From: Physcia stellaris
Taxonomy: Eukaryota; Ascomycota; Lecanoromycetes; Caliciales; Physciaceae
Direction of reading: 5' to 3'
DNA length: 64,000 bases
Assembly: GCA_018902385.1 (NCBI GenBank)
Contig: JABSSW010000029.1
Coordinates: 62,001 to 126,000, forward strand
The number at the start of each line of letters is the position of its first letter. Position 1 is the stretch's first letter. The notes under the pieces were generated by a model. It had not been told where the DNA came from. It did not search any database and saw nothing but the letters and a program-made list of their open reading frames with translations. Both the position numbers and the translations under genes were made by a program. This document shows positions 1 to 64,000 of this stretch, in pieces.

Positions 1-519
1 AAATTTATTATTATCGTTTTTACGAAAAATTGTCGAAATTGTCGATATCGACAAAATCGTAAAAAAAAATTATCATTGATATAATCACAAAATTTTCATT
101 TAATAAATGACGCAAAAAAATTTACGATTCGATTATAATAATAATAAATCGATATATCAAAATGACAATTTACGTTTCGATCAAATTTATTATAAAAACA
201 AACAAAATATGTAATTTGTTTTTCGACGACGTTTTTTTGAAATATAATTTATCGAAAAACATAATTTCAAATCGTGAATTTTTGTTCACAAACAATTTTT
301 GATTAACATTATGTTATTACGCGAAAATTAAACGCAAATTTAATATCGTTTTTTATTTACAAACAAATAATTAAACAAAAAAAACAAAATTAAAATTTGA
401 AATTATTTGTAAAATTTTTGCAATTACAAACAAAACAATTGAATTCGTTGTTGTTAAAAATTTTTATATACAATTGCGCGAAAAATATTTATTGAATTAA
501 TTTTATTTGAAATTTTGTA
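1..519 (+). mobile_element. 3' fragment of a decayed gypsy-type element (same family as the 23-30 kb copy)
   Basis: No coding frame is recognisable. Bases 8 to about 518 run collinear and near identical with 27003-27460 followed by 29797-29850, including the stretches around the TCGTTTTTACG, CGATTATAATAATAATAAATCG and CAATTGAATT(T)CGTTGTTG motifs. This is therefore the 3' non-coding end of another copy of the element at about 23-30 kb, cut at the left window edge and ending abruptly at 519, where a different repeat (TGACGAACG) begins. It also serves as the empty-site reference for the nested insertion at 27464-29796. C is followed only by A or G throughout. Confidence 0.75.
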
Positions 520-735
520 TGACGAACGTATATCGAATTCAACATTTAACAAAATTAATATCGAATTAACATCGTTATTTTATCACATCGAATGTTAAAA
601 TCGAAATTCGTTTTGACGCATTCAAAAAATCAAATTTTTTACATATGTTTTTACAAATTTTCATGTATTTGTTTTTCATTTCGATATTTTCGTGTAATTA
701 TGTAATAATATTATATTTTTGCATAACATTTCACA
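520..735. repeat. 216-bp direct repeat, copy 1 (candidate 5' LTR of gypsy copy 1)
   Basis: Starts TGACGAACG and ends TTTCACA, so it has the TG...CA ends of an LTR. A near-identical copy lies at 7891-8105 (215 bp) in the same orientation, just after an A/G-rich tract. The two bracket a gypsy gag-pol region, as LTRs should. No matching 5-bp target duplication is visible outside the pair (TTGTA on the left, AAAAT on the right), so recombination or a different origin is possible. Confidence 0.55.
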
Positions 736-3250
736 TTATATCGAAATTTTTTTTTCATGTTCGTTCATAATACGCGAACATTCAAATAAACAAAACTTTT
801 TACAATTAAATTCAATGAACGAATAAAAACATAATAAATTCAATTTGATTTTGATCATTCAACGAAAACAACGAAACATAATAAATTCGTTGTGAATTGA
901 AAAAAACGAAACATAATAAATTCGTTTGTTTTGTTTTAAAAAACGTTCAAAACAAACGAATTCACGCGATAATTTCGATTCACAATACAACAAACTTTTT
1001 TTTTTTTTTATCATTTTTGACGAAACATTCGTGTTTGAAAATCAAAAAATTATCAAAATTAGCAAAAAAAAACATCAACAAACAAACATTTTTATTCAAC
1101 ATTTATTTGTTTCATCATAAACAAACATTTAAAATTTCATTCAACATCACATCGAATTTGTCATTTTAAATAAAATTCAATATCAAAATTTATTTAAATC
1201 ATTGTTTTGTTTAAATTTTTTTTTTTCTGTTTCAACAATTATTCGATTTCAATTTACAATCATGATTTTTTCAAATTTTTTTTTCGAAATCAATTTGAAA
1301 AATCGATTATTGTTTAACGAAATCACACAATTGAACGTGTATATTTTTGATCGAATAATTACAAATTTCGAACAACATATCATTGACATTTTTTTTGTCA
1401 TAAATTTTAATCAAAATGATGATAAATTTGATGAAAATGAATCGTTCAAAATCGTTAATTCGATAAACATTTTTTCGAAACAACAATTTCAATCAATAAT
1501 CGTCAATTATCTCGACGAATTATGAATTATTTTCGAAATTTTTCGACGAAATCGAGATCGAAAAATGATCGTCATTCGAATTTGAAATTTTCAAATAAAA
1601 AACATGAAAATCAAAATTTCGAATCATAATAAAAAAAAATATGAAATCAACGAAATTTTGCGTGTCGTCAAAATCGAAATTTTTGTTGTTTAAATTCAAT
1701 GTAATGAATTTTTCAAAATTCAACGAATTCGTGAAAATAAAAATAAACAACGAAAAAAAACTGTTAAGTTATCAAAATCTGAAAAATTTTTCAATTTCGA
1801 GAAAAAATCTCGTTTTGAATTTAAAAAACGTTCGTTCAAACAATTTGATTTTTTTATTGAAAAATTTCGTTTTGATTTTAAGACGCGCTCGTTCAAACAT
1901 TTTGATTTTTTTATTTTTTTCGAACACAAGAATTTCAATACGTTCGAATACATTCGTTATGATATTTGAAAAAATAAATGCATTGATAAATTGAAAATCA
2001 ATTTCGATTGATACGTCGATAAATTCAAAAAAATTTTGCAATTATTAATTGAACAAAAAAAAAATTTGCGAAACATATCGATATTCGACGCGAAATTAAA
2101 CGCAATTTTTTCAAATCAATTGATAAAATTTTCAAGTTTTTGAACGACATTTATATCGATGTTGATTATTTTCGAAACGTTCGTCGTCAATACGATGATT
2201 TGAAAATGAAATTTATTGAATTTTTAACGAATTTTATTTCGAATTTTTTTTTTTAATCAATCAATTGTTCAAAAAAAAATGAAAGAACAAAATTCACGAT
2301 TTCGAAAAAAAAATCACAACGAAATTTCAACACGTCGACGTTGTTTTGAACGATTATAAAATTTTTGACGATTATTTTCGCAAATTTCAAATTATGAATA
2401 ACAAATATCGTCGTATCAAAAACAACGATGTTAAAATCAACATTTTTTTCATTAAAAACAAATCATCGATCAATCAATTAAATTTTCGAATTCGTCGCAA
2501 TAAACAATACATAAAAAATTTGAAAATTAAATATACGATTTTTTAAAAAAAAAACGTATAAAATTGTCATTGTTCGTTTTAATTTGTTTAAATTGAAAAA
2601 AAAATGTCGAAAATGTAATGAAAAAAATCATTGATAAAAAAAATGCATTTTTGACAAATTATTTGATAATTGAATCGACAATTTGATTAAACAAAAAATG
2701 TTCAATTTGCAAATCATTTTTTTGATTAACGATAATTTTTCAAACATCGACGACGATAATATAAATTTCGATATTTCAATTACATTCGACGTTAAATCGA
2801 AAAATTAACAATTTTTTTCGAAAACGCGAAAAAAATTATCAAAATTTGTTCACGAAATTTTCAACATAATATTTTTAACGAATTTCATTGTAAATTTTTA
2901 ATTAAAAAAATAAATTTGTTTTCGAACGATCGAAAAATCATGATTTATAATTTAATTGATATCGATGTTTTTGAATACGTTTTCATTAATAAAAAAATTG
3001 CGCAAAAAATATGTCATAAATTAAAATTAATTTCAATTTTTTTATCGCGATTCAAAAAAAATTTTAATTTCGAAAAAACGAAAATCAAATTTATTATTCA
3101 TCAAATATTGTTCAAAATGACGATACAAAATCATTCAAAATTTTTCGTTTCATTGTTCATTATCAAAATAAAACAGCATTCGTTGATTTTAAAAAAATTT
3201 TAAATAAACAAACATGAAATGATTTTCAATATAATCAACGACGAATATTA
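736..3250 (+). pseudogene. Decayed 5' internal/gag-like region of gypsy copy 1
   Basis: Low-complexity A+T-rich DNA with only short open pieces (for example 1202-1525, 1641-1994, 2346-2546, 2916-3203) that are rich in Asn, Lys, Phe and Ile because of mutation. Position and strand upstream of pol suggest gag, but I see no zinc knuckle or recognisable capsid, so this is placed by context only. The stretch 736-1200 holds nothing that can be named beyond A+T-rich DNA with repeated ACATAATAAATTC words. Confidence 0.4.
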
Positions 3251-3289
3251 TTTTATTTCGAATCATTGTGATTACGTTGAAGTTTTTTT

Positions 3290-6200
3290 TTGTTATCACG
3301 TTTGTTTATATTTCAAAAATTATTTAATTCGAACAAACATTCGAATAAAACGTTTTATTTGTCATTTTTTGAACGATTTTTAACGTCGTTTTCGTCGACA
3401 AAGATTCAAAAATATCAAATATTGCAAAAACGATCAATCTCGACATTTTTTCGAGTAATTTTTTTTCGTTTTATTGTGAAAAATTCGAAAAAAAACGAAC
3501 AATCAATAAAAAAAATTTTGAATTCAGATTTCAAATATGTCATTGAAAAAATAAACAAAAAATATTTATCGAATAAATCGTTCAAAAAAAAACGAAAAAC
3601 GAAAATCATACGTGAAATTCAAAAATCGAATTTAATTAACGTTTCGATAAAAAAATTTGACATTTTTAAGAAATTTGCACGACGATTTAATCGACGATTT
3701 AAAATCACGATTTCGAAAATTGAAAATAACGAACAAAATTTCGATTTTGATATATCATTGAACGTGACGTTCATCAACGCGACGATTTTTCAATTTTTAA
3801 CAAAATTTAAAAAAAAAAGTCAAGATTTTTTTATTGATTATGAAGAAATTAAACGAAATTATTGACAACGTCAAAAAAAAATTGATCAAAATAAAAATTG
3901 ATTTTGATTTGAATTTCAAAAAAAAATTTAAAATCATGAAAACAATCGTCGAAAAATTGAAACGCAAAATTTTTGAATTTTTCAAACGTTTCGAAAGTGT
4001 ATTCAATTCGAAAAAAACAAACAAATTATTTTTTCATAAATTTTACGATCACAAAATCGAATTGATCGAAAATTCGAATCAATTGTTTCGAAATCGAGTT
4101 TATTTTTTATCGTTCAAAAAATTCGAAATTTTTCAAAAATATTTACACGATAATTTTCAAAAAAAATTTATCAATTCAAACAAAACGTTTTATGTTTCGT
4201 TTATTTTATTCGTCGTCAAATCGAATGAACAATTTCGTTTGTGCGTGAATTATCGAAAATTGAACGTTATAATCAAACGCAATAATTATTTTATTTCGTT
4301 GATCGAAAAAATTTTCGTTAAAATTATCGATTGTAAATTTTTGTTCAAATTAAATATTATATCGATTTTCAATAAATTTCGAATGAATTTACAAAATGAA
4401 AATTTTATTATTTTCATATGTTCGCTAAACATTTACAAATATCATGTATTGTTTTTCGATTTTATCAATGATTCGATCAATTGACAACATTATATGAACG
4501 ATTTGTTGTTTGAATATATTAATGATTTTTGTTAAATATATTTGAATGATATTTTCATTTACAACAAAATTCGAAAACAGCATGAACGACATTTTATTCA
4601 AATTTTTCAAAAATTGAAAAAAATTGATTTTCAAATCGATATCAAAAAATGCGAATTTTTTCAAACAAAAATTTCATTTTTAAAAATTATATTATCGACA
4701 AAAAATTTACGCATGAATTTCAAAAAAATGCAAAACATCGTCAATTGAATTCGTTCAATATGCATCAAAAAAATGCAAACGTTTATGAATTTTTGCAATT
4801 TTTATCGACGTTTTATTAAAACGTTTTCGAAATTCGTCAAATTTTTAATTCGAATAATCAAAAAAAAATTGATTTCGAATGAATCGATTTCGTTAACGAA
4901 ACATTCGAAATTTTGAAAAAACAAATAATCGAAATTTCAATTTTTCGACATTACGATCGCAATCGTAAAATTATTTTGAAAATCGATTTTTCAAATTGAT
5001 ATTTAAATGAAATTTTATTTCAATACGACGACGACGAAATTTTTCATTCGATAATTTTTTTCAACAAAAAAATAATTTTTGTCGAATGCAATTACGAAAT
5101 ATATGACAAAAAATTTTTGATCATTATTCGATGTTTGAAACATTGAAAATTCGAATTCGAAAATATTGACGAATCAATCGAAATTTACATCGATCACAAA
5201 AGTTTGAAAATTTTTATGACAAACAAAAAATTCATTTTTCGTCAAATACGTTGAATCGAAATTTTAACGAATTACAATATCAAAATTCAATATCAATTCG
5301 AAATCAAAAACGTCAAAACGAATATTTTGATTAAAATGTTTGAATTTCGTTTCGTCGAAAACGACGAACGTGAATTTTATAAAAAACAAATTTTGTTGTC
5401 ATTTTTTCGATTGCAATTATGTTCGATTGACGTTCAAAACGATTTATACGAACACGTCATGCAAATCAATCGAAAAAATGAAAATTGTATTAATTATCGT
5501 CAAATTTTGATCGATAAGCAAATTATCAACGAAAAAATAAATTTGCAAAATTGTTTCGATCGAAACGAAATTCTTTTTAAAAACGAAAATTTATGAATGT
5601 CGAATCAATTAAATTTGATGATTGAAATAATTCGTGACGTTCACGATCAATTTTTTTGTGCACATTCGAACATGAATCGTATTGAAAAATTTATTAAACG
5701 TTATTATTATTGATTTAGTATGAAATTATTTATCAAACGTTATATTCGTAATTGTCACAAATGTCAACGATCGAAATTTTCACATGATAATCGTCACGAA
5801 TTGTTAATTTCATTGTCGATTTTTAATCAACGATGAATTGATATATCGATGAATTTCATAATTGAATTATTTGATTTCAAAAACAATAATGTTATTTGTA
5901 TTATTATCGATTGTTTAATCAAAAAACGTCATTACGTTTTTTGCGTGATTGATGACGATGATTTAACAATTCAAATTTGTATCAAAATATTGTTTTATTA
6001 TGTATTTCGTATTCATGAATTATTTTCATTCATTATTTCAAATCGAAATGATCAATTCGTAAATCGCGTTTGAAAAATTTTTTGTAAACGATTAAAAATC
6101 AAATGTAAATTGTTTATTGTTTTTCAATTTGAAATCGATGATCAAATCGAACGAACGAATCAAAATATCGAAATTCGATTGCGTTTGTATTGCAATTATC

Positions 6201-6946
6201 GTCAAAACGATTGAATTGATTGAATAAATATTATGAAATTCGTTGACAACAACGATATTTCAACAATCATCGAATTTATTTCATTTTTCATTAATAAAAA
6301 TTATCATTTTCGAATGATTTTTGAATCAAATTTAAATGATTACGAAATCATTAAAAAACGTTTGTTAATTAAACAAAACGAATTCATTGTCGAAAAAATG
6401 AATCGTATTATCGAATACGTCAAAATCAATGTTGTCGATACAAAACAAAAAATGATTGTTCGAATCAACAAATTTCGTTTTTCAATAAATTTTGAAATAA
6501 AAAATTACGTTTGATTAAATCGTCGTTATATTAAAACAATTCGTTCGTCAAACAAATTCGATGACAAAAAATTAAATTTTTATAAAATAATTAAAAAGCG
6601 AAAATTTGTTTACGAGTTGAAATTATTCAACGACATGCATATTTATTCAGTTTTTCATTTTTGATTGTTGAGAAAAAACTTTAAAAATTCGTTAAAAAAA
6701 CAGCATAATAATTTTTCGAAATCAGTGATTGCAAATGAAATGTTTGAATGAAAATTCGATAATATATTGCAATTTCGATATCATTATCATCGATTGCAAT
6801 ATCGTTGCAAATGATCGAATTGAAATTTTCATGATCGCATATGATATTACGTCGACGACGACGAATTTCAAAATGTTCAAAATATCGTTGATGTTTTTCA
6901 CGAGATTAATTCAGAACAAACAAAATTTGTTTTACGAAACGATTAA
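3290..6946 (+). pseudogene. Ty3/gypsy pol relic (RT, RNase H, integrase, chromodomain)
   Basis: The reverse transcriptase is recognisable at about 4040-4750: fragments such as LCVNYRKLN, then YLND at 4539-4550 in place of YLDD, and a DIKKCEFF-like palm/thumb segment. RNase H should lie at about 4800-5560. Integrase follows at about 5620-6500, with H..H and CHKCQRS zinc-binding residues (about 5640-5780), then the catalytic core, where the first Asp (DISMD) is now Asn, and a YCNYRQND segment. A chromodomain ends the frame (6731-6946). Most in-frame stops are TGA where a Trp is expected. Several frame steps exist. This is a non-functional copy; the order RT-RH-IN-chromodomain fixes it as Ty3/gypsy (chromovirus branch) and not copia. 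Confidence 0.85.
6731..6946 (+). pseudogene. Chromodomain relic with four Trp-to-TGA codons
   Basis: Reading from GCA at 6731, a chromodomain pattern appears: start of strand 1, then LQYRCK, then a stop, SN, a stop, NFHDRI, a stop, YYV and a VDVFHEIN helix. The TGA codons at 6749, 6812, 6821 and 6842 sit where chromodomains of this retroelement group carry Trp, including aromatic-cage and core positions. The frame stays open otherwise until TAA at 6944. Chromodomains of chromoviruses direct integration to H3K9-methylated chromatin; here the domain is dead. Confidence 0.75.
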
Positions 6947-7079
6947 ATTGTAAAATTTATGATCGATCAAAAAACGTCAACATGAATTCGTTACAATTCA
7001 TTGTCAAATTGAAACAGATAATTTTTGTTTCGATTTTTTGTTTTCATGTTATTTCGCGTTATTTACAATCAGAATTTAC

Positions 7080-7890
7080 GTCGTTTGAAAAGTTGAATCG
7101 TATCAAAAATATTTTCAGAAATTGTCGTCAAATTTTATTGAATAATAAGTAAAAATGTAAAATGTCATGCAATGAAATGAATAAACACAAATTGTCAAAA
7201 AAATTCGAACATTTACGAGTTCGTCAACAAGATTTTCAGTTGCTTACTAATGACACGCGAAATTATTTGTAAAATTCGTTCAAAATATTTGTTTTTCAAA
7301 AAATTTAATACATGCATATTTCGTTGAATGCAATGTACGAATCAAACGTTATATATACGATAACATCAACGCGTTAATCGTGATGATGAAAATTTTGTCG
7401 ATTTGTTCAAATTGTTCGTTTCGCGATATTAATTTGATGTTGCAAGAATTTTCAAAATTGTTGACGCGTTAAGTCAAATTCACAATTTTTTACTTATTAA
7501 TGTTCGTCGAAATTATTTTTTACGAAACGTATGAATTGATTATTTTTCAAAACATTCATTACATTCACATTTTATCGCATGCAATGTACACACAAACTTT
7601 CGCATACGCGAAAATATCAAGACGTCAAACATTGTTACGATGATTTTATTAACATGATCAAATTGTTCATTTCATCGTAAATCGATTTGATGTTTTCACG
7701 ATTTTTGACGAATCGATTTCGCGAACGAAATCGATTTCACAACATTTCGAATTTATTTTTTCATTTTATCAATCATTCAATTCAACGTCATTCAACGACG
7801 CATTCAGATCGCGCAAAACGCTCATCATTAAAAAAAAACGAATTCGATTGATCGTTTCGAAACGAAATTGAAAAAAGACGAGAAATAATG
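7080..7890 (+). repeat. 3' region of gypsy copy 1 with imperfect tandem duplication and purine tract
   Basis: 7080-7185 encodes in decayed form the same short region (KYFQKL-like) found at about 22086-22190 in the next gypsy element. It is followed by DNA absent from that element. About 7245-7485 and 7490-7725 are imperfect tandem copies of some 240 bp: both carry ACTAATG/ATTAATG, CGAAATTATTT, GCAATGTAC, ATCAAATTGTT-like words and GATTTGATGTT. The A/G-rich run at 7868-7890 directly before the TGACGAGCG repeat could be a polypurine tract. Confidence 0.5.
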
Positions 7891-8105
7891 TGACGAGCGT
7901 ACATCGAATTCAACATTTGACAAAATTAATATCGAATTAACATCGTTATTTTATCACATCGAATGTTAAAATCGAAATTCGATTTGACGCATTCAAGAAA
8001 TCAAATTTTCTACATATGTTTTTGCAAATTTCATGTATTTGCTTTTCATTTCGATATTTTCGTGTAATTATGTAGTTAGTTTATATTTTTGCATAACATT
8101 TCACA
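7891..8105. repeat. 215-bp direct repeat, copy 2 (candidate 3' LTR of gypsy copy 1)
   Basis: Pairs with 520-735. It starts TGACGAGCG and ends TTTCACA. Of eight transitions I found between the copies, five are at ApG/ApA or CpT/TpT sites. Immediately after it, sequence collinear with 22196-22683 starts, so the block 7.2-8.1 kb can alternatively be read as an insertion into an element related to the 16-23 kb copy. Confidence 0.55.
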
Positions 8106-8610
8106 AAAATTTCGAATTCGATATATTCAATGCGATCGTGATTACGACGTCTTTTGCGTTTAATCATTTCTTTCAATCAATTCATAATTTCGGCGTACGA
8201 AATAAAAGAATAAAAAAATAAAGAATGATTCAAATTCAAAATTCATTGTCATTTAGTTAGCTGTCAGTCATCAAATCGAAAATTGTGAATTGTACGAAAT
8301 CAAATTCTCGATTCTGAAAACAGCAAATAGTGAAATCGTCAAATCATGTTTTTTCTGAATCATCGAAAAAGATGTATTCAAATTTTTAACGCAAATTGAT
8401 TAAAAATCGAAATGAAATATATTCGATGCAAAGATTACGATTACAATGATTTTTCAAATCAACAAATTTTTGAATGCGAAAATCGCGATTACAACGATTT
8501 TTCAAGTCAAAAACATGAAACATATTTACACAAATCAGAAATTTCTGCTGCAAAGCATACGGAAAAATGTTGATCATTTCAAAAAATTTCGATGTTAAAA
8601 AGAAAACGCG
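8106..8610 (+). mobile_element. 3' untranslated part of a gypsy element, homologous to 22196-22683
   Basis: Collinear with 22196-22683: the words GATATATTCAATGCGATCG, TGTGAATTGTACGAAATCAAATT, AAATCATGTTTTTT and GATCATTTCAAAAAATTTCGATG occur in the same order in both. No intact reading frame. This copy keeps more CpT and ApG than the 22-kb copy (for example CTTTTGCG, TTAGCTGTCAGTC), so it is less mutated. It runs directly into an LTR at 8611. Confidence 0.7.
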
Positions 8611-8900
8611 TGTAAAAAATTCAAAATTCAAAATTTGCGAAACGAATTTCGTTTGCGAAATAAATTCGTCAAGAATTCAAATCAAGCAAATTCGAAACAT
8701 CAAATCGATTATATCATGAAATCAGCAATTTCGTCATATTAATAAAATCAACGCAACAACGATTATCGCATCGATATTTGCGCATATGCGACAATTGATG
8801 TGTACGTTGCATTTAACAGAACGTGTATATAATAAACTTTCTGAAAGATAATTAATTTTGCAATTATTAGTCTAGAAACTATTCTGTTTTCTGTTATACA
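8611..8900 (+). repeat. LTR of the 16-23 kb gypsy family (290 bp)
   Basis: Starts TGTAAAAAATTC and ends CTGTTATACA, matching the ends of 16026-16304. The 3' part (TTTTGCAATTATTAGT, then the TTATACA end) and the following TTTCTGATGTCA are shared with the 16-kb LTR, and the latter may be the primer-binding region. It has a 3'-internal sequence on its left and a 5'-internal-like sequence on its right, so it is shared by, or recombined between, two copies. Confidence 0.65.
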
Positions 8901-10100
8901 TTTCTGATGTCATATTTCTTGAATTTTACAAATGATTCAAAATATTATTCAAATTGCAACGTCATTTTAACAATTTTCATTTTGTCATTATTCACAAAAC
9001 ATTCAATGAAACGTTTTACGAATTTATTTTTTTGCAATTTTTGAACATGTTGCGTCAATTCGTTACATTTGATTTCATTGACGATTTGAAAAAAATTTTC
9101 GCAATTGACAATCGAAAATTTTTCGCAAAAATTTTTTCAATGCAATTATTCGTGTTCGTTTTGAAATGATTGACGTCATTGCATTTGTTCAAATGATCAA
9201 CAAATATTATTATGATTGCAAACATTAATTTTTGTTCATGAAAATTGACGATTACGCATTGATTAAATTGCATTATGATTACAACATATCGACAATTGAA
9301 ATTTTCGATAAAAAGTTGAATCAACAATATATCGATTTTTTCAAAATTTTTGAAAAAATTGATAATTTGACATATCGATTGAAATTTTCGAATCATTGAC
9401 GTATACATTTTGTTTTATTCATAATTCAATTGAAATTTGTTTTTTCATCAATGAACGATTTTTTCAATCGTTCGCGTTCAAATCAATCAAATTTTGTTTT
9501 CGTTGAAAAAAACACGAATCGAATCAAATCATGAAAAATTGAAAAATTTATTAACAAACGTCAAATCAAACGTCGTGACGACGAATATTTTGTCAAATGA
9601 AAAAATTGAAAATCACAATACGATGAATGACGAAATTTATCAAAATTCGATGACGTTCAAAATTTTGTACAAAATTACGAAAACGCGTTGCGTTTAACGA
9701 TGTTTTTGTCAAATCGTTTGCATAAATTTTTCATTTTATCGATCAAAATTATCATTTCGTTCAAATTTTTCGATTTTAAACAGTTTTTCGCAATCATTTC
9801 ATTGATTAAAAAATTTTTCACAATTATTTTTTCGACGTCGACGTTTGTCAATCAATTTTCAACAAATCAACGATTCGCGATCGTCATTTCACGTAAATCG
9901 AACACGACATTTTCGTTAATTTTTAAATTCGAAACATTTGTTTTGATTCGAAAATCAATCATCGTCGAATTGATCACATTTTTTATCATTTCGTTGATTT
10001 CAATCACGTCGTCGATTATCGCAATTGATATTTTGATGCGACGTTTTCATCGATTTCAAAAATTAAAAAAAAAATTAAAAATATCAACACGAATAATGTT
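8901..10100 (+). pseudogene. Gag-like remains after the LTR, truncated next to the NLR gene
   Basis: After the LTR come short plus-strand frames (8954-9169, 9494-9697, 9688-10125). The last is rich in Ser, Thr, Ile and Lys and ends in a basic KLKKKLK segment, in the style of a retroelement gag tail. No zinc knuckle or protease was found. The right end abuts the decayed 3' end of the minus-strand NLR gene, and the two may overlap around 10.1 kb. Function is assigned by position only. Confidence 0.4.
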
Positions 10101-12420
10101 TTGTATGATTAGAAAACATTGTTGACATCGAAACGATGTCGTTTATTTTGATTGAAACAAATTGTTAAAAATTTGTCGATTATGAGACGAAAATTTGTTT
10201 AACGATTGTCAATGACAAAATTTGAAAATTAAACGTGTTTGTCGTTGAGAAATAAATCATTTGTCATCATAATTTTACAATATATATTTCGAAATTTTTT
10301 CGTAAAATTAGCAATCAAGTTTTTTACACTTTTTTACACATTGTTTTTGACAATATCATGTAAAAAAATGACATGTTGAACGTACATTTCGCACGTAATT
10401 CATATTTCGATCATATGTTTTCTTGATGCAAATTGTTTCGAAAATGTCTAATTGATGAAATGAACAGCATTATCGAACGCGACTTGTCGTTTTTGCATGT
10501 TTAATTTTAGAAAACGAATTGCAACATTTCGAAAAAGTCTGTGAATGACAAAAATGTTATTTTCTGAATTTTTTTTTATCAAGATGAATCTTTTCAAATT
10601 TTTGAAGATTCTTTCACGGTTTATGTGTTCAGATAGATATGACATCTTGCATGTAAAATCAGAAAATAACTTTTCGAATATTTGATCTGAATCGAAAAAA
10701 GTCAAGCATTCAATAATCGAACGTGCATTTTCGTTCAATTTGTCAAAAACGAATTCGAAAATTGCAACGACAATTTTAAAATATAATCTGATTTTGACAA
10801 CAAAAATCTCTTGAAATTTATCAATTTGTTTTCGATTTCTGTACATTTGCTGAAACGAAAAGATTGTGCAATCAGTTTCAAGTATGAAAAAAATTATCTG
10901 ATTTATAACAAGTGATAAAAATCTCAATGATTTAGAAATCTCGACAATGTTGCAATCAGACTTTTTTTGATTTTTGATTTCAAGAAAATAACGAGTCAAA
11001 ACAAAGTCGTCGATCTCAAAAAGAAATTCTAATTGAATTTTTATGAAGATTCGACAGCTTTCGAATGCGAAATTCTGATTCGTGACAATGATCGTTTTTT
11101 TATTAACAACAAATCAAATCTCGTTCAGAATTTCAATGTGATTTGCGTTATTTAGCACAAGAAATCAACGAATATTTAATCAAACAATTTTATATCAATT
11201 TCAATCATTGTCAAATATTGAGCACTTGAAATTATAAAAAAGTTAAATTACTTATCGATAATCATGAATCATTGTTGAATTGATGCAACGCTTTTATTTG
11301 AATTTTTCATTAAATTAATTTCGTTGAGTTCAAGTGTTCGCGCAATATCAACGAAATTTTGCGTAAATTTTTCTTTATTTTCCGTTGACATTCATAAAAT
11401 AATTTCATACATATCAACTTGTCGATGAACGAACTTCAACGTCGTTTGCGTTTTTTCGACTTCTGTCATTTCATGCAACGCGAGATTTCGAAACTTCATC
11501 GAATTCTGATTATTAGAAAGCAGTTTTTTCGTCATGCTCTTGAGAATATCAGCACGGTCGTAGTATTTGAAATCGCGAGATTCTAGATTGACGCGAACTA
11601 ATCTTTTATATCACTTGAATTTGTAAGATCTTTGCGTTCTTTGAAATGATCTAGTTTTCGATCGATTTTCTTAAGAGACTGCTGCATTTCTGCTGTGCTT
11701 TGACTTGCGATTCTCGTGACGGACAATGACTCTGATGTCGTTTCATGCACAGCTTTTTGTAGTTCAGTGGCCATCGTAGAGCTCGTAGAGATCTGCTTTA
11801 TCTGCTGCTGCACGGTAGATAGTGTCTCAAGAGACTGGTAAGATGACGCCCGTACGAAGGCGTCAACATGCTCGACACGACTGTGTACTTGCTGGACGTG
11901 ACCATCAACCACTATAACGCAGCGACTAGAGCAATTTTCAGTAAAGAGTCGTAACTCGATAAGAACGGATAATATCAAACCTCTGCAATATTCCAAGGCA
12001 AGAAATCAAAGAGCTCTTTCGAGCTGCAATCCGTGCCGTATGAGTTTCTATTTGCCGTTTCTTTCTGGTTGTTCAGTTCATTTTGTGTCAGAGTCGTCTT
12101 CTACGTTCACCAGCTAGCTGTTCACGCGTTTTCTTCAGGAGTTGCCGCAGATTCTTCAACTCGGCTAGAGATTGTCTGGAAAGCTCTAACGATAAACCGG
12201 CTTCTCGGATGGTGTCGTCGGAAGACTTGCTTATCATATCTTTCAGCTTGTCAAGATCGCCTAATACCTTTTCGTAATCTTGGAGCTCTTGTACCAGAGA
12301 ACTGATATAGGCGCCAGCACCCTTCATTTCGTCAGCTAGAGATGTTGTCGACTTGATGACGGCCGTCGCTAAGCTCAAAAACGTCAGTATATCAGCTGCA
12401 ACGTCAAATGTCTCAGTCAT
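10100..12420 (-). pseudogene. STAND/NLR protein (fungal N-terminal domain, NB-ARC), 3' two thirds mutated
   Basis: Start ATG at 12420 (MTETFDVAADILTFLSLATA), a typical fungal N-terminal STAND helical domain. Proposed exons are 12420-12111, 12047-11981 and 11925 to about 11600, with GT-AG introns of 63 nt (or 57 nt from an alternative donor) and 55 nt. A predicted coiled coil (ELQKAVHETTSESL, KKIDRKLDHFKERK) follows. A frame step lies near 11600. NB-ARC then continues: the Walker A region at 11472-11443 reads EMTEVEKTQ, where GMxGVGKTQ is expected; Walker B at about 11164-11141 reads FLVLNNAN; the ARC/winged-helix segment is at 10999-10448 (IHRLFRNVAIRFLKL), then a helical part to about 10100. 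TGA replaces Trp at 11394 and 11271. Known fungal NLRs act in non-self recognition and programmed cell death. Mutation density rises towards the repeat block. Confidence 0.8.
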
Positions 12421-13045
12421 TTTGCGAGAACCCAAGATGTGACGCTTTTGCAGTAGATTTTTTGATGACGAGTTTGGGTATTCAATAGTACAAGAAACAT
12501 CACACGACGCTAGCGCAATAGCTCTCAATCAGAAACGGACATTGAGACATGCGTGCAGGCTAGCTGTAAAGTGTGGCTCGAGCGCTGATAGTAGAAGTGT
12601 GGGGACAGCAAGTTTCTAAAGTCAGCAGCGGTCGACATGCCTTCCACAGCGTTTAGTTTTTATGGTCAGGCATATCGCACAATTAGGAACGACAAGCAGG
12701 GCAGACTCGAAGATGAGGCTGTGAGACTGGTTTTGAGACTCGAGGATCGCGCTTGCTTTAATAATCTTGCATGTAACATTGGCTGAATGGATGACGATAC
12801 TCCGCGTATGTGATAAAAAGAATTCCCTCACCTCATTTTGTCACAGGGCTGTACATCGATGACCTTTTCAGATAGAAGGGACCGTACAGAATTATGACAC
12901 GTGATCGACGTCAATCCCGGCTTCTTTCTCTTCATTAAATAGGCAGCTCATGTAACAAGCTAATAAATCGGGGACATTATCCATATTTACGCTTGTTGTG
13001 ACGCAAATTGACAATTGACAACTATAACAAGGTCACTGTATTTTC
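12421..13045. other. Intergenic region between NLR start and amidase 3' end
   Basis: Base composition is normal and CT, CC, AG and GG dinucleotides are present. It contains the upstream region of the NLR gene and the downstream region of the amidase relic, both on the minus strand. I see no convincing additional gene, tRNA or repeat. The short open frames here have no recognisable domain. Confidence 0.5.
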
Positions 13046-15022
13046 TCAAAGGTGCGTTTGTTGCTTCAACCACAAGTCGTTCTCTATCATTAGTTTCTTC
13101 GTGTCGCTAGAGCACCGTGTTGGGAAGGCTGTTCGCCCGGCTTGCGTTGATGTTCGCAATTCTGTTGTCTCCATCAGGTCCTTCAAAAGAGACAAAAGGT
13201 ATGCGTCACTGCCTCGTGCACCAATAACATCGATGCTTGCTGGAAGCCACTCTTCGCGATTCGTCACTGTCGACATGTAAGAGGTCTGTTCAACGGGAAG
13301 GATAGCTTCGGGAGCTTTAGCAAAGGGGGCGATCATGTAGTAAAATCATCCATAGCTCATCCAGTCTGGTTTATCGCGGTAGTTGTCACGATAATCAGGC
13401 GTCCCGGTGGTTCATGGAATGAGCAAAAGCGTTTCGGATTCTCCTTCGATCGAAGCGGGAATGATGTTGCTTTCGAATCATTTTTGAAAGATGCTCAATT
13501 GCTTGATAGTCTCTTCATGCATTTCAGCTGTCACGGTTGGGAGCCAGGACATCTTGAATTGATCTTCAGGATTGAAGTAAGGTGTATAACCGAAAGTGTT
13601 GATATAATCATTTTGAAAACTTTTGTACGTTTGATACTGAGTTTTCGCATAGGATCACGGCAATGTACTGTTGAAGTATTCGGCGAGACTCTTGTCAGTT
13701 TTGATGGGATTATTCTCTTTCCAATTGTCATTCAAGTTGATAGGCACACATTTCGAACCTGTATATGTCTCAAGCTTGGCGATGAAATTGTCGAACAAGG
13801 TCTGTTGATCATCCTGTGCAACGGGCTAAAAGTCGCTCGGGTAGAATATTTTTCTGGGCTTATGGGCACGGACATCGGAAGAATGAGAATTGTAAAGCAG
13901 CCGGCTTATCGTCTCTAAAATTGCAGCGTCACGGGTCAGTCCTTCAAACGTGTCGAATTCTGCGTCCCAGGGTATGATGTTCTTCACGGAAGTCATTCCA
14001 TGAGAGGGCCTTAACGAGAAAATCCCTTCGATGGCAGCGGGCGACTTGAGGCTACCGCATTCGTCTGTTCCTGTTGCAAAGTCCAGTCATTCGAAGGCTG
14101 CCATTGCAGCACCGCTGCCTGCACTGCTGCCGCTTGGACTTTGGTAGCCATCTGCCCGTGGAGAGAACGGGGCATGAAAGTCAACCCAATCGGCAGTTCG
14201 CCATTCAGTGTTTGCGAATTGTGTCGTTTTTGTCTTTTCCACTACTACGGCGCCGAGCTCTAAAAGTTTCTTGACTGAGGGAGCGGTCTCTTTGCTGGGA
14301 GGATAGAGACGCGTGTAATCTCGAGACGAACCTCCGGTTCGGACGCCTTGTAGATTCATGGTGTCTTTGACAGCAATGCGCAAATCAGCGAGTGGAAATT
14401 TTGCACTCCGCTTATAATACATTCGGGAGGGAATCGCAATGCTCAAGGAGGCAGGATTGTATTCTTCACGAACAGCAACACCAAGCAGGCGATACTCGAA
14501 TAGGTTCTTTTCGGACGGTATCGTCGACATGACGAAAGCGTCAACATAGTCTGAGTATAGGCGGGAGATTTTGTGGAGGACAGCATTTTCCAATCAATAC
14601 GGGCCTCACGACAAATGCTGACTTCCCGCACACTCACGCCTGAAGCTAAGATTTCTGGTATCGCGCTCGCGGAGAAGGTTGAGGACATCCTCTGCAGGCT
14701 GCGCATTGCTTGGAGAGCAGTCGAATACAACAGTGTCCAAGAACTCTGGAGATCAGACATCATTCTCACGAGTGAAAGTAGCAATAACATCTCGAACATA
14801 GTCGACGTTTGGAGAATTTATGTACGGAATGACCGTGCAGGGTCCAGTGATGCTGTTGTTTTCCGAGCCAGAATGAAATTTCCCATTTGAAACGTAATAA
14901 GGAACATCTGCAATGTACTGGATCGAGTGCGAACTTCGGCCCAAAGCTGGGGTCTTCATGGCTTGCAAAGTCGATACAGCTAACACAGCCTGGAGTATGG
15001 GAAGGGTGAGCTTATAGAACAT
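13046..15022 (-). pseudogene. Amidase-signature family protein, one frame with eight in-frame stops
   Basis: Starts at ATG 15022 with a secretory signal-like MFYKLTLPILQAVLAVSTL. The frame keeps phase over about 658 codons with no indel and ends at 13046. Amidase signature parts are clear: AVKDTMNLQGVRTGGSS (catalytic Lys), SGSSAGSGAAMAAF (cis-Ser) and FATGTDECGS (nucleophile Ser), so the Ser-Ser-Lys triad is kept. The frame is broken by TGA at 14755, 14608, 14596, 14089, 13657, 13480 and 13414, and TAG at 13828 (high coordinate of each codon). Several TGAs sit where Trp is natural (after GPY; before LDFATGTD; before FESN), pointing to TGG-to-TGA changes. Such enzymes hydrolyse carboxamides; fungal secreted members are of unknown substrate. 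It lies in a gene island between two repeat blocks, and I infer a recent loss by spreading mutation. Confidence 0.85.
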
Positions 15023-16025
15023 GGCTGCCACCTGGTTGGTGAATCTTGAGCGTCTCACAGTAAGCCTGCTTCGTCCTTTCAAGTCACTGGTGGGGACGCG
15101 AGCAGAAGAAGGGAGAGGACGGGACGAAAACGAGCAATCTTTGTGTACTTCGCTTCTCTTCCCAGTCGCATATTCTAGCTTTCGTCCTGCAACAGTCTTA
15201 TATAATAGGCAGCGACATTTGATGATCAAATTGGTCGAAGTGAGGCTGCATCGCGTGGACCATACAGTACCTTAGCGGGCAAAGGGGATGCTCAGGAATG
15301 GTCCTCGGAGAGTTGAGCGGTAATAAAATACTATCAAGCATTGTTTCGAAAAAAATGCAGTTGCAGACATTGACTTTGCGCTATAATAGTCGTTTTCAAA
15401 TTACTGTATTCGTATTGAATGACATTTCAAACTCAATCGTTTGCAAAATTCAAGCGTTTTGCAATTACAATCATGTTTTGACGTGAATTCTGATTGATGC
15501 GCGAATCAACGAACAATATTTGCATACATCATTCGCATTCATTCGTTTTTCGTACGATAAATTTTCATTCAAATTCAAATTTGCGCGAATTTTACGAATT
15601 TGACATTTAATTTATTATGACGTTGATATGAAAACAACTGTGCATTTAACGAGATGTTGCAAATGTTCATGCGCAACAAAAATTTCAAAAAATGAATTTT
15701 TAATGTCAAATTTCAAAATTCAATCACATTTTAAAATTCAATAACAGAATTATCAATGCGCAATTATTTTGCATGTATTAACATTTGAAATGTTTCGTTT
15801 ATTAAACGTGTATTAATAATTTTTAATTTTTATTGTTACGATAAATTTGCACATAAAATTGAATTGATAATATTTTGATCAAAAAAAATTAACGTTTTCG
15901 CAAAATTTTGACAATTGTTTTCATATGTGTTTTGCAATTTTTTAAATAATAACAATCAATCATTTTATTTTTCACATTATGCATATTGCAATTATTTTAT
16001 AACAAATGATAATATTATTAAACAA
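15023..16025. other. Amidase upstream region and island/repeat boundary near 15.35 kb
   Basis: Normal composition up to about 15340, then an abrupt change to A+T-rich DNA with C followed mainly by A or G. 15.35-16.03 kb has no recognisable coding sequence. The change happens within some tens of bases around TATCAAGCATTGTTTCG. No terminator or RNA gene is seen. Confidence 0.55.
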
Positions 16026-16304
16026 TATAAAACATTCAGAATTCAAATCAGCAAAACATTGCGAATCGAATTTCGATAAAATTATATCAAACAATTCGAT
16101 CATCGAAATTCGATAAATTATGAAAACGATCAATTTGATCACGTTAACATCAAATTTTCGATTGAATTCAACAAGTTCATATTTTCGAATAAATTTCGAA
16201 ATGTGTGTACGATTGAACAAATTGATTGACTATATAAACAAAAATTTGTAAAATAATTAGTTTTGCAATTATTAATTTAATCATACAATCGTTTTTGTTA
16301 TACA
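16026..16304 (+). repeat. 5' LTR of gypsy element 2 (279 bp)
   Basis: Matches 22684-22956 over its length. It starts TATAAAACATTC (TGTAAAACATTC in the partner) and ends TTGTTATACA, giving TGTA...TACA inverted ends. Eleven differences from the 3' LTR were found by eye; eight are ApG/ApA or CpT/TpT. TTTTTGATGTCA follows, at the place of a primer-binding site, and is also found after the 8611-8900 LTR. Confidence 0.8.
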
Positions 16305-17460
16305 TTTTTGATGTCACATTTTTGAATTTTACATTTTAATAATTATCATAATTCACAGATTAACATCATTCGTGTATACAACATGTTTACACTTTTCAAC
16401 AATATGAATACTTTTACGAATTTTGAAAATGAATTTATTTTGAATTTATCAAAATCAAATGTCATCATGAAAAAATATCGAACATATATTTAACAACAAC
16501 ATGTTCGAATGAAAACATTATAACGTGCATTTGTATTTTCGATCGTTTAAATTTTTGTTTTTAAAAAAAAATCGTTTTACATTAAAATAATGAAAAACAA
16601 ATCAAAATTATTCGCTGAAAATAATTATAAAAAATAAATTCAATACGTTTGAAAAATGAAAAATCAATTCGACATAAATCAAATGAACGATTACGTCAAA
16701 AATTTTGACAAAATTAAATTTTTTTGCTGTAATTTTTTTAAAAAAAAAATTTATCGCACAATTATTTTGAAACGTTAAAGTCAAAAACAATTCGAAAATC
16801 AATTACATTTGAAAAAAATATGTCGATTTTTTTAAAAAAATACTAAAAAAATTTTCATTAAAAAAAAATAATTTCGAAAAATATAAAAACTATAAACAGC
16901 AAACGAATCAAACAATAAAAAATTACAATGTTTATCGTATCGTTTTGTTTTCGAATTTATATTCGTTTATGAAATTTTCATCAACAATAAAATTACAAAA
17001 TTTCGTATTGAATTTAATTCAAAATAATCAGAATTTTTTGATCGAACAAAAAATTGAAAACGACAAAAAAATAATTTTTAAACGTTTCAAACAACGAAAA
17101 AATTTTCAACGCAAAAAACAACGCAATATCAATCAAAATAAATTTGATAACGATTTTAACAAACGCAAAAAAAATGAAAATAATTTCGATAAAAACGAAA
17201 ACAACAATTATCAAATTAACAAAAATCGACGAAAAAATCGAAAAAACGATAAAAAACTCAAATTCGATAATTTTAATCGAAAATCAATCAAATTCAAAAA
17301 ATTTTGACGTTGAATCAAAATCGAATATAAAAATATCGTGAACAACGATCGATGCATAAATTGCGATAAATCTGAATGCAACATCAAAAAATGTAAAAAT
17401 ATCAAATCGAATATTCGTTCATTCGAAAAAAATTTTCATGAATCAAAATCAAAAAAATAA
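16305..17460 (+). pseudogene. Gag relic of gypsy element 2 with zinc-knuckle-like motif
   Basis: An open stretch at 16945-17307 is very rich in Asn, Lys, Arg and Gln, as expected for a basic nucleocapsid region after A-directed mutation. At 17353-17394 the frame gives CINCDKSECNIKKC, which has zinc-knuckle spacing C-x2-C-x4-C-x4-C with Cys at the usual His position. Sequence before 16900 has no clear domain. Confidence 0.6.
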
Positions 17461-17465
17461 TCGAT

Positions 17466-20400
17466 TTGATAATTTTCAATCAAATTGATTCAAAAAAAAA
17501 TTCAATAACAAATAATCGAATGAATTTAAATTCGAACGAATTCAATACGTTCATTATCGAAATCAAAAACGCAAAACGTCGTCGTAAAAAATTTCGCATA
17601 ATCAAATACAAAAAAATCAAAATCAAAATAAATAAAACATTTGACGAAAAAAACAAATTGAAATTCGAAATCGTTATGAATTCAAAAACAAAAATCAATT
17701 TAATAAATTTTAAATTTGTTAAACGATTCGAATTAAAATCATTTAACGTATCGAATTGCGAAACAATGATCATAAAAAATCATTCATTCAAAATTTATGA
17801 AATTTATTTCGTGCAATTCGAAATACAAAATAAAAACGACGTGAATCGTTTTTTAACGATAATTTTTTAAAAACAAATTTAGATTGAAACATGATTTTAA
17901 ATTTGTTTTGAATACAATTATTTGAAATCAATATAAATTGAAACATCGACAAAATCGAATCGTGATCAATGAATGTAAAATCGTTTTTTTTTATCACAAA
18001 TCGTATCGAAAAAATCGAATCAAAAAAATTAATCAATGCAATTTTCAATAAAAAAAAACACGTTTTCGTTTTGTTCGTACAAATGATTTTTGACGAAATA
18101 AAATATTTGAATGACGTACATATCGAACGACGATTGCAAATCGATTTTGTTTTCGCGAAAATGAAAAAAAAAATATCAAAAATTTTTTATTCGAAATTTT
18201 GAAAGAATTCGTTGACATAACAAATGAAAACAAAACATACGAATTATTTGATTATGAATTCGATAATCATGCAATAAATTTAAAATCAAACAAAAAATTA
18301 TCGTATGAATTCATTTACGCATTGTCAAAAAACGAACTCAAAATTTTGCGAACATATCTGAATAAACATTTGAAAAACGAATTTATTCGATTTTTCAATT
18401 TTTTTGCGAGCGTTTCAATCTTGTTCGTTAAAAAAAAAACGAAATTTTACGATTATGCGTAAATTACAAAAATTTTAATTTTTTAACGATCAAAAATAAA
18501 TATTTTTTATCATTAATCGATGAAAATCTGAATCGTTTAAACAAAATTCGCAAATATACAAATTTTGACATGATAACGATTTACAATCGATTTCGTATTA
18601 AAAAAAAAACGAATAAAAAACAACGTTCAAAACACGATACGAACATTTTGAATATATCGTCATGTTTTTCGATTTCATTAATGTATTTGCAACGTTTCAA
18701 AATTTCGTCAACAAAATTTTGATCGAACGATTAAATTTGTCGATCATAATTTATTTGAACGATATAATTATTTATTTTAAAAACGAAACACAACACGTCG
18801 AAAACGTCAAATGAATATTAAATCGTTTAAAAAACACAAATTTTTTTTAACATGAAAAATGTAAATTTTTCAAAAATAATATCGAGTTTTTGAATTTTAT
18901 CGTTTCATCGAAAAAATGCAAATGCAACAAAACAAAATCGAAATTATACAAAATTGATTTCAACATTTAAAAACGTGTTCGAATTTTTCGAATTTTTCGA
19001 ATTGTGCAATTTTTATAAACGATTTATCAAAAATTTCAATAAATTGACATTATTTTTGATTTTCATGTTAAAAAAATCAACAAAATTTCAAAAAAAAAAA
19101 AAAAAAAACGAAATCGAAATAAAAATCACAATAAAAAACGATTATCGAACGAATTTTTGATTTTCGAAATTTTCGAATCATTCAAACGATTACGCAAAAC
19201 GTTTATGAAAATTTTTGTTTTGTAACATTTCGATTCGATTAAATTCATTCGTGTGAAAATCGACGTTTCGAATAAAACAATAAAAAAAATATTTTGTCAA
19301 TCAAACGACAAAAATCATTGACATTCGATAATTTATTTTTCAAAAAAAATGATATTCGCGAAATGTAATTATGAAATTCACGACAAAAAATTTTTGATTA
19401 TAATTTTCGCATTTAAACATTGACGTCATTATTTGAAAAAAACGAAAAAACAAATTTTCGTTTTGACGAATCATCGAAATTTCAATCGTTTCATGATTAC
19501 AACAAAATTATCATTTCGACAAATACGATGAGCACAAAAATTGTCACGTTACAATTTTGTTATCGATTATCGTTTCGACAATAAAAATTTTGCGAACGAT
19601 TTGTCAAAACGATTTGATTACATGACGATTATCGAAAATAAAATTGAAAACAATCGTCAAATTTTGACGCGTTTGCGACAATTTTTACAAACGAATTCAA
19701 ACGAATTTTCGATTTATGTGAACGAAATCAAAACGACGATGTTCAAACTCAATAAAAATGAAAATTTCGCGTGCGAATTTCTTGAAAAAAAATGAAAAAA
19801 ACAATTTTTCGAATGATTTTTTTGACGTTTCAAATATATCAAACGTGATTATCGACGAATGAAAAACATTAATATTAAATAATGCAACGATTTTCGAATC
19901 GATCGACGAAATAATTGCGCGAAAACATATTCATGAACATGATGCAACATATGACGATAAAATCATTGACAATTTTGTCGAATTGATTCGTTCATTATTA
20001 AAAAAAAATTCTTGTGCGATTCAAATGAAACAAAAATTAATTATTTTTGAAAAATCACATTCGTCTTGAATAAACGAAAAAGAAATATTATGACATGAAA
20101 ATTGTCTGTACGTTTCATCGAATTTGAAAAAAAACGTCATAAAATCGAATCATGACAATTTTTTCGCAAATCATTTCGATGTAAAACGCATTTTGAAATT
20201 AATACGACGAAAATATTATTGATCGAACGAAAAAAAAATTTCAACATGATTCAAACATGCGAACACAAATAAAAAAATATTGCGAAACATGTGCAATTTG
20301 CAAAAAAAACAAAACATTTCGTCACAAATCATACGAAAAATTATCGTTTTTTTTATATCGAAATTCAAATGAATTGACATTATTATGAATTTCGTGACAA

Positions 20401-21350
20401 ATTTATTTGAAAACAAAACATGAAACGAAACAACGTACGATTCAATATTCGTTGTCGTAAATCGTTTAACGAAAATAACACATTACATTTCGATCAAAAA
20501 AACAATGATCGCAAAAAATTTCGTCGAAATATTGATTCGAAAAATCATTAAATTTCATGATTTTTTTTCATCGATAACAACAAACAAAAAATCGATTTTT
20601 ATTTCGAAATATCACGACGTTTTATATTATACATTAAAAATCAAATTCAAATTATTCACGATTTATTATTCGCAAACAAATAATCAAACGAAACGTCAAA
20701 ATTCAATCATGAAACAATATTTTAAAATTTACGTCAATTTTCAACAAAATAATTGAATAAAATTATTGTCGATGATTGAATTTGTTTACAACAATAATAA
20801 ACATGCGTCAACGCAAATGTCGTTTTTTGTAACAATGCAAAAATATATTTCGAGAATGTTTTTCGAAAAATTTGCAAATTTCAAAATTAAATCAAAATTT
20901 GCGAAAAAACATGTCGAAAAATTGATCGAATTGATGAAAATATTAAAAATTAATTTAACATTCGCACAAAAACAACAAATTAAATACAAAAATGCAAAAA
21001 CAAAAATAAAACGTTTTTACGTAAAAAATTACGTCAACGTCAATGACAAGAACATTCGCATCAAACGCAATAAAAAACTCGAATGAAAGTTTTTCGATTC
21101 ATTCAAAATATTTAAAACAATAAAAAATCAAACATATCAATTCGAAATATTCAAACGTTGACGAATTCATGACGTTTTTCACGTTTTTTTGTTGAAAAAA
21201 ATCAAATTTAAAAAAAAAAAAAGTTTCGTTAAAATTCACGTATCAGTCGAATATCGAAAATGACGAAAAATTCACGAACGAAAAATTTGAATTGAAATCA
21301 TTTTGAACAACAAAATTTATAAAAAAATCAAATTTCGAATAAATCATACA
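17466..21350 (+). pseudogene. Ty3/gypsy pol relic of element 2 (protease, RT, integrase)
   Basis: Protease: at about 17670-17760 NSKTKINLIN stands where a D-S-G-x-x-I-N-L-I active site is expected, the Asp now Asn. Reverse transcriptase spans about 18199-18900 over several frames, with YLND at 18752-18763 instead of YLDD. The integrase C-terminal part is at 20505-21086: DVLYYTLKIKFKLFTIYYSQTNNQTKRQN-type core, then NFQQNN, stop, IKLL with TGA in the place of Trp, then EFVYNNNKHAST. A VFHVFLLKK segment near 21170 marks the end of the integrase C-terminal region before a chromodomain-like stretch. Many TGA and some TAA stops and frame steps make it non-functional. Confidence 0.8.
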
Positions 21351-22683
21351 AGTGAATCAAAATTTTATTATTTGATTCAAAAAAATTAAAAAATCGAAAA
21401 AAATTTAAAAAAATGTTTCGAAAATTTCATTTTGAATAAAAGAAATCAAAAAAATCAATCGAAAAAAAAATTTTCGAAAAAAATTTTCAAAAAAAAATTA
21501 TTTTTCATAAAATTCGAAATCAATGATTTCAACGCGAAAAAATTACGCAATAAAAAATTTTCGTGAAAATGAAATTTGAAAATCGAAAATTTCGCAATGA
21601 AAACATTTCAAAAAAATAAAAAAAATTCAAAATTCGAATTGTCAATCAAATTAACAAAAATCGAAAAAAAAAATTAAAAAATTTTGAAAACAATCGTTGA
21701 TTTCTTCGCAAATGTTTCGTTTTTGAAAATTCAAAAAAATTTTTAACGCAAATCGAAAAAATCGAAAAAATATTTAAAATTTCAAATTTTTCGAAAAAAT
21801 TTTTAACGATTTTTCAAAAAAATCAATTTAAAATCGAAATTTAAAAAATGAAATTTTCGAAAAGAATTTTTCGAATTTTGATTCAATGAAAAACTACGAA
21901 AAAATTTGAAAATTTCGATTAAACATCTAAAAAATATGTTTCGAAAAATGAATAATTCGAAAAAAAAATGTCAAAAAATCATCAATCGTCGACGCGTTCG
22001 ACGTCAAATAAAAAATTTTCACGATGAAATCGTTGACAAAAAAATTCAATTTTCACACGTAATTCAATGTTATTTATTGTTTAAAATTTACGACGCATGA
22101 AAAATTGAATCGTGTCAAAAATATTTTCAAAAATTGTTGTTCGATTTGATTGAACGACGAATAAAATGTGAAATGAAAAAAAAAACAAAAAAATTTTCGA
22201 AATTTGATATATCGAATGCGATCGCGACAACGACGTTTTTCGCGTTTAAATTTTTCATGAATTCGATATACGAAAAAAAAAAAACAAAAAAAAAAAATGA
22301 TTCGAATTCAAAATTCATTGTCAATCAATTAATTGTCAATCATCAAATCGAAAATTGTGAATTGTACGAAATCAAATTTTCGATTTTGAAAACAACAAAT
22401 AATGAAATCATCAAATCATGTTTTTTTTGAATCATTCAAAAAAATGTATTTTCAAATTTTTAACGCAAATTGATTAAAAATCGAAATGAAAAATATTCAA
22501 ATGCGAAAATCACGATGACAATGATTTTTCAATTCAACGATTTCAAATGCGAAAATCGCGATTACAACGATTTTTCAAATTTCAAAAAAAAAACATATTT
22601 ACACAAATTTAACGAATTTTATTGCGAAACATGTCGAAAAATATTGATCATTTCAAAAAATTTCGATGTTAAAAAAAAACGCA
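21351..22683 (+). mobile_element. 3' internal region of gypsy element 2
   Basis: Strongly A-rich region with short frames (21906-22100, 22134-22430, 22470-22688). 22086-22190 resembles 7080-7185 and 22196-22683 matches 8106-8610, so it is a conserved 3' part of this family. 22470-22688 contains a short FYCETCRKIL piece with CxxC, too short to name. Confidence 0.6.
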
Positions 22684-22956
22684 TGTAAAACATTCAAAAT
22701 TCAAATCAACAAAACATTGCGAATCGAATTTCGATAAAATTATATCAAACAATTCGATCATCGAAATTCGATAAATCATGAAAACGATCAATTTGATCAC
22801 GTCAACATCAAATTTTCGATTGAATTCAACAAATTCATATTTTCGAATAGATTTCGAAATGTGTGTACGATTGAACAAATTGATTGACTATATAAACAGA
22901 AATTTGTAAAATAATTAATTTTGCAATTATTAGTTTAATTATACAATCGTTTCTGT
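22684..22956 (+). repeat. 3' LTR of gypsy element 2, last bases missing
   Basis: Begins TGTAAAACATTC and matches 16026-16304 up to CGTTTCTGT at 22956, where the 5' copy continues TATACA. Here CTGATCGAGTTTAACG follows, so the last six or so bases are lost and a different element seems to start at about 22957-22958 (TGATCGAG). Confidence 0.8.
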
Positions 22957-24540
22957 CTGATCGAGTTTAACGTCTTAATCGATAAAATATAACATTTCGA
23001 AAATTTTCACTTTTTTTCGTTTTCACGATTCAATTTTATCATTATTCACAATGTTATCACGATAATTCATTATCGTTTCGTAAACATTGCGTTTGTTTGT
23101 AATCATTTGATCATTCAATCGTATATTTTTTTACAATTTTGAATCGTTTAAATTTTCGTGAACGATTGTTCGATCAAATGACATCATTTAAAATTTCGAA
23201 AACATTTGTTGTCGTTGCGTTCGTGATTCGAAACAATATCGTTATTTCGTTTTAACAATCATTATTCGACAACACGATCGTGAAATCGTTTTAATTTAAA
23301 ATCGATCAACGAAACGAATTGATTTCAATTCATGAAAATTCATCAAACGACGAACGCATTGTTGTTGTTTTTCGCGTGTCGTTTCGACGTATTATCGTCG
23401 TTTCAACGAACGTCGACAATTTCGAATTCGATAATTAAATTGATTACGTACAATTGCGAACAATTCAAACGATAATTGAAAAAAAACGAAAAACAAACGT
23501 GAATATAAATTGTTTTTGAAAAAAATCAAATGTTTCGATACAACGTCATTTCGAAAAAACGAAATTAATTCAATTCGCGTTGTTGAAAAAAAAACGAAAA
23601 CGTTCACAAACGTTTTTCAATAACGAAAACGAATGACAATGACGACAACGAAAAATTTCGTAATAAATTTATTTCGAAACGTTCGCGTTTTCGACGAATT
23701 ATCGAATTCAAATTCAAAAATTTATTCATTTACAACGTCAAAAATATTAAAAAATTTCAATCGTGAATTCGAAATGTCGTGTGAATTTTCGACGCAAATT
23801 TTAATTATTTTTTCAAACGTTGTATCAAAATCGTTTGAACGCAACAATTTTTTGATGCGATTTCAATCGAATTATGAAAATCGCATCAAAAAATCAATCA
23901 ATATCGAAAAAATTGATGATGACGTGATCGTATTTTTCAAAAATTTTTCACAACGATGTCGAATTTTTGAAATTCGTCGTTTTGATGTGAATCAAAAATA
24001 CAATGATAATGTCAAAAAAAAACGATGAACGAATTCGCAACGCATTTCGAATCGTTGAAAACAAAATTGAATGTCATCGAAAATATTAAACGAAACAAAT
24101 TTTTTTATGATTTGAACGATATTTTACGAAAAATTATCATATTCGACGCAATTTCGTCGACGATTTGTCAAAAAATTTTAATCAAAATCGTCAATACGAA
24201 ACGATCGTCATTTTATCAAAAATTTTCAAAACGTTTTCGATTTTCGCAAATTTCTTCGTTCGAAAATCGTGAACGTCAAAAAAACAAAAATTTCGTCAAA
24301 AAAAATTTTTTTGCGCAATTTGATAAAACGAAAAATTAATTTGATAAAAACAAAAAAAACGACGTCAATTCGTCGACGAAAAAAAATCGAAATTGTTACA
24401 ATTGCGATAAATCGAAACATAAAAAAAATTGTTTTTATTCAAAAAAAAACAATCGTCGACGTCAATGCGATTCGCAAAAATAAAAACAAAACATTTTCAA
24501 AATTTATCGAAATCAAAAACGATTCGAAAAATTGAAAAAA
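22957..24540 (+). pseudogene. 5' region and gag relic of gypsy element 3
   Basis: 22957-23600 is A+T-rich with no clear feature and may contain the 5' LTR; I could not find its partner. A gag-like frame runs at 23633-24028 (capsid-like FKNFSQRCRIF) and continues at 24025-24339 in another phase. A zinc-knuckle-like motif CYNCDKSKHKKNC lies at about 24393-24431 (C-x2-C-x4-H-x3-C, one residue shorter than usual). Confidence 0.6.
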
Positions 24541-26771
24541 TTTGTTGCGATAATCGTCGTTGTCGTGACGAATTTACACAAAATTCAATCAAATAACATA
24601 TTCATTCGCGTCAACGTCAATATTTTTGAAAAATGACAATCGCAAATGAATTTCATGAATTTTGTCGTTAATATAAATTGCATTTCGAAATCGTTAACGA
24701 AAAAATGAAATTTGCAAAACATCGACGAAACGTTCATGAAAATGAATAATTTCGACGTTAAAAACAAATTTTTCATTAACACGTATCAAATGAAAATGAA
24801 CGTGCGTGATAACAAAAATAATTTTTTCATTTCGATACAAAAATTTTATTCATTTCAAAATTTGATGTATTTTTTGATAATGAATTTTTCATGAATGATA
24901 AAAAACAATTTACATGTACATTGATTCACGATGACGTGACGTTACATTGTCAAAAAAAATCGATTGAAATTGAACATTTTCGAAAATTTCACGACAATGT
25001 TAAACGATGACATTATTTCAATGTACGCGTTGATATATATCATACGAAAAAACGACGAAACGTCGATCGAAATTTCGAATAAATTGCAAACATTCGAAAA
25101 TGTATTTTTTTTTTCAAATCGACGATCACGTTTTTTTCGCACGACGAACACGATCATGTCATTGATTTGATGTCGAACAAATTTTCATTTTTCGAATTTT
25201 TGTACAACATGTTTCAAAAAAAATTAAAAATTTTTCAAAAATACATTCGCGAAAATTTTGCGTTGAATCGTATCAAATATTCGATTGTCGATGTCGATAC
25301 GTCAATATTGTTCATTTTCAAAAAAAACGAAAATTTAAAATTTTGCGTGAATTACAAAAATTTGAACGCGATCACGATCAAAAACAAAATTTCATTGTCG
25401 TTGATTGATAAAACATTGAATCGTTTGATAAACGTAACGTATTTTATCAAATTAAATTTGAAAAACGCGTATTATCGCATAAAAATCAAAACAAATGACG
25501 AATGAAAAATCGCGTTTCGAACACGATACGATTTTTTCGAATACGTCGTGATGTTTTTCGATTTTGTCAACGCGTCGACGATTTTTCAATTTTTAATAAA
25601 CAAAATATTTGCAAAATTGATAAACAAATTGTGCGTGTTGTTTTTAAACGACATTTTGATTTATTTTCGAACGAAAAAAAAACATTGACGTCACGTAAAA
25701 ACGATATTGAAACGATTGCGAAAATTCAATTTTTTCGTCAATTTGATCAAATGTCGATTCATGCAAAAATTCATCGAATTTTTAAATTACATTATCAATA
25801 ACAAAAAAATATTCATGAACATGAAAAAAATAAATTCGATCAAATCGTGATCGATTTTTGACAATTTGAAAAAATTGCAAATTTTTTTGAAATTCGCGAA
25901 TTTTTATCGAAAATTCATCGTAAAATACGCGAAAATGTCGCGTTCATTTTTCGAATTATTGAAAAATAACAAAAACGAAAAACAAATCGACGAATTCATT
26001 TGAAACGACGAAACAATGAAAATTTTCAAAAAATTTATTCGCATGTTCATTGAAACGTTTATGTTGATGCATTTCGATTTCAACAATCGAACAATGATCG
26101 AAATCGATATTTCGAAATTCGTCATCGCAAAAATGATTTCGCAATTAATGAAAAATTTCGATATCGAAAATCAAACGCAATGATATTTCGTCGTTTTTTA
26201 TTCAAAAAAAATGATATTTGTCGAAATTAAATATTCAACGCACGATCAAAAATTGTTCGTTATCGTGAAAAATTTCAAACAATGACGTTATTATTTAAAA
26301 AATAATCAATTCACGATTATCGTAATGTCAAATCACAACAATTTGAAATATTTCATGTTTATCACGTTTTTGAACAAACGACAAATCAAATGAATTTTAT
26401 TGTTAAACGAATACGATTTTGAAATCAAATACAAAAATGAAAATTTCAATTCAACAAACGAATTATTTCGACGTTCAAATTACGAAAACGAAAACGAAAC
26501 AAATTTCGAAATATCGCAATTGTTAATATCGCGTTTTCAACGAAATTTGAACAATGCGAAAAAATTTTTGACGAAAAATTTTCAAAACGAAATTGTCGCG
26601 ATATCGCAAACAATGCGTCGAAAAAAAATTGTTAAAACGTGTAACAAAAAAAATTCGTACGAAAATTTATTTCAAAAATTTTTCAACAAAATTGAAAAAT
26701 TACAAATGTTCGACAACGAATGCGTAAAACGTCGCGCGTTCGTACGAAACGACAAAAAATTTAAAAATTGA
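24541..26771 (+). pseudogene. Ty3/gypsy pol relic of element 3 (RT, RNase H)
   Basis: RT frames at 25167-25505 and following show FCVNYKNLNAITIK, SLIDKTLNRLINVTYFIKLNLKNAYYRI and then DE-stop-KIAF, where TGA at 25503-25505 replaces a conserved Trp. FLND at 25641-25652 replaces the YLDD active site. RNase H-like sequence follows to about 26400 and a short region (26400-26771) leads to a CHxxC-like integrase start near 26880-27000. The family is Ty3/gypsy from RT sequence order. Confidence 0.8.
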
Positions 26772-27463
26772 ACATTAAACACGAACAATATTTTACGATA
26801 TTGATATGTTGTATATGTATTCAACGAAACGAATTTAAAAATCGAAATTTTGCGACGTTGTCACGATAATTTTTTTGCGAAACATTTCGAAATTGAAAAA
26901 ATCGTTAATTTTATTCAACGAAAATTTTATTGAATGTACATGCGAAAAAATATCGAAAAATACATCAAAAAATGCGCGATTTGTCAAAAAACAAAAATTC
27001 ATCATTATCGTTTTTACGAAAAATTGTCGAAATTGTCGATGTCGACAAAATCGTGAAAAAAAATTATTATTAATATGATCACAAAATTTTTATTTAATAA
27101 ATGACGCAAAAAAATTTACGATTCGATTATAATAATAATAAATCGATATATCAAAATGACGATTTACGTTTCGATCAAATTCATTATAAAAACAAACGAA
27201 AAAATGATTTGTTTTTCGACGACGTTTTTGAAATATAATTCATCGAAAAACATAATTTCAAATCGTGAATTTTTGTTTACGAACAATTTTTGATCAACAT
27301 TATGTTATCACGCGAAAATTAAACGCAAATTTAACATCGTTTTTCATTCACAAACAAATGATTAAATAAAAAAACAAAATTAAATTTTTAAACATTATTT
27401 GCGATGTTTTTATAAATTCACAAACAAAACAATTGAATTTCGTTGTTGTTAATGATTGTTTTC
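26772..27463 (+). mobile_element. 3' part of gypsy element 3 before a nested insertion
   Basis: 27003-27463 is the same sequence as 8 to about 460 at the left end of the window. It ends with TTTTC at 27459-27463, which is repeated right after the nested LTR element (29797-29801). The element resumes there with GTATACAATTGCGC, as in the uninterrupted copy at 468-482. Confidence 0.75.
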
Positions 27464-27624
27464 TGTTATGAAATAATTGCAATATGCATAATGTGAAAAA
27501 TAAAGTTGTTGAATTGTTATTATCTAAAAGACAAAATGCGAAATATGAGTCAGATTGCCAAGACGCTAGTTCGTTCTTGTCAAGATATTCTGATTTCAAC
27601 TCTATGTGAAAATTTATCGTAACA
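27464..27624 (-). repeat. LTR, left copy, of the nested small element
   Basis: 161 bp, TGTTATGAAATAATTGC... to ...ATTTATCGTAACA. Compared with 29637-29796 I count 16 transitions, one transversion and one 1-bp indel; 15 of the transitions are at CpC/CpT or ApG sites. Confidence 0.88.
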
Positions 27625-27800
27625 AATGTCATCAACGAAAGAAAATCACAACGTTTTCGTTGTGTCGCGTGACGAAAACATGCGATTCGTTCATCGAGAA
27701 ATCTATTAATAATATAAGTAAAGAAGTAAGAAAATGATCTGTTTTTTCATCAAACGCTCAAAAATCTTCGAATCATGATATTGCGTCCGGACGCTCGTTG

Positions 27801-28052
27801 CTATTCAAATTCATGACGAGATATATGATCGAAATGAATTGTTCGTAAATGTCGATGCAAATCATTGTTCGATTCGAAAATATCGTTACAAATGCGACAA
27901 ACATGCGAAAAAACGAAAATGTCGAAAAATACTCGAAAAATAAATGAAACAAATAAATGAATCGATGATTTGCAAAATGCGATCATTGATTGAAAATTTG
28001 AAATATTTGACATTTTGTATGACGAATTGTTTGATATTTCAAAAATATGCAA
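27801..28052 (-). pseudogene. C2H2 zinc-finger relic inside the small LTR element
   Basis: The frame contains CRICNDIFESNNDLHRHLRTIH, with C-x2-C-x12-H-x4-H spacing of a C2H2 finger, near its C-terminus. Upstream minus-strand pieces (28039-28314, 28643-28882, 28966-29208) carry related broken text such as FHQHIQNHH. The related element at 40-43 kb has a clearer finger. The role of this protein is unknown to me. It could be a captured or element-specific DNA/RNA-binding protein; no function is claimed. Confidence 0.6.
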
Positions 28053-29636
28053 ACGAAAAAGATCGATGTTTTGTATGATAAAATGATCGATTTTTCAAAT
28101 CATTTGTTGAAAATAAATTTGACGCGATTCGATTTCGCAAACGTATGTTGTTGAAAACTTTTCGAATTCGACGTTTTCGAATTTTGAATAATCGATTTGT
28201 TTTGATTGATTGCAAATTTGAAATAAAACGTGATTTTGAATTGACGAGAAATCTTTGAGAAAAATTCGATCTTTTTGATGTGTAATTGACTTGATTTCGT
28301 GCGTTTTTCAGCAAACATCTCGAACAAATTTTCGATAATAAAATAAGATTTTTGATGTTTCGATGTTGATTTCTGAGAAAAAGTAGACGACGAAATAGAC
28401 GAGCAAATATTTGATATAGTTTTCGTGCATGTTAATACGATTTTTGATATAAAAACTGAAAAACGTGACGACTTTGATGCAATAATTGAACGTGAAACTA
28501 TTTCGACTCAAAATATTGATTTCTTTGATGTTGCGAAATTTGTAAAAATTGACTACTTTGATGTGACAATTGATGTTGCAAATGAAATCATCGAAAATAA
28601 ATTATTGAAAATCGATTCTTGAGACGTAATGAGTGAAAAGCATCAATGTTGACTCACTCGTTGATGAAAATGTTGCAAAAAATGTTGACATTGCGATCGT
28701 TTGATTTCGATGTAAAAAAAGATGTTCGTATTGCGACATCGCTTGATTTGATTATTGCGAACTCGTTTGATGTTGATTTGATGAATTCGTCTGCAAACTT
28801 TGTAAACTTCTGATGATGATTTTGAATATGCTGATGAAATTTCGTATTGTTTGAAAATTTCGCAAAAAACGTCTGCATGCAAAAATCGTCAATCGAATTT
28901 CTTTTTGTTCTTTTTTGCTATGCGAATTTGTTTTCGTTTTTTCAGATTTGCTAAATATCGTATAATCAAAAAGCATTGAGAAAACTTCTAAACGTGTATT
29001 CTTCATGAATTTTCATGATAAGAAACATTTTTGATTTCAATTTTCGACATAAACGACGAAATTGCAATGTTCGCAACGAAAAATGAATCGAAACTCGTTT
29101 CGCTTCTTGTTGTAACAAAATTTTAACTTGAACTGACCGGCTACAATCAATACGAGATAACAGAAATTTTCGTACGATCAATAAAAAGAATCGAGACAGA
29201 AATTCCAATCAATGTCGAAAGTCATATCGTGAATGAATAGATATTGAGAACTGATAGAACTAATAAATAAATAAATATTTGATTGAACGATTTCGTGAAT
29301 AAGTATGTTGATGTTTCTGGGCTGCGAAAAACTCGTGATAAATATGCTGATTGAGTGTTTGATGTTGATTGTTGCGAACTGACAACTGAATGTTCTGATG
29401 TCGTATGACTAGATGTTTTTGATGCAATAAATGCTGATTGTTGCAGAAAAACTGAATATTCGCACTGCAATTAGAATCGTTATCGTCAGACAAGACTGAG
29501 TATTTCACGAGAGTTGTGACAATTATCGTCTGTCGAACTGAATGTTTCACGAGAGCTAAATATTGCACTGCAGTTTGTTGCTCATGCTAATAAGACAGCG
29601 ATAAAGTTGTCAAATCGTTACTCGATCGTTATCATT

Positions 29637-29796
29637 TGTTATGAAATAACTGCAATATCATAATGTGAAAGATAAAGTTGTTGAATTGTTACTATCTAGA
29701 AGACAGAATGCGAGATATGAATCAGACTGTCAAGACGTTAATTCATTCTTGTCAAGATATTCTGACTTCAGTTCTATGTGCAGATTTATCGTAACA
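29637..29796 (-). repeat. LTR, right copy, of the nested small element
   Basis: 160 bp, TGTTATGAAATAACTGC... to ...ATTTATCGTAACA, followed by the target duplication TTTTC. If the element reads on the minus strand this is its 5' LTR. The adjoining internal bases (minus strand AATGATAACGATCGAG) would then be the primer-binding region. Confidence 0.88.
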
Positions 29797-31209
29797 TTTT
29801 CGTATACAATTGCGCAAAACACGCGTTTATTGAATTAATTTCGTTTGAAATTTTGTTCGAATACATTTCAAATTTCAATTTCAAATTCGATTTTGTTTAA
29901 CAAAACATTTCGACGACGAAACAAAAATTTCAAAATTTGTTCGATAAACGAAAAAAATTACAAAAAAATTTGAAACACAATAATGAAACGCAAACAAAAT
30001 GAATCAACAAAAAAACATTCGCGAAAACATACAATGTAAAAAACAAAATTATGTTATCGATCAAAAATTTAAAACAAATGCAATCAAAAAAAAAATTGTT
30101 CGACAAATACATCGAATTTTTTGAAATTGAAAACGTTATCGACACGCAAATTTATCGTTTAAAATTGTCATTCAAATGACGCATTCATTCAATATTTCAC
30201 GTGTTTTTATTCGAAAAATATTATATCAACGAATTCACAAAATCGTTTGCGAAAATAATCTTGATAAACGATCACGAAAAATGAAAAATAAAAAAAAATT
30301 CGACGTGAAAAAAAAAATCTCGATATTTGATTCGTTGAAAAAAATATTCATCATGTGATGATAAATAAATTACAACAAAATTGAATAACGTCGACGAAAC
30401 GTTAACGACGTTCAAACGAAAACGTATCGAAAAAAATTTCATTGTCATTTTTCGTCAAAAAAAAAAAACGATCGTTCAAACGAAATTTTGCGAAATCAAA
30501 TTTGAAATTCAAAAAAAAAACGACGATTTGTAACAAAAAAAAAACGCAAAATGCGAATTTTTTACAATAAATGATTTCACATGTAATAAATTCAATAAAA
30601 ATATTTTTTTAATAATCGTGTCGTTGCATTGAATATGTACAAATGATTAATAAACATGTTGAAATCATCAATTAATTTTTTTATGCGATTTTTTTCAATT
30701 CGTCGTCGTTTTTGTGTTAAAAAAATTACAAATCAAAAGTTGTGAATTACAATGAACATCGTTTTGAATTTTATTTTCGCTTTTATCGTATCGATTTTTT
30801 CGATTGATTACGATTTGTTCAATTTTGATAAAAATAATATTCAAAAACGATCATCACGTTTATTCGACGTTATCGTCGTCGAAATTCATGTTTTCAACAT
30901 CAATCGAAATTTTATTTTTATTTTTTTTTTCATTCGAAAAATCGAAACGCATAATTGAAAAATTTTTATTGACGCGAAACGAATCGATCATAAAACGTAA
31001 AATTTGATTGATATCGACGAATCGAAATTTCAAACGCAACAACAAATTTTCAATAAAACGATGTTGATTTGATTTTTTCAATTGCGTGAAATGTTGTTGA
31101 ATTTTCACAATCGAATTTTTCAAACGCAATTGCAAATTGAACATCAAATGATCGCGTTTGTGTTTTATTGCAAACGTCAAAATCATCAAATGTTGTTGAA
31201 TTCGACGAA
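29797..31209 (+). mobile_element. Remaining 3' end of gypsy element 3 and unassigned A+T-rich DNA
   Basis: 29797 to about 29850 continues the element interrupted at 27463. 29.85-31.2 kb shows only short frames (30176-30358, 30752-30958) with no recognisable domain, and C followed by A or G nearly everywhere. No LTR pair could be assigned to this stretch. Confidence 0.45.
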
Positions 31210-31392
31210 TGTAGTGATCAGATTGTTTGACAGAAAATCTTTCGACAATCGAAACGATATATTCGCTTAAAATTCAAAATTTAATTTTGATTTTGAATTT
31301 TGTCAAAATCAATTATGCGCTTTTTGCGATTAATTTATTATATAAAATCAAACGATTTTTCACATTAATTCTATTAGTTTTGAATTTTTACA
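31210..31392 (+). repeat. 5' LTR of gypsy element 4
   Basis: Starts TGTAGTGATCAG and ends GAATTTTTACA (TGTA...TACA ends). Matches 38173-38350; every one of nine differences seen by eye is an ApG/ApA or CpT/TpT difference. TTGATAACATCA follows at the primer-binding position. Confidence 0.8.
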
Positions 31393-31529
31393 TTGATAAC
31401 ATCATTTTTTTTACATTTACAGTGTATTTGATTGTGTTCATTGTTTTTTGTCAATTCAAATTGTTTTCGTTGCACTTGATATTCATTTGAAAATTCAAAA
31501 TTTTTAAAATTTTTTATTCATTAATCATC

Positions 31530-32600
31530 ATGTTTATTCAAAATGATAATTTAAAACGTCGTCGTGATCGTTCAAATGATTTTTCACAACGTACGATTGT
31601 TTTCGATTTTTCAAATTTTGCGAACATTGCAACAAATTCGACAATCAATTCGATGAAATCGTTGACGAATTCGTCGAAAATTCGAACGAAAAAAACGTCG
31701 ATTTTGTCGAAAATAATGTCGTCGTCGAAAATAATGTCGTCGTTCAATTAAATGATCAATTTCGTCGCGATCGTGAACGTACATCACGAAACAATTTGTT
31801 CATGAATCACAATCAATTTTTTGCGAACATCGTTGATTTTAACGACGACGATCATTTGTTTGATTTTATTTTGTTTGACGCGCAAATTGAAACGCAAATT
31901 ATTTTCGATAATCAAATTATCGATCGTCGTTTTTCAATTTTTCAAAAACGTGAACGTAATCATGTTGAAATCAAAAATTTTTTATTCAAACACGAAAAAT
32001 TTCATGTGTTCAATTCACATTTAATCAACAAAATCAACGTTTTTATCGTTATCGAACAATATTTCGAAAACAAAATTGTCGAATGATTTATTTTTTTGTT
32101 TGTTTATTTGCAAAAATTTGATGACAAATAATTCGAATTCAAAAAATATTTTTTCATTCGTTGAAACGAACACGATTGACAACAGAAATTTTCAAAATAT
32201 ACAACGAAATCATTCAATTTGACGCATACAACAAAATCGTCGATTACAATAACAAATTCACGTCGATATACGAAAACATTCGCGAACACGTTATTGAATT
32301 TGCGATCAAAAAAAAATATCGTGACGAATTCAAAATCGATATTCGAAATTACATTTTCAATCAAAATCAAATGTATTCGAATATGAATTTGCACAACATG
32401 ATGACGAATGTTTCGAAACACGAAAATGTCAACGCAAAAAAATATGTTTTCGTGTTTTTCGAACAATTTTAACGACGAATCAATCAACACAAATTTTTGT
32501 CGTTCAAAACAATAAACAACAAAAAAATTTAAACGTTATAAATGTTTTCGCGAAAAAATGTTACAATTGTGATCAAACGAATCATTTGTTTTCAATTTGT
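31530..32600 (+). pseudogene. Gag relic of gypsy element 4 with CCHC zinc knuckle
   Basis: Three consecutive frames (31530-31751, 31796-32086, 32161-32472) cover a gag region. The last one has capsid-like text (KYRDEFKIDIRNYIFNQNQM). At 32559-32600 a perfect zinc knuckle CYNCDQTNHLFSIC (C-x2-C-x4-H-x4-C) is kept. Frame steps and stops separate the parts. Confidence 0.75.
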
Positions 32601-33257
32601 TCGAATTTCATCGTGTTTGAAAATGATTCGTCAAATTGACGATTTCGTCGAAACGATAAAAATCGTGACAAAAACAAAAATTCGAAAAACGTTTGAAATC
32701 GTCGTCGCATGAATTGCACGATAATCGCGATAAATCGTTCAAAATCGACAAAAAAAACGATTCGATAATTGAAAATGAACAAATTTCGTTTATCACAATC
32801 ACGATTTCGAAAATGTCAAATATAAAAACGTCGAAATTTTGAAATTTTGAAATTCGTGAAAAAAATTCGTACATTTCAAAAATACAATCGAAAAACGAAT
32901 TGATGTTTTTAATCAATTTGAATGTTAATAAACGTATGTCGAAAACGTGATTACGTTTCGATGTGAACGCAAAAAAAAACGTCGCGTCGTTGTATTTGCG
33001 AATTCGAATGTTTTTATTGTTTCATTGTTCAACGCATTGTCGATTTGTTGAAATTGAAATTACAACATTTTTTTGACAAAATGCAATTGAAAAATGATAA
33101 AATTGTTGACGTCGTTGATTTCATTAAATTTAATTGAAACAAAAATGAATTTCATACAATCATTGATTGTTTGATTTTTAATATGAATAACGATTTGATT
33201 TTAAACGAAAATTTTTGACAAAAATATCGTTTAATTTTTGATTACAATACGTTCGAT

Positions 33258-36200
33258 ATGCGTGTAACAAACGAAAATCAAAAATTTCTGTTTGCGAACA
33301 TGAAAAATCATAATTTTCGTTTGCAAATTTTCGAAAATCAATCATTTGAAATTCAAATTGTAAAAAAACGTGTTTTCGAACGATTGATACGAAAAAACGT
33401 TCAAATTTATTTGTACGTTGTTCGTATTATTGATCAAAAAATCGTCAAATCGTTTGAAAAATTTGTTTTTATTCAACACATTATCGACAACGCGAAATTG
33501 AACAAAATTTTGAATTTCGATGTGTTGAAAAACATTTTTAAAAACGATTTTTCGAATCAATCATTTTCGAAAAAATCGCAAAATCATCGCATTGATATTG
33601 AAAACGTTAAATCAATAAACAAGTTTTCGTACGAATTTTTTAAAAAACAATTGAACGAACAAATTATTCAAATCGATTATTTAACAAAAAAAAATTTAAT
33701 ACGATCAAACACGTCGTCATGAAAAACGTCAATTTTTTTGTCAAAAAAATGATTTTTGACGTATGTGTATAAATTATAAAATTTTCAACGCGATGACGCA
33801 AAAAAACGATTATTCATTGTCGAAAATTCAAAATTGTTTAAACATGATCGAAACAACGAAAAATTTTAACAAAATTGATTTAATTAATGATTATTGACAA
33901 ATTCGACAAATCAAATTGTGACAAATCAATGTGATCGAAAAAAATCGTCACAAAACAACATTCAATATCAAACGAAACAAATATGAATTTTGCGTCATGT
34001 TTTTCGAATTGATTAATGTTTTTGCGATTTTTCAAACAATCATGAATGATATGTTGAAATCGTATTTGAACAAATTTGTGATCGTTTATTTGAACGACAT
34101 ATTGATTTATTTCAAAAACGACGAAAAACATTTCGAACATGTGAAATTCGTGATTGAAATTTTTCATAAACATGATTATTATGCGAAATCGTCGAAATGT
34201 TTTTTTTTCAACAACAAATTGAATTTTGTGAACATATCGTAAACAATGATGAAATGCGCATGAACGAAATCAAATTGAAAATCATTCAAAATTGATCGTC
34301 GTTTCAAACGATACACGATGTTCGTTTTTTTTTGAATTTTTGTGTTTATTATCGAAAATTCATAAAAAATTTCGTCATTATCACAAATCATTTTACGAAT
34401 TTATTCAAAAAATTGAAAATCGCAAATACAAATCGATGTTTATAACATTTTCGATCAAAAACGTTTTTACGATCATCAAAAACGTCATGTGTAATGATCG
34501 TGTATTGACGCAATTTGATACGTTTTTGTCGTTCATCATTGAAATCGATGTTTCGAATTTCGAATGAAAAACGATATTTTATCAAATAAATTTCGATGAC
34601 AAAAAACATTTTATTGTTTTCGAAAACAAAGCATTTTTTTTCGTCGAACGTAATTATGCGATTCACGAACGTGAATTTTTGATCATCAAAAAAATTTGCG
34701 AAAATGAAAATGTTACGTGAAAAATGAAACGACGATTTTGATACGTACGAATCACGTCGAATTGCAACATTTGAAAAATACGATAAAATTTTCGAATCGT
34801 TTGATTCGTTGATTCGTTAAATTCGAAAAATATCGTTTGAACATCAAATATAAATCGAAATTTGAAATGATTGTGTTCGATATTTTGAATCGAAAAAACG
34901 ATTATCGTTTGCGATTTTTGCAAATAAATTTGCGTATCATCATTTTCGACGAAACGATGATAATTTATACGCGCGATGAAATTTTGTCAAATAAAATAAA
35001 ATGAAATGCGAAATTGAAAAAATATGAAAATCAATTCAAATTGAACGACGATAATGTTTCGCATCATCGAAATTTTTTCGTTGACAATTGAATTTTTTAC
35101 ATCGAATTTTGAATTCGTGCAAATTATTTGAATCATGTTCACAAAATTTATGATCATTGTTCGAATACGATTTTGTTTGACATCATTAAAATCAAACAAT
35201 GATGATTCGACATGCGCAAAAACATCAAACATTTTGTGCGAACGTGTTCAAAATGTCAATTGATCGTCAAATTCAAAAACGTCAAAAAAATGTAATGCAT
35301 TTTTCAAAAACTTGATTTGATAAAAATCAATCATTTGAACGTTGAAATTTCGATTTGATCGAATCATTATTTATCATTGTCAATGATAACAAATGAATCG
35401 TGATTGTTATTGATTATGCGATCAAATGATTTGTTGCACGCGTTATTTTTGAAACAATTTTCGAAATTTTTGCGAATTTCGTGATCAACGATATTTATCG
35501 TGATTACGAAATTTTCAAAAAAATCATCATTGATAAAAATGTCAATTTGTGAACATTTGTTATGATCAAAACATTTGCGTTGTTTGAAATCAAACATAAA
35601 AATATTATTTTTTATCATTCAAAAACGAACGAAACAATGAAACGTTTCAATGACGTTTTGAATCATATGTTGATCAAATATTGCATTGAAAATTTCATCA
35701 AAAATTGAAACATTTATTTGAATCAAATTTTGTTCGTCACGCGAATTCGAACGCATACGACGATTGATTTTTCATTTTTTTATTTTTTTTATGAAATCAA
35801 TTCGATTTTGTTTGACGATGTCGATGAATCAATTTCAAATTTTTATAACGAAAAAATAAATTCGATTTCATTTTTGAATCGTGAACGCGCAAAAACATTC
35901 AAAAAAATCATGCAACGTGTTAAAAAAAACAAAACAATTTGAAATGCGAAAATCAAAAAAAACTTTTCACGAAAACGACAAAATATTGATACGAACGAAA
36001 AAATCAAAAAAATTCGAAATCGATTGATATGATTTTTACGAAATCGTACGCAATGAAATTTTGAATATTTATGTGTTCAAATCGTTTGAAAAATCGTCAA
36101 ATAAATATTTTATCAATGATGATCGAATGAAATTGATCAATGTGAATGAAAAAATGAACAAAAATTGACGTATGTTTAAAAATCGCGAACGTTCGTTCAA

Positions 36201-36370
36201 AACAAAAAAACAATTTGAAATCATTGACGTCGTTGCGAAAAAAATCGTAACATCGAAAAAAAAACGTGACAAATCGCGCAAAATTCGAAATGTTGAAAAA
36301 AAAAATTCGAATAAAAATTATATGTCATTTTCGAATGATGAATTTTTTGAAAACGATAACATAATATGAA
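33258..36370 (+). pseudogene. Ty3/gypsy pol relic of element 4
   Basis: RT begins at about 33600 (SYEFFKKQLNEQIIQIDYLTKKNLIRSNTSS), then TGA at 33720 stands for the conserved Trp of the S-x-W-x-x-P-V segment. 33931-34242 has TIMNDMLKSYLNKFVIVYLNDILIYFKN, where AAC at 34093-34095 changes YLDD to YLND, and then an EHVKFVIEIFHKHDYYAKSSKCFFF thumb. RNase H-like sequence follows to about 34930. Integrase and a basic tail (36172-36369) follow in decayed form. Multiple TGA stops replace Trp. It is clearly Ty3/gypsy. Confidence 0.85.
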
Positions 36371-38172
36371 TCATTTAAAAAAAAAATGTTTGTCGAATTT
36401 TGTACGATTCATACAAAATGATTTCACGCGAAAAATCGAATTTTTGTTGTTTTTTTTTTATGTTATTGTTGTTGTTATTGTCGTTTTTTCTTTTTGAAAT
36501 TTTCGAAAAATGAAAAAAAATCGTATTTATTATTCAAATTTTCGCATTTTTGTTTCGTTTTGTAAAATTTGATTTGAAATACGAATAAATCATGAATCAA
36601 TGCAATCAAAAAATAATCGATTGATTTTTTCGTATCGTCGCATGTAACGCAAACACGATGAAATCGTTTTTCATAACATTGATTTTTCGTAACATGATTC
36701 ATAAAAACAAATAACGTTCAACGTCGAATTTTTAATTTTCAACAAAAAAAATTTATCGTTTTTTTCAATTTTCATTTCGAAAATCATGTTTTACGAAATT
36801 TTTAATTTTCAACGTTATCGATATCACGACATCGAACGATCGAACGTTTTTTTTTGACGTCGTAACGCAACGATCGATTTTTTAAATTTGACGACGAAAA
36901 CATGAACACGTTCGAAACGTGCATCATTTTTTTCATTTTGACGACGTTGTTTCAAACGTCGTTAGTCAATCAATCAAAATCAAAAAAAAATGATTTTGAT
37001 TTCGAAAAATCAAAAAACGATATCGTTTTGAAATTTTGAACAATCGATGATTGTGTTACAATCGATGATTGTGCAACAATCGTTGATTGTGTTGATTGAT
37101 TCGATTTTGATATTTCGTTTTCGTTCGTCGATTCGAAAAACGAATAAATTTGACGACGAAAACATCGAATCGTTTTTATCGTTCATGAAAAATTTTCATT
37201 TTCATTTGATGATTGATCGAATTGCGTTTGAATCGTCGTCGCAATCGATGTTATTGCAAACATTGATTGCGATAAAACGATAACAAAATCGTTGAAATTG
37301 ATAATATTTCAAATTTTCGTCGATTGATTCGCACAAAAAAATACGACGATAAATTGTCAATCGCATCGTCGTGAACACGCGTATCAATTCGATTATCGAA
37401 CGTAATTGAAATATTGTGTTGTTCAATTATCGAATCAAAATTTGTAACGAAAACGTATTTGTTAAAAAAACATTCGAAAACACGATGCATGTAAATGCAA
37501 TTGTCGCATGTTTTTTGATTGACGTTTGTGAAAATCATACAAACAATAAACGAACGATTGTTCGAACATTGATTGCATGAAAATTCAATTTTTCGATCGT
37601 TACATTAAATCAATTGTCAACATGAATGATCATCGTACGCGTTCAACGAAAAAATATTGAAAATTTGAAAAATTTTTTATTTGAATTAAAATAATTGTCA
37701 AATTTTGAAAATGCGTAATTTGAAAATTATTTTCATTTTCGAAATATTCGATGTTCATTTTTATTGTTGTTCGACGCAAATTCGAATATTTTTCACGAAA
37801 TTGCGTCGTCAAACGATTTAAAAATTGTTCATTATTAATCACGATCATCATTGAATTGAATTTTCATTTATCGTCGTTTGATTGACAATTCGCACGCGAT
37901 CGTTGTCATAAATTATCGTTCAATCAATCAATTGCGCATACAAATTGACTGAAAACGAAATTATTTTACAAATGATTCAAAATTTTTCGATCATGTTGCT
38001 GCTGTCGAAAAATAAAAAAAAATATGTTTTGTTGACATTCAAATGATTTTAGCATTTTTGTTTCAAATATTCATTTCGTACACGATTTGAAATCAATTTA
38101 CGATGTTTGCGAAAATTTTTTTGATAATGCGCAATATGATTGTTTATTTGTTTGTTGTTTAAAAAAAAAAAA
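36371..38172 (+). mobile_element. 3' internal region of gypsy element 4
   Basis: A+T-rich sequence with short frames only (37047-37283, minus 37251-37538) and no domain I can name. It includes a small direct repeat, ATCGATGATTGTGTTACA/ATCGATGATTGTGCAACA, near 37040-37090. It ends in a run of A (38160-38171) directly before the 3' LTR, in the place of a polypurine tract. Confidence 0.55.
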
Positions 38173-38350
38173 TGTAATGATCAAATTGCTTGACAAGAAA
38201 TTTTTCGACAATCGAAACGATATATTCGTTTAAAATTCAGAATTTAATTTTGATTTTGAATTTTGTCAAAATCAATTATGCGCTTTTTGCGATTAGTTTA
38301 TTATATAAAATCAAACGATTTTTCACATTAATTCTATTAGTTTTGAATTT
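38173..38350 (+). repeat. 3' LTR of gypsy element 4
   Basis: Starts TGTAATGATCAA and matches 31210-31386 to GAATTT at 38350, where the similarity stops, so the last few bases are lost or changed. The left partner continues TTACA. No target duplication can be shown. Confidence 0.8.
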
Positions 38351-40311
38351 AAAAAATGAACGTGAAAAATTGAAATTGACGTTGTTAAAAAATCAAATTT
38401 CAAACAATAACGAAAATTTTTTTGATTTGTAATATATTTTGAATATATTACAAATTTTTTATAATTGAATAATTGAAATAAATTCGATTTAAAAAAATTT
38501 ATATATTAAAAATAAATTGAATGTTGTGAAATCAATTTATATAAATTTTTTAATATATTAATAATCAATTAATTTAAAATTCAAAAAAATTCAAAATCGT
38601 TTATATATAACGTTTTCATAAACAATTATTACGTTATTGTTCAAAAATTTGAAATTTCAAATTTAATGTAATACAATATATAATTTTCGATTATGAAATT
38701 TATCGTTGAATTTTTGTTTATATTAAATTTATAACAATAAAAATTATGATTTTTAAATGTTAAATTTGATTTATTAAAAATATAAAAAAATACATAATTG
38801 AATTTTATCAAAAATTAATTGTTAACATAATTAAATTAATCGTTTCAATAATTATTTCGTTTTGATAATCGAATTGTTTAATATAATTTGTTCGAAATTC
38901 GATTCGTAATATTTTTTTATTTGAATTTTGAATATTTTACACAATGAATTTCGAATTTAATGTGATTTGAATTTTTCATATTTGTATATTATTTTCAATT
39001 TTATCATTTTTTATTTATTTATTTTTATTTATTTATTGTTTTCGTTTAATTAATTAACAAATACGTTTATTTAAACAACGTTTATGATGTTTATTTGTTG
39101 AATTTAAATTTTTGATAATTGAAATTCGATTCGTAATAATTTTTATTACAAAACATGTTTGAATTGATTATTTTGATTGATTGATTAAACAAAAATTTTC
39201 AAAAACAAATTTGAAATAAATACAAAATATTGAAATTGTAAATAATACGCGAATATTAAATTTCGAACAAAATTACGTTAATTTCGAAATTATTGAAAAA
39301 ATTGAAATTTAATTCGTTGATTTTGATATATTTGTCAAATATTTTATTTATCATATCAATTATTTATTAAATTTATTTGTCGAACATGTTCGTAACATTT
39401 TTTTTGCATATTTTGAATTTTGAATTCGTAATTTTTTGTAATTATAAATTTTTAATATTTGTTTGTTTTATAAAATTCAAATTGTATTGTTTATTGACAT
39501 TAATTTTTTATTTTTTCGAATTAAACGAAAAAAAACTTTTTATATTTTCAATTTCACACAATATCATAACAACATATTAACAATATATTATCAATTTATT
39601 TTCAAAAATAATTGATATAAAATACGTTTTTATAATATATTCATAAATCAAACATGAACAAATAAAATATATTACGAATAAATTAAAAATGAAAATCGTG
39701 TTTTAAATTGAAAAATTATGTTCAATCAATAATATATTTTCAATGCATTTTGAATGCATTGTTTGTTATTCGAATTTTAATCAATTTATTATATCGAATA
39801 ATTTTTAATGCATTAAAAATGCATTAAAAATTTGTTTCGACATTGATTAAAAATCATTGTCGAAAATTTCATTATTGTTGATCGCGATTTCATCATCGTA
39901 ATCAAAATTTTTTTCATTTTTATTCGAAAAATGTTCGAATTTCTCGTTGAAATTGACAATCACAATCGATTTTTTTGAAATTTCAAATTTCACAATAAAT
40001 TTTTCGTCGAAATCATCGAAAATATCATTGTCGTTGTCGATAAAATTGTTTTAATACATACATTCGAACTTGCGTGATTTTAAAATCGAACAAATTTATA
40101 AATTGTTGATGTATTTCAAATACATTAAAAAACAATTCGTATTTTGATTTTTGATTTCAACGCAATTGTCGCATTTACGTTTTTAATCAATAAAGTTTTT
40201 TGCGATCGTGAAATTGATTTGATGTATTTCGAATATATTAACAAATGATTAACATAACAAAAAAATACAAAAAACAAAATATATTTTCAATATATTTTAT
40301 TAAAAAAATCA
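38351..40311. other. Extreme A+T block with recurrent AATATATT words
   Basis: No gene is recognisable. The block is richer in TpA than the gypsy elements and contains many AATATATT/AATATATTA words and their near-palindromic combinations. Remaining C is in CpA or CpG. It could be an old, doubly mutated repeat. I cannot define its ends except for the LTR-like repeat at 40312. Confidence 0.4.
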
Positions 40312-40483
40312 TGAATGATTATCATTTTATTGTTTTGAATTTCGTTATTTTTGTAACATACATGCAAATAAAACACAAAAAATGAACAAATGTCAAGACG
40401 TCAAATTTCATTGATCGATTTATATCAATGAATTTTGATTGTAATATTTGCGAAATACATTTGCGATAATTGTATTTTCAACA
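40312..40483 (-). repeat. LTR-like repeat, left copy
   Basis: 172 bp, same length as the right copy. About ten transitions separate the two; unlike the other LTR pairs most are CpA/TpG changes (two of ten are CpT or ApG). Confidence 0.6.
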
Positions 40484-41243
40484 CTTTTTTACAACAATCG
40501 TTTGTGTTTTTTGTTTTGTATTTTAACGAATTCAGTTTGATTTAAAGTTTTCGCGCAAATTTTTTCAACGATGTAATTTTTCAACGATGTAACTTTTTCA
40601 ACGATGCATTGTTTGAAATTTTCGAACAAACTTTTTCAACGTGATATGTTTTGAATCATGCATCGATGTAAAGATTGCAAAAACGAACGAATCGAAATTC
40701 GATAATTTAATGATTTCAAATATGACGTAAAATCGAATTGTAAAACGTGCGATCGAACATTTGAAAAATTGCGACGTTTTGAATATACTTTTTCATAAAA
40801 TGAAACATCGATGTGAAATTTGATGTTTAGAATTGAATAAAAAATACATCATGAAACAAATATCAATTGTTTGAATAATGCGATATTGACGAAAATGTAA
40901 ATCACATTATGATTTTAATAATATTATTGTGAATTTCAAATTTTTCAAATATTTTTTGCGACATTAATGAATCGATTTCTATGCGATTTGACTGTAGAAA
41001 ATTCATAAAATATGTCGATGCGATGTCAAAAACTGAAAATGATCGAGAAATCGATAAGAAAAATAATATATCGAATGCGAACAAATTTTTGCGAACATAC
41101 ATTGATGCAAAAAATGCAAATTCGAATTTTTTTGATTTGATTAAAATCTGTCAAAAAATCAAATCGATTAATATGCGAAAAAATCAAATATTTTCAACAT
41201 TATTTGTTCTTTTTGATCGAGTTTCTGTTTTGCAAAATCGAAT

Positions 41244-41400
41244 ATGTAATAATTGCATAATACGTTTTTTCGAAACGATATTACGTGATTTTATCGAGTA
41301 TGTAATGATTTCATAATACGTTTTTTCGAAACGATACTATGTGATTTCAGCGAGTTTCGAATGTGTAATGATTGAATAATACGTTTTTTCGAAACGATAC
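41244..41400. repeat. Three imperfect tandem copies of a 56-64 bp unit
   Basis: Units start near 41244, 41300 and 41364. Each contains TGTAAT(A/G)ATT, CATAATACG or AATAATACG, then TTTTTTCGAAACGATA, then (A/T)CGTGATTT or TGTGATTTC and a CGAG piece. Right behind, about 41427-41470, a 25-bp unit with TGTTCGTACAATACGT is present twice. Confidence 0.7.
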
Positions 41401-41885
41401 AATCTAATTTGTTTTTTTTTAACAATTGTTCGTACAATACGTGTTAACAACTGTTCGTACAATACGTCAAATACGACGATTGTATTCATTTTTTTTTTGT
41501 ATTTATCGAACGACTAAATTTCAAAAATAATAGAAAAAAAATCATAATTAGTCGTGTTAAATCAAGACGAAATCACAAAAATAATTTTCTATCATAATGA
41601 AATAAAACAAACAAAACATACAGATTTTTAAAGATTTTTCAAATCGAAATAAAACGAAAAAAACGAAACATCGAATTCATTAAAACAACAACAACAATAA
41701 CAATTTTTAGTTTTTTTCAAATCGATCAACGATTGATAAAATGAACGAACGAGAAAATCAAACAAACAACATGTTTTTACTTTTTCAAAGTAATGATTTT
41801 TTCAAAAAGAAATCAATATTTTTTCAAAACAAAACGAAAAGAAACAAAACGTCAATAACGCATTTTTTTGAATATTTCATTGTTT

Positions 41886-42758
41886 TCAATTTTGAAAGCA
41901 TTTGACATGATTCAATCGATAAATCGATAAATGACAAAACATTTTTGACAATGTTTGCAAACAAAAAAAAACGCGAAAATGTCGAAAAAAATAAACGCAT
42001 CGAAACAAATCGAAAAGAAAAAAAATAAATGAAATCGATCGTGAAAAAATCGAAAATTGACGCGAAAAATTTTCGCGAATATGTGTTAACTCAAATGTTT
42101 CGAATTTAATCAATTTGAAAACAAATGTGATCATCGCATGAAAATATAACGTAATGTCGTTTTGTATAAAATCACATTTGTTTGCGAAATTGCATTTGTC
42201 AAAATCGCGCGAAAAAAATGAACGCATTTGATGTCGTTGCAAATCAAATAAATTCGATTTTTCAACGAACATGCGAAACAAATCGTTCACGATCAAATAA
42301 AATTTCGATAATATAAAAGTTCGAAACGAAATAAACGAACAAATAATATTTGCATTTTTAAAAAATTTGCACATCGATTTGAATGTCGCAATCGAAAAAC
42401 GAAAAAACTTCGATGCAATGACTGATCGTGAATCGATTTTTGTTCAAAATATCGATTTTTTTGATGTTGCAATCGACAAGAATTCTGAAAAAATTTCGAA
42501 AAAAAATGTGTTTTCTGAACGTTCGCGTACAGTTTCTGATGTAAAAATCGCGAAAAATAAAAATTTCGATGACGAAACAGATGAAAAAATGATCGATTGA
42601 AAAAACGTAAAAAATTTCGATTCGAAAACAAATGAAACAATTGATTTCGATTTTTTCGCATGTCGATTGCGAATATGTTCGTGAAATTTGATATTGTTGT
42701 CAAATTTGATCGTTTTGCAACGTTTACAAATATATTTTTCAATTCGTTTTTTGATCAA
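41886..42758 (-). pseudogene. C2H2 zinc-finger protein relic of the small element
   Basis: Frame 42758-42444 begins MIKKRIEKYICKRCKTIKF and continues to HEHIRNRHAKK, a C-x2-C-x12-H-x4-H finger, then a Ser/Phe-rich stretch. A second frame (42374-41886) follows in a shifted phase and ends in FFCLQTLSKMFCHLSIY-like text. Fingers of this form recur in repeat-encoded proteins of ascomycetes. I infer it is the only protein of this element; its role is unknown. Confidence 0.55.
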
Positions 42759-42976
42759 ACGAGTTTTTTTCTTTTATTTTGTCAATTGTTTCATTTTTTT
42801 CTTGAATTTGTTTTTAATTTTCGATTCGTGTTTTCGCATTAAGTAATATTTTTGCGCTTTTTTTGCTTGAACGAATCAAACGCATTTTTGACTAATTTGA
42901 TTCTGTTGATGTTGTAATTGATATTAAATGTAACGAAAATTGTTAATTCGATTTTCATAATCTTTTGAAAAAATCA

Positions 42977-43148
42977 TGAATAATTATCATTTTATTGTTT
43001 TGAATTTCGTTATTCTTGTAACATACATGCAGATAAAACACAAAAAATATACGAATATCAAGACGTTAAATTTCATTGATCGATTTATATCAATGAATTT
43101 TGATTGCAACATTTGCGAAATACATTTGCGATGATTGTATTTTCAACA
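42977..43148 (-). repeat. LTR-like repeat, right copy
   Basis: 172 bp partner of 40312-40483. The shared run extends a few bases further left (AAAAAATCATG) in both copies, so the true start is uncertain by about 10 bases. Confidence 0.6.
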
Positions 43149-44273
43149 TATTTTGAAAAAAAAACGAATTTTATCATTCGACAATTCAAAAATATATTTG
43201 AAATATATTCGAAATATATTATTCACATTGACGTGATTTTTGATTTTTTGATAAAAATTTTTGAACGATGCGTTTTGATTTTACGAACGTTATTTGTCGT
43301 TTTTGATCGATTTAACGATCGTATTTTTTGAATTGATTTTTTTTTGTCGTGAATTTTTTTGATAATTATCATACGAATGAAAAACGTTAATGTATTGTTA
43401 ATATATTAAATATAAATTCAAAATGAATTTTAAAATATTTTATCATTTGTTGCGTTGCGTTTTTTAATCAAAAAAATTTCACGACGTACAGTTTTTTTTT
43501 CAACGAAAATAATTCGATTTTTGAAATATTTTTGAATATAATTTTTCAAATTTTCAATATGATTAAAATTGTTTTATTTGACAATATATTATTAATTCAT
43601 TGATAATATATTGAGAAACAATTTCAAACATTTTAAAAATTATTTATCGAATTGTTGCAAAAATCGAAAAGTTCGAACAATTTGTCGATATTGACAATGC
43701 AAAACATTTGATTTGAATACAAAACGAAAATATCGTTATTTTAAAATATATTAACAATATATTCAAAAACAATTTCAAAAAAAAATTCGACAAATCATTG
43801 ATAAATGAATAATATATTGAAAATATATTATTAATGAATTCAAAAACAATTACGAAAATTTGAAAAAAAAATCAAAAAAAATACAATCGTCATACGATTT
43901 GTTAATAATATATTGAAAATATATTATCAACATATTTTCAGAAATTTCGTGCATGATCAAAACATATCAATAATGTATTTTGAATATATTATCAATACAT
44001 TGTGATAAAATGAAATAAAAAAAATTAAAAAAATTTACATCAAACTTTAAAAAAAATCAAACGAAACAACGTTTTTGTACTTTTCGTATTTAACGCGATT
44101 AAATTTATTAATAATGTATTCGCAATGAATTTTTCATCGAGAAAATAAAATATCGATGATTTATTTTTCTGTAAATGTCATCGTGAATATGTTTTGAAAA
44201 TGTATTCGAATAAAAGAAATCGAAAATCAAAAAAAAAAAAATCAATTGAAATTTAAAATTTTGCGTTAACGAT
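43149..44273. other. A+T block up to the island boundary
   Basis: Same character as 38.35-40.3 kb: dense AATATATT words (for example around 43560-43620, 43800-43830 and 43900-43990) and no gene. It ends sharply at about 44270, where CGCCGAATTGATCAGCCGATC begins normal composition. Confidence 0.5.
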
Positions 44274-44405
44274 TCGCCGAATTGATCAGCCGATCTTCAT
44301 TCACGATAAGTCGAGATAATGTTCTGAGGTCAGCTGACTTGTACTCTCTAATGTAATCGTCATTTTCACATCACATATAGCTGCATCATCTAGTCTAAGG
44401 ATCAG

Positions 44406-45221
44406 ATGGCCACTCCGATCGCCCTGACCACTTTCACCCCTCCGCCCAATTGTCTTTCCAATACGTACCGTTATGGCGACAACCAGCTCGTGGGCCCGAT
44501 GGCCTCGAGCTGCTACCCATCTGGCTGGACCAATACATCCACAACATACTATTCGCCCGCCGCCTGCCCTTCAGGCTACACCACTGCCTGCATTACAGCT
44601 AACACGGCGAACACCATCACAGAGACAGTCGCGACATGTTGTCCATCGCATTTCGCCTGTGCCTCGTCTGGCAATCTCGACGGCTGCGGCTCTAGCATCC
44701 CCGCCCAAACACCAGTCCGGATGACAGTCATGGACTCATCTTTTGTCTCAATCTCCACCATCGAAACGCAATACATTGGTGGTTATGTCAATGCATTTGG
44801 TGTGCAAATCCGCTTCCAGGCCACCGATCTGATCCGTCCGATATCAACCGTCTCAACCTCCACACCTTCCACCCAAGGTACATCTAGTTCCACCTTGGGC
44901 GGCCTTACATCACCCAGCTCAACACCTACGAATACTCCTTCTCCTGCTCTTTCTACCGGCGCTAAAGCTGGCATCGGTGTCGGCGCTGCGATTGGCGGTC
45001 TCCTCATCCTCGCCTTCCTCTTCATCGGTGGCCGGCATATTACGAAACGGCGGAAAGTGGTCGGAACACACAGTGGTAGAGGGGCGATGATGCCCGAGGA
45101 GACGGAACACAAGTCGTACCCTGTCTATGAGGTCCCTGAGGACGAGATCCGTCGTGAATTGCCGGAACATAAAGATGGGCGCCGGCATGAGCTCTACGAA
45201 GAGGGTCGAGGAATATCGTGA
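44406..45221 (+). CDS. Single-pass membrane protein with Cys-rich ectodomain (271 aa)
   Basis: A single-exon frame. Residues 1-135 form a domain with eight Cys (16, 36, 54, 62, 78, 79, 85, 94). Residues 145-186 are a Ser/Thr/Pro stalk likely to be O-glycosylated. One transmembrane helix lies at about 187-209 (GIGVGAAIGGLLILAFLF), followed by a basic stop-transfer HITKRRK and a charged tail with YPVYEVPEDEIRRELPEHK. This layout is common among Pezizomycotina wall-sensor-like membrane proteins, but I cannot assign a named family. There is no clear N-terminal signal peptide, so the helix may act as the anchor. The gene sits alone in a 1.2-kb island between two transposon blocks, yet shows normal codons and no stop. 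No function is claimed. Confidence 0.8.
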   Translation: MATPIALTTFTPPPNCLSNTYRYGDNQLVGPMASSCYPSGWTNTSTTYYSPAACPSGYTTACITANTANTITETVATCCPSHFACASSGNLDGCGSSIPAQTPVRMTVMDSSFVSISTIETQYIGGYVNAFGVQIRFQATDLIRPISTVSTSTPSTQGTSSSTLGGLTSPSSTPTNTPSPALSTGAKAGIGVGAAIGGLLILAFLFIGGRHITKRRKVVGTHSGRGAMMPEETEHKSYPVYEVPEDEIRRELPEHKDGRRHELYEEGRGIS

Positions 45222-45492
45222 TAATCTGAACCTGTTCAGTCTGTCAGTGTCGAGAACAGTAATTTCAACTTCAGTATCCCATGCCCTGGTAAGTGGTGGC
45301 ACCTCCTTCAGGACACACCATATGAGACCTTCGAATGTTGTGATGATTCTGCTTCCATAGTCGGGCAAGCGCATAACAGCTCGGAGATCCGTACTGTAGA
45401 CTGATGTTTTTAGAGAGGTCAGATTTACTCTTGGCTATCTCTTGAACAGATGTGACATGCCACAGCATGAAATACCAAATAAGCGAGCAATT

Positions 45493-45640
45493 CTGTAACA
45501 TTTCTGAATAGATAAATCATTGATTGCATGTTGTTCTATCATGTGCTAATTTACATGATTTTTTAACATCTAAAATCATTGCAATGCGCATTAATTACTA
45601 AATTTTTGACGATTTTTAATTAATCGTTTAATTTTACACA
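45493..45640. repeat. Mutated copy of a 148-bp flank duplicated at 53918-54065
   Basis: Runs from CTGTAACATTTCTGAATAG to about TTTAATTAATCG. Its first 70 bases still have CT and AG; from about 45565 on nearly every CpC, CpT, GpG and ApG of the partner is TpC, TpT, GpA or ApA here, while CpA and CpG stay. For example GGCGGCC in the partner is GACGATT here. It marks the left edge of the 45.5-53.9 kb transposon block. Confidence 0.85.
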
Positions 45641-46611
45641 TTTCTTTAAAAGAAATTATTTGATATTTCGTTTTATTTTTGATATTGCATTTATGAATAT
45701 GCGAATCGAACATTTGATCGAATTATGCATTGATGCAAAAATTTCGTTTTTAACGTTTTCGCAATTTTTGTAATTCATGCGTTTTGATTGATCGATTTTT
45801 TTCGATGAAAAATAAAAATGATACGAATTTGTATAAAATTTCGTTGACGAATATCAAGAATATACGAAAAAAAATGATGATTTTGATATTATTGCAAATT
45901 TAATAATTTCGATTTTTCAACAAACATGCAATGTAAATTATTCACAATTAAACAAAATTGTTTGATGAATTTTGATTGCATTTAAACAAATTTTTGAAAT
46001 GAAATAAATAAAATAAATGAAAAAATAAACGAAACGTTTTTCAACGTTTTTGATATAAATTTTGATAAAAATATCGAAAAACGTAAAAATTTTGATGAAA
46101 TTATTAATCGTGAATTTATTTTTGTTCAAAATATCGATTTTTTTGATATTATTGTTGATATAAATGTTTTATTTTTGTTAATAAATTTTATTTTTTCAAC
46201 GACAATGATTTTTTTTCGCACGATGATTGCGAAAATGTTTATTTTTTCAAATTTAAATTTATTATTTTCAAAAACGTAATGTGCATTTATTTTCGACACG
46301 AAAACAAAAAAAAATTATTGATTTTTTTTCGATATAAATGACGATATTTTGTATTGAAATGTACGTTTTTATTTTCAAAAATGTTGTTTGCGACGATATT
46401 GATCATAAAATCAAATACGTAATACACGTTCAATAATTTTATCGTGTTTTTTTTTTTTTGAAAATGTTGACGTTGAAACGTATTCGATCATATATTAAAA
46501 TAAAAAATGATTTTATTTTTGATATTATCATAAATTCGTTTGTACAATTTCGTTTTTTTTTAAAAAAACGTTATTTTATCGTTTTGTTAACGACGTAAAT
46601 ATCGAAATTAT
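45641..46611 (-). mobile_element. Third, partial copy of the zinc-finger repeat family
   Basis: 46080-46170 matches 42390-42480 and 28460-28550 (AAATTTTGATGAAATTATTAATCG, CAAAATATCGATTTTTTTGAT). 45850-46060 resembles 42180-42360. It is cut on the right by the copia element starting at 46612. No intact frame or zinc finger remains. Confidence 0.6.
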
Positions 46612-46804
46612 TGAACGAATGTGAATGATTGTCATTGCATTGCATGCAATATTATCGAAATTACGTACAGAAATAAGTACAATTTGATTGCGCAAATGTT
46701 TTTAATAATAATCGATTTTGACACGTTTCGTTTAATCGATCAATCAAAAATTTTGATTTTATTCGTGTGCATATTTCAGTTTTTTGTCATCGTATTTTTC
46801 AACA
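46612..46804 (-). repeat. 3' LTR of the copia element (left end)
   Basis: 193 bp, TGAACGAATGTGAATG to CGTATTTTTCAACA. Seven substitutions from the right copy; four are CpT/TpT or ApG/ApA. Confidence 0.8.
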
Positions 46805-47360
46805 TTTTCATTCGATGACAATCATGTTCATTGCATTCGTGAATGCGATTTTCATTGAATTTCAATTTTTGCATTGATTGAAATTTTCATTGAATGTTAA
46901 TTCGTGCAACGACGTAATTTTCATTGAATTTCAATTTTTACGTTTATTGATGAAAAAAACACTGAATTTTTTTGATCAAAAAATCGAATTCGAACGATTT
47001 CGAAAAAAATCATTTTGAATTATTATGCAATTCGAATTTGAACACGATCAACGAATTTTTGTTTTTAATCATAATTTGTCAAATTTGTACAATCGAATTA
47101 TTATCGTTTTAAAATGAAAAAAATGACGTGATTTCAATCAAATTCGAATTTTTTTAATTATTGACGAAAAAAACATTGATTTTTTTTTATCAAAGAATTA
47201 AATTCGAACGATTTTAAAAAAAATCATTTTGAATTATCATGCAATTCAAATTTGAACACGATTAACGAATTTTTATTTTCGATCATGATTCGTCAAATAT
47301 GTACGATTGAATCATCAGCATTTTAACATGAAAAAAACAATTTTGATTATTGAAAAAAAT

Positions 47361-48829
47361 TTAATTGATTTTCGATTTTTTCAGTTTCAATTGTTTCACG
47401 AATTTTTTGAATTTATTTTTTGACAATGATTTAATCAAATCATCGATTATCATATTTGTATTTGAAACGTAATTCAATTGAATCAAATTTTTCTGATGCA
47501 AATTTTTGATATTATGATAAATCACATCAATGTGTTTTGATCGTTCGTAAATATATGCGTTTTTGATTAACAAATTAACGATTTGATTATTTTTTAAAAA
47601 TTGCATTGATAAACAAATTTCATGTTTATCGTTTTGAATGATTGTTATTTGATTCAATTCGATTTCGAAATATTTGATGAAATTCAAATTTCGAAAAAAT
47701 TGTGTTATTTATAATTTTTTTTAACGCATGTCGATAAAATCATATATTCGATTTCAATGATTGAAATAGCGATCGATTTTTGTTTACGATTTATTTATGA
47801 TATTGATTTTTCAACGAACATGTAAACGTATTCGAAAATCGATTTTTTGTTCAATTTATCGATTGCGTAATCAAAATTCGAATAAATTTTGATTTTGAAA
47901 TTTTCATTGTTGTTCAATTTCAAATCGTATACAAAATTTAAATCGATGATCGATCGAATGTAACGAAACAAAATTTTCATTGTTTTGTCGTGATGTTTCG
48001 CAAAATCATTGAAATATTGATTTAATCGTTTTAATGCGAAAACGATATTTGAACGAATGTGTATGATAACATACATGAATTTTTCAATTTTGTGTTGATA
48101 ATTTTTTGAATCAATTCGTTCGTCGTTCGATTCAGTTGATTTGAATAAATCGTAATCGTTCATGAATAATTTCGTGCGTTCGTGTTTATCGATATTTATA
48201 TGCAATTCATTCAATATTTCGTTCAAATAATGAATTTGATTCAATCGAATAATTCGTTTTTTACGATCGCGAATGATTTTAATGTCAAGAATTTTTTTCA
48301 TTTTTTTCAGATTTTTGACTTTAAATATTTTTTTGAATTCATTTTTGAATCAATTGATTTGCTCGTTAAATTTGACGACAACAAAAATGTCATTCACGTA
48401 AAAAAATAATATGATTTTTCGTTTTTTATAACGAAACATACAAAAATCAATCGAAATTTGTTCGAAATTCAATTTGTGCAATTTTTTCACGCAACGTTCG
48501 TGTCAATTTTTAATTGTTTGTTTCAATTCATAAAAATTTCGACGAATTAAAAATGCTTGTTCGAAAAATAAATTCACATTGAATGACGATTTCATGTAAA
48601 TTATTTTTTTTAAAAATGATTTCGTGAAAACATTGTTAATATTTATTTGATGACATTCGAAATTTTTCAACGCGACGATGACAAAAAACAAACGAAAAAT
48701 ATCGAATTTGACAATTGAAACAAAAATATTTGTATAATTTATTTCATATATTTGCGAAAAAATTTTTGTAACGAATTTGATTTTCAATTTGTTCAACGTA
48801 TCATTCACATGCATTTTGATTTTGAACAT
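47361..48829 (-). pseudogene. Ty1/copia reverse transcriptase and RNase H relic
   Basis: 48829-48503 carries copia RT text (KFVTKIFSQIYEINYTN, KFDIFRLFFVIVALKNFECHQ, NNVFTKSFLKKIIYM, ELKQTIKN). The catalytic YVDD is YVND: AAT at 48394-48392. 48301-47795 continues with KYQHKIEKFMYVIIHIRSNIVFALKRLNQY and a KSIFEYVYM RNase H start. 47687-47361 has the C-terminal RSKHIDVIYHNIKNL and LIKSLSKNKFKKFVKQL, a very typical copia end. Stops and a frame step make it dead. Confidence 0.9.
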
Positions 48830-50905
48830 TCATTTATTAATAACGATATTGACGTTTTTCGATGAAATGACGACGTTTCAAATTTCATTAATTATTAACG
48901 TCGTCAATTCGATTTGAATAATTTCGAATCAAAATTTATTTCAAATGAAATCATTGACAGTTTTTGATAATTTTCGAACACAAATATGATTAATTTTTCA
49001 ACGAATTGTCGATTTTTTTTTGTTGTTGCAAATAAAATTCATTCATCGTGTTCGCATATATCAAAATTTTCGATTAAAAAAATCATCATGACGCGTGCAA
49101 TTTTGTTGCGATGTTCATTTTGTTTTTTTTCGTTCGTGATATTTCGTTTACGTTTAAAAATTGTTACGTGAAAAATGCTAATTTAACACGCGTTTGAATT
49201 GTCGATTTCGCGATAAATTCGTTGATTTCATTTTTTTCATTTGATATATCGATAAATTCATCGTTTTTTTTCATGTGCATTGATTGAATTTTTTTTTGTT
49301 TTTCGAAATCATAAACGCAATAAAAATCGAAAATTTCGCAAAAATTGATGCAACAAATGTTGATGCAAACGTCGATATCATCGAAACGATTGCAAATGCA
49401 AAAATTATTTTGCGTAATTTTTCGACAAATCGTTTTTCAAATAATTCGTTCATTGTAATCGTGAACAAATTCAACGATTTGTTTTTTCATTTTTCACGTT
49501 CAAAAAATATTATTTTGTGATGTTTGATGACATCACGACGATCGAAAATTCATATTTTGTATTGAATCGTGATGTTTTCGTCATAATTCATGAACACGTT
49601 TAATTTTTTTGTATTGACGAATTTATTTTTTTTATTTTTTTCAAACAATGATTTGATATTAACGAACGAATAACATTTGCATTTTCAAACGCGTATGTAA
49701 TTTATTGACGATTTAATATTTGTTCAAATTTCAATAAAATTTGTTGAATTGTTGTCAATTATTGATTTCGTATTTATACGATTGCGAACATATGCATTTG
49801 TTTTTTCTGTTTCAAATCAAAATTTTATAAACAATTTTGCATTTTGAATCATTGTTCGAATTTGATTTTCGATCGTTTTTATGACACGTTTTATTACGTC
49901 ATTTTGAATGAAATTATACGAAACGATATATTGTGAAACAATATCGATAAATTCGCATCAAAAATCGAATATAAATTTCAATTTTTTGACGTTGTCACAA
50001 CGTATTATTTGTAATTTTCGTTGAATTTTCAATTTGATTTTCAATTTTTATTTGTTGAAAAGTTTTGATATATCGATTCGTTTGCGAAAAAATAAAATTC
50101 ACGTTCGTCGAAAATGATTATTCACGATTTTTAAAAAATATTCGTAATCGAATTTTGAAACGAATAAAAATTCACAAATATCGATAAATATCAATTTCAA
50201 TATGTAAATTTTGCGTTCGATTAAACGACGATTATGTGCATTAATTATTTTCGTAATCGTACATATTTTGCATGAATCGTTGCGATTTTCAACAATGAAT
50301 ATTAATTTGCGTAAAGTTGTGATTTTGTGCAAATTTCGAAATTTTGCAAATTTTATATGATCAAAACGTCGATGTCATAACTCGTATAAATCACGTTTTT
50401 TTTGATCAATATTTGAATCAATATTTGAATCAATATTTGAATCAACATTTAAATCAATATTTGAATCAACATTTGAATCAATATTTGAATCAACATTCGA
50501 TAATTGAAAATCGATTTCGATATCATTTCGAAAATCAATATTTGTATTTGACAAAATTTCGTTCGAATTCACGATTGTTGACATTGCAAATGAAACAAAC
50601 AAAATTTTAAAAAATTCAATTACAAATATCGTGTTGTTCGTTAACAATGCGTATTTTTTAAATTTTGATGTGATTTTGTTTATTATGTAAACATTTTTTT
50701 GAACGAATATTCGAAATATTTCAACGTTTTGTTTATTGCACATGAACAAATTATCGTCATTGAAATTTTTTATCAAATTTTTTTTGATAAAATATTTGTC
50801 GAATAAAAAATTGACGTCGAAATCAAATACATAAAACATTTTCGTCAATATGTTTTTATCGTTTTTGACGCGTATCGTCATTAAATTACATTGATTTGAA
50901 TACAA
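48830..50905 (-). pseudogene. Ty1/copia GAG-pre-integrase and integrase relic
   Basis: 50905-50375 reads through the region before integrase (FYVFDFDVNFLFDKYFI, then YIINKI) and into an Asp-Ser-Asn repeat. 50332-50099 holds the integrase zinc-binding and start segment (HKITTLRKLIFIVENRNDSCKIC, ERKIYILKLIFIDICEFL), where the first catalytic Asp remains in IDIC. 48.8-50.1 kb is A+T-rich with broken frames that should contain the rest of integrase. Confidence 0.75.
50404..50498. repeat. Eight copies of a 12-bp unit (GAATCAATATTT)
   Basis: Units differ only by CAATATTT/CAACATTT and one AAATC. On the minus strand they encode a D-S-N-(I/V) tetrapeptide run within the copia polyprotein. It looks like an in-frame minisatellite in a linker. 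Confidence 0.85.
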
Positions 50906-51201
50906 TTTTTTTTTTTCGATTTTAATCGTGCGTTTTTTAATCGATTTGAAAAATTTATTAAAAAGTCGAAAATCGTCAATTATATGAAACGAAACGTCAA
51001 TGTTTGCAATTCAAACGAATTTGAAAAATTTATTGATCAATTTTTTGAATAAAACGACGATTTTTTTCATGTGTTTTTCATTGTTTGAATCGATGTCGAT
51101 GTCGAAATTTGAATTGTTATTGAACGAAAAAAATCGACGACGTTATACGTTTTGTATTTTTTATTTTTGCGTAAAAATTTTTTGATTTTTTGTTTTTTCG
51201 T

Positions 51202-51663
51202 TCATTTTTTTAATTTTTTCAAAAAATCATATTTTGCGATTCGATGTGAATCATCGCAAAAAAAACATTTAATTTTTTTCGTTTTAATTTTGAAACGACG
51301 AAAATTTTCGTCGAAATTGAAAAATCGTCGTTGAAATATGCGATAAAATTGACGACGATTATTTTTGATTATTAATGTCGATTTGACGATTTTGTTTGCA
51401 ATGAATTGTGTTTTTTTTTTTTGCAATTTTTAAATAAATTTATCGACATCGAAATTGTTTTGTGCGTCGATTGCATCACGAATAACATCGTATTCGACAA
51501 ACAAAAATGTTAAAAATGTTTGAAAATGACGTTTTGATTTGAACAAATTCGTTATGTTTGATTGCATGTTTGCAATTTTGCGATTTTTTTTGATAATATC
51601 GATATAAACAATTTCAATAATTACGTTTGAAAATTTTTTGTATTTTATAAATTTTTGCAACAA
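51202..51663 (-). pseudogene. Copia gag relic with degenerate zinc knuckle
   Basis: 51663-51430 is a helical gag piece. 51426-51202 includes KCFFCDDSHRIAKYDFLKKL, a knuckle whose last Cys is replaced by Tyr. The upstream gag part (51.7-52.25 kb) has only short frames. Confidence 0.6.
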
Positions 51664-52257
51664 TTGTCGTTCAATTGTAACAAATTTTTGTTTGTATTTG
51701 TTGACAAAAATTTTTCAAATTTTTTTGACAATTTTCAATTTCGTTATCAATTTTTGATTATCGTCATCGATATATTCGATGAATTGATATTGTGTTTTTG
51801 CGTCGAATTTTTTTTTAATTTTTTTTTTATCAAAATTCAAATCGATATTTCATTTTGATTTTCGAAAATTATTCGACAACAATTTCGACACATAATTTGA
51901 ATCGACGATTATTCAGATTTTTTCGTCGATAAATTATTGTTTCATTAATTTGAATCATTTTTCGCAATTTTAACGAATAAAAATATCGCAAATTCGACGC
52001 GCGTTGAATTTGTTGAATTCGAAATCGTTCATGATGCGTGATATGATATGTAAATATGTATTCGAATGTAAATTTTTTTTATTGTCGTGTGTTTTTTCGT
52101 GAAATTGTCGATCGAATCGTGTAAATTTTTTTTATTGTTTTAACGCGATCGAACGATAAATTTTTTTCACAATTGTTTGATTTTCGTGATTTCGTAATCG
52201 AACGATTGACGTTGACAATCACAAAAAATTTATGTTAATTCGAATTTCATAATTTAT

Positions 52258-52450
52258 TGAACGAATGTGAATGATTGTCATTGCATTGCATGCAATATTA
52301 TCGAAATTACGTACAGAAATAAATACAATTTGATTGCGCAAATGTTTTTAATAATAATCGATTTTGATACGTTTCGTTTAATCGATCAATCAAAAATTCT
52401 GATTCTATTCGTGTTTATATTTCAATTTTTTGTCATCGTATTTTTCAACA
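52258..52450 (-). repeat. 5' LTR of the copia element (right end)
   Basis: 193 bp. On the minus strand it begins TGTTGAAAAATACGATG. It keeps two CpT (ATTCTGATTCTATT) that are TpT in the left copy. Confidence 0.8.
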
Positions 52451-53917
52451 GAAATTATAATTCAAAATTTATCAAAATCGAAAAAAATAATTTGATTTCA
52501 TAATATCGACGTTGACGTGAATAACGACGAAAAATTTTACGATTTTTGTATTTTTGTTATCGTTTTTGTTTTCGTTTTTTTTGACGTTTTTCGTCAACAA
52601 CAAATGTTGAATTAAATATCGTTTTTTTTTTGAATTTTTTTCATGCGCATGTGTTGACGAAAAATTTCAATAAAAACGAAAAATTGTGTTTCGTAATTCG
52701 TTACGATTTTTAATTGAAATAAATATATTTTAACGAAAATAAATGCAATTTTGTTAATTACGTGTAAAAAATCACGATACGCATGTTTGTTATCGATAAT
52801 TTCAACAATTTTTGTTTGTTTAACGAAAATCAACATTTTTAAATATTCGTTTAATCAAATATCGATGTTTTAATGATTGAATAATTTTTTGATTATGCGA
52901 TTGTATTGTTGTTTCAATTTCAAATTTTTGATCGAATCGAAAAATGCAAAACGTATTTTGAAAATTCGTAAAACGTTTCATGAATGAATTTCAACGAATT
53001 GAATAAAATTGAAATTTGTAATCGTTATTGTATCATAAATGTGATCGATTATTTTTGTCATGAATTTTTTTGTTTTTTTCAGTTTTGAATTTTTTTTTGT
53101 ATTTCGAAAACGTTATTTTGTATCGAACATGTTTTTCGATAAAATTCGCATTCAAATGTGCGTCAAAATTAAATTTTAAAAATTCAAATTTGTTCGTCAA
53201 TTTAATATTTTTGAATAAATCGATAAAATTTCAAATCGAATATTCGATAATTTTAATTCGTACGATTGAAAATCACGTGTTTCAATTTTTGAAAAAATTC
53301 AATTTGAATTTTCGTTTCGTATTCGTTATCGTGTTGAACGAACGAATAAATAAAAAAAAATTTTGATTGTTATTGATTGTAAAAAAATATAAACACAAAT
53401 ATGTTTTCGTGATGTTTTGATTTTTCGTGTTAATTTGTCGAAATAATCGAATGTTGAAAATATTGATAATTAATTAAATTACGTATTGAATGCAACAATA
53501 AACGTGATTCGAATTTATAATTATAAAATTGTATCATTGCATCAAAAATAAAATCTCATTGTAATAAATAACGTATGATGATATATGAAAATAATTTCGA
53601 TTTGACATTTTTTTCAATTTAATTAAAGTTTCGATGAATTAAAATGTATCGAATATAACGTGATGAAATGTATTTGTAATAAAAATATTAATGAAACAAT
53701 TCAAATTTCAATGTAATACGTGATAATTTGTAAATGTCTTTTCGCTCGTATGTATTGTATCGTCATACGATGTCGCGTTTAATCAATCAAATCATTTGAT
53801 TAATATTGATATTCGTTTCGTTGTGTTATTTTGACTTTTTGCGACGCGTTTTGTAGAATTCGAATTTGCGACGTTCGTGTTTTGTGCGCTAACTTTAAGC
53901 GAAATTCGAGCTCATAA
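52451..53917 (-). mobile_element. Unassigned transposon relic right of the copia element
   Basis: A minus-strand frame at 52836-52612 reads KIVTNYETQFFVFIEIFRQHMRM, which resembles the D-x-G-T-x-F part of a retroelement integrase core; this is a weak call. 52.9-53.9 kb has no recognisable feature. CT and AG begin to reappear from about 53.83 kb, so the mutated zone fades towards the island. Confidence 0.35.
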
Positions 53918-54065
53918 CTGTAAGACTTCTGAATAGATAAGTCATTGATTGCATGTTGTTCTATCATGTGCTAATTTACATGGTTTTCTAGCATCTAAGG
54001 TCATTGCAGTGCGCACTAATTACTAAGCTCTTGGCGGCCTCTAATTGGCCACCTAGTTCTACAAA
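53918..54065. repeat. Unmutated copy of the 148-bp flank found at 45493-45640
   Basis: CTGTAAGACTTCTGAATAG onward, through CTCTTGGCGGCCTCTAATTGGCC. Identical to the left copy except for changes that are nearly all CpC/CpT or ApG/GpG. It forms the right edge of the 45.5-53.9 kb block, so the block lies between a direct duplication. Confidence 0.85.
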
Positions 54066-55294
54066 TCCATAGACGTTTACTTGGTGGAAGTTTCTTCAAT
54101 CAAGTCTACTTTGCTTGGAAGATGTCGTTCGTTTGCATTACCATGCAGGATAAGGCGCTAGAGCTAGAGACGACGACTCACATTGCTGATATGTTTAGAT
54201 AGCGTTAGTGGTATTCTTGTCCTCTCCGCAAGGGCATGAGAAAACTGTATGTACCTTGAAATGTCCCTTATGGAAAGATATTAATCTTGAGAACTGATCG
54301 CGCCTCTGAATCTTGTCTCCAAATTCTGGTCGGCGGCTCATGCGCGCACACAGGCCTTGCCTGGACAATCGGACTTAGACCCGTCGATATCGGTGAGGCC
54401 CTGGGACAGAGGCAGCCACTGAGTCTGAGCTTGCGATATAGGCTTTCTATCTCGCCCTCACTTCTACCCAGACCACGTCCTGCAAGGTATACCAAATTTT
54501 TCGAGCACACATTGTCCCGAATATTCCAGCTTCAGTTTTAGCAAAGTGACTAGCTCTACCGAATCAAAGTCATGCCTGTCATCATTATACCCAGCTCTCT
54601 CGACCCATCTGATTCCTCCCAGCATTCACACCATTTCCGGACCTAAAGCCTCCATAATTTACGGGCAAGTACTACTGCATCTCGACTAGTTTCGTATCGT
54701 TTTTGAGCAATATTACTGCCGGATGTTTGTGTCTGGCTATACACACCCTCGATTGCTCCTTTGTAGTCGTTTTCATCACCTCCTCGCAAGGTTCCGGAGA
54801 AATGTTGTCTGTGATTGGTAGATGATCTGTTCTTCGAGCAAGGACTTAGTCGCTACTAGCTTCTCGTTATGGGTTCGAGCATCCGATCAATCGTTCAACT
54901 TGACTTCCGATCTGCTCGCTTCTAACTTCTCCCTGAGTCATGTCCTTGGTTCTCAGTTGAGGGGTTCTAAACGATGGCATGCTTAGTTAGACTGATCACT
55001 CGAATTTCGCTCTTTATAATATAATTTATTCTTTACTTTGGAAACAGGTACTGAGGTTGATATGAGACTAGGTTGTCTCGTCTCTCGAGGTTCTTTTAGC
55101 GACGATATTAGGTAAGGCTTCGAGGAGAGTAAACATGGCTCTTCTTTACACACAGCCAAGATATCCCAATCTCCTGAATCCTCTCATCAGCTGTCTCACG
55201 CCCACCGCAGCGCACCCTGGGCACCACCTTCCACATTCTCCCCTCTCCCCCACCCTGCTTATCCGATTTCAACCAATGCTAGGCGCGAATCCTG
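54066..55294. other. Intergenic DNA of normal composition
   Basis: Contains the downstream region of the aspartic protease gene. Short frames on both strands at 54268-54541 and 55135-55392 have no domain, are antisense pairs or proline-rich, and are not called. No RNA gene or repeat is seen. Confidence 0.5.
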
Positions 55295-56894
55295 TCATCC
55301 CCCCAAATCAGCTCTCGGCCGCATCGGGATGCGCTGAGTGGACATACCTAGATATCCCTCCCCATTATCAAAGTAGGTATAAAATAGTTTGACAAACGGA
55401 GCGCCGAAGACGGCATTACCGTTGTTGGAATTCGTGGTGATTTTTTGGATGACGCATCTACAGGCATCGGGATTCGCGGCGGTTGCTACTAGGTATCTAG
55501 TTGAGGGGGGTCAGTTTATCGCTTGATAATTTTCTCGGATGGGAGGTGCGAGGATATAAAACGGGTTGATGGAAGATGGGTGGGGAAAGGCAATACAGTA
55601 CAAAGGTAATGGTAATTCTAGGCGAGGGCGGAGGGAGTGGATGGATAGGGAATAAGGTCTGGGAAGTATGGACGAGGGGAGAAGCAGCTTACATGGAACT
55701 CGGGATCGTATACTCGTTTCCGGATCCAAAGGTGAAGGTGATATCAGGCGCCGAGCCCTTGTCGGTGCAGTTCATAGCTCCGGTGCTTGGTTCGGCGCCG
55801 ATGGAAGCCCAGATCTTGTCCACGGAGGCGGAGTCGAGTTTTACGGTCTCCGAAAGTGTTAGTCTCAACTCAATCTTCTGACCCAGTTGCCTTTAGAGAG
55901 ACAGAAGAACAAGAAGCGAGGGAAGGTGGCTTACAGGATTTCCCGTATCGATGAAAGCATACTGGCTGGCGAGGTTGTCCACGTATCCTTCCACATACCA
56001 TTGAGCGCTTCCAAGGCTGAAGGTCCAGTGTTTCGCACCCCCAACAATGGTTTCTGTGATCATGGTAGTCGAATGGTCACGGACGCGTGAGGGAGATGAG
56101 GGAGCGCACCCCATTTGAAATCGCCATCGAACAAATCCCTGTTCACATCATTGGGCGTAATAAAGCCCCCACCACCCAGATCGTCACTACTTAGATAGAT
56201 GCCTGCTCACAGGTAAGCTATCAGATCAACCACATTCGATCACTAATTAAAAGAATGGTCAAAGCTGGAACAGATGTTTACCAAACGAACTCCAGCCCAG
56301 ACTTCCTAACGGACAACCTCCCGTCTGGGGCGCTACATTACCCGAAAGGCAAGGCTGCAATCCCAACACCCCGTCCTCATCTGCCTTGTACCCTCCCAAA
56401 TCGCTCACCAAGCAGAACGGACTCCCGGCCCCGGTCGTCGTCCCCGCAAAAGTGAAAGGCGCGGTATAAATCGTACCGCTGATCCGCTGGCTGTTTCCAC
56501 CATAATTCTCCATACAGGCAGGAGAGCCTGGGTAGGGTACGATGCTGGGGTCAGGCTGGACGGTGTTGTGCGGCCCGGCGCCGGCAGCTGGGAGGAAGAG
56601 ATCGGTGCTGCCTGTGTCCACGAGGACATTGAAGTTTTGGCCGCTGCCGAGGGTGAGGATGGCTGCGTACTGTGCTGTGTTAAATGTAGGCTGGGATGGC
56701 CGAGGTCAAAGGGGGTACTTTACGTGTTTTCCGTTATCCTCGTCCATTTGCTCGGTGGATTGGCGTTTGAGGAGACTGCTATCTGAGAGGTGGAGGGGGT
56801 AGGATTTTGGGGTTTCATGCGAATTTGGGCGAAGTCCTGGGGCTGCGAGCGCGCTTGCTAGGAGGCAGGGCCATATCGTCGATTGAGTGTGCAT
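55295..56894 (-). CDS. Secreted pepsin-like aspartic protease (about 385 aa, six exons)
   Basis: Proposed exons are 56894-56724, 56669-56282, 56202-56110, 56053-55935, 55877-55693 and 55496-55295, with GT-AG introns of 54, 79, 56, 57 and 196 nt; the exons add up to a whole number of codons (1158 nt). The N-terminus MHTQSTIWPCLLASALAAPG is a signal peptide, followed by a short propeptide. The first catalytic motif is LVDTGSTDLFLP (exon 2) and the second AFIDTGNP (exon 4), as in family A1. The C-terminus has GNAVFGAPFVKLFYTYFDNGEGYLG, typical of the fold. The Asp-Thr-Gly pairs are intact. The enzyme would be an extracellular or vacuolar endopeptidase; a GPI anchor is not evident. The last exon has a GTATGT just before its end, so an extra short 3' exon is possible. 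Confidence 0.88.
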
Positions 56895-58559
56895 TTTGGA
56901 CTATGGGGCTCTCTCTTTCCTCTGGGTATTCGCCAAAAAGTGACCATGCCTGTCATATATAAAGAGTATTCGCTCGTTCCTTCCCATCCTAGCCAGGACT
57001 ACCAGAGACGACTGGTGATGTATTACATAGGCAGCTTCTCCCGGATGATCTACTGGTAGTCCCAAATGCAAATGTTCTTCGTCTGCAATTACCACAAGCA
57101 GTAACGATCAGAGGGCAACAATGAGATCTACTGCTTGCTCGAGGGCCGAGCCTGAAGCTTATGTGTCGCACAATGATCTTATTCGTGGACCTGAGATCGT
57201 ACTGATCTCTTAAACCGAAAGAGGTTTGATGGGACGCACGAAATGCGGGCGCGATGCATGGACTGATGCAGCCTTGAGGCTCAGCACCCACCACGACCGG
57301 TCGGTCCACGAATGACGTATATTCTGAGAATCTTTTCTAGATCTTATGGCTTTTGTCTTTTCCTTGAAGAAAGCATTTCGATCACAGCAGCGTCAGATAG
57401 TCTCGAGCTTGGCTGGTCGGAAAGATACTGGGGTCTCCCTTTCTGGCTACCATAAGTGTCCAGCGAGGGACTGAATACATCCGAAATCGAGCAAAGATCC
57501 ACACGAAAAACTATTGAGAGTAGGCGGTCCACAAGGTCTCGTATTGTATCTTGAGCGACGCTACGAGCAACAATGAGCGCTCTAAGCGATGAACAAGCTG
57601 CCTTGAAGGTCTGATGGTGGACGGCTTTGCACTTGTCTTGCTCCCCGGCAGTGACTTGGGCGATTTCCTGTTGAGTATCTCCACGGACAAATTCGTGTCC
57701 CACACGAAGTCAAGATATGCGAGTTCTAGGAGGATCTACGCCATAGCGTGAATAGTGAGGACTTCGCAGAGATAAATCCTAACGGTCGAGTGCATAACTT
57801 GCAGAATCCCAACACCGGTGTAATAGTCTGAGCAAGCGGTGCTATCATCGACTAGCTGAACTGCCAATATCACAAAAACGGAATGACCAAGAGACTCGAA
57901 TCAACGGACGTAGGCGGATCTGGAACAGTGGAAATACCTGATCTTATCACTTGAAGATCGATGACTGGTCAGCTTGTACGTTGCACGTATTACCGTGTGC
58001 ACAAGAATCAAGATAGTAATGAACGGTAAAAGATGCAAGTACATCGCTGTTAGGATGTCATGGAATGTTAGCTGGAAAAGAACGGTGGGTCACAATCTTA
58101 CCATGCGGTATCACTTCTATTTATTGTTATTGTGAGCCTTGAGTTCGTCCTGATGAGTATATAGGAGTGTCAGTCCAGCGACATGGAAGAACGGAAAGGC
58201 GGTAAAGATTTATGGCTGAGCAGTAAGTTGTTGAAACTGCTTATCAGAGTATGTAGATGCCATGGATTTGGAGGACCCAGTAGCTGCGAGCGTGGACTCC
58301 GGCCGAACGGAAGTCTGAATCCAGCTTGAGGCTAACGGAGCAAAGCAGTGGGTAAGTTGAGGGCTCTATTTAGTCTGAATGGCCTGTCCTGTATGCATCA
58401 ATGAAGAATCCTTGGCTTACATCCATGCCTTTCCTATCAGGGTCCCGAAGAAACTTGGGGCGCTGGACCTTGAAATACAACAGACAGAATGGATATCTTT
58501 CAAGCAATCCACCGGCAGCATACGGAGAAATTTTTCAATTTGTCAGCGCGCTTTTAACA
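56895..58559. other. Intergenic region between protease and Cys-rich gene
   Basis: Upstream DNA of the protease and downstream DNA of the Cys-rich gene. Frames at 56989-57309 and 57344-57703 (minus) lack domains and consistent coding features; the latter (119 aa) is the best candidate for an overlooked small gene but is not supported. Nothing else is seen. Confidence 0.45.
56954..56965 (-). promoter_or_regulatory. Possible TATA box of the aspartic protease gene
   Basis: Minus strand TTTATATATGA lies about 60 bp before the ATG at 56894, in otherwise mixed-composition DNA. Call by sequence and position only. Confidence 0.35.
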
Positions 58560-60274
58560 CTATATCCAAATTGTTCCATCATTGGAACCGCAGCAAGCAG
58601 TGTGTGTATACGTGCTATTACAAGCGCATTCATACTCCAACCCTCGTTCATCCAGATATTTCATCTCATCTCTGCCAACAAGCGACGCAAGCCCAGCCAG
58701 AACCAGACATACAGGTACTGGCGCAAATACATCTAGCCCAAGCGTCCTCGCGTCCTGCGGCGACGGGAGGGCGCAGAAACAATGATCTTCAGTGCTGCTG
58801 GAACCACAATCTTGTGGTCTGTGGCAATATTGTCCGCATTGCGTAAAATTGTGCGATGAAACGGCAGTCGACGCTGAAGAGTTGACTATCTGGGTTGCGC
58901 CTACTGGGGTCTGTGGGATTGGACCGATCGCTTTCGGCCACTTCATAGGACAGAATTGTCTCTTGTCCGGACCACATTTACCTGCCGGTGGTCCGTGAGG
59001 GTTGAGGCGGTTTCTCGCGACGTTCTGGGCCGGAAGAACCCCAATACTTGATTCTGGGCGATGGGGAGCGGTCCTGTCTCTACCCCTGTTTAACGTCATC
59101 GACCCGTCTCTAACATTCTCTTCGATCCAGAAATCGGTGGAGAGACGCATTACGGGTGTGCCAAACAGGGAGGAAGTCAAATTTGCCTTGGTTGGATTCT
59201 GAGCGCAAGCGCAACGCTGCCAACAGTGGTACCGTATGGCCGCCGATCCAAGAAAGTTGCCCCCGCCCCATGTCCATTCATATCGGGGAGTAAACTCGTC
59301 CGAAAACCAAACTGTTCTTGTAGGCTCGCCGTTGGCGTCCTCGCCTCTATAGCAATATCCTCCCGCGTTGGCGTCTCTAGCAAAAAGCTGATCGTTAGTC
59401 AAAGTAACAGTAAACCTCCGACATGGGGACATATTGCTTACGCTTTGCCCCCAGAAGATTGTACAGCGCATAAGGACTGCAAATTCTCGAATTCCCACTG
59501 GCGATAGCTGCCTGGGAAGGGAAAGCGAGGTAGGTCTCCGCGACCTTGAATTCGATTGTCCTTGTTCATGGCCACCTGAATCACTGGAGATCCACCATTC
59601 AGTCCGGGATGCCGTGATGACGCAGTCCAGGGGTAAGATTCATAATACAGCCTCGTGCTGTTGATGGTTTCGTCGGAAACCCCAACTGCATACCGAGGCA
59701 AGGGAAGCGCAAGATCAAGAATTTGCGGTCGGTCCCGGTCATAAAATGACCTCCGAGAAGGAACCAGATGATCCTGCCATGGCTCGAAGAAATCATTCAC
59801 TACATCGATGGTAATTGCATACGTTTCCCCCTCTTTGGTCTCGATGATCTCAGAGTAACCCCGTGGATGTTGTACATCTGGCAAGCCTCTTCCATAATTG
59901 CACCAGCAACGATAGAGGCAAGCCAGCATCACCCGGGGATTGGCCAGTACTTGACTTGCACCCGATGCTGAGCTGATGTCGAAACTCAGGTGCCAATCCC
60001 GCGTTTCATCAGATCTCGCATCGCACCAACCGCCGATATGCTTGTCTGGCATTCCGGCGTACTGAGGCAGAGCGCAAATTTGTTGCATCGAGAGAAGATT
60101 TGGATTGAAGCCATTGATCATAGGGAGATCTAAGTCATATTTTTCGCCCACACAGGTAATGTTGCCTTCATGATCCGGTGGAAGACCTGGTGGTCGGGCT
60201 GATGTTGTGGCAAGAACTCTGAAAGAGATGAACGCAAGCGCTATTATATCATACCGTAAGAGAGCCGTATGCAT
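58560..60274 (-). CDS. Secreted Cys-rich protein with repeated module (545 aa, two exons)
   Basis: Exon 1 60274-59465 starts MHTALLRYDIIALAFISFRV, a signal peptide. A 77-nt intron 59464-59388 ends TTTGACTAACGATCAG with a perfect CTAAC branch site. Exon 2 is 59387-58560. The protein contains a duplicated module: MQQICALPQYAGMPDKHIGGWC ... CLYRCWC at residues 62-125, and LQSLCALFARDANAGGYC ... YHCWQRCAC from about residue 265. A third Cys cluster ends the protein (CGQYCHRPQDC, YECACNSTYTHTACC). The intron falls inside the second ICA-like motif; joining at LCA|LFARD restores the repeat, which supports the chosen donor GTACAA over a nearby GTAAGC. No enzyme motif is visible. It may be a wall-associated or effector-like protein, but I do not assign a function. 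Confidence 0.75.
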
Positions 60275-61150
60275 GTTCGTCCCAACAGACTACCAATTTT
60301 GAAGACCCTGGGAAATGGTTGGGGATGTGGTAGGCGTTCGTGTAAAAACAGCCATTCTCCAGCACCGTTTTCGACGTCGGAATGCTGGTATGTGTAGCCA
60401 AACGGTCGCTTTCGAATCTTGAAACAATTTCTATAATTATCCCTCGGTCGTTCTGTGTTCGTCGGCTGACTTTTCGCGACCGGCAACTGCGCTTATCGGA
60501 TCGCCCTTGAATACCTGAATCAGTCGCAAGATGGGAGAAACTAAATTCGGATAATTGGACATTCACAAAATGAAATCGATGATCGTCTTAGGTCTAGATG
60601 ACTTTGATGACACGTGGATTAAGAGAGCTGCGATTACCCATAATAGAGTGAAGTGCTGTTTGCTCCATTAATTCAGTTCCATGGTGCCATTACATCCGTG
60701 AGCTAATGTTAAAGGTCTGCAGACCTCTTTTTCGTAAGCTATTCTCCATAAGTTCTAGGTGTGCTATGTGTACTGTACGGGTAATATTTTTCCTCCTTTC
60801 AGGATCAAATTAACAAATCGGGCATTGATGGTGCTAGCCCGCTTCTACTCCTGACAAAGGAATCAGTGGGAAACTCCCGAGAAATACAAATTTACATCTA
60901 AACCTTCGTGTGGAACTTGATTACCACTGGCGGGTCTATGGTAGATCTTGCGCAGATCTCCCTCGCTTAAGTGGCACGCAAGAGAAATGAAATCACGCCA
61001 ATAGTCACGCATGTTTGCCACTATGCTATGCAAGTCAACTTTTCTCTCTCTCTAAAGTTTACCTCTATTTTTTAACAAGAGAAAATGAGTGACGGGCGGT
61101 CCTACTGCAAGAAAGGACCCCTTCCAATTCCTCTTTCTGTGCAGCTACAC
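60275..61150. other. Upstream region of the Cys-rich gene
   Basis: 876 bp of normal composition between the ATG at 60274 and the stop of the GDE1-like gene at 61151. No open frame with a domain, no repeat and no RNA gene is seen. A pyrimidine-rich TTTTCTCTCTCTCT tract occurs near 61040. Confidence 0.5.
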
Positions 61151-64000
61151 TCAAGCTCCATGCAAAGTCTTCGAGATCAACTTGACGCTGTTAGTGATAA
61201 TGGCATCAAGGCCAGCATCTGCTTGAGTCTATAATTGGAATAGCCATATTAGTTCCAGTCATACCACATAGAATACTGCCTCCGAAAACTCTGGGAATTA
61301 CCTTAGCATGTTCAGCAATATCATTCAGTCCGCCCCAAGAAATGCATAGCAGCCCAGCATTTTTCACATATTCAATGAGATGTGGGCTGATAACCAGTGG
61401 CTCGGACCGACTGATGACGCCCGCAAGCCGCCAGCTCTTCGCAAACCAAATAGCTTCCTGGAGGCTGTCTGCGCGGAGATCGGAGGATGGAATGTGGCCA
61501 GATTCGCTGAGGAAGAAGACTGGGTAGATGTGTTGTTTCTTTGAGAGTAGGATGCAAACCTCGGGGCTGAAGGATGAGAAGAATATGATGCGATTCTTGG
61601 CGAGGCGGTAGACGCAGTCCAGCACGCTGTCGACGAGATGGTTTGCTTCGACTGCCGAGGTTTCCATTCCCCAGTCATGTGCCTCGAACAGCATAGGATA
61701 TTCTGTGAACGCAGATAAGCTTAGCTTCATAGTGTTATACTTTGTGACAAATTGAAGAGCACCCAACTCGATAGATCGACTCACTGATTTCTATATCGAA
61801 ACTGACGGATTCAGGCAGCTGGGTGAGTAGATCCTCCAGAGTCGCAAAAGCAGATTGGATATGTTTGGTTCGTATGTTGCCTTTGTATGAGTCGAAACCC
61901 CTAGATTCCTTAAGTTTGAATTCAAACGTATGCTTCATGCGATCGATGAGACTTTTCGCTTTTGGTTGCTCGCAAATATTGACGGAATAAGAGCGTCGTT
62001 TGTGTTCAACTCTAGCCAGATTGGTACCCTCGGCCGAGGATACGATATCGTCTTCAGTGGACTGTGCGTTACTGATGTACATGAACTGCGGCCGTTAATT
62101 GCTGCTTTGTCCAGAGGTCTGTGGGGACGACTTTTGATTACCTGTTCCAGGTTGAGTCCGTGCAGAGGGGCATCTATGCCCGTTTCGCTCATGAGAAAGT
62201 CATGATATATGATTGGTATATCGTCTTTCGTTAACTGAACATCTGTAACAATGAGCATACAAATGACGGGTCTTGCAGCTGATCACAATACCAAACTGTA
62301 TTCTCTTTAGTGTAAATTTCATAAAAGCTCACATGTCACTTGCCTCGATATACGTCGCTCCCAGTTTCTTGGCTGATAAGAACGACTGAAATCAATTAGC
62401 ATTTGAATACTGGTGAATCGCTAACGCAGTTACTGCTATAGTATTCTCTCCAATTTGTAATTGCCTGCGTCCAGGGTCGTTCTCTCCAATCCCTACATCA
62501 ACTGTTAGTCATTGCAGTCTCTTTTCACTCGTAGATGAGACTCCGACTCGCCTCGATGCCCAATGATCGGAGGACCGTCCGGACTTGGGAAGGACTGTTT
62601 TTGTTGGATCACTCGCTTGGGGTCAGGGTGCGGAAAAGGTGTCATTATTAGAAGATAGAACGTAACAGTGCCAATGAATTCAAGAGTTTCCTTGTGGAGG
62701 ATAGGGATCGTGAAGTTTCTGATCAGGCTCTCGCGCGTAGAACCTAAGCCCTGCTTTAGACTATCCAGCAACGCAACGGCGCTACCGATGAAGGAATCGC
62801 CGGTGTGCCCAGATGTCTTCGAGTGGTAAATGTCAAAGGCAAGCTTAAAATTCTTTGCATCGTCGGTCACAAAGCGGTATGGTTTATTCGCCATATCCTC
62901 GAGAATGGGTAGTTGAGTGACATGGCTGGTTCGGTCTCCATTGACAGCCCGAATTCTGACTTGGTAATCTGCTTCGCACTGTGGATCGTAGGCATCAGGC
63001 CACACGTTAGAAGTCATGTCTACCCCAGTGACCGGCTTGTATGTGTCAAGAGCGCCAAGATTCACGAATATCTGACTTTGATTAGGAGAAGTCTCCGGAA
63101 CGTGGTACTCGTGGAGGTTTGCAGTGAGACCGTACTTGGCAAGAGGCAGCTCAGGTGGAAAATCAGTCAGATGCCCTTGATTTAGGTGTTCTTCAGTGAA
63201 GTTTTGGAGCTTTTTCGCGGTTGGAAGCCAACCTCTGAATGCTGCGTGGTCTTTGGCGTACCAGCCAAGATCATCCTGCGTCATCGGATTGGCCCCTGCC
63301 TGAAGTAGATACTCTACGATTGGTAGATCGCCAATGGCAGAAGCTAATATCAGAGGTGTCCATCCATAAATGGCTTCCCGAGCGTTGAGTGTGATCCCAG
63401 CCTTAGCTTCGAGGATCTCCACTACATATTCCAACTTACGTGATCGTACAGCATTGTGAAGCGGTGTGTTTCCATGGTCGTCTGCGTACATGATATCTAT
63501 GCTAGCCCTACTCAGAAGGCGGACAACGGCAATAGATTCTAAACGAAGAGCGTTGTTCAAATAATGCCCCGAAAGTACAAAGTCTTGAGCGAATTGCAGG
63601 ACTTGGCTCCTAGTTGACTCCATCTGACGACGATGATCCTCTAATAAGAGATTGACGACCGCAGCATTGCTAGTTAAGACCGCTTGATCCAAGGGAGTAA
63701 GTCCGTCTTCGTCCGGGGTAAGTGCAGGGGTAGCCGATTCCGCAGAGTGAGTGCTCTCGATACCTCCCATACACGCGAGTATTTCTTCGCAAACTTTGAG
63801 GAGATCGTATTGCACGGCGTAGTGCAGTGGGATTTTTCCAAAAGAGTCCTTAGTCTGGAGGGCCCTGCGGATCCTCGGTCCTAGGTTAGTGATGACATCT
63901 ACGAGCTGGTCAGCGGCCTTTGTAGGGGTGCAAATTGGTAATGTCGTCTTCGACTTTCCGACCTGTCGATAACCACCCCCTAGTATCTGCCTCCGTCCTA
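61151..64000 (-). CDS. GDE1: Ankyrin-repeat glycerophosphodiester phosphodiesterase, partial (GDE1-like)
   Basis: The frame is open to the right edge, so the N-terminus (an SPX domain in the usual architecture) is outside. Exons: 64000-62552, 62492-62434, 62385-62340, 62242-62142, 62085-61785, 61702-61302 and 61228-61151; the phases fit. Exon 1 has four or five ankyrin repeats (GKIPLHYAVQYDLLKVCEEIL, GLTPLDQAVLTSNAAVVNLLL, GNTPLHNAVRSRKLEYVVEIL, GWTPLILASAIGDLPIVEYLL), then a beta-rich region, then the GDPD start PPIIGHRG. Later exons give IGENDPGRRQLQIGENT, VQLTKDDIPIIYHDF and NRIIFFSSFSPEVCILL, with the end LDAIITNSV. GDE1-type proteins hydrolyse glycerophosphocholine and help phosphate and choline supply; the related PHO81/NUC-2 is a phosphate regulator, and I cannot exclude it. 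The first intron (62551-62493) has a GC donor. The E-x-D metal motif reads E-A-N if the GTGACA donor of intron 3 is used, so that splice site is uncertain. Confidence 0.85.

What the first reader, a model, noticed from the sequence alone, without database searches (positions are those of the whole stretch)
1..53900. RIP-like hypermutation with a CpC/CpT (CpY) target instead of CpA
In the repeat blocks, C is almost always followed by A or G. In 3001-3600 I counted 71 C by hand: one is followed by T, none by C. On the other strand, in the same 600 bases, five G follow A and none follow G. CpA, TpG and CpG are common. So both strands lost C in CpC and CpT context. Known RIP (Neurospora) mainly changes CpA to TpA. 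The pattern covers several unrelated gypsy and copia copies and fades at the islands. This implies a repeat-directed C-to-T process with an unusual 3' nearest-neighbour preference. Whether it has been described elsewhere I cannot check.
Basis: partly seen in the sequence, partly recalled or inferred. Interest (0 to 1): 0.92.

Follow-up and report, generated by a model that had tools for sequence, protein, structure and literature searches.

The report
Lichen fungus mutates repeats at CpC/CpT
In the genome of a lichen-forming fungus, repeated DNA has lost almost every C that is followed by C or T, while C before A or G is largely kept: a form of the fungal repeat-mutating defence with its usual target preference turned upside down.

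Summary
In 42.8 kb of AT blocks, both strands, C precedes C 3 times and T 332 times, but A 5071 and G 4986 times; islands are normal. At sites conserved in 20 unmutated copies of one repeat, 17 mutated copies changed C to T at 984/1029 CpC, 576/759 CpT, 69/1011 CpA and 43/1140 CpG. The order CpC>CpT>>CpA>CpG nearly inverts that quoted for Neurospora. No 5' effect; both strands hit. CpA-based RIP indices of 88 such windows. TGG became TGA in 16 of 17 cells. Metagenome relatives without Pro and Gly argue against an assembly artefact. The genome holds a DIM-2-like and two RID-type genes; one, RID-S, lies in a deep clade with a changed catalytic loop and is my inferred candidate. Trigger and timing are unproven, and at least 20 repeat copies are unmutated. 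Novel as a variant of RIP.

The parts
1..11400 (.). AT-rich block, CpC absent or nearly so and CpT rare; partly mutated towards its right edge
3290..3865 (+). open frame in saturated DNA with no Pro, Gly or Trp
3834..4484 (+). mutated Ty3/gypsy reverse transcriptase piece (residues 73-212 match Ty3 RT 4ol8); no Pro, Gly or Trp
10448..10999 (-). DUF7779 open frame (PF25000, E 8e-10), reaching into the partly mutated zone; no Pro, Gly or Trp
11700..15300 (.). gene island with normal CpN; control
15500..27400 (.). saturated AT-rich block; its stretch 23501-24500 has 19 matches in the genome (itself included) at 90-100% identity over at least 650 bases
27513..28576 (-). mutated copy of a zinc-finger-type repeat (partner L009 6381-7436)
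29417..29800 (-). partly mutated copy of a repeat stretch (partner L009 5121-5513)
29800..44200 (.). saturated AT-rich block
40656..41223 (.). mutated repeat piece (partner L021 6187-6714)
42045..42815 (-). mutated ORF copy of the LTR-flanked repeat, used as R_window: CpC 56/59, CpT 38/41, CpA 10/57, CpG 3/66 changed
44300..45500 (.). gene island with normal CpN; control
45600..53800 (.). saturated AT-rich block; 47750-51430 is 92.7% identical to L021 451-4215, which carries copia RVT_2
54000..64000 (.). gene-rich DNA with normal CpN; 60501-61500 is single copy but for two short matches

Best explanation
A RIP-like, repeat-associated C-to-T hypermutation acts on both strands of repeated DNA in Physcia stellaris. 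Its nearest-neighbour order is CpC > CpT >> CpA > CpG. Shown: the direction of change, the context, its recurrence in sampled AT-rich stretches, the sparing of gene islands, and the sharp edges of younger unmutated insertions. Inferred: a C5-cytosine-methyltransferase-family enzyme deaminates (or methylates, then deaminates) C in CpY of recently duplicated, near-identical DNA, over repeated rounds until CpY is nearly exhausted, after which CpA decays slowly. Most likely enzyme, also inferred: RID-S (contig C6), a short RID/Masc1-type paralogue in its own deep clade with a remodelled catalytic loop. The second RID (RID-L, contig C5) and DIM-2 (contig C3) are alternatives. I put the process at about 0.9, and RID-S as the enzyme at about 0.4.
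Against: At least 20 dispersed LTR-element copies (nearest sampled relative 85-91% identical over the ORF) are unmutated, though the culture came from ascospores (PMC7513301, passages); so the process is not triggered by every repeat, or needs higher identity. Repeat-directedness rests on two DNA queries and the block/island contrast. No cross, methylome or enzyme assay was available. Enzyme assignment rests on clade and motif only, with no DNA of a second genome to correlate. Mutated copies also hold some TAA and TAG stops (5 TAA and 1 TAG beside 19 TGA in 17 copies) that CpY change alone does not make. The 17 mutated copies are related, so counts are not independent events.
Confidence: 0.8

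Rival explanations
1. DIM-2, not a RID, does it: heterochromatin-directed mutation with CpY preference.
For: A DIM-2-like frame of 1118 aa without stops is present. A review says that N. crassa DIM-2 methylates with CpT preference (PMC13297926, passages), and Dim2 promotes C-to-T in repeats in mitosis in Zymoseptoria (PMC8016269, passages).
Against: Zymoseptoria Dim2 methylates CG>CA>CC with hardly any CT, and the mutations are at CA. Unmutated insertions have sharp edges against mutated flanks (CpY kept 7/263 in the 50 bases outside, 136/245 in the first 50 inside; 10 of 20 elements), unlike a mark that spreads through heterochromatin.
Confidence: 0.22
2. CpY cytosines are merely methylated and the 5mC deaminates spontaneously over time, without active mutation (MIP-like decay).
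For: C-to-T on both strands, and it would also explain gradation between copies.
Against: CpC reaches .956 while changes of C to A or G at those sites are about .01 together, and L054 already lost 43/54 CpC with 0/50 CpA and 0/58 CpG; slow decay would let background catch up.
Confidence: 0.15
3. A DNA deaminase (APOBEC-like) or UV/dipyrimidine damage.
For: Eight dCMP_cyt_deam_1 matches exist.
Against: No 5' dependence, whereas APOBEC enzymes read the 5' base (recalled). Dipyrimidine damage would also deplete TpC, but TpCpA and TpCpG are abundant (2687 and 2740). No APOBEC_N match, but that control rang nowhere.
Confidence: 0.05
4. Sequencing or base-calling artefact of methylated DNA in a Nanopore assembly.
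For: The assembly is Nanopore plus Illumina (PMC7513301, passages; PMC7765829, passages).
Against: Loss of CpC is nearly complete, not partial; unmutated copies of the same element read normally; 15 of 76 homologous proteins, all 15 from ENA contigs, have 0 Pro and 0 Gly, and the one tested (P0261) is at most 74% identical to any listed P. stellaris match.
Confidence: 0.02
5. The elements were always CpY-poor.
For: A CpY-free AT-rich family has many copies 90-95% identical.
Against: 20 unmutated copies and LTR pairs show the change in place.
Confidence: 0.01

Closest known systems
RIP of Neurospora crassa (RID-dependent, CpA-preferring)
   Same: C-to-T on both strands, repeats become AT-rich blocks, genes spared, RID and DIM-2 homologues present.
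   Different: Order CpC>CpT>>CpA>CpG here; N. crassa order quoted as CpA>CpT>CpG>CpC (PMC5496416, passage). CpA indices miss it.
RIP with CpT signature (Botrytis, Sclerotinia, Magnaporthe; Amselem 2015; also Anisogramma and van Wyk 2021)
   Same: CpT is a target, in some alignment-based reports the dominant one (PMC4352252, PMC10998396, PMC7882544; passages); a Masc1/RID gene is present in the species of Amselem's table.
   Different: In Amselem's table CpT stands with CpA, and CpC is not listed; in Anisogramma CpA and CpT are dominant together. Here CpC is first and CpA nearly spared.
RIP-like CpG / TpCpG hypermutation of Basidiomycota
   Same: Repeat-associated C-to-T with non-CpA context.
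   Different: CpG is the least-hit context here, and there is no 5' preference (PMC4014442, passages).
Trichoderma reesei RIP
   Same: Shows that the RIP context can vary between species.
   Different: CpA~CpG, then CpT>CpC (PMC5496416, passage): CpC is last there, first here.

Membership tests
Canonical RIP | C-to-T on both strands | tested here: met
Canonical RIP | CpA preference | tested here: not met
   CpA 69/1011 against CpC 984/1029
Canonical RIP | confined to repeated DNA | tested here: inconclusive
   one mutated stretch multi-copy, one island stretch near-single-copy; but at least 20 repeat copies unmutated
Canonical RIP | RID/Masc1-type gene present | tested here: met
   two genes, C5 and C6
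Canonical RIP | needs RID, happens before meiosis | not testable with these tools
   needs crosses and deletions
CpG-type methylation decay (MIP-like) | CpG is the main target | tested here: not met
   CpG 43/1140
APOBEC-type editing | 5' nearest-neighbour dependence (recalled) | tested here: not met
   no 5' effect
RID/Masc1 family (RID-S) | C5-methyltransferase domain with PPCQ motif, grouping with RID-type proteins | tested here: met
   PF00145 over cut-off for the gene and for its Heterodermia homologue; tree; fold of the homologue
RID/Masc1 family (RID-S) | mutates repeats | not testable with these tools
   no experiment

The most novel reading that the evidence does not exclude
RID-S is a neofunctionalised RIP enzyme specific for CpY, carried by Physciaceae (Physcia, Heterodermia) and by unnamed metagenome relatives, working beside a CpA-type RID-L. 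Such a two-enzyme RIP rewrites proteins (Pro and Gly erased; 44% of residues changed on full CpY conversion in simulation) while making few stop codons.
Probability: 0.38. Interest if true: 0.85.

Novelty: new variant of a known kind. Interest (0 to 1): 0.74.

Why it matters
A kingdom-wide survey concludes that RIP-like defences share a CpA preference (PMC12543289, sections 9 and 11 read), and the usual indices assume it; they of 88 of these heavily mutated windows, so RIP may be missed in other genomes. A nearly inverted preference next to a divergent RID paralogue gives a natural contrast with which to find what sets target choice in RID enzymes and whether RID itself does the chemistry. CpY change makes few stops (only TGG->TGA): long frames without Pro and Gly then enter protein databases, apparently read with TGA as Trp (inference).

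Tried and rejected
Checked for an APOBEC-type deaminase: no match, but the control rang nowhere, so uninformative. The PF00383 match with 4 TGA (C64) looked like a mutated gene, but its DNA has normal CpC/CpT and is probably a gene with introns. Looked for relatives of the mutated gypsy and copia pieces in viral contigs: none confirmed. No RNA family at gathering threshold in the window. Pfam names no transposon domain in the six mutated window frames; at E up to 10 it finds RVT_2 and RVT_1 in two of four further frames from other loci. rRNA genes could not be tested.

Limits. In one search the 20 unmutated copies are the loci returned out of its 144 matches; the 17 mutated copies are 15 that I chose from its long, mid-scoring rows plus two already held. 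shares some of those copies. In one search, 10 of the 20 elements were used, picked for a clear LTR start, left flank only, and four of the ten flanks (L033, L034, L036, L039) are not fully saturated. The tree uses 70 rows: RID-S of P. stellaris and 69 proteins chosen by me out of 231. One search uses 256 windows and leaves out 9 between 33% and 40% GC; one of its two threshold sets is recalled, the RIPCAL set was read in passages. Stop tallies were typed; the rows include unmutated copies, and nearly all of those too show one to three TGA, so one or more TGA per copy may not be mutational. Literature searches: (open-licence PMC papers only). Clutterbuck 2011 was not available: nothing of it seen. 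In these searches I found no report of a CpC-first or CpY-only RIP.
Full report
What the window is. The window is G000:C29:62001-126000 of a 44.0 Mb, 147-contig genome. A RID-type protein on contig C5 (1,184,035 bases) is 100% identical over the searched part to Physcia stellaris G7Y79_00005g016670 on a contig of the same length, so the genome is P. stellaris. The genome paper reports a culture grown from ascospores, Nanopore plus Illumina, 46.57 Mb, 43.3% GC (PMC7513301, passages; slightly larger than the copy held here); in the passages shown I saw no RIP analysis of it.

The observation. Over 42.8 kb of AT blocks, both strands, C precedes A 5071, C 3, G 4986 and T 332 times; the islands are normal. 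The base 5' of C has no effect. The same holds in sampled stretches of other contigs. The edges of the islands are passed within a few hundred bases, except for about 1 kb on the left of the first.

Direction and rates. Five pairs of a GC-normal and an AT-rich copy give C-to-T at CpC 328/382, CpT 231/366, CpA 31/396, CpG 37/341, against A-to-G 45/1451. A larger test used 20 unmutated and 17 mutated copies of one repeat, at sites where at least 85% of the unmutated copies agree on C and on its 3' base: CpC 984/1029, CpT 576/759, CpA 69/1011, CpG 43/1140, A-to-G 24/3241. As hazards these are 3.13, 1.42, 0.071, 0.038: CpC is changed about 44 times as readily as CpA. The least changed copy, L054, has CpC 43/54, CpT 15/40, CpA 0/50, CpG 0/58, so CpC goes first; both strands are hit and interspersed. 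Within single insertions, C/T differences between the two LTRs of 18 elements lie before C 51, T 70, A 9, G 3, with 31 more where the next base differs C/T as well. Between already mutated copies (6 pairs) the remaining C/T differences are at CpA (259 differ, 820 same) more than at CpG (66, 1108); of CpT 43 differ and 12 are the same. This is a slow second phase.

The repeat and its unmutated copies. The repeat is a dispersed element of about 3 kb with a C2H2-like ORF (zf-C2H2_4 below cut-off in the related L009 copy; no Pfam match in the L021 copy) and direct terminal repeats, 73-100% identical, in 18 of 20 copies; 144 matches genome-wide. Unmutated copies often lie inside mutated DNA: in 10 of the 20, chosen for a clear LTR start, CpY is kept 7/263 in the 50 bases to the left and 136/245 in the first 50 bases inside. 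Their nearest sampled relative is 85-91% identical over the ORF, whereas one saturated stretch has 18 further copies at 90-95% over at least 650 bases. This fits a process that needs near-identical copies, or insertions younger than the last episode; I cannot tell which. It also shows that not every repeat is hit.

Coding effect. In mutated copies TGG became TGA 16/17 (TAA 1), CAA stayed 25/26, CAC 17/17, CGA 8/8; Pro codons became mostly Ser or Phe and Gly codons mostly Asp or Glu. The 17 copies hold 19 TGA, 5 TAA and 1 TAG in frame. Stops listed by the genome searches are 395 TGA, 87 TAA, 16 TAG in 97 rows and 82, 24, 10 in 144 rows. The TAA and TAG are not explained by CpY alone. In simulation on 20 unmutated ORFs, full CpA conversion makes 3.81 stops per 100 codons and full CpY conversion 0.46, while changing .27 and .44 of residues; in two host genes the figures for stops are 6.53 and 5.77 against 2.24 and 1.10. 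Seven mutated frames of the window have no Pro, Gly or Trp.

Other genomes. Of 76 homologues of the repeat ORF, 15, all from ENA contigs, have no Pro and no Gly over 386-569 residues but 1.2-2.1% Trp. The likely reading is that a gene caller used a code with TGA as Trp (inference). P0261, one of them, is at most 74% identical to any listed P. stellaris match, so it probably comes from another genome. This argues against an artefact of the P. stellaris assembly and for a wider occurrence.

What is known. Amselem 2015 lists CpA, CpT and CpG signatures; in its table CpT stands with CpA (PMC4352252, passages). Anisogramma shows CpA and CpT together (PMC10998396, passages), and van Wyk 2021 states that by alignment CpT-to-TpT was the dominant form in RIP-capable fungi (PMC7882544, passages); CpT signals are also told for N. 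crassa and Stagonospora (PMC2621366, PMC5555474, passages). So a CpT signal as such is not new; CpC first with CpA nearly spared is what I did not find. The N. crassa order is quoted as CpA>CpT>CpG>CpC and that of T. reesei as CpA~CpG, then CpT>CpC (PMC5496416, passage). CpA-based screening reported RIP in two other Lecanoromycetes, but calls none of 88 AT windows here with RIPCAL thresholds (TpA/ApT median .46, substrate index 1.38), while an index on CpY separates 88 AT from 159 GC windows without overlap (0-.184 against .577-1.387). A kingdom-wide survey concludes that RIP-like defences share a CpA preference (PMC12543289, sections 9 and 11). Zymoseptoria Dim2 methylates CG, CA, CC and hardly any CT (PMC8016269, passages). 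Strong RIP was also reported in the lichen fungus Cladonia rangiformis; the passages seen give no dinucleotide context (PMC12542154).

Verdict. The hypermutation and its nearly inverted context are established at sequence level. The claim that it is RIP proper is not: its characteristic CpA preference fails, and timing and trigger were not testable. It works like RIP. The enzyme is a lead, not a result.

Noticed in passing
L025-L044 (unmutated) and 17 mutated copies; window 42045-42815: A roughly 3 kb LTR-flanked element with a C2H2-like ORF has 144 matches; at least 20 copies are unmutated, many of them inside mutated blocks, so it escapes or is young.
   Followed up: partly
proteins P0261, P0264, P0266 and 12 more: Database proteins of 386-569 aa with no Pro and no Gly but with Trp: apparently mutated repeats translated with TGA as Trp, that is, false proteins that mimic another genetic code.
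   Followed up: partly
window 10448-10999 (-): A DUF7779 open frame reaches into the partly mutated edge zone and lacks Pro, Gly and Trp, so a gene-type sequence outside the named transposons may also be hit.
   Followed up: no
P0062, P0066, P0206, P0183, P0189: Short RID-type proteins of other lichens did not match my PPC motif pattern; either altered catalytic motif or faulty gene models.
   Followed up: no
window 22958-26720 against L008: A CpY-free family with many copies 90-95% identical; its copies differ mainly at CpA, suggesting a second, slower CpA process.
   Followed up: partly
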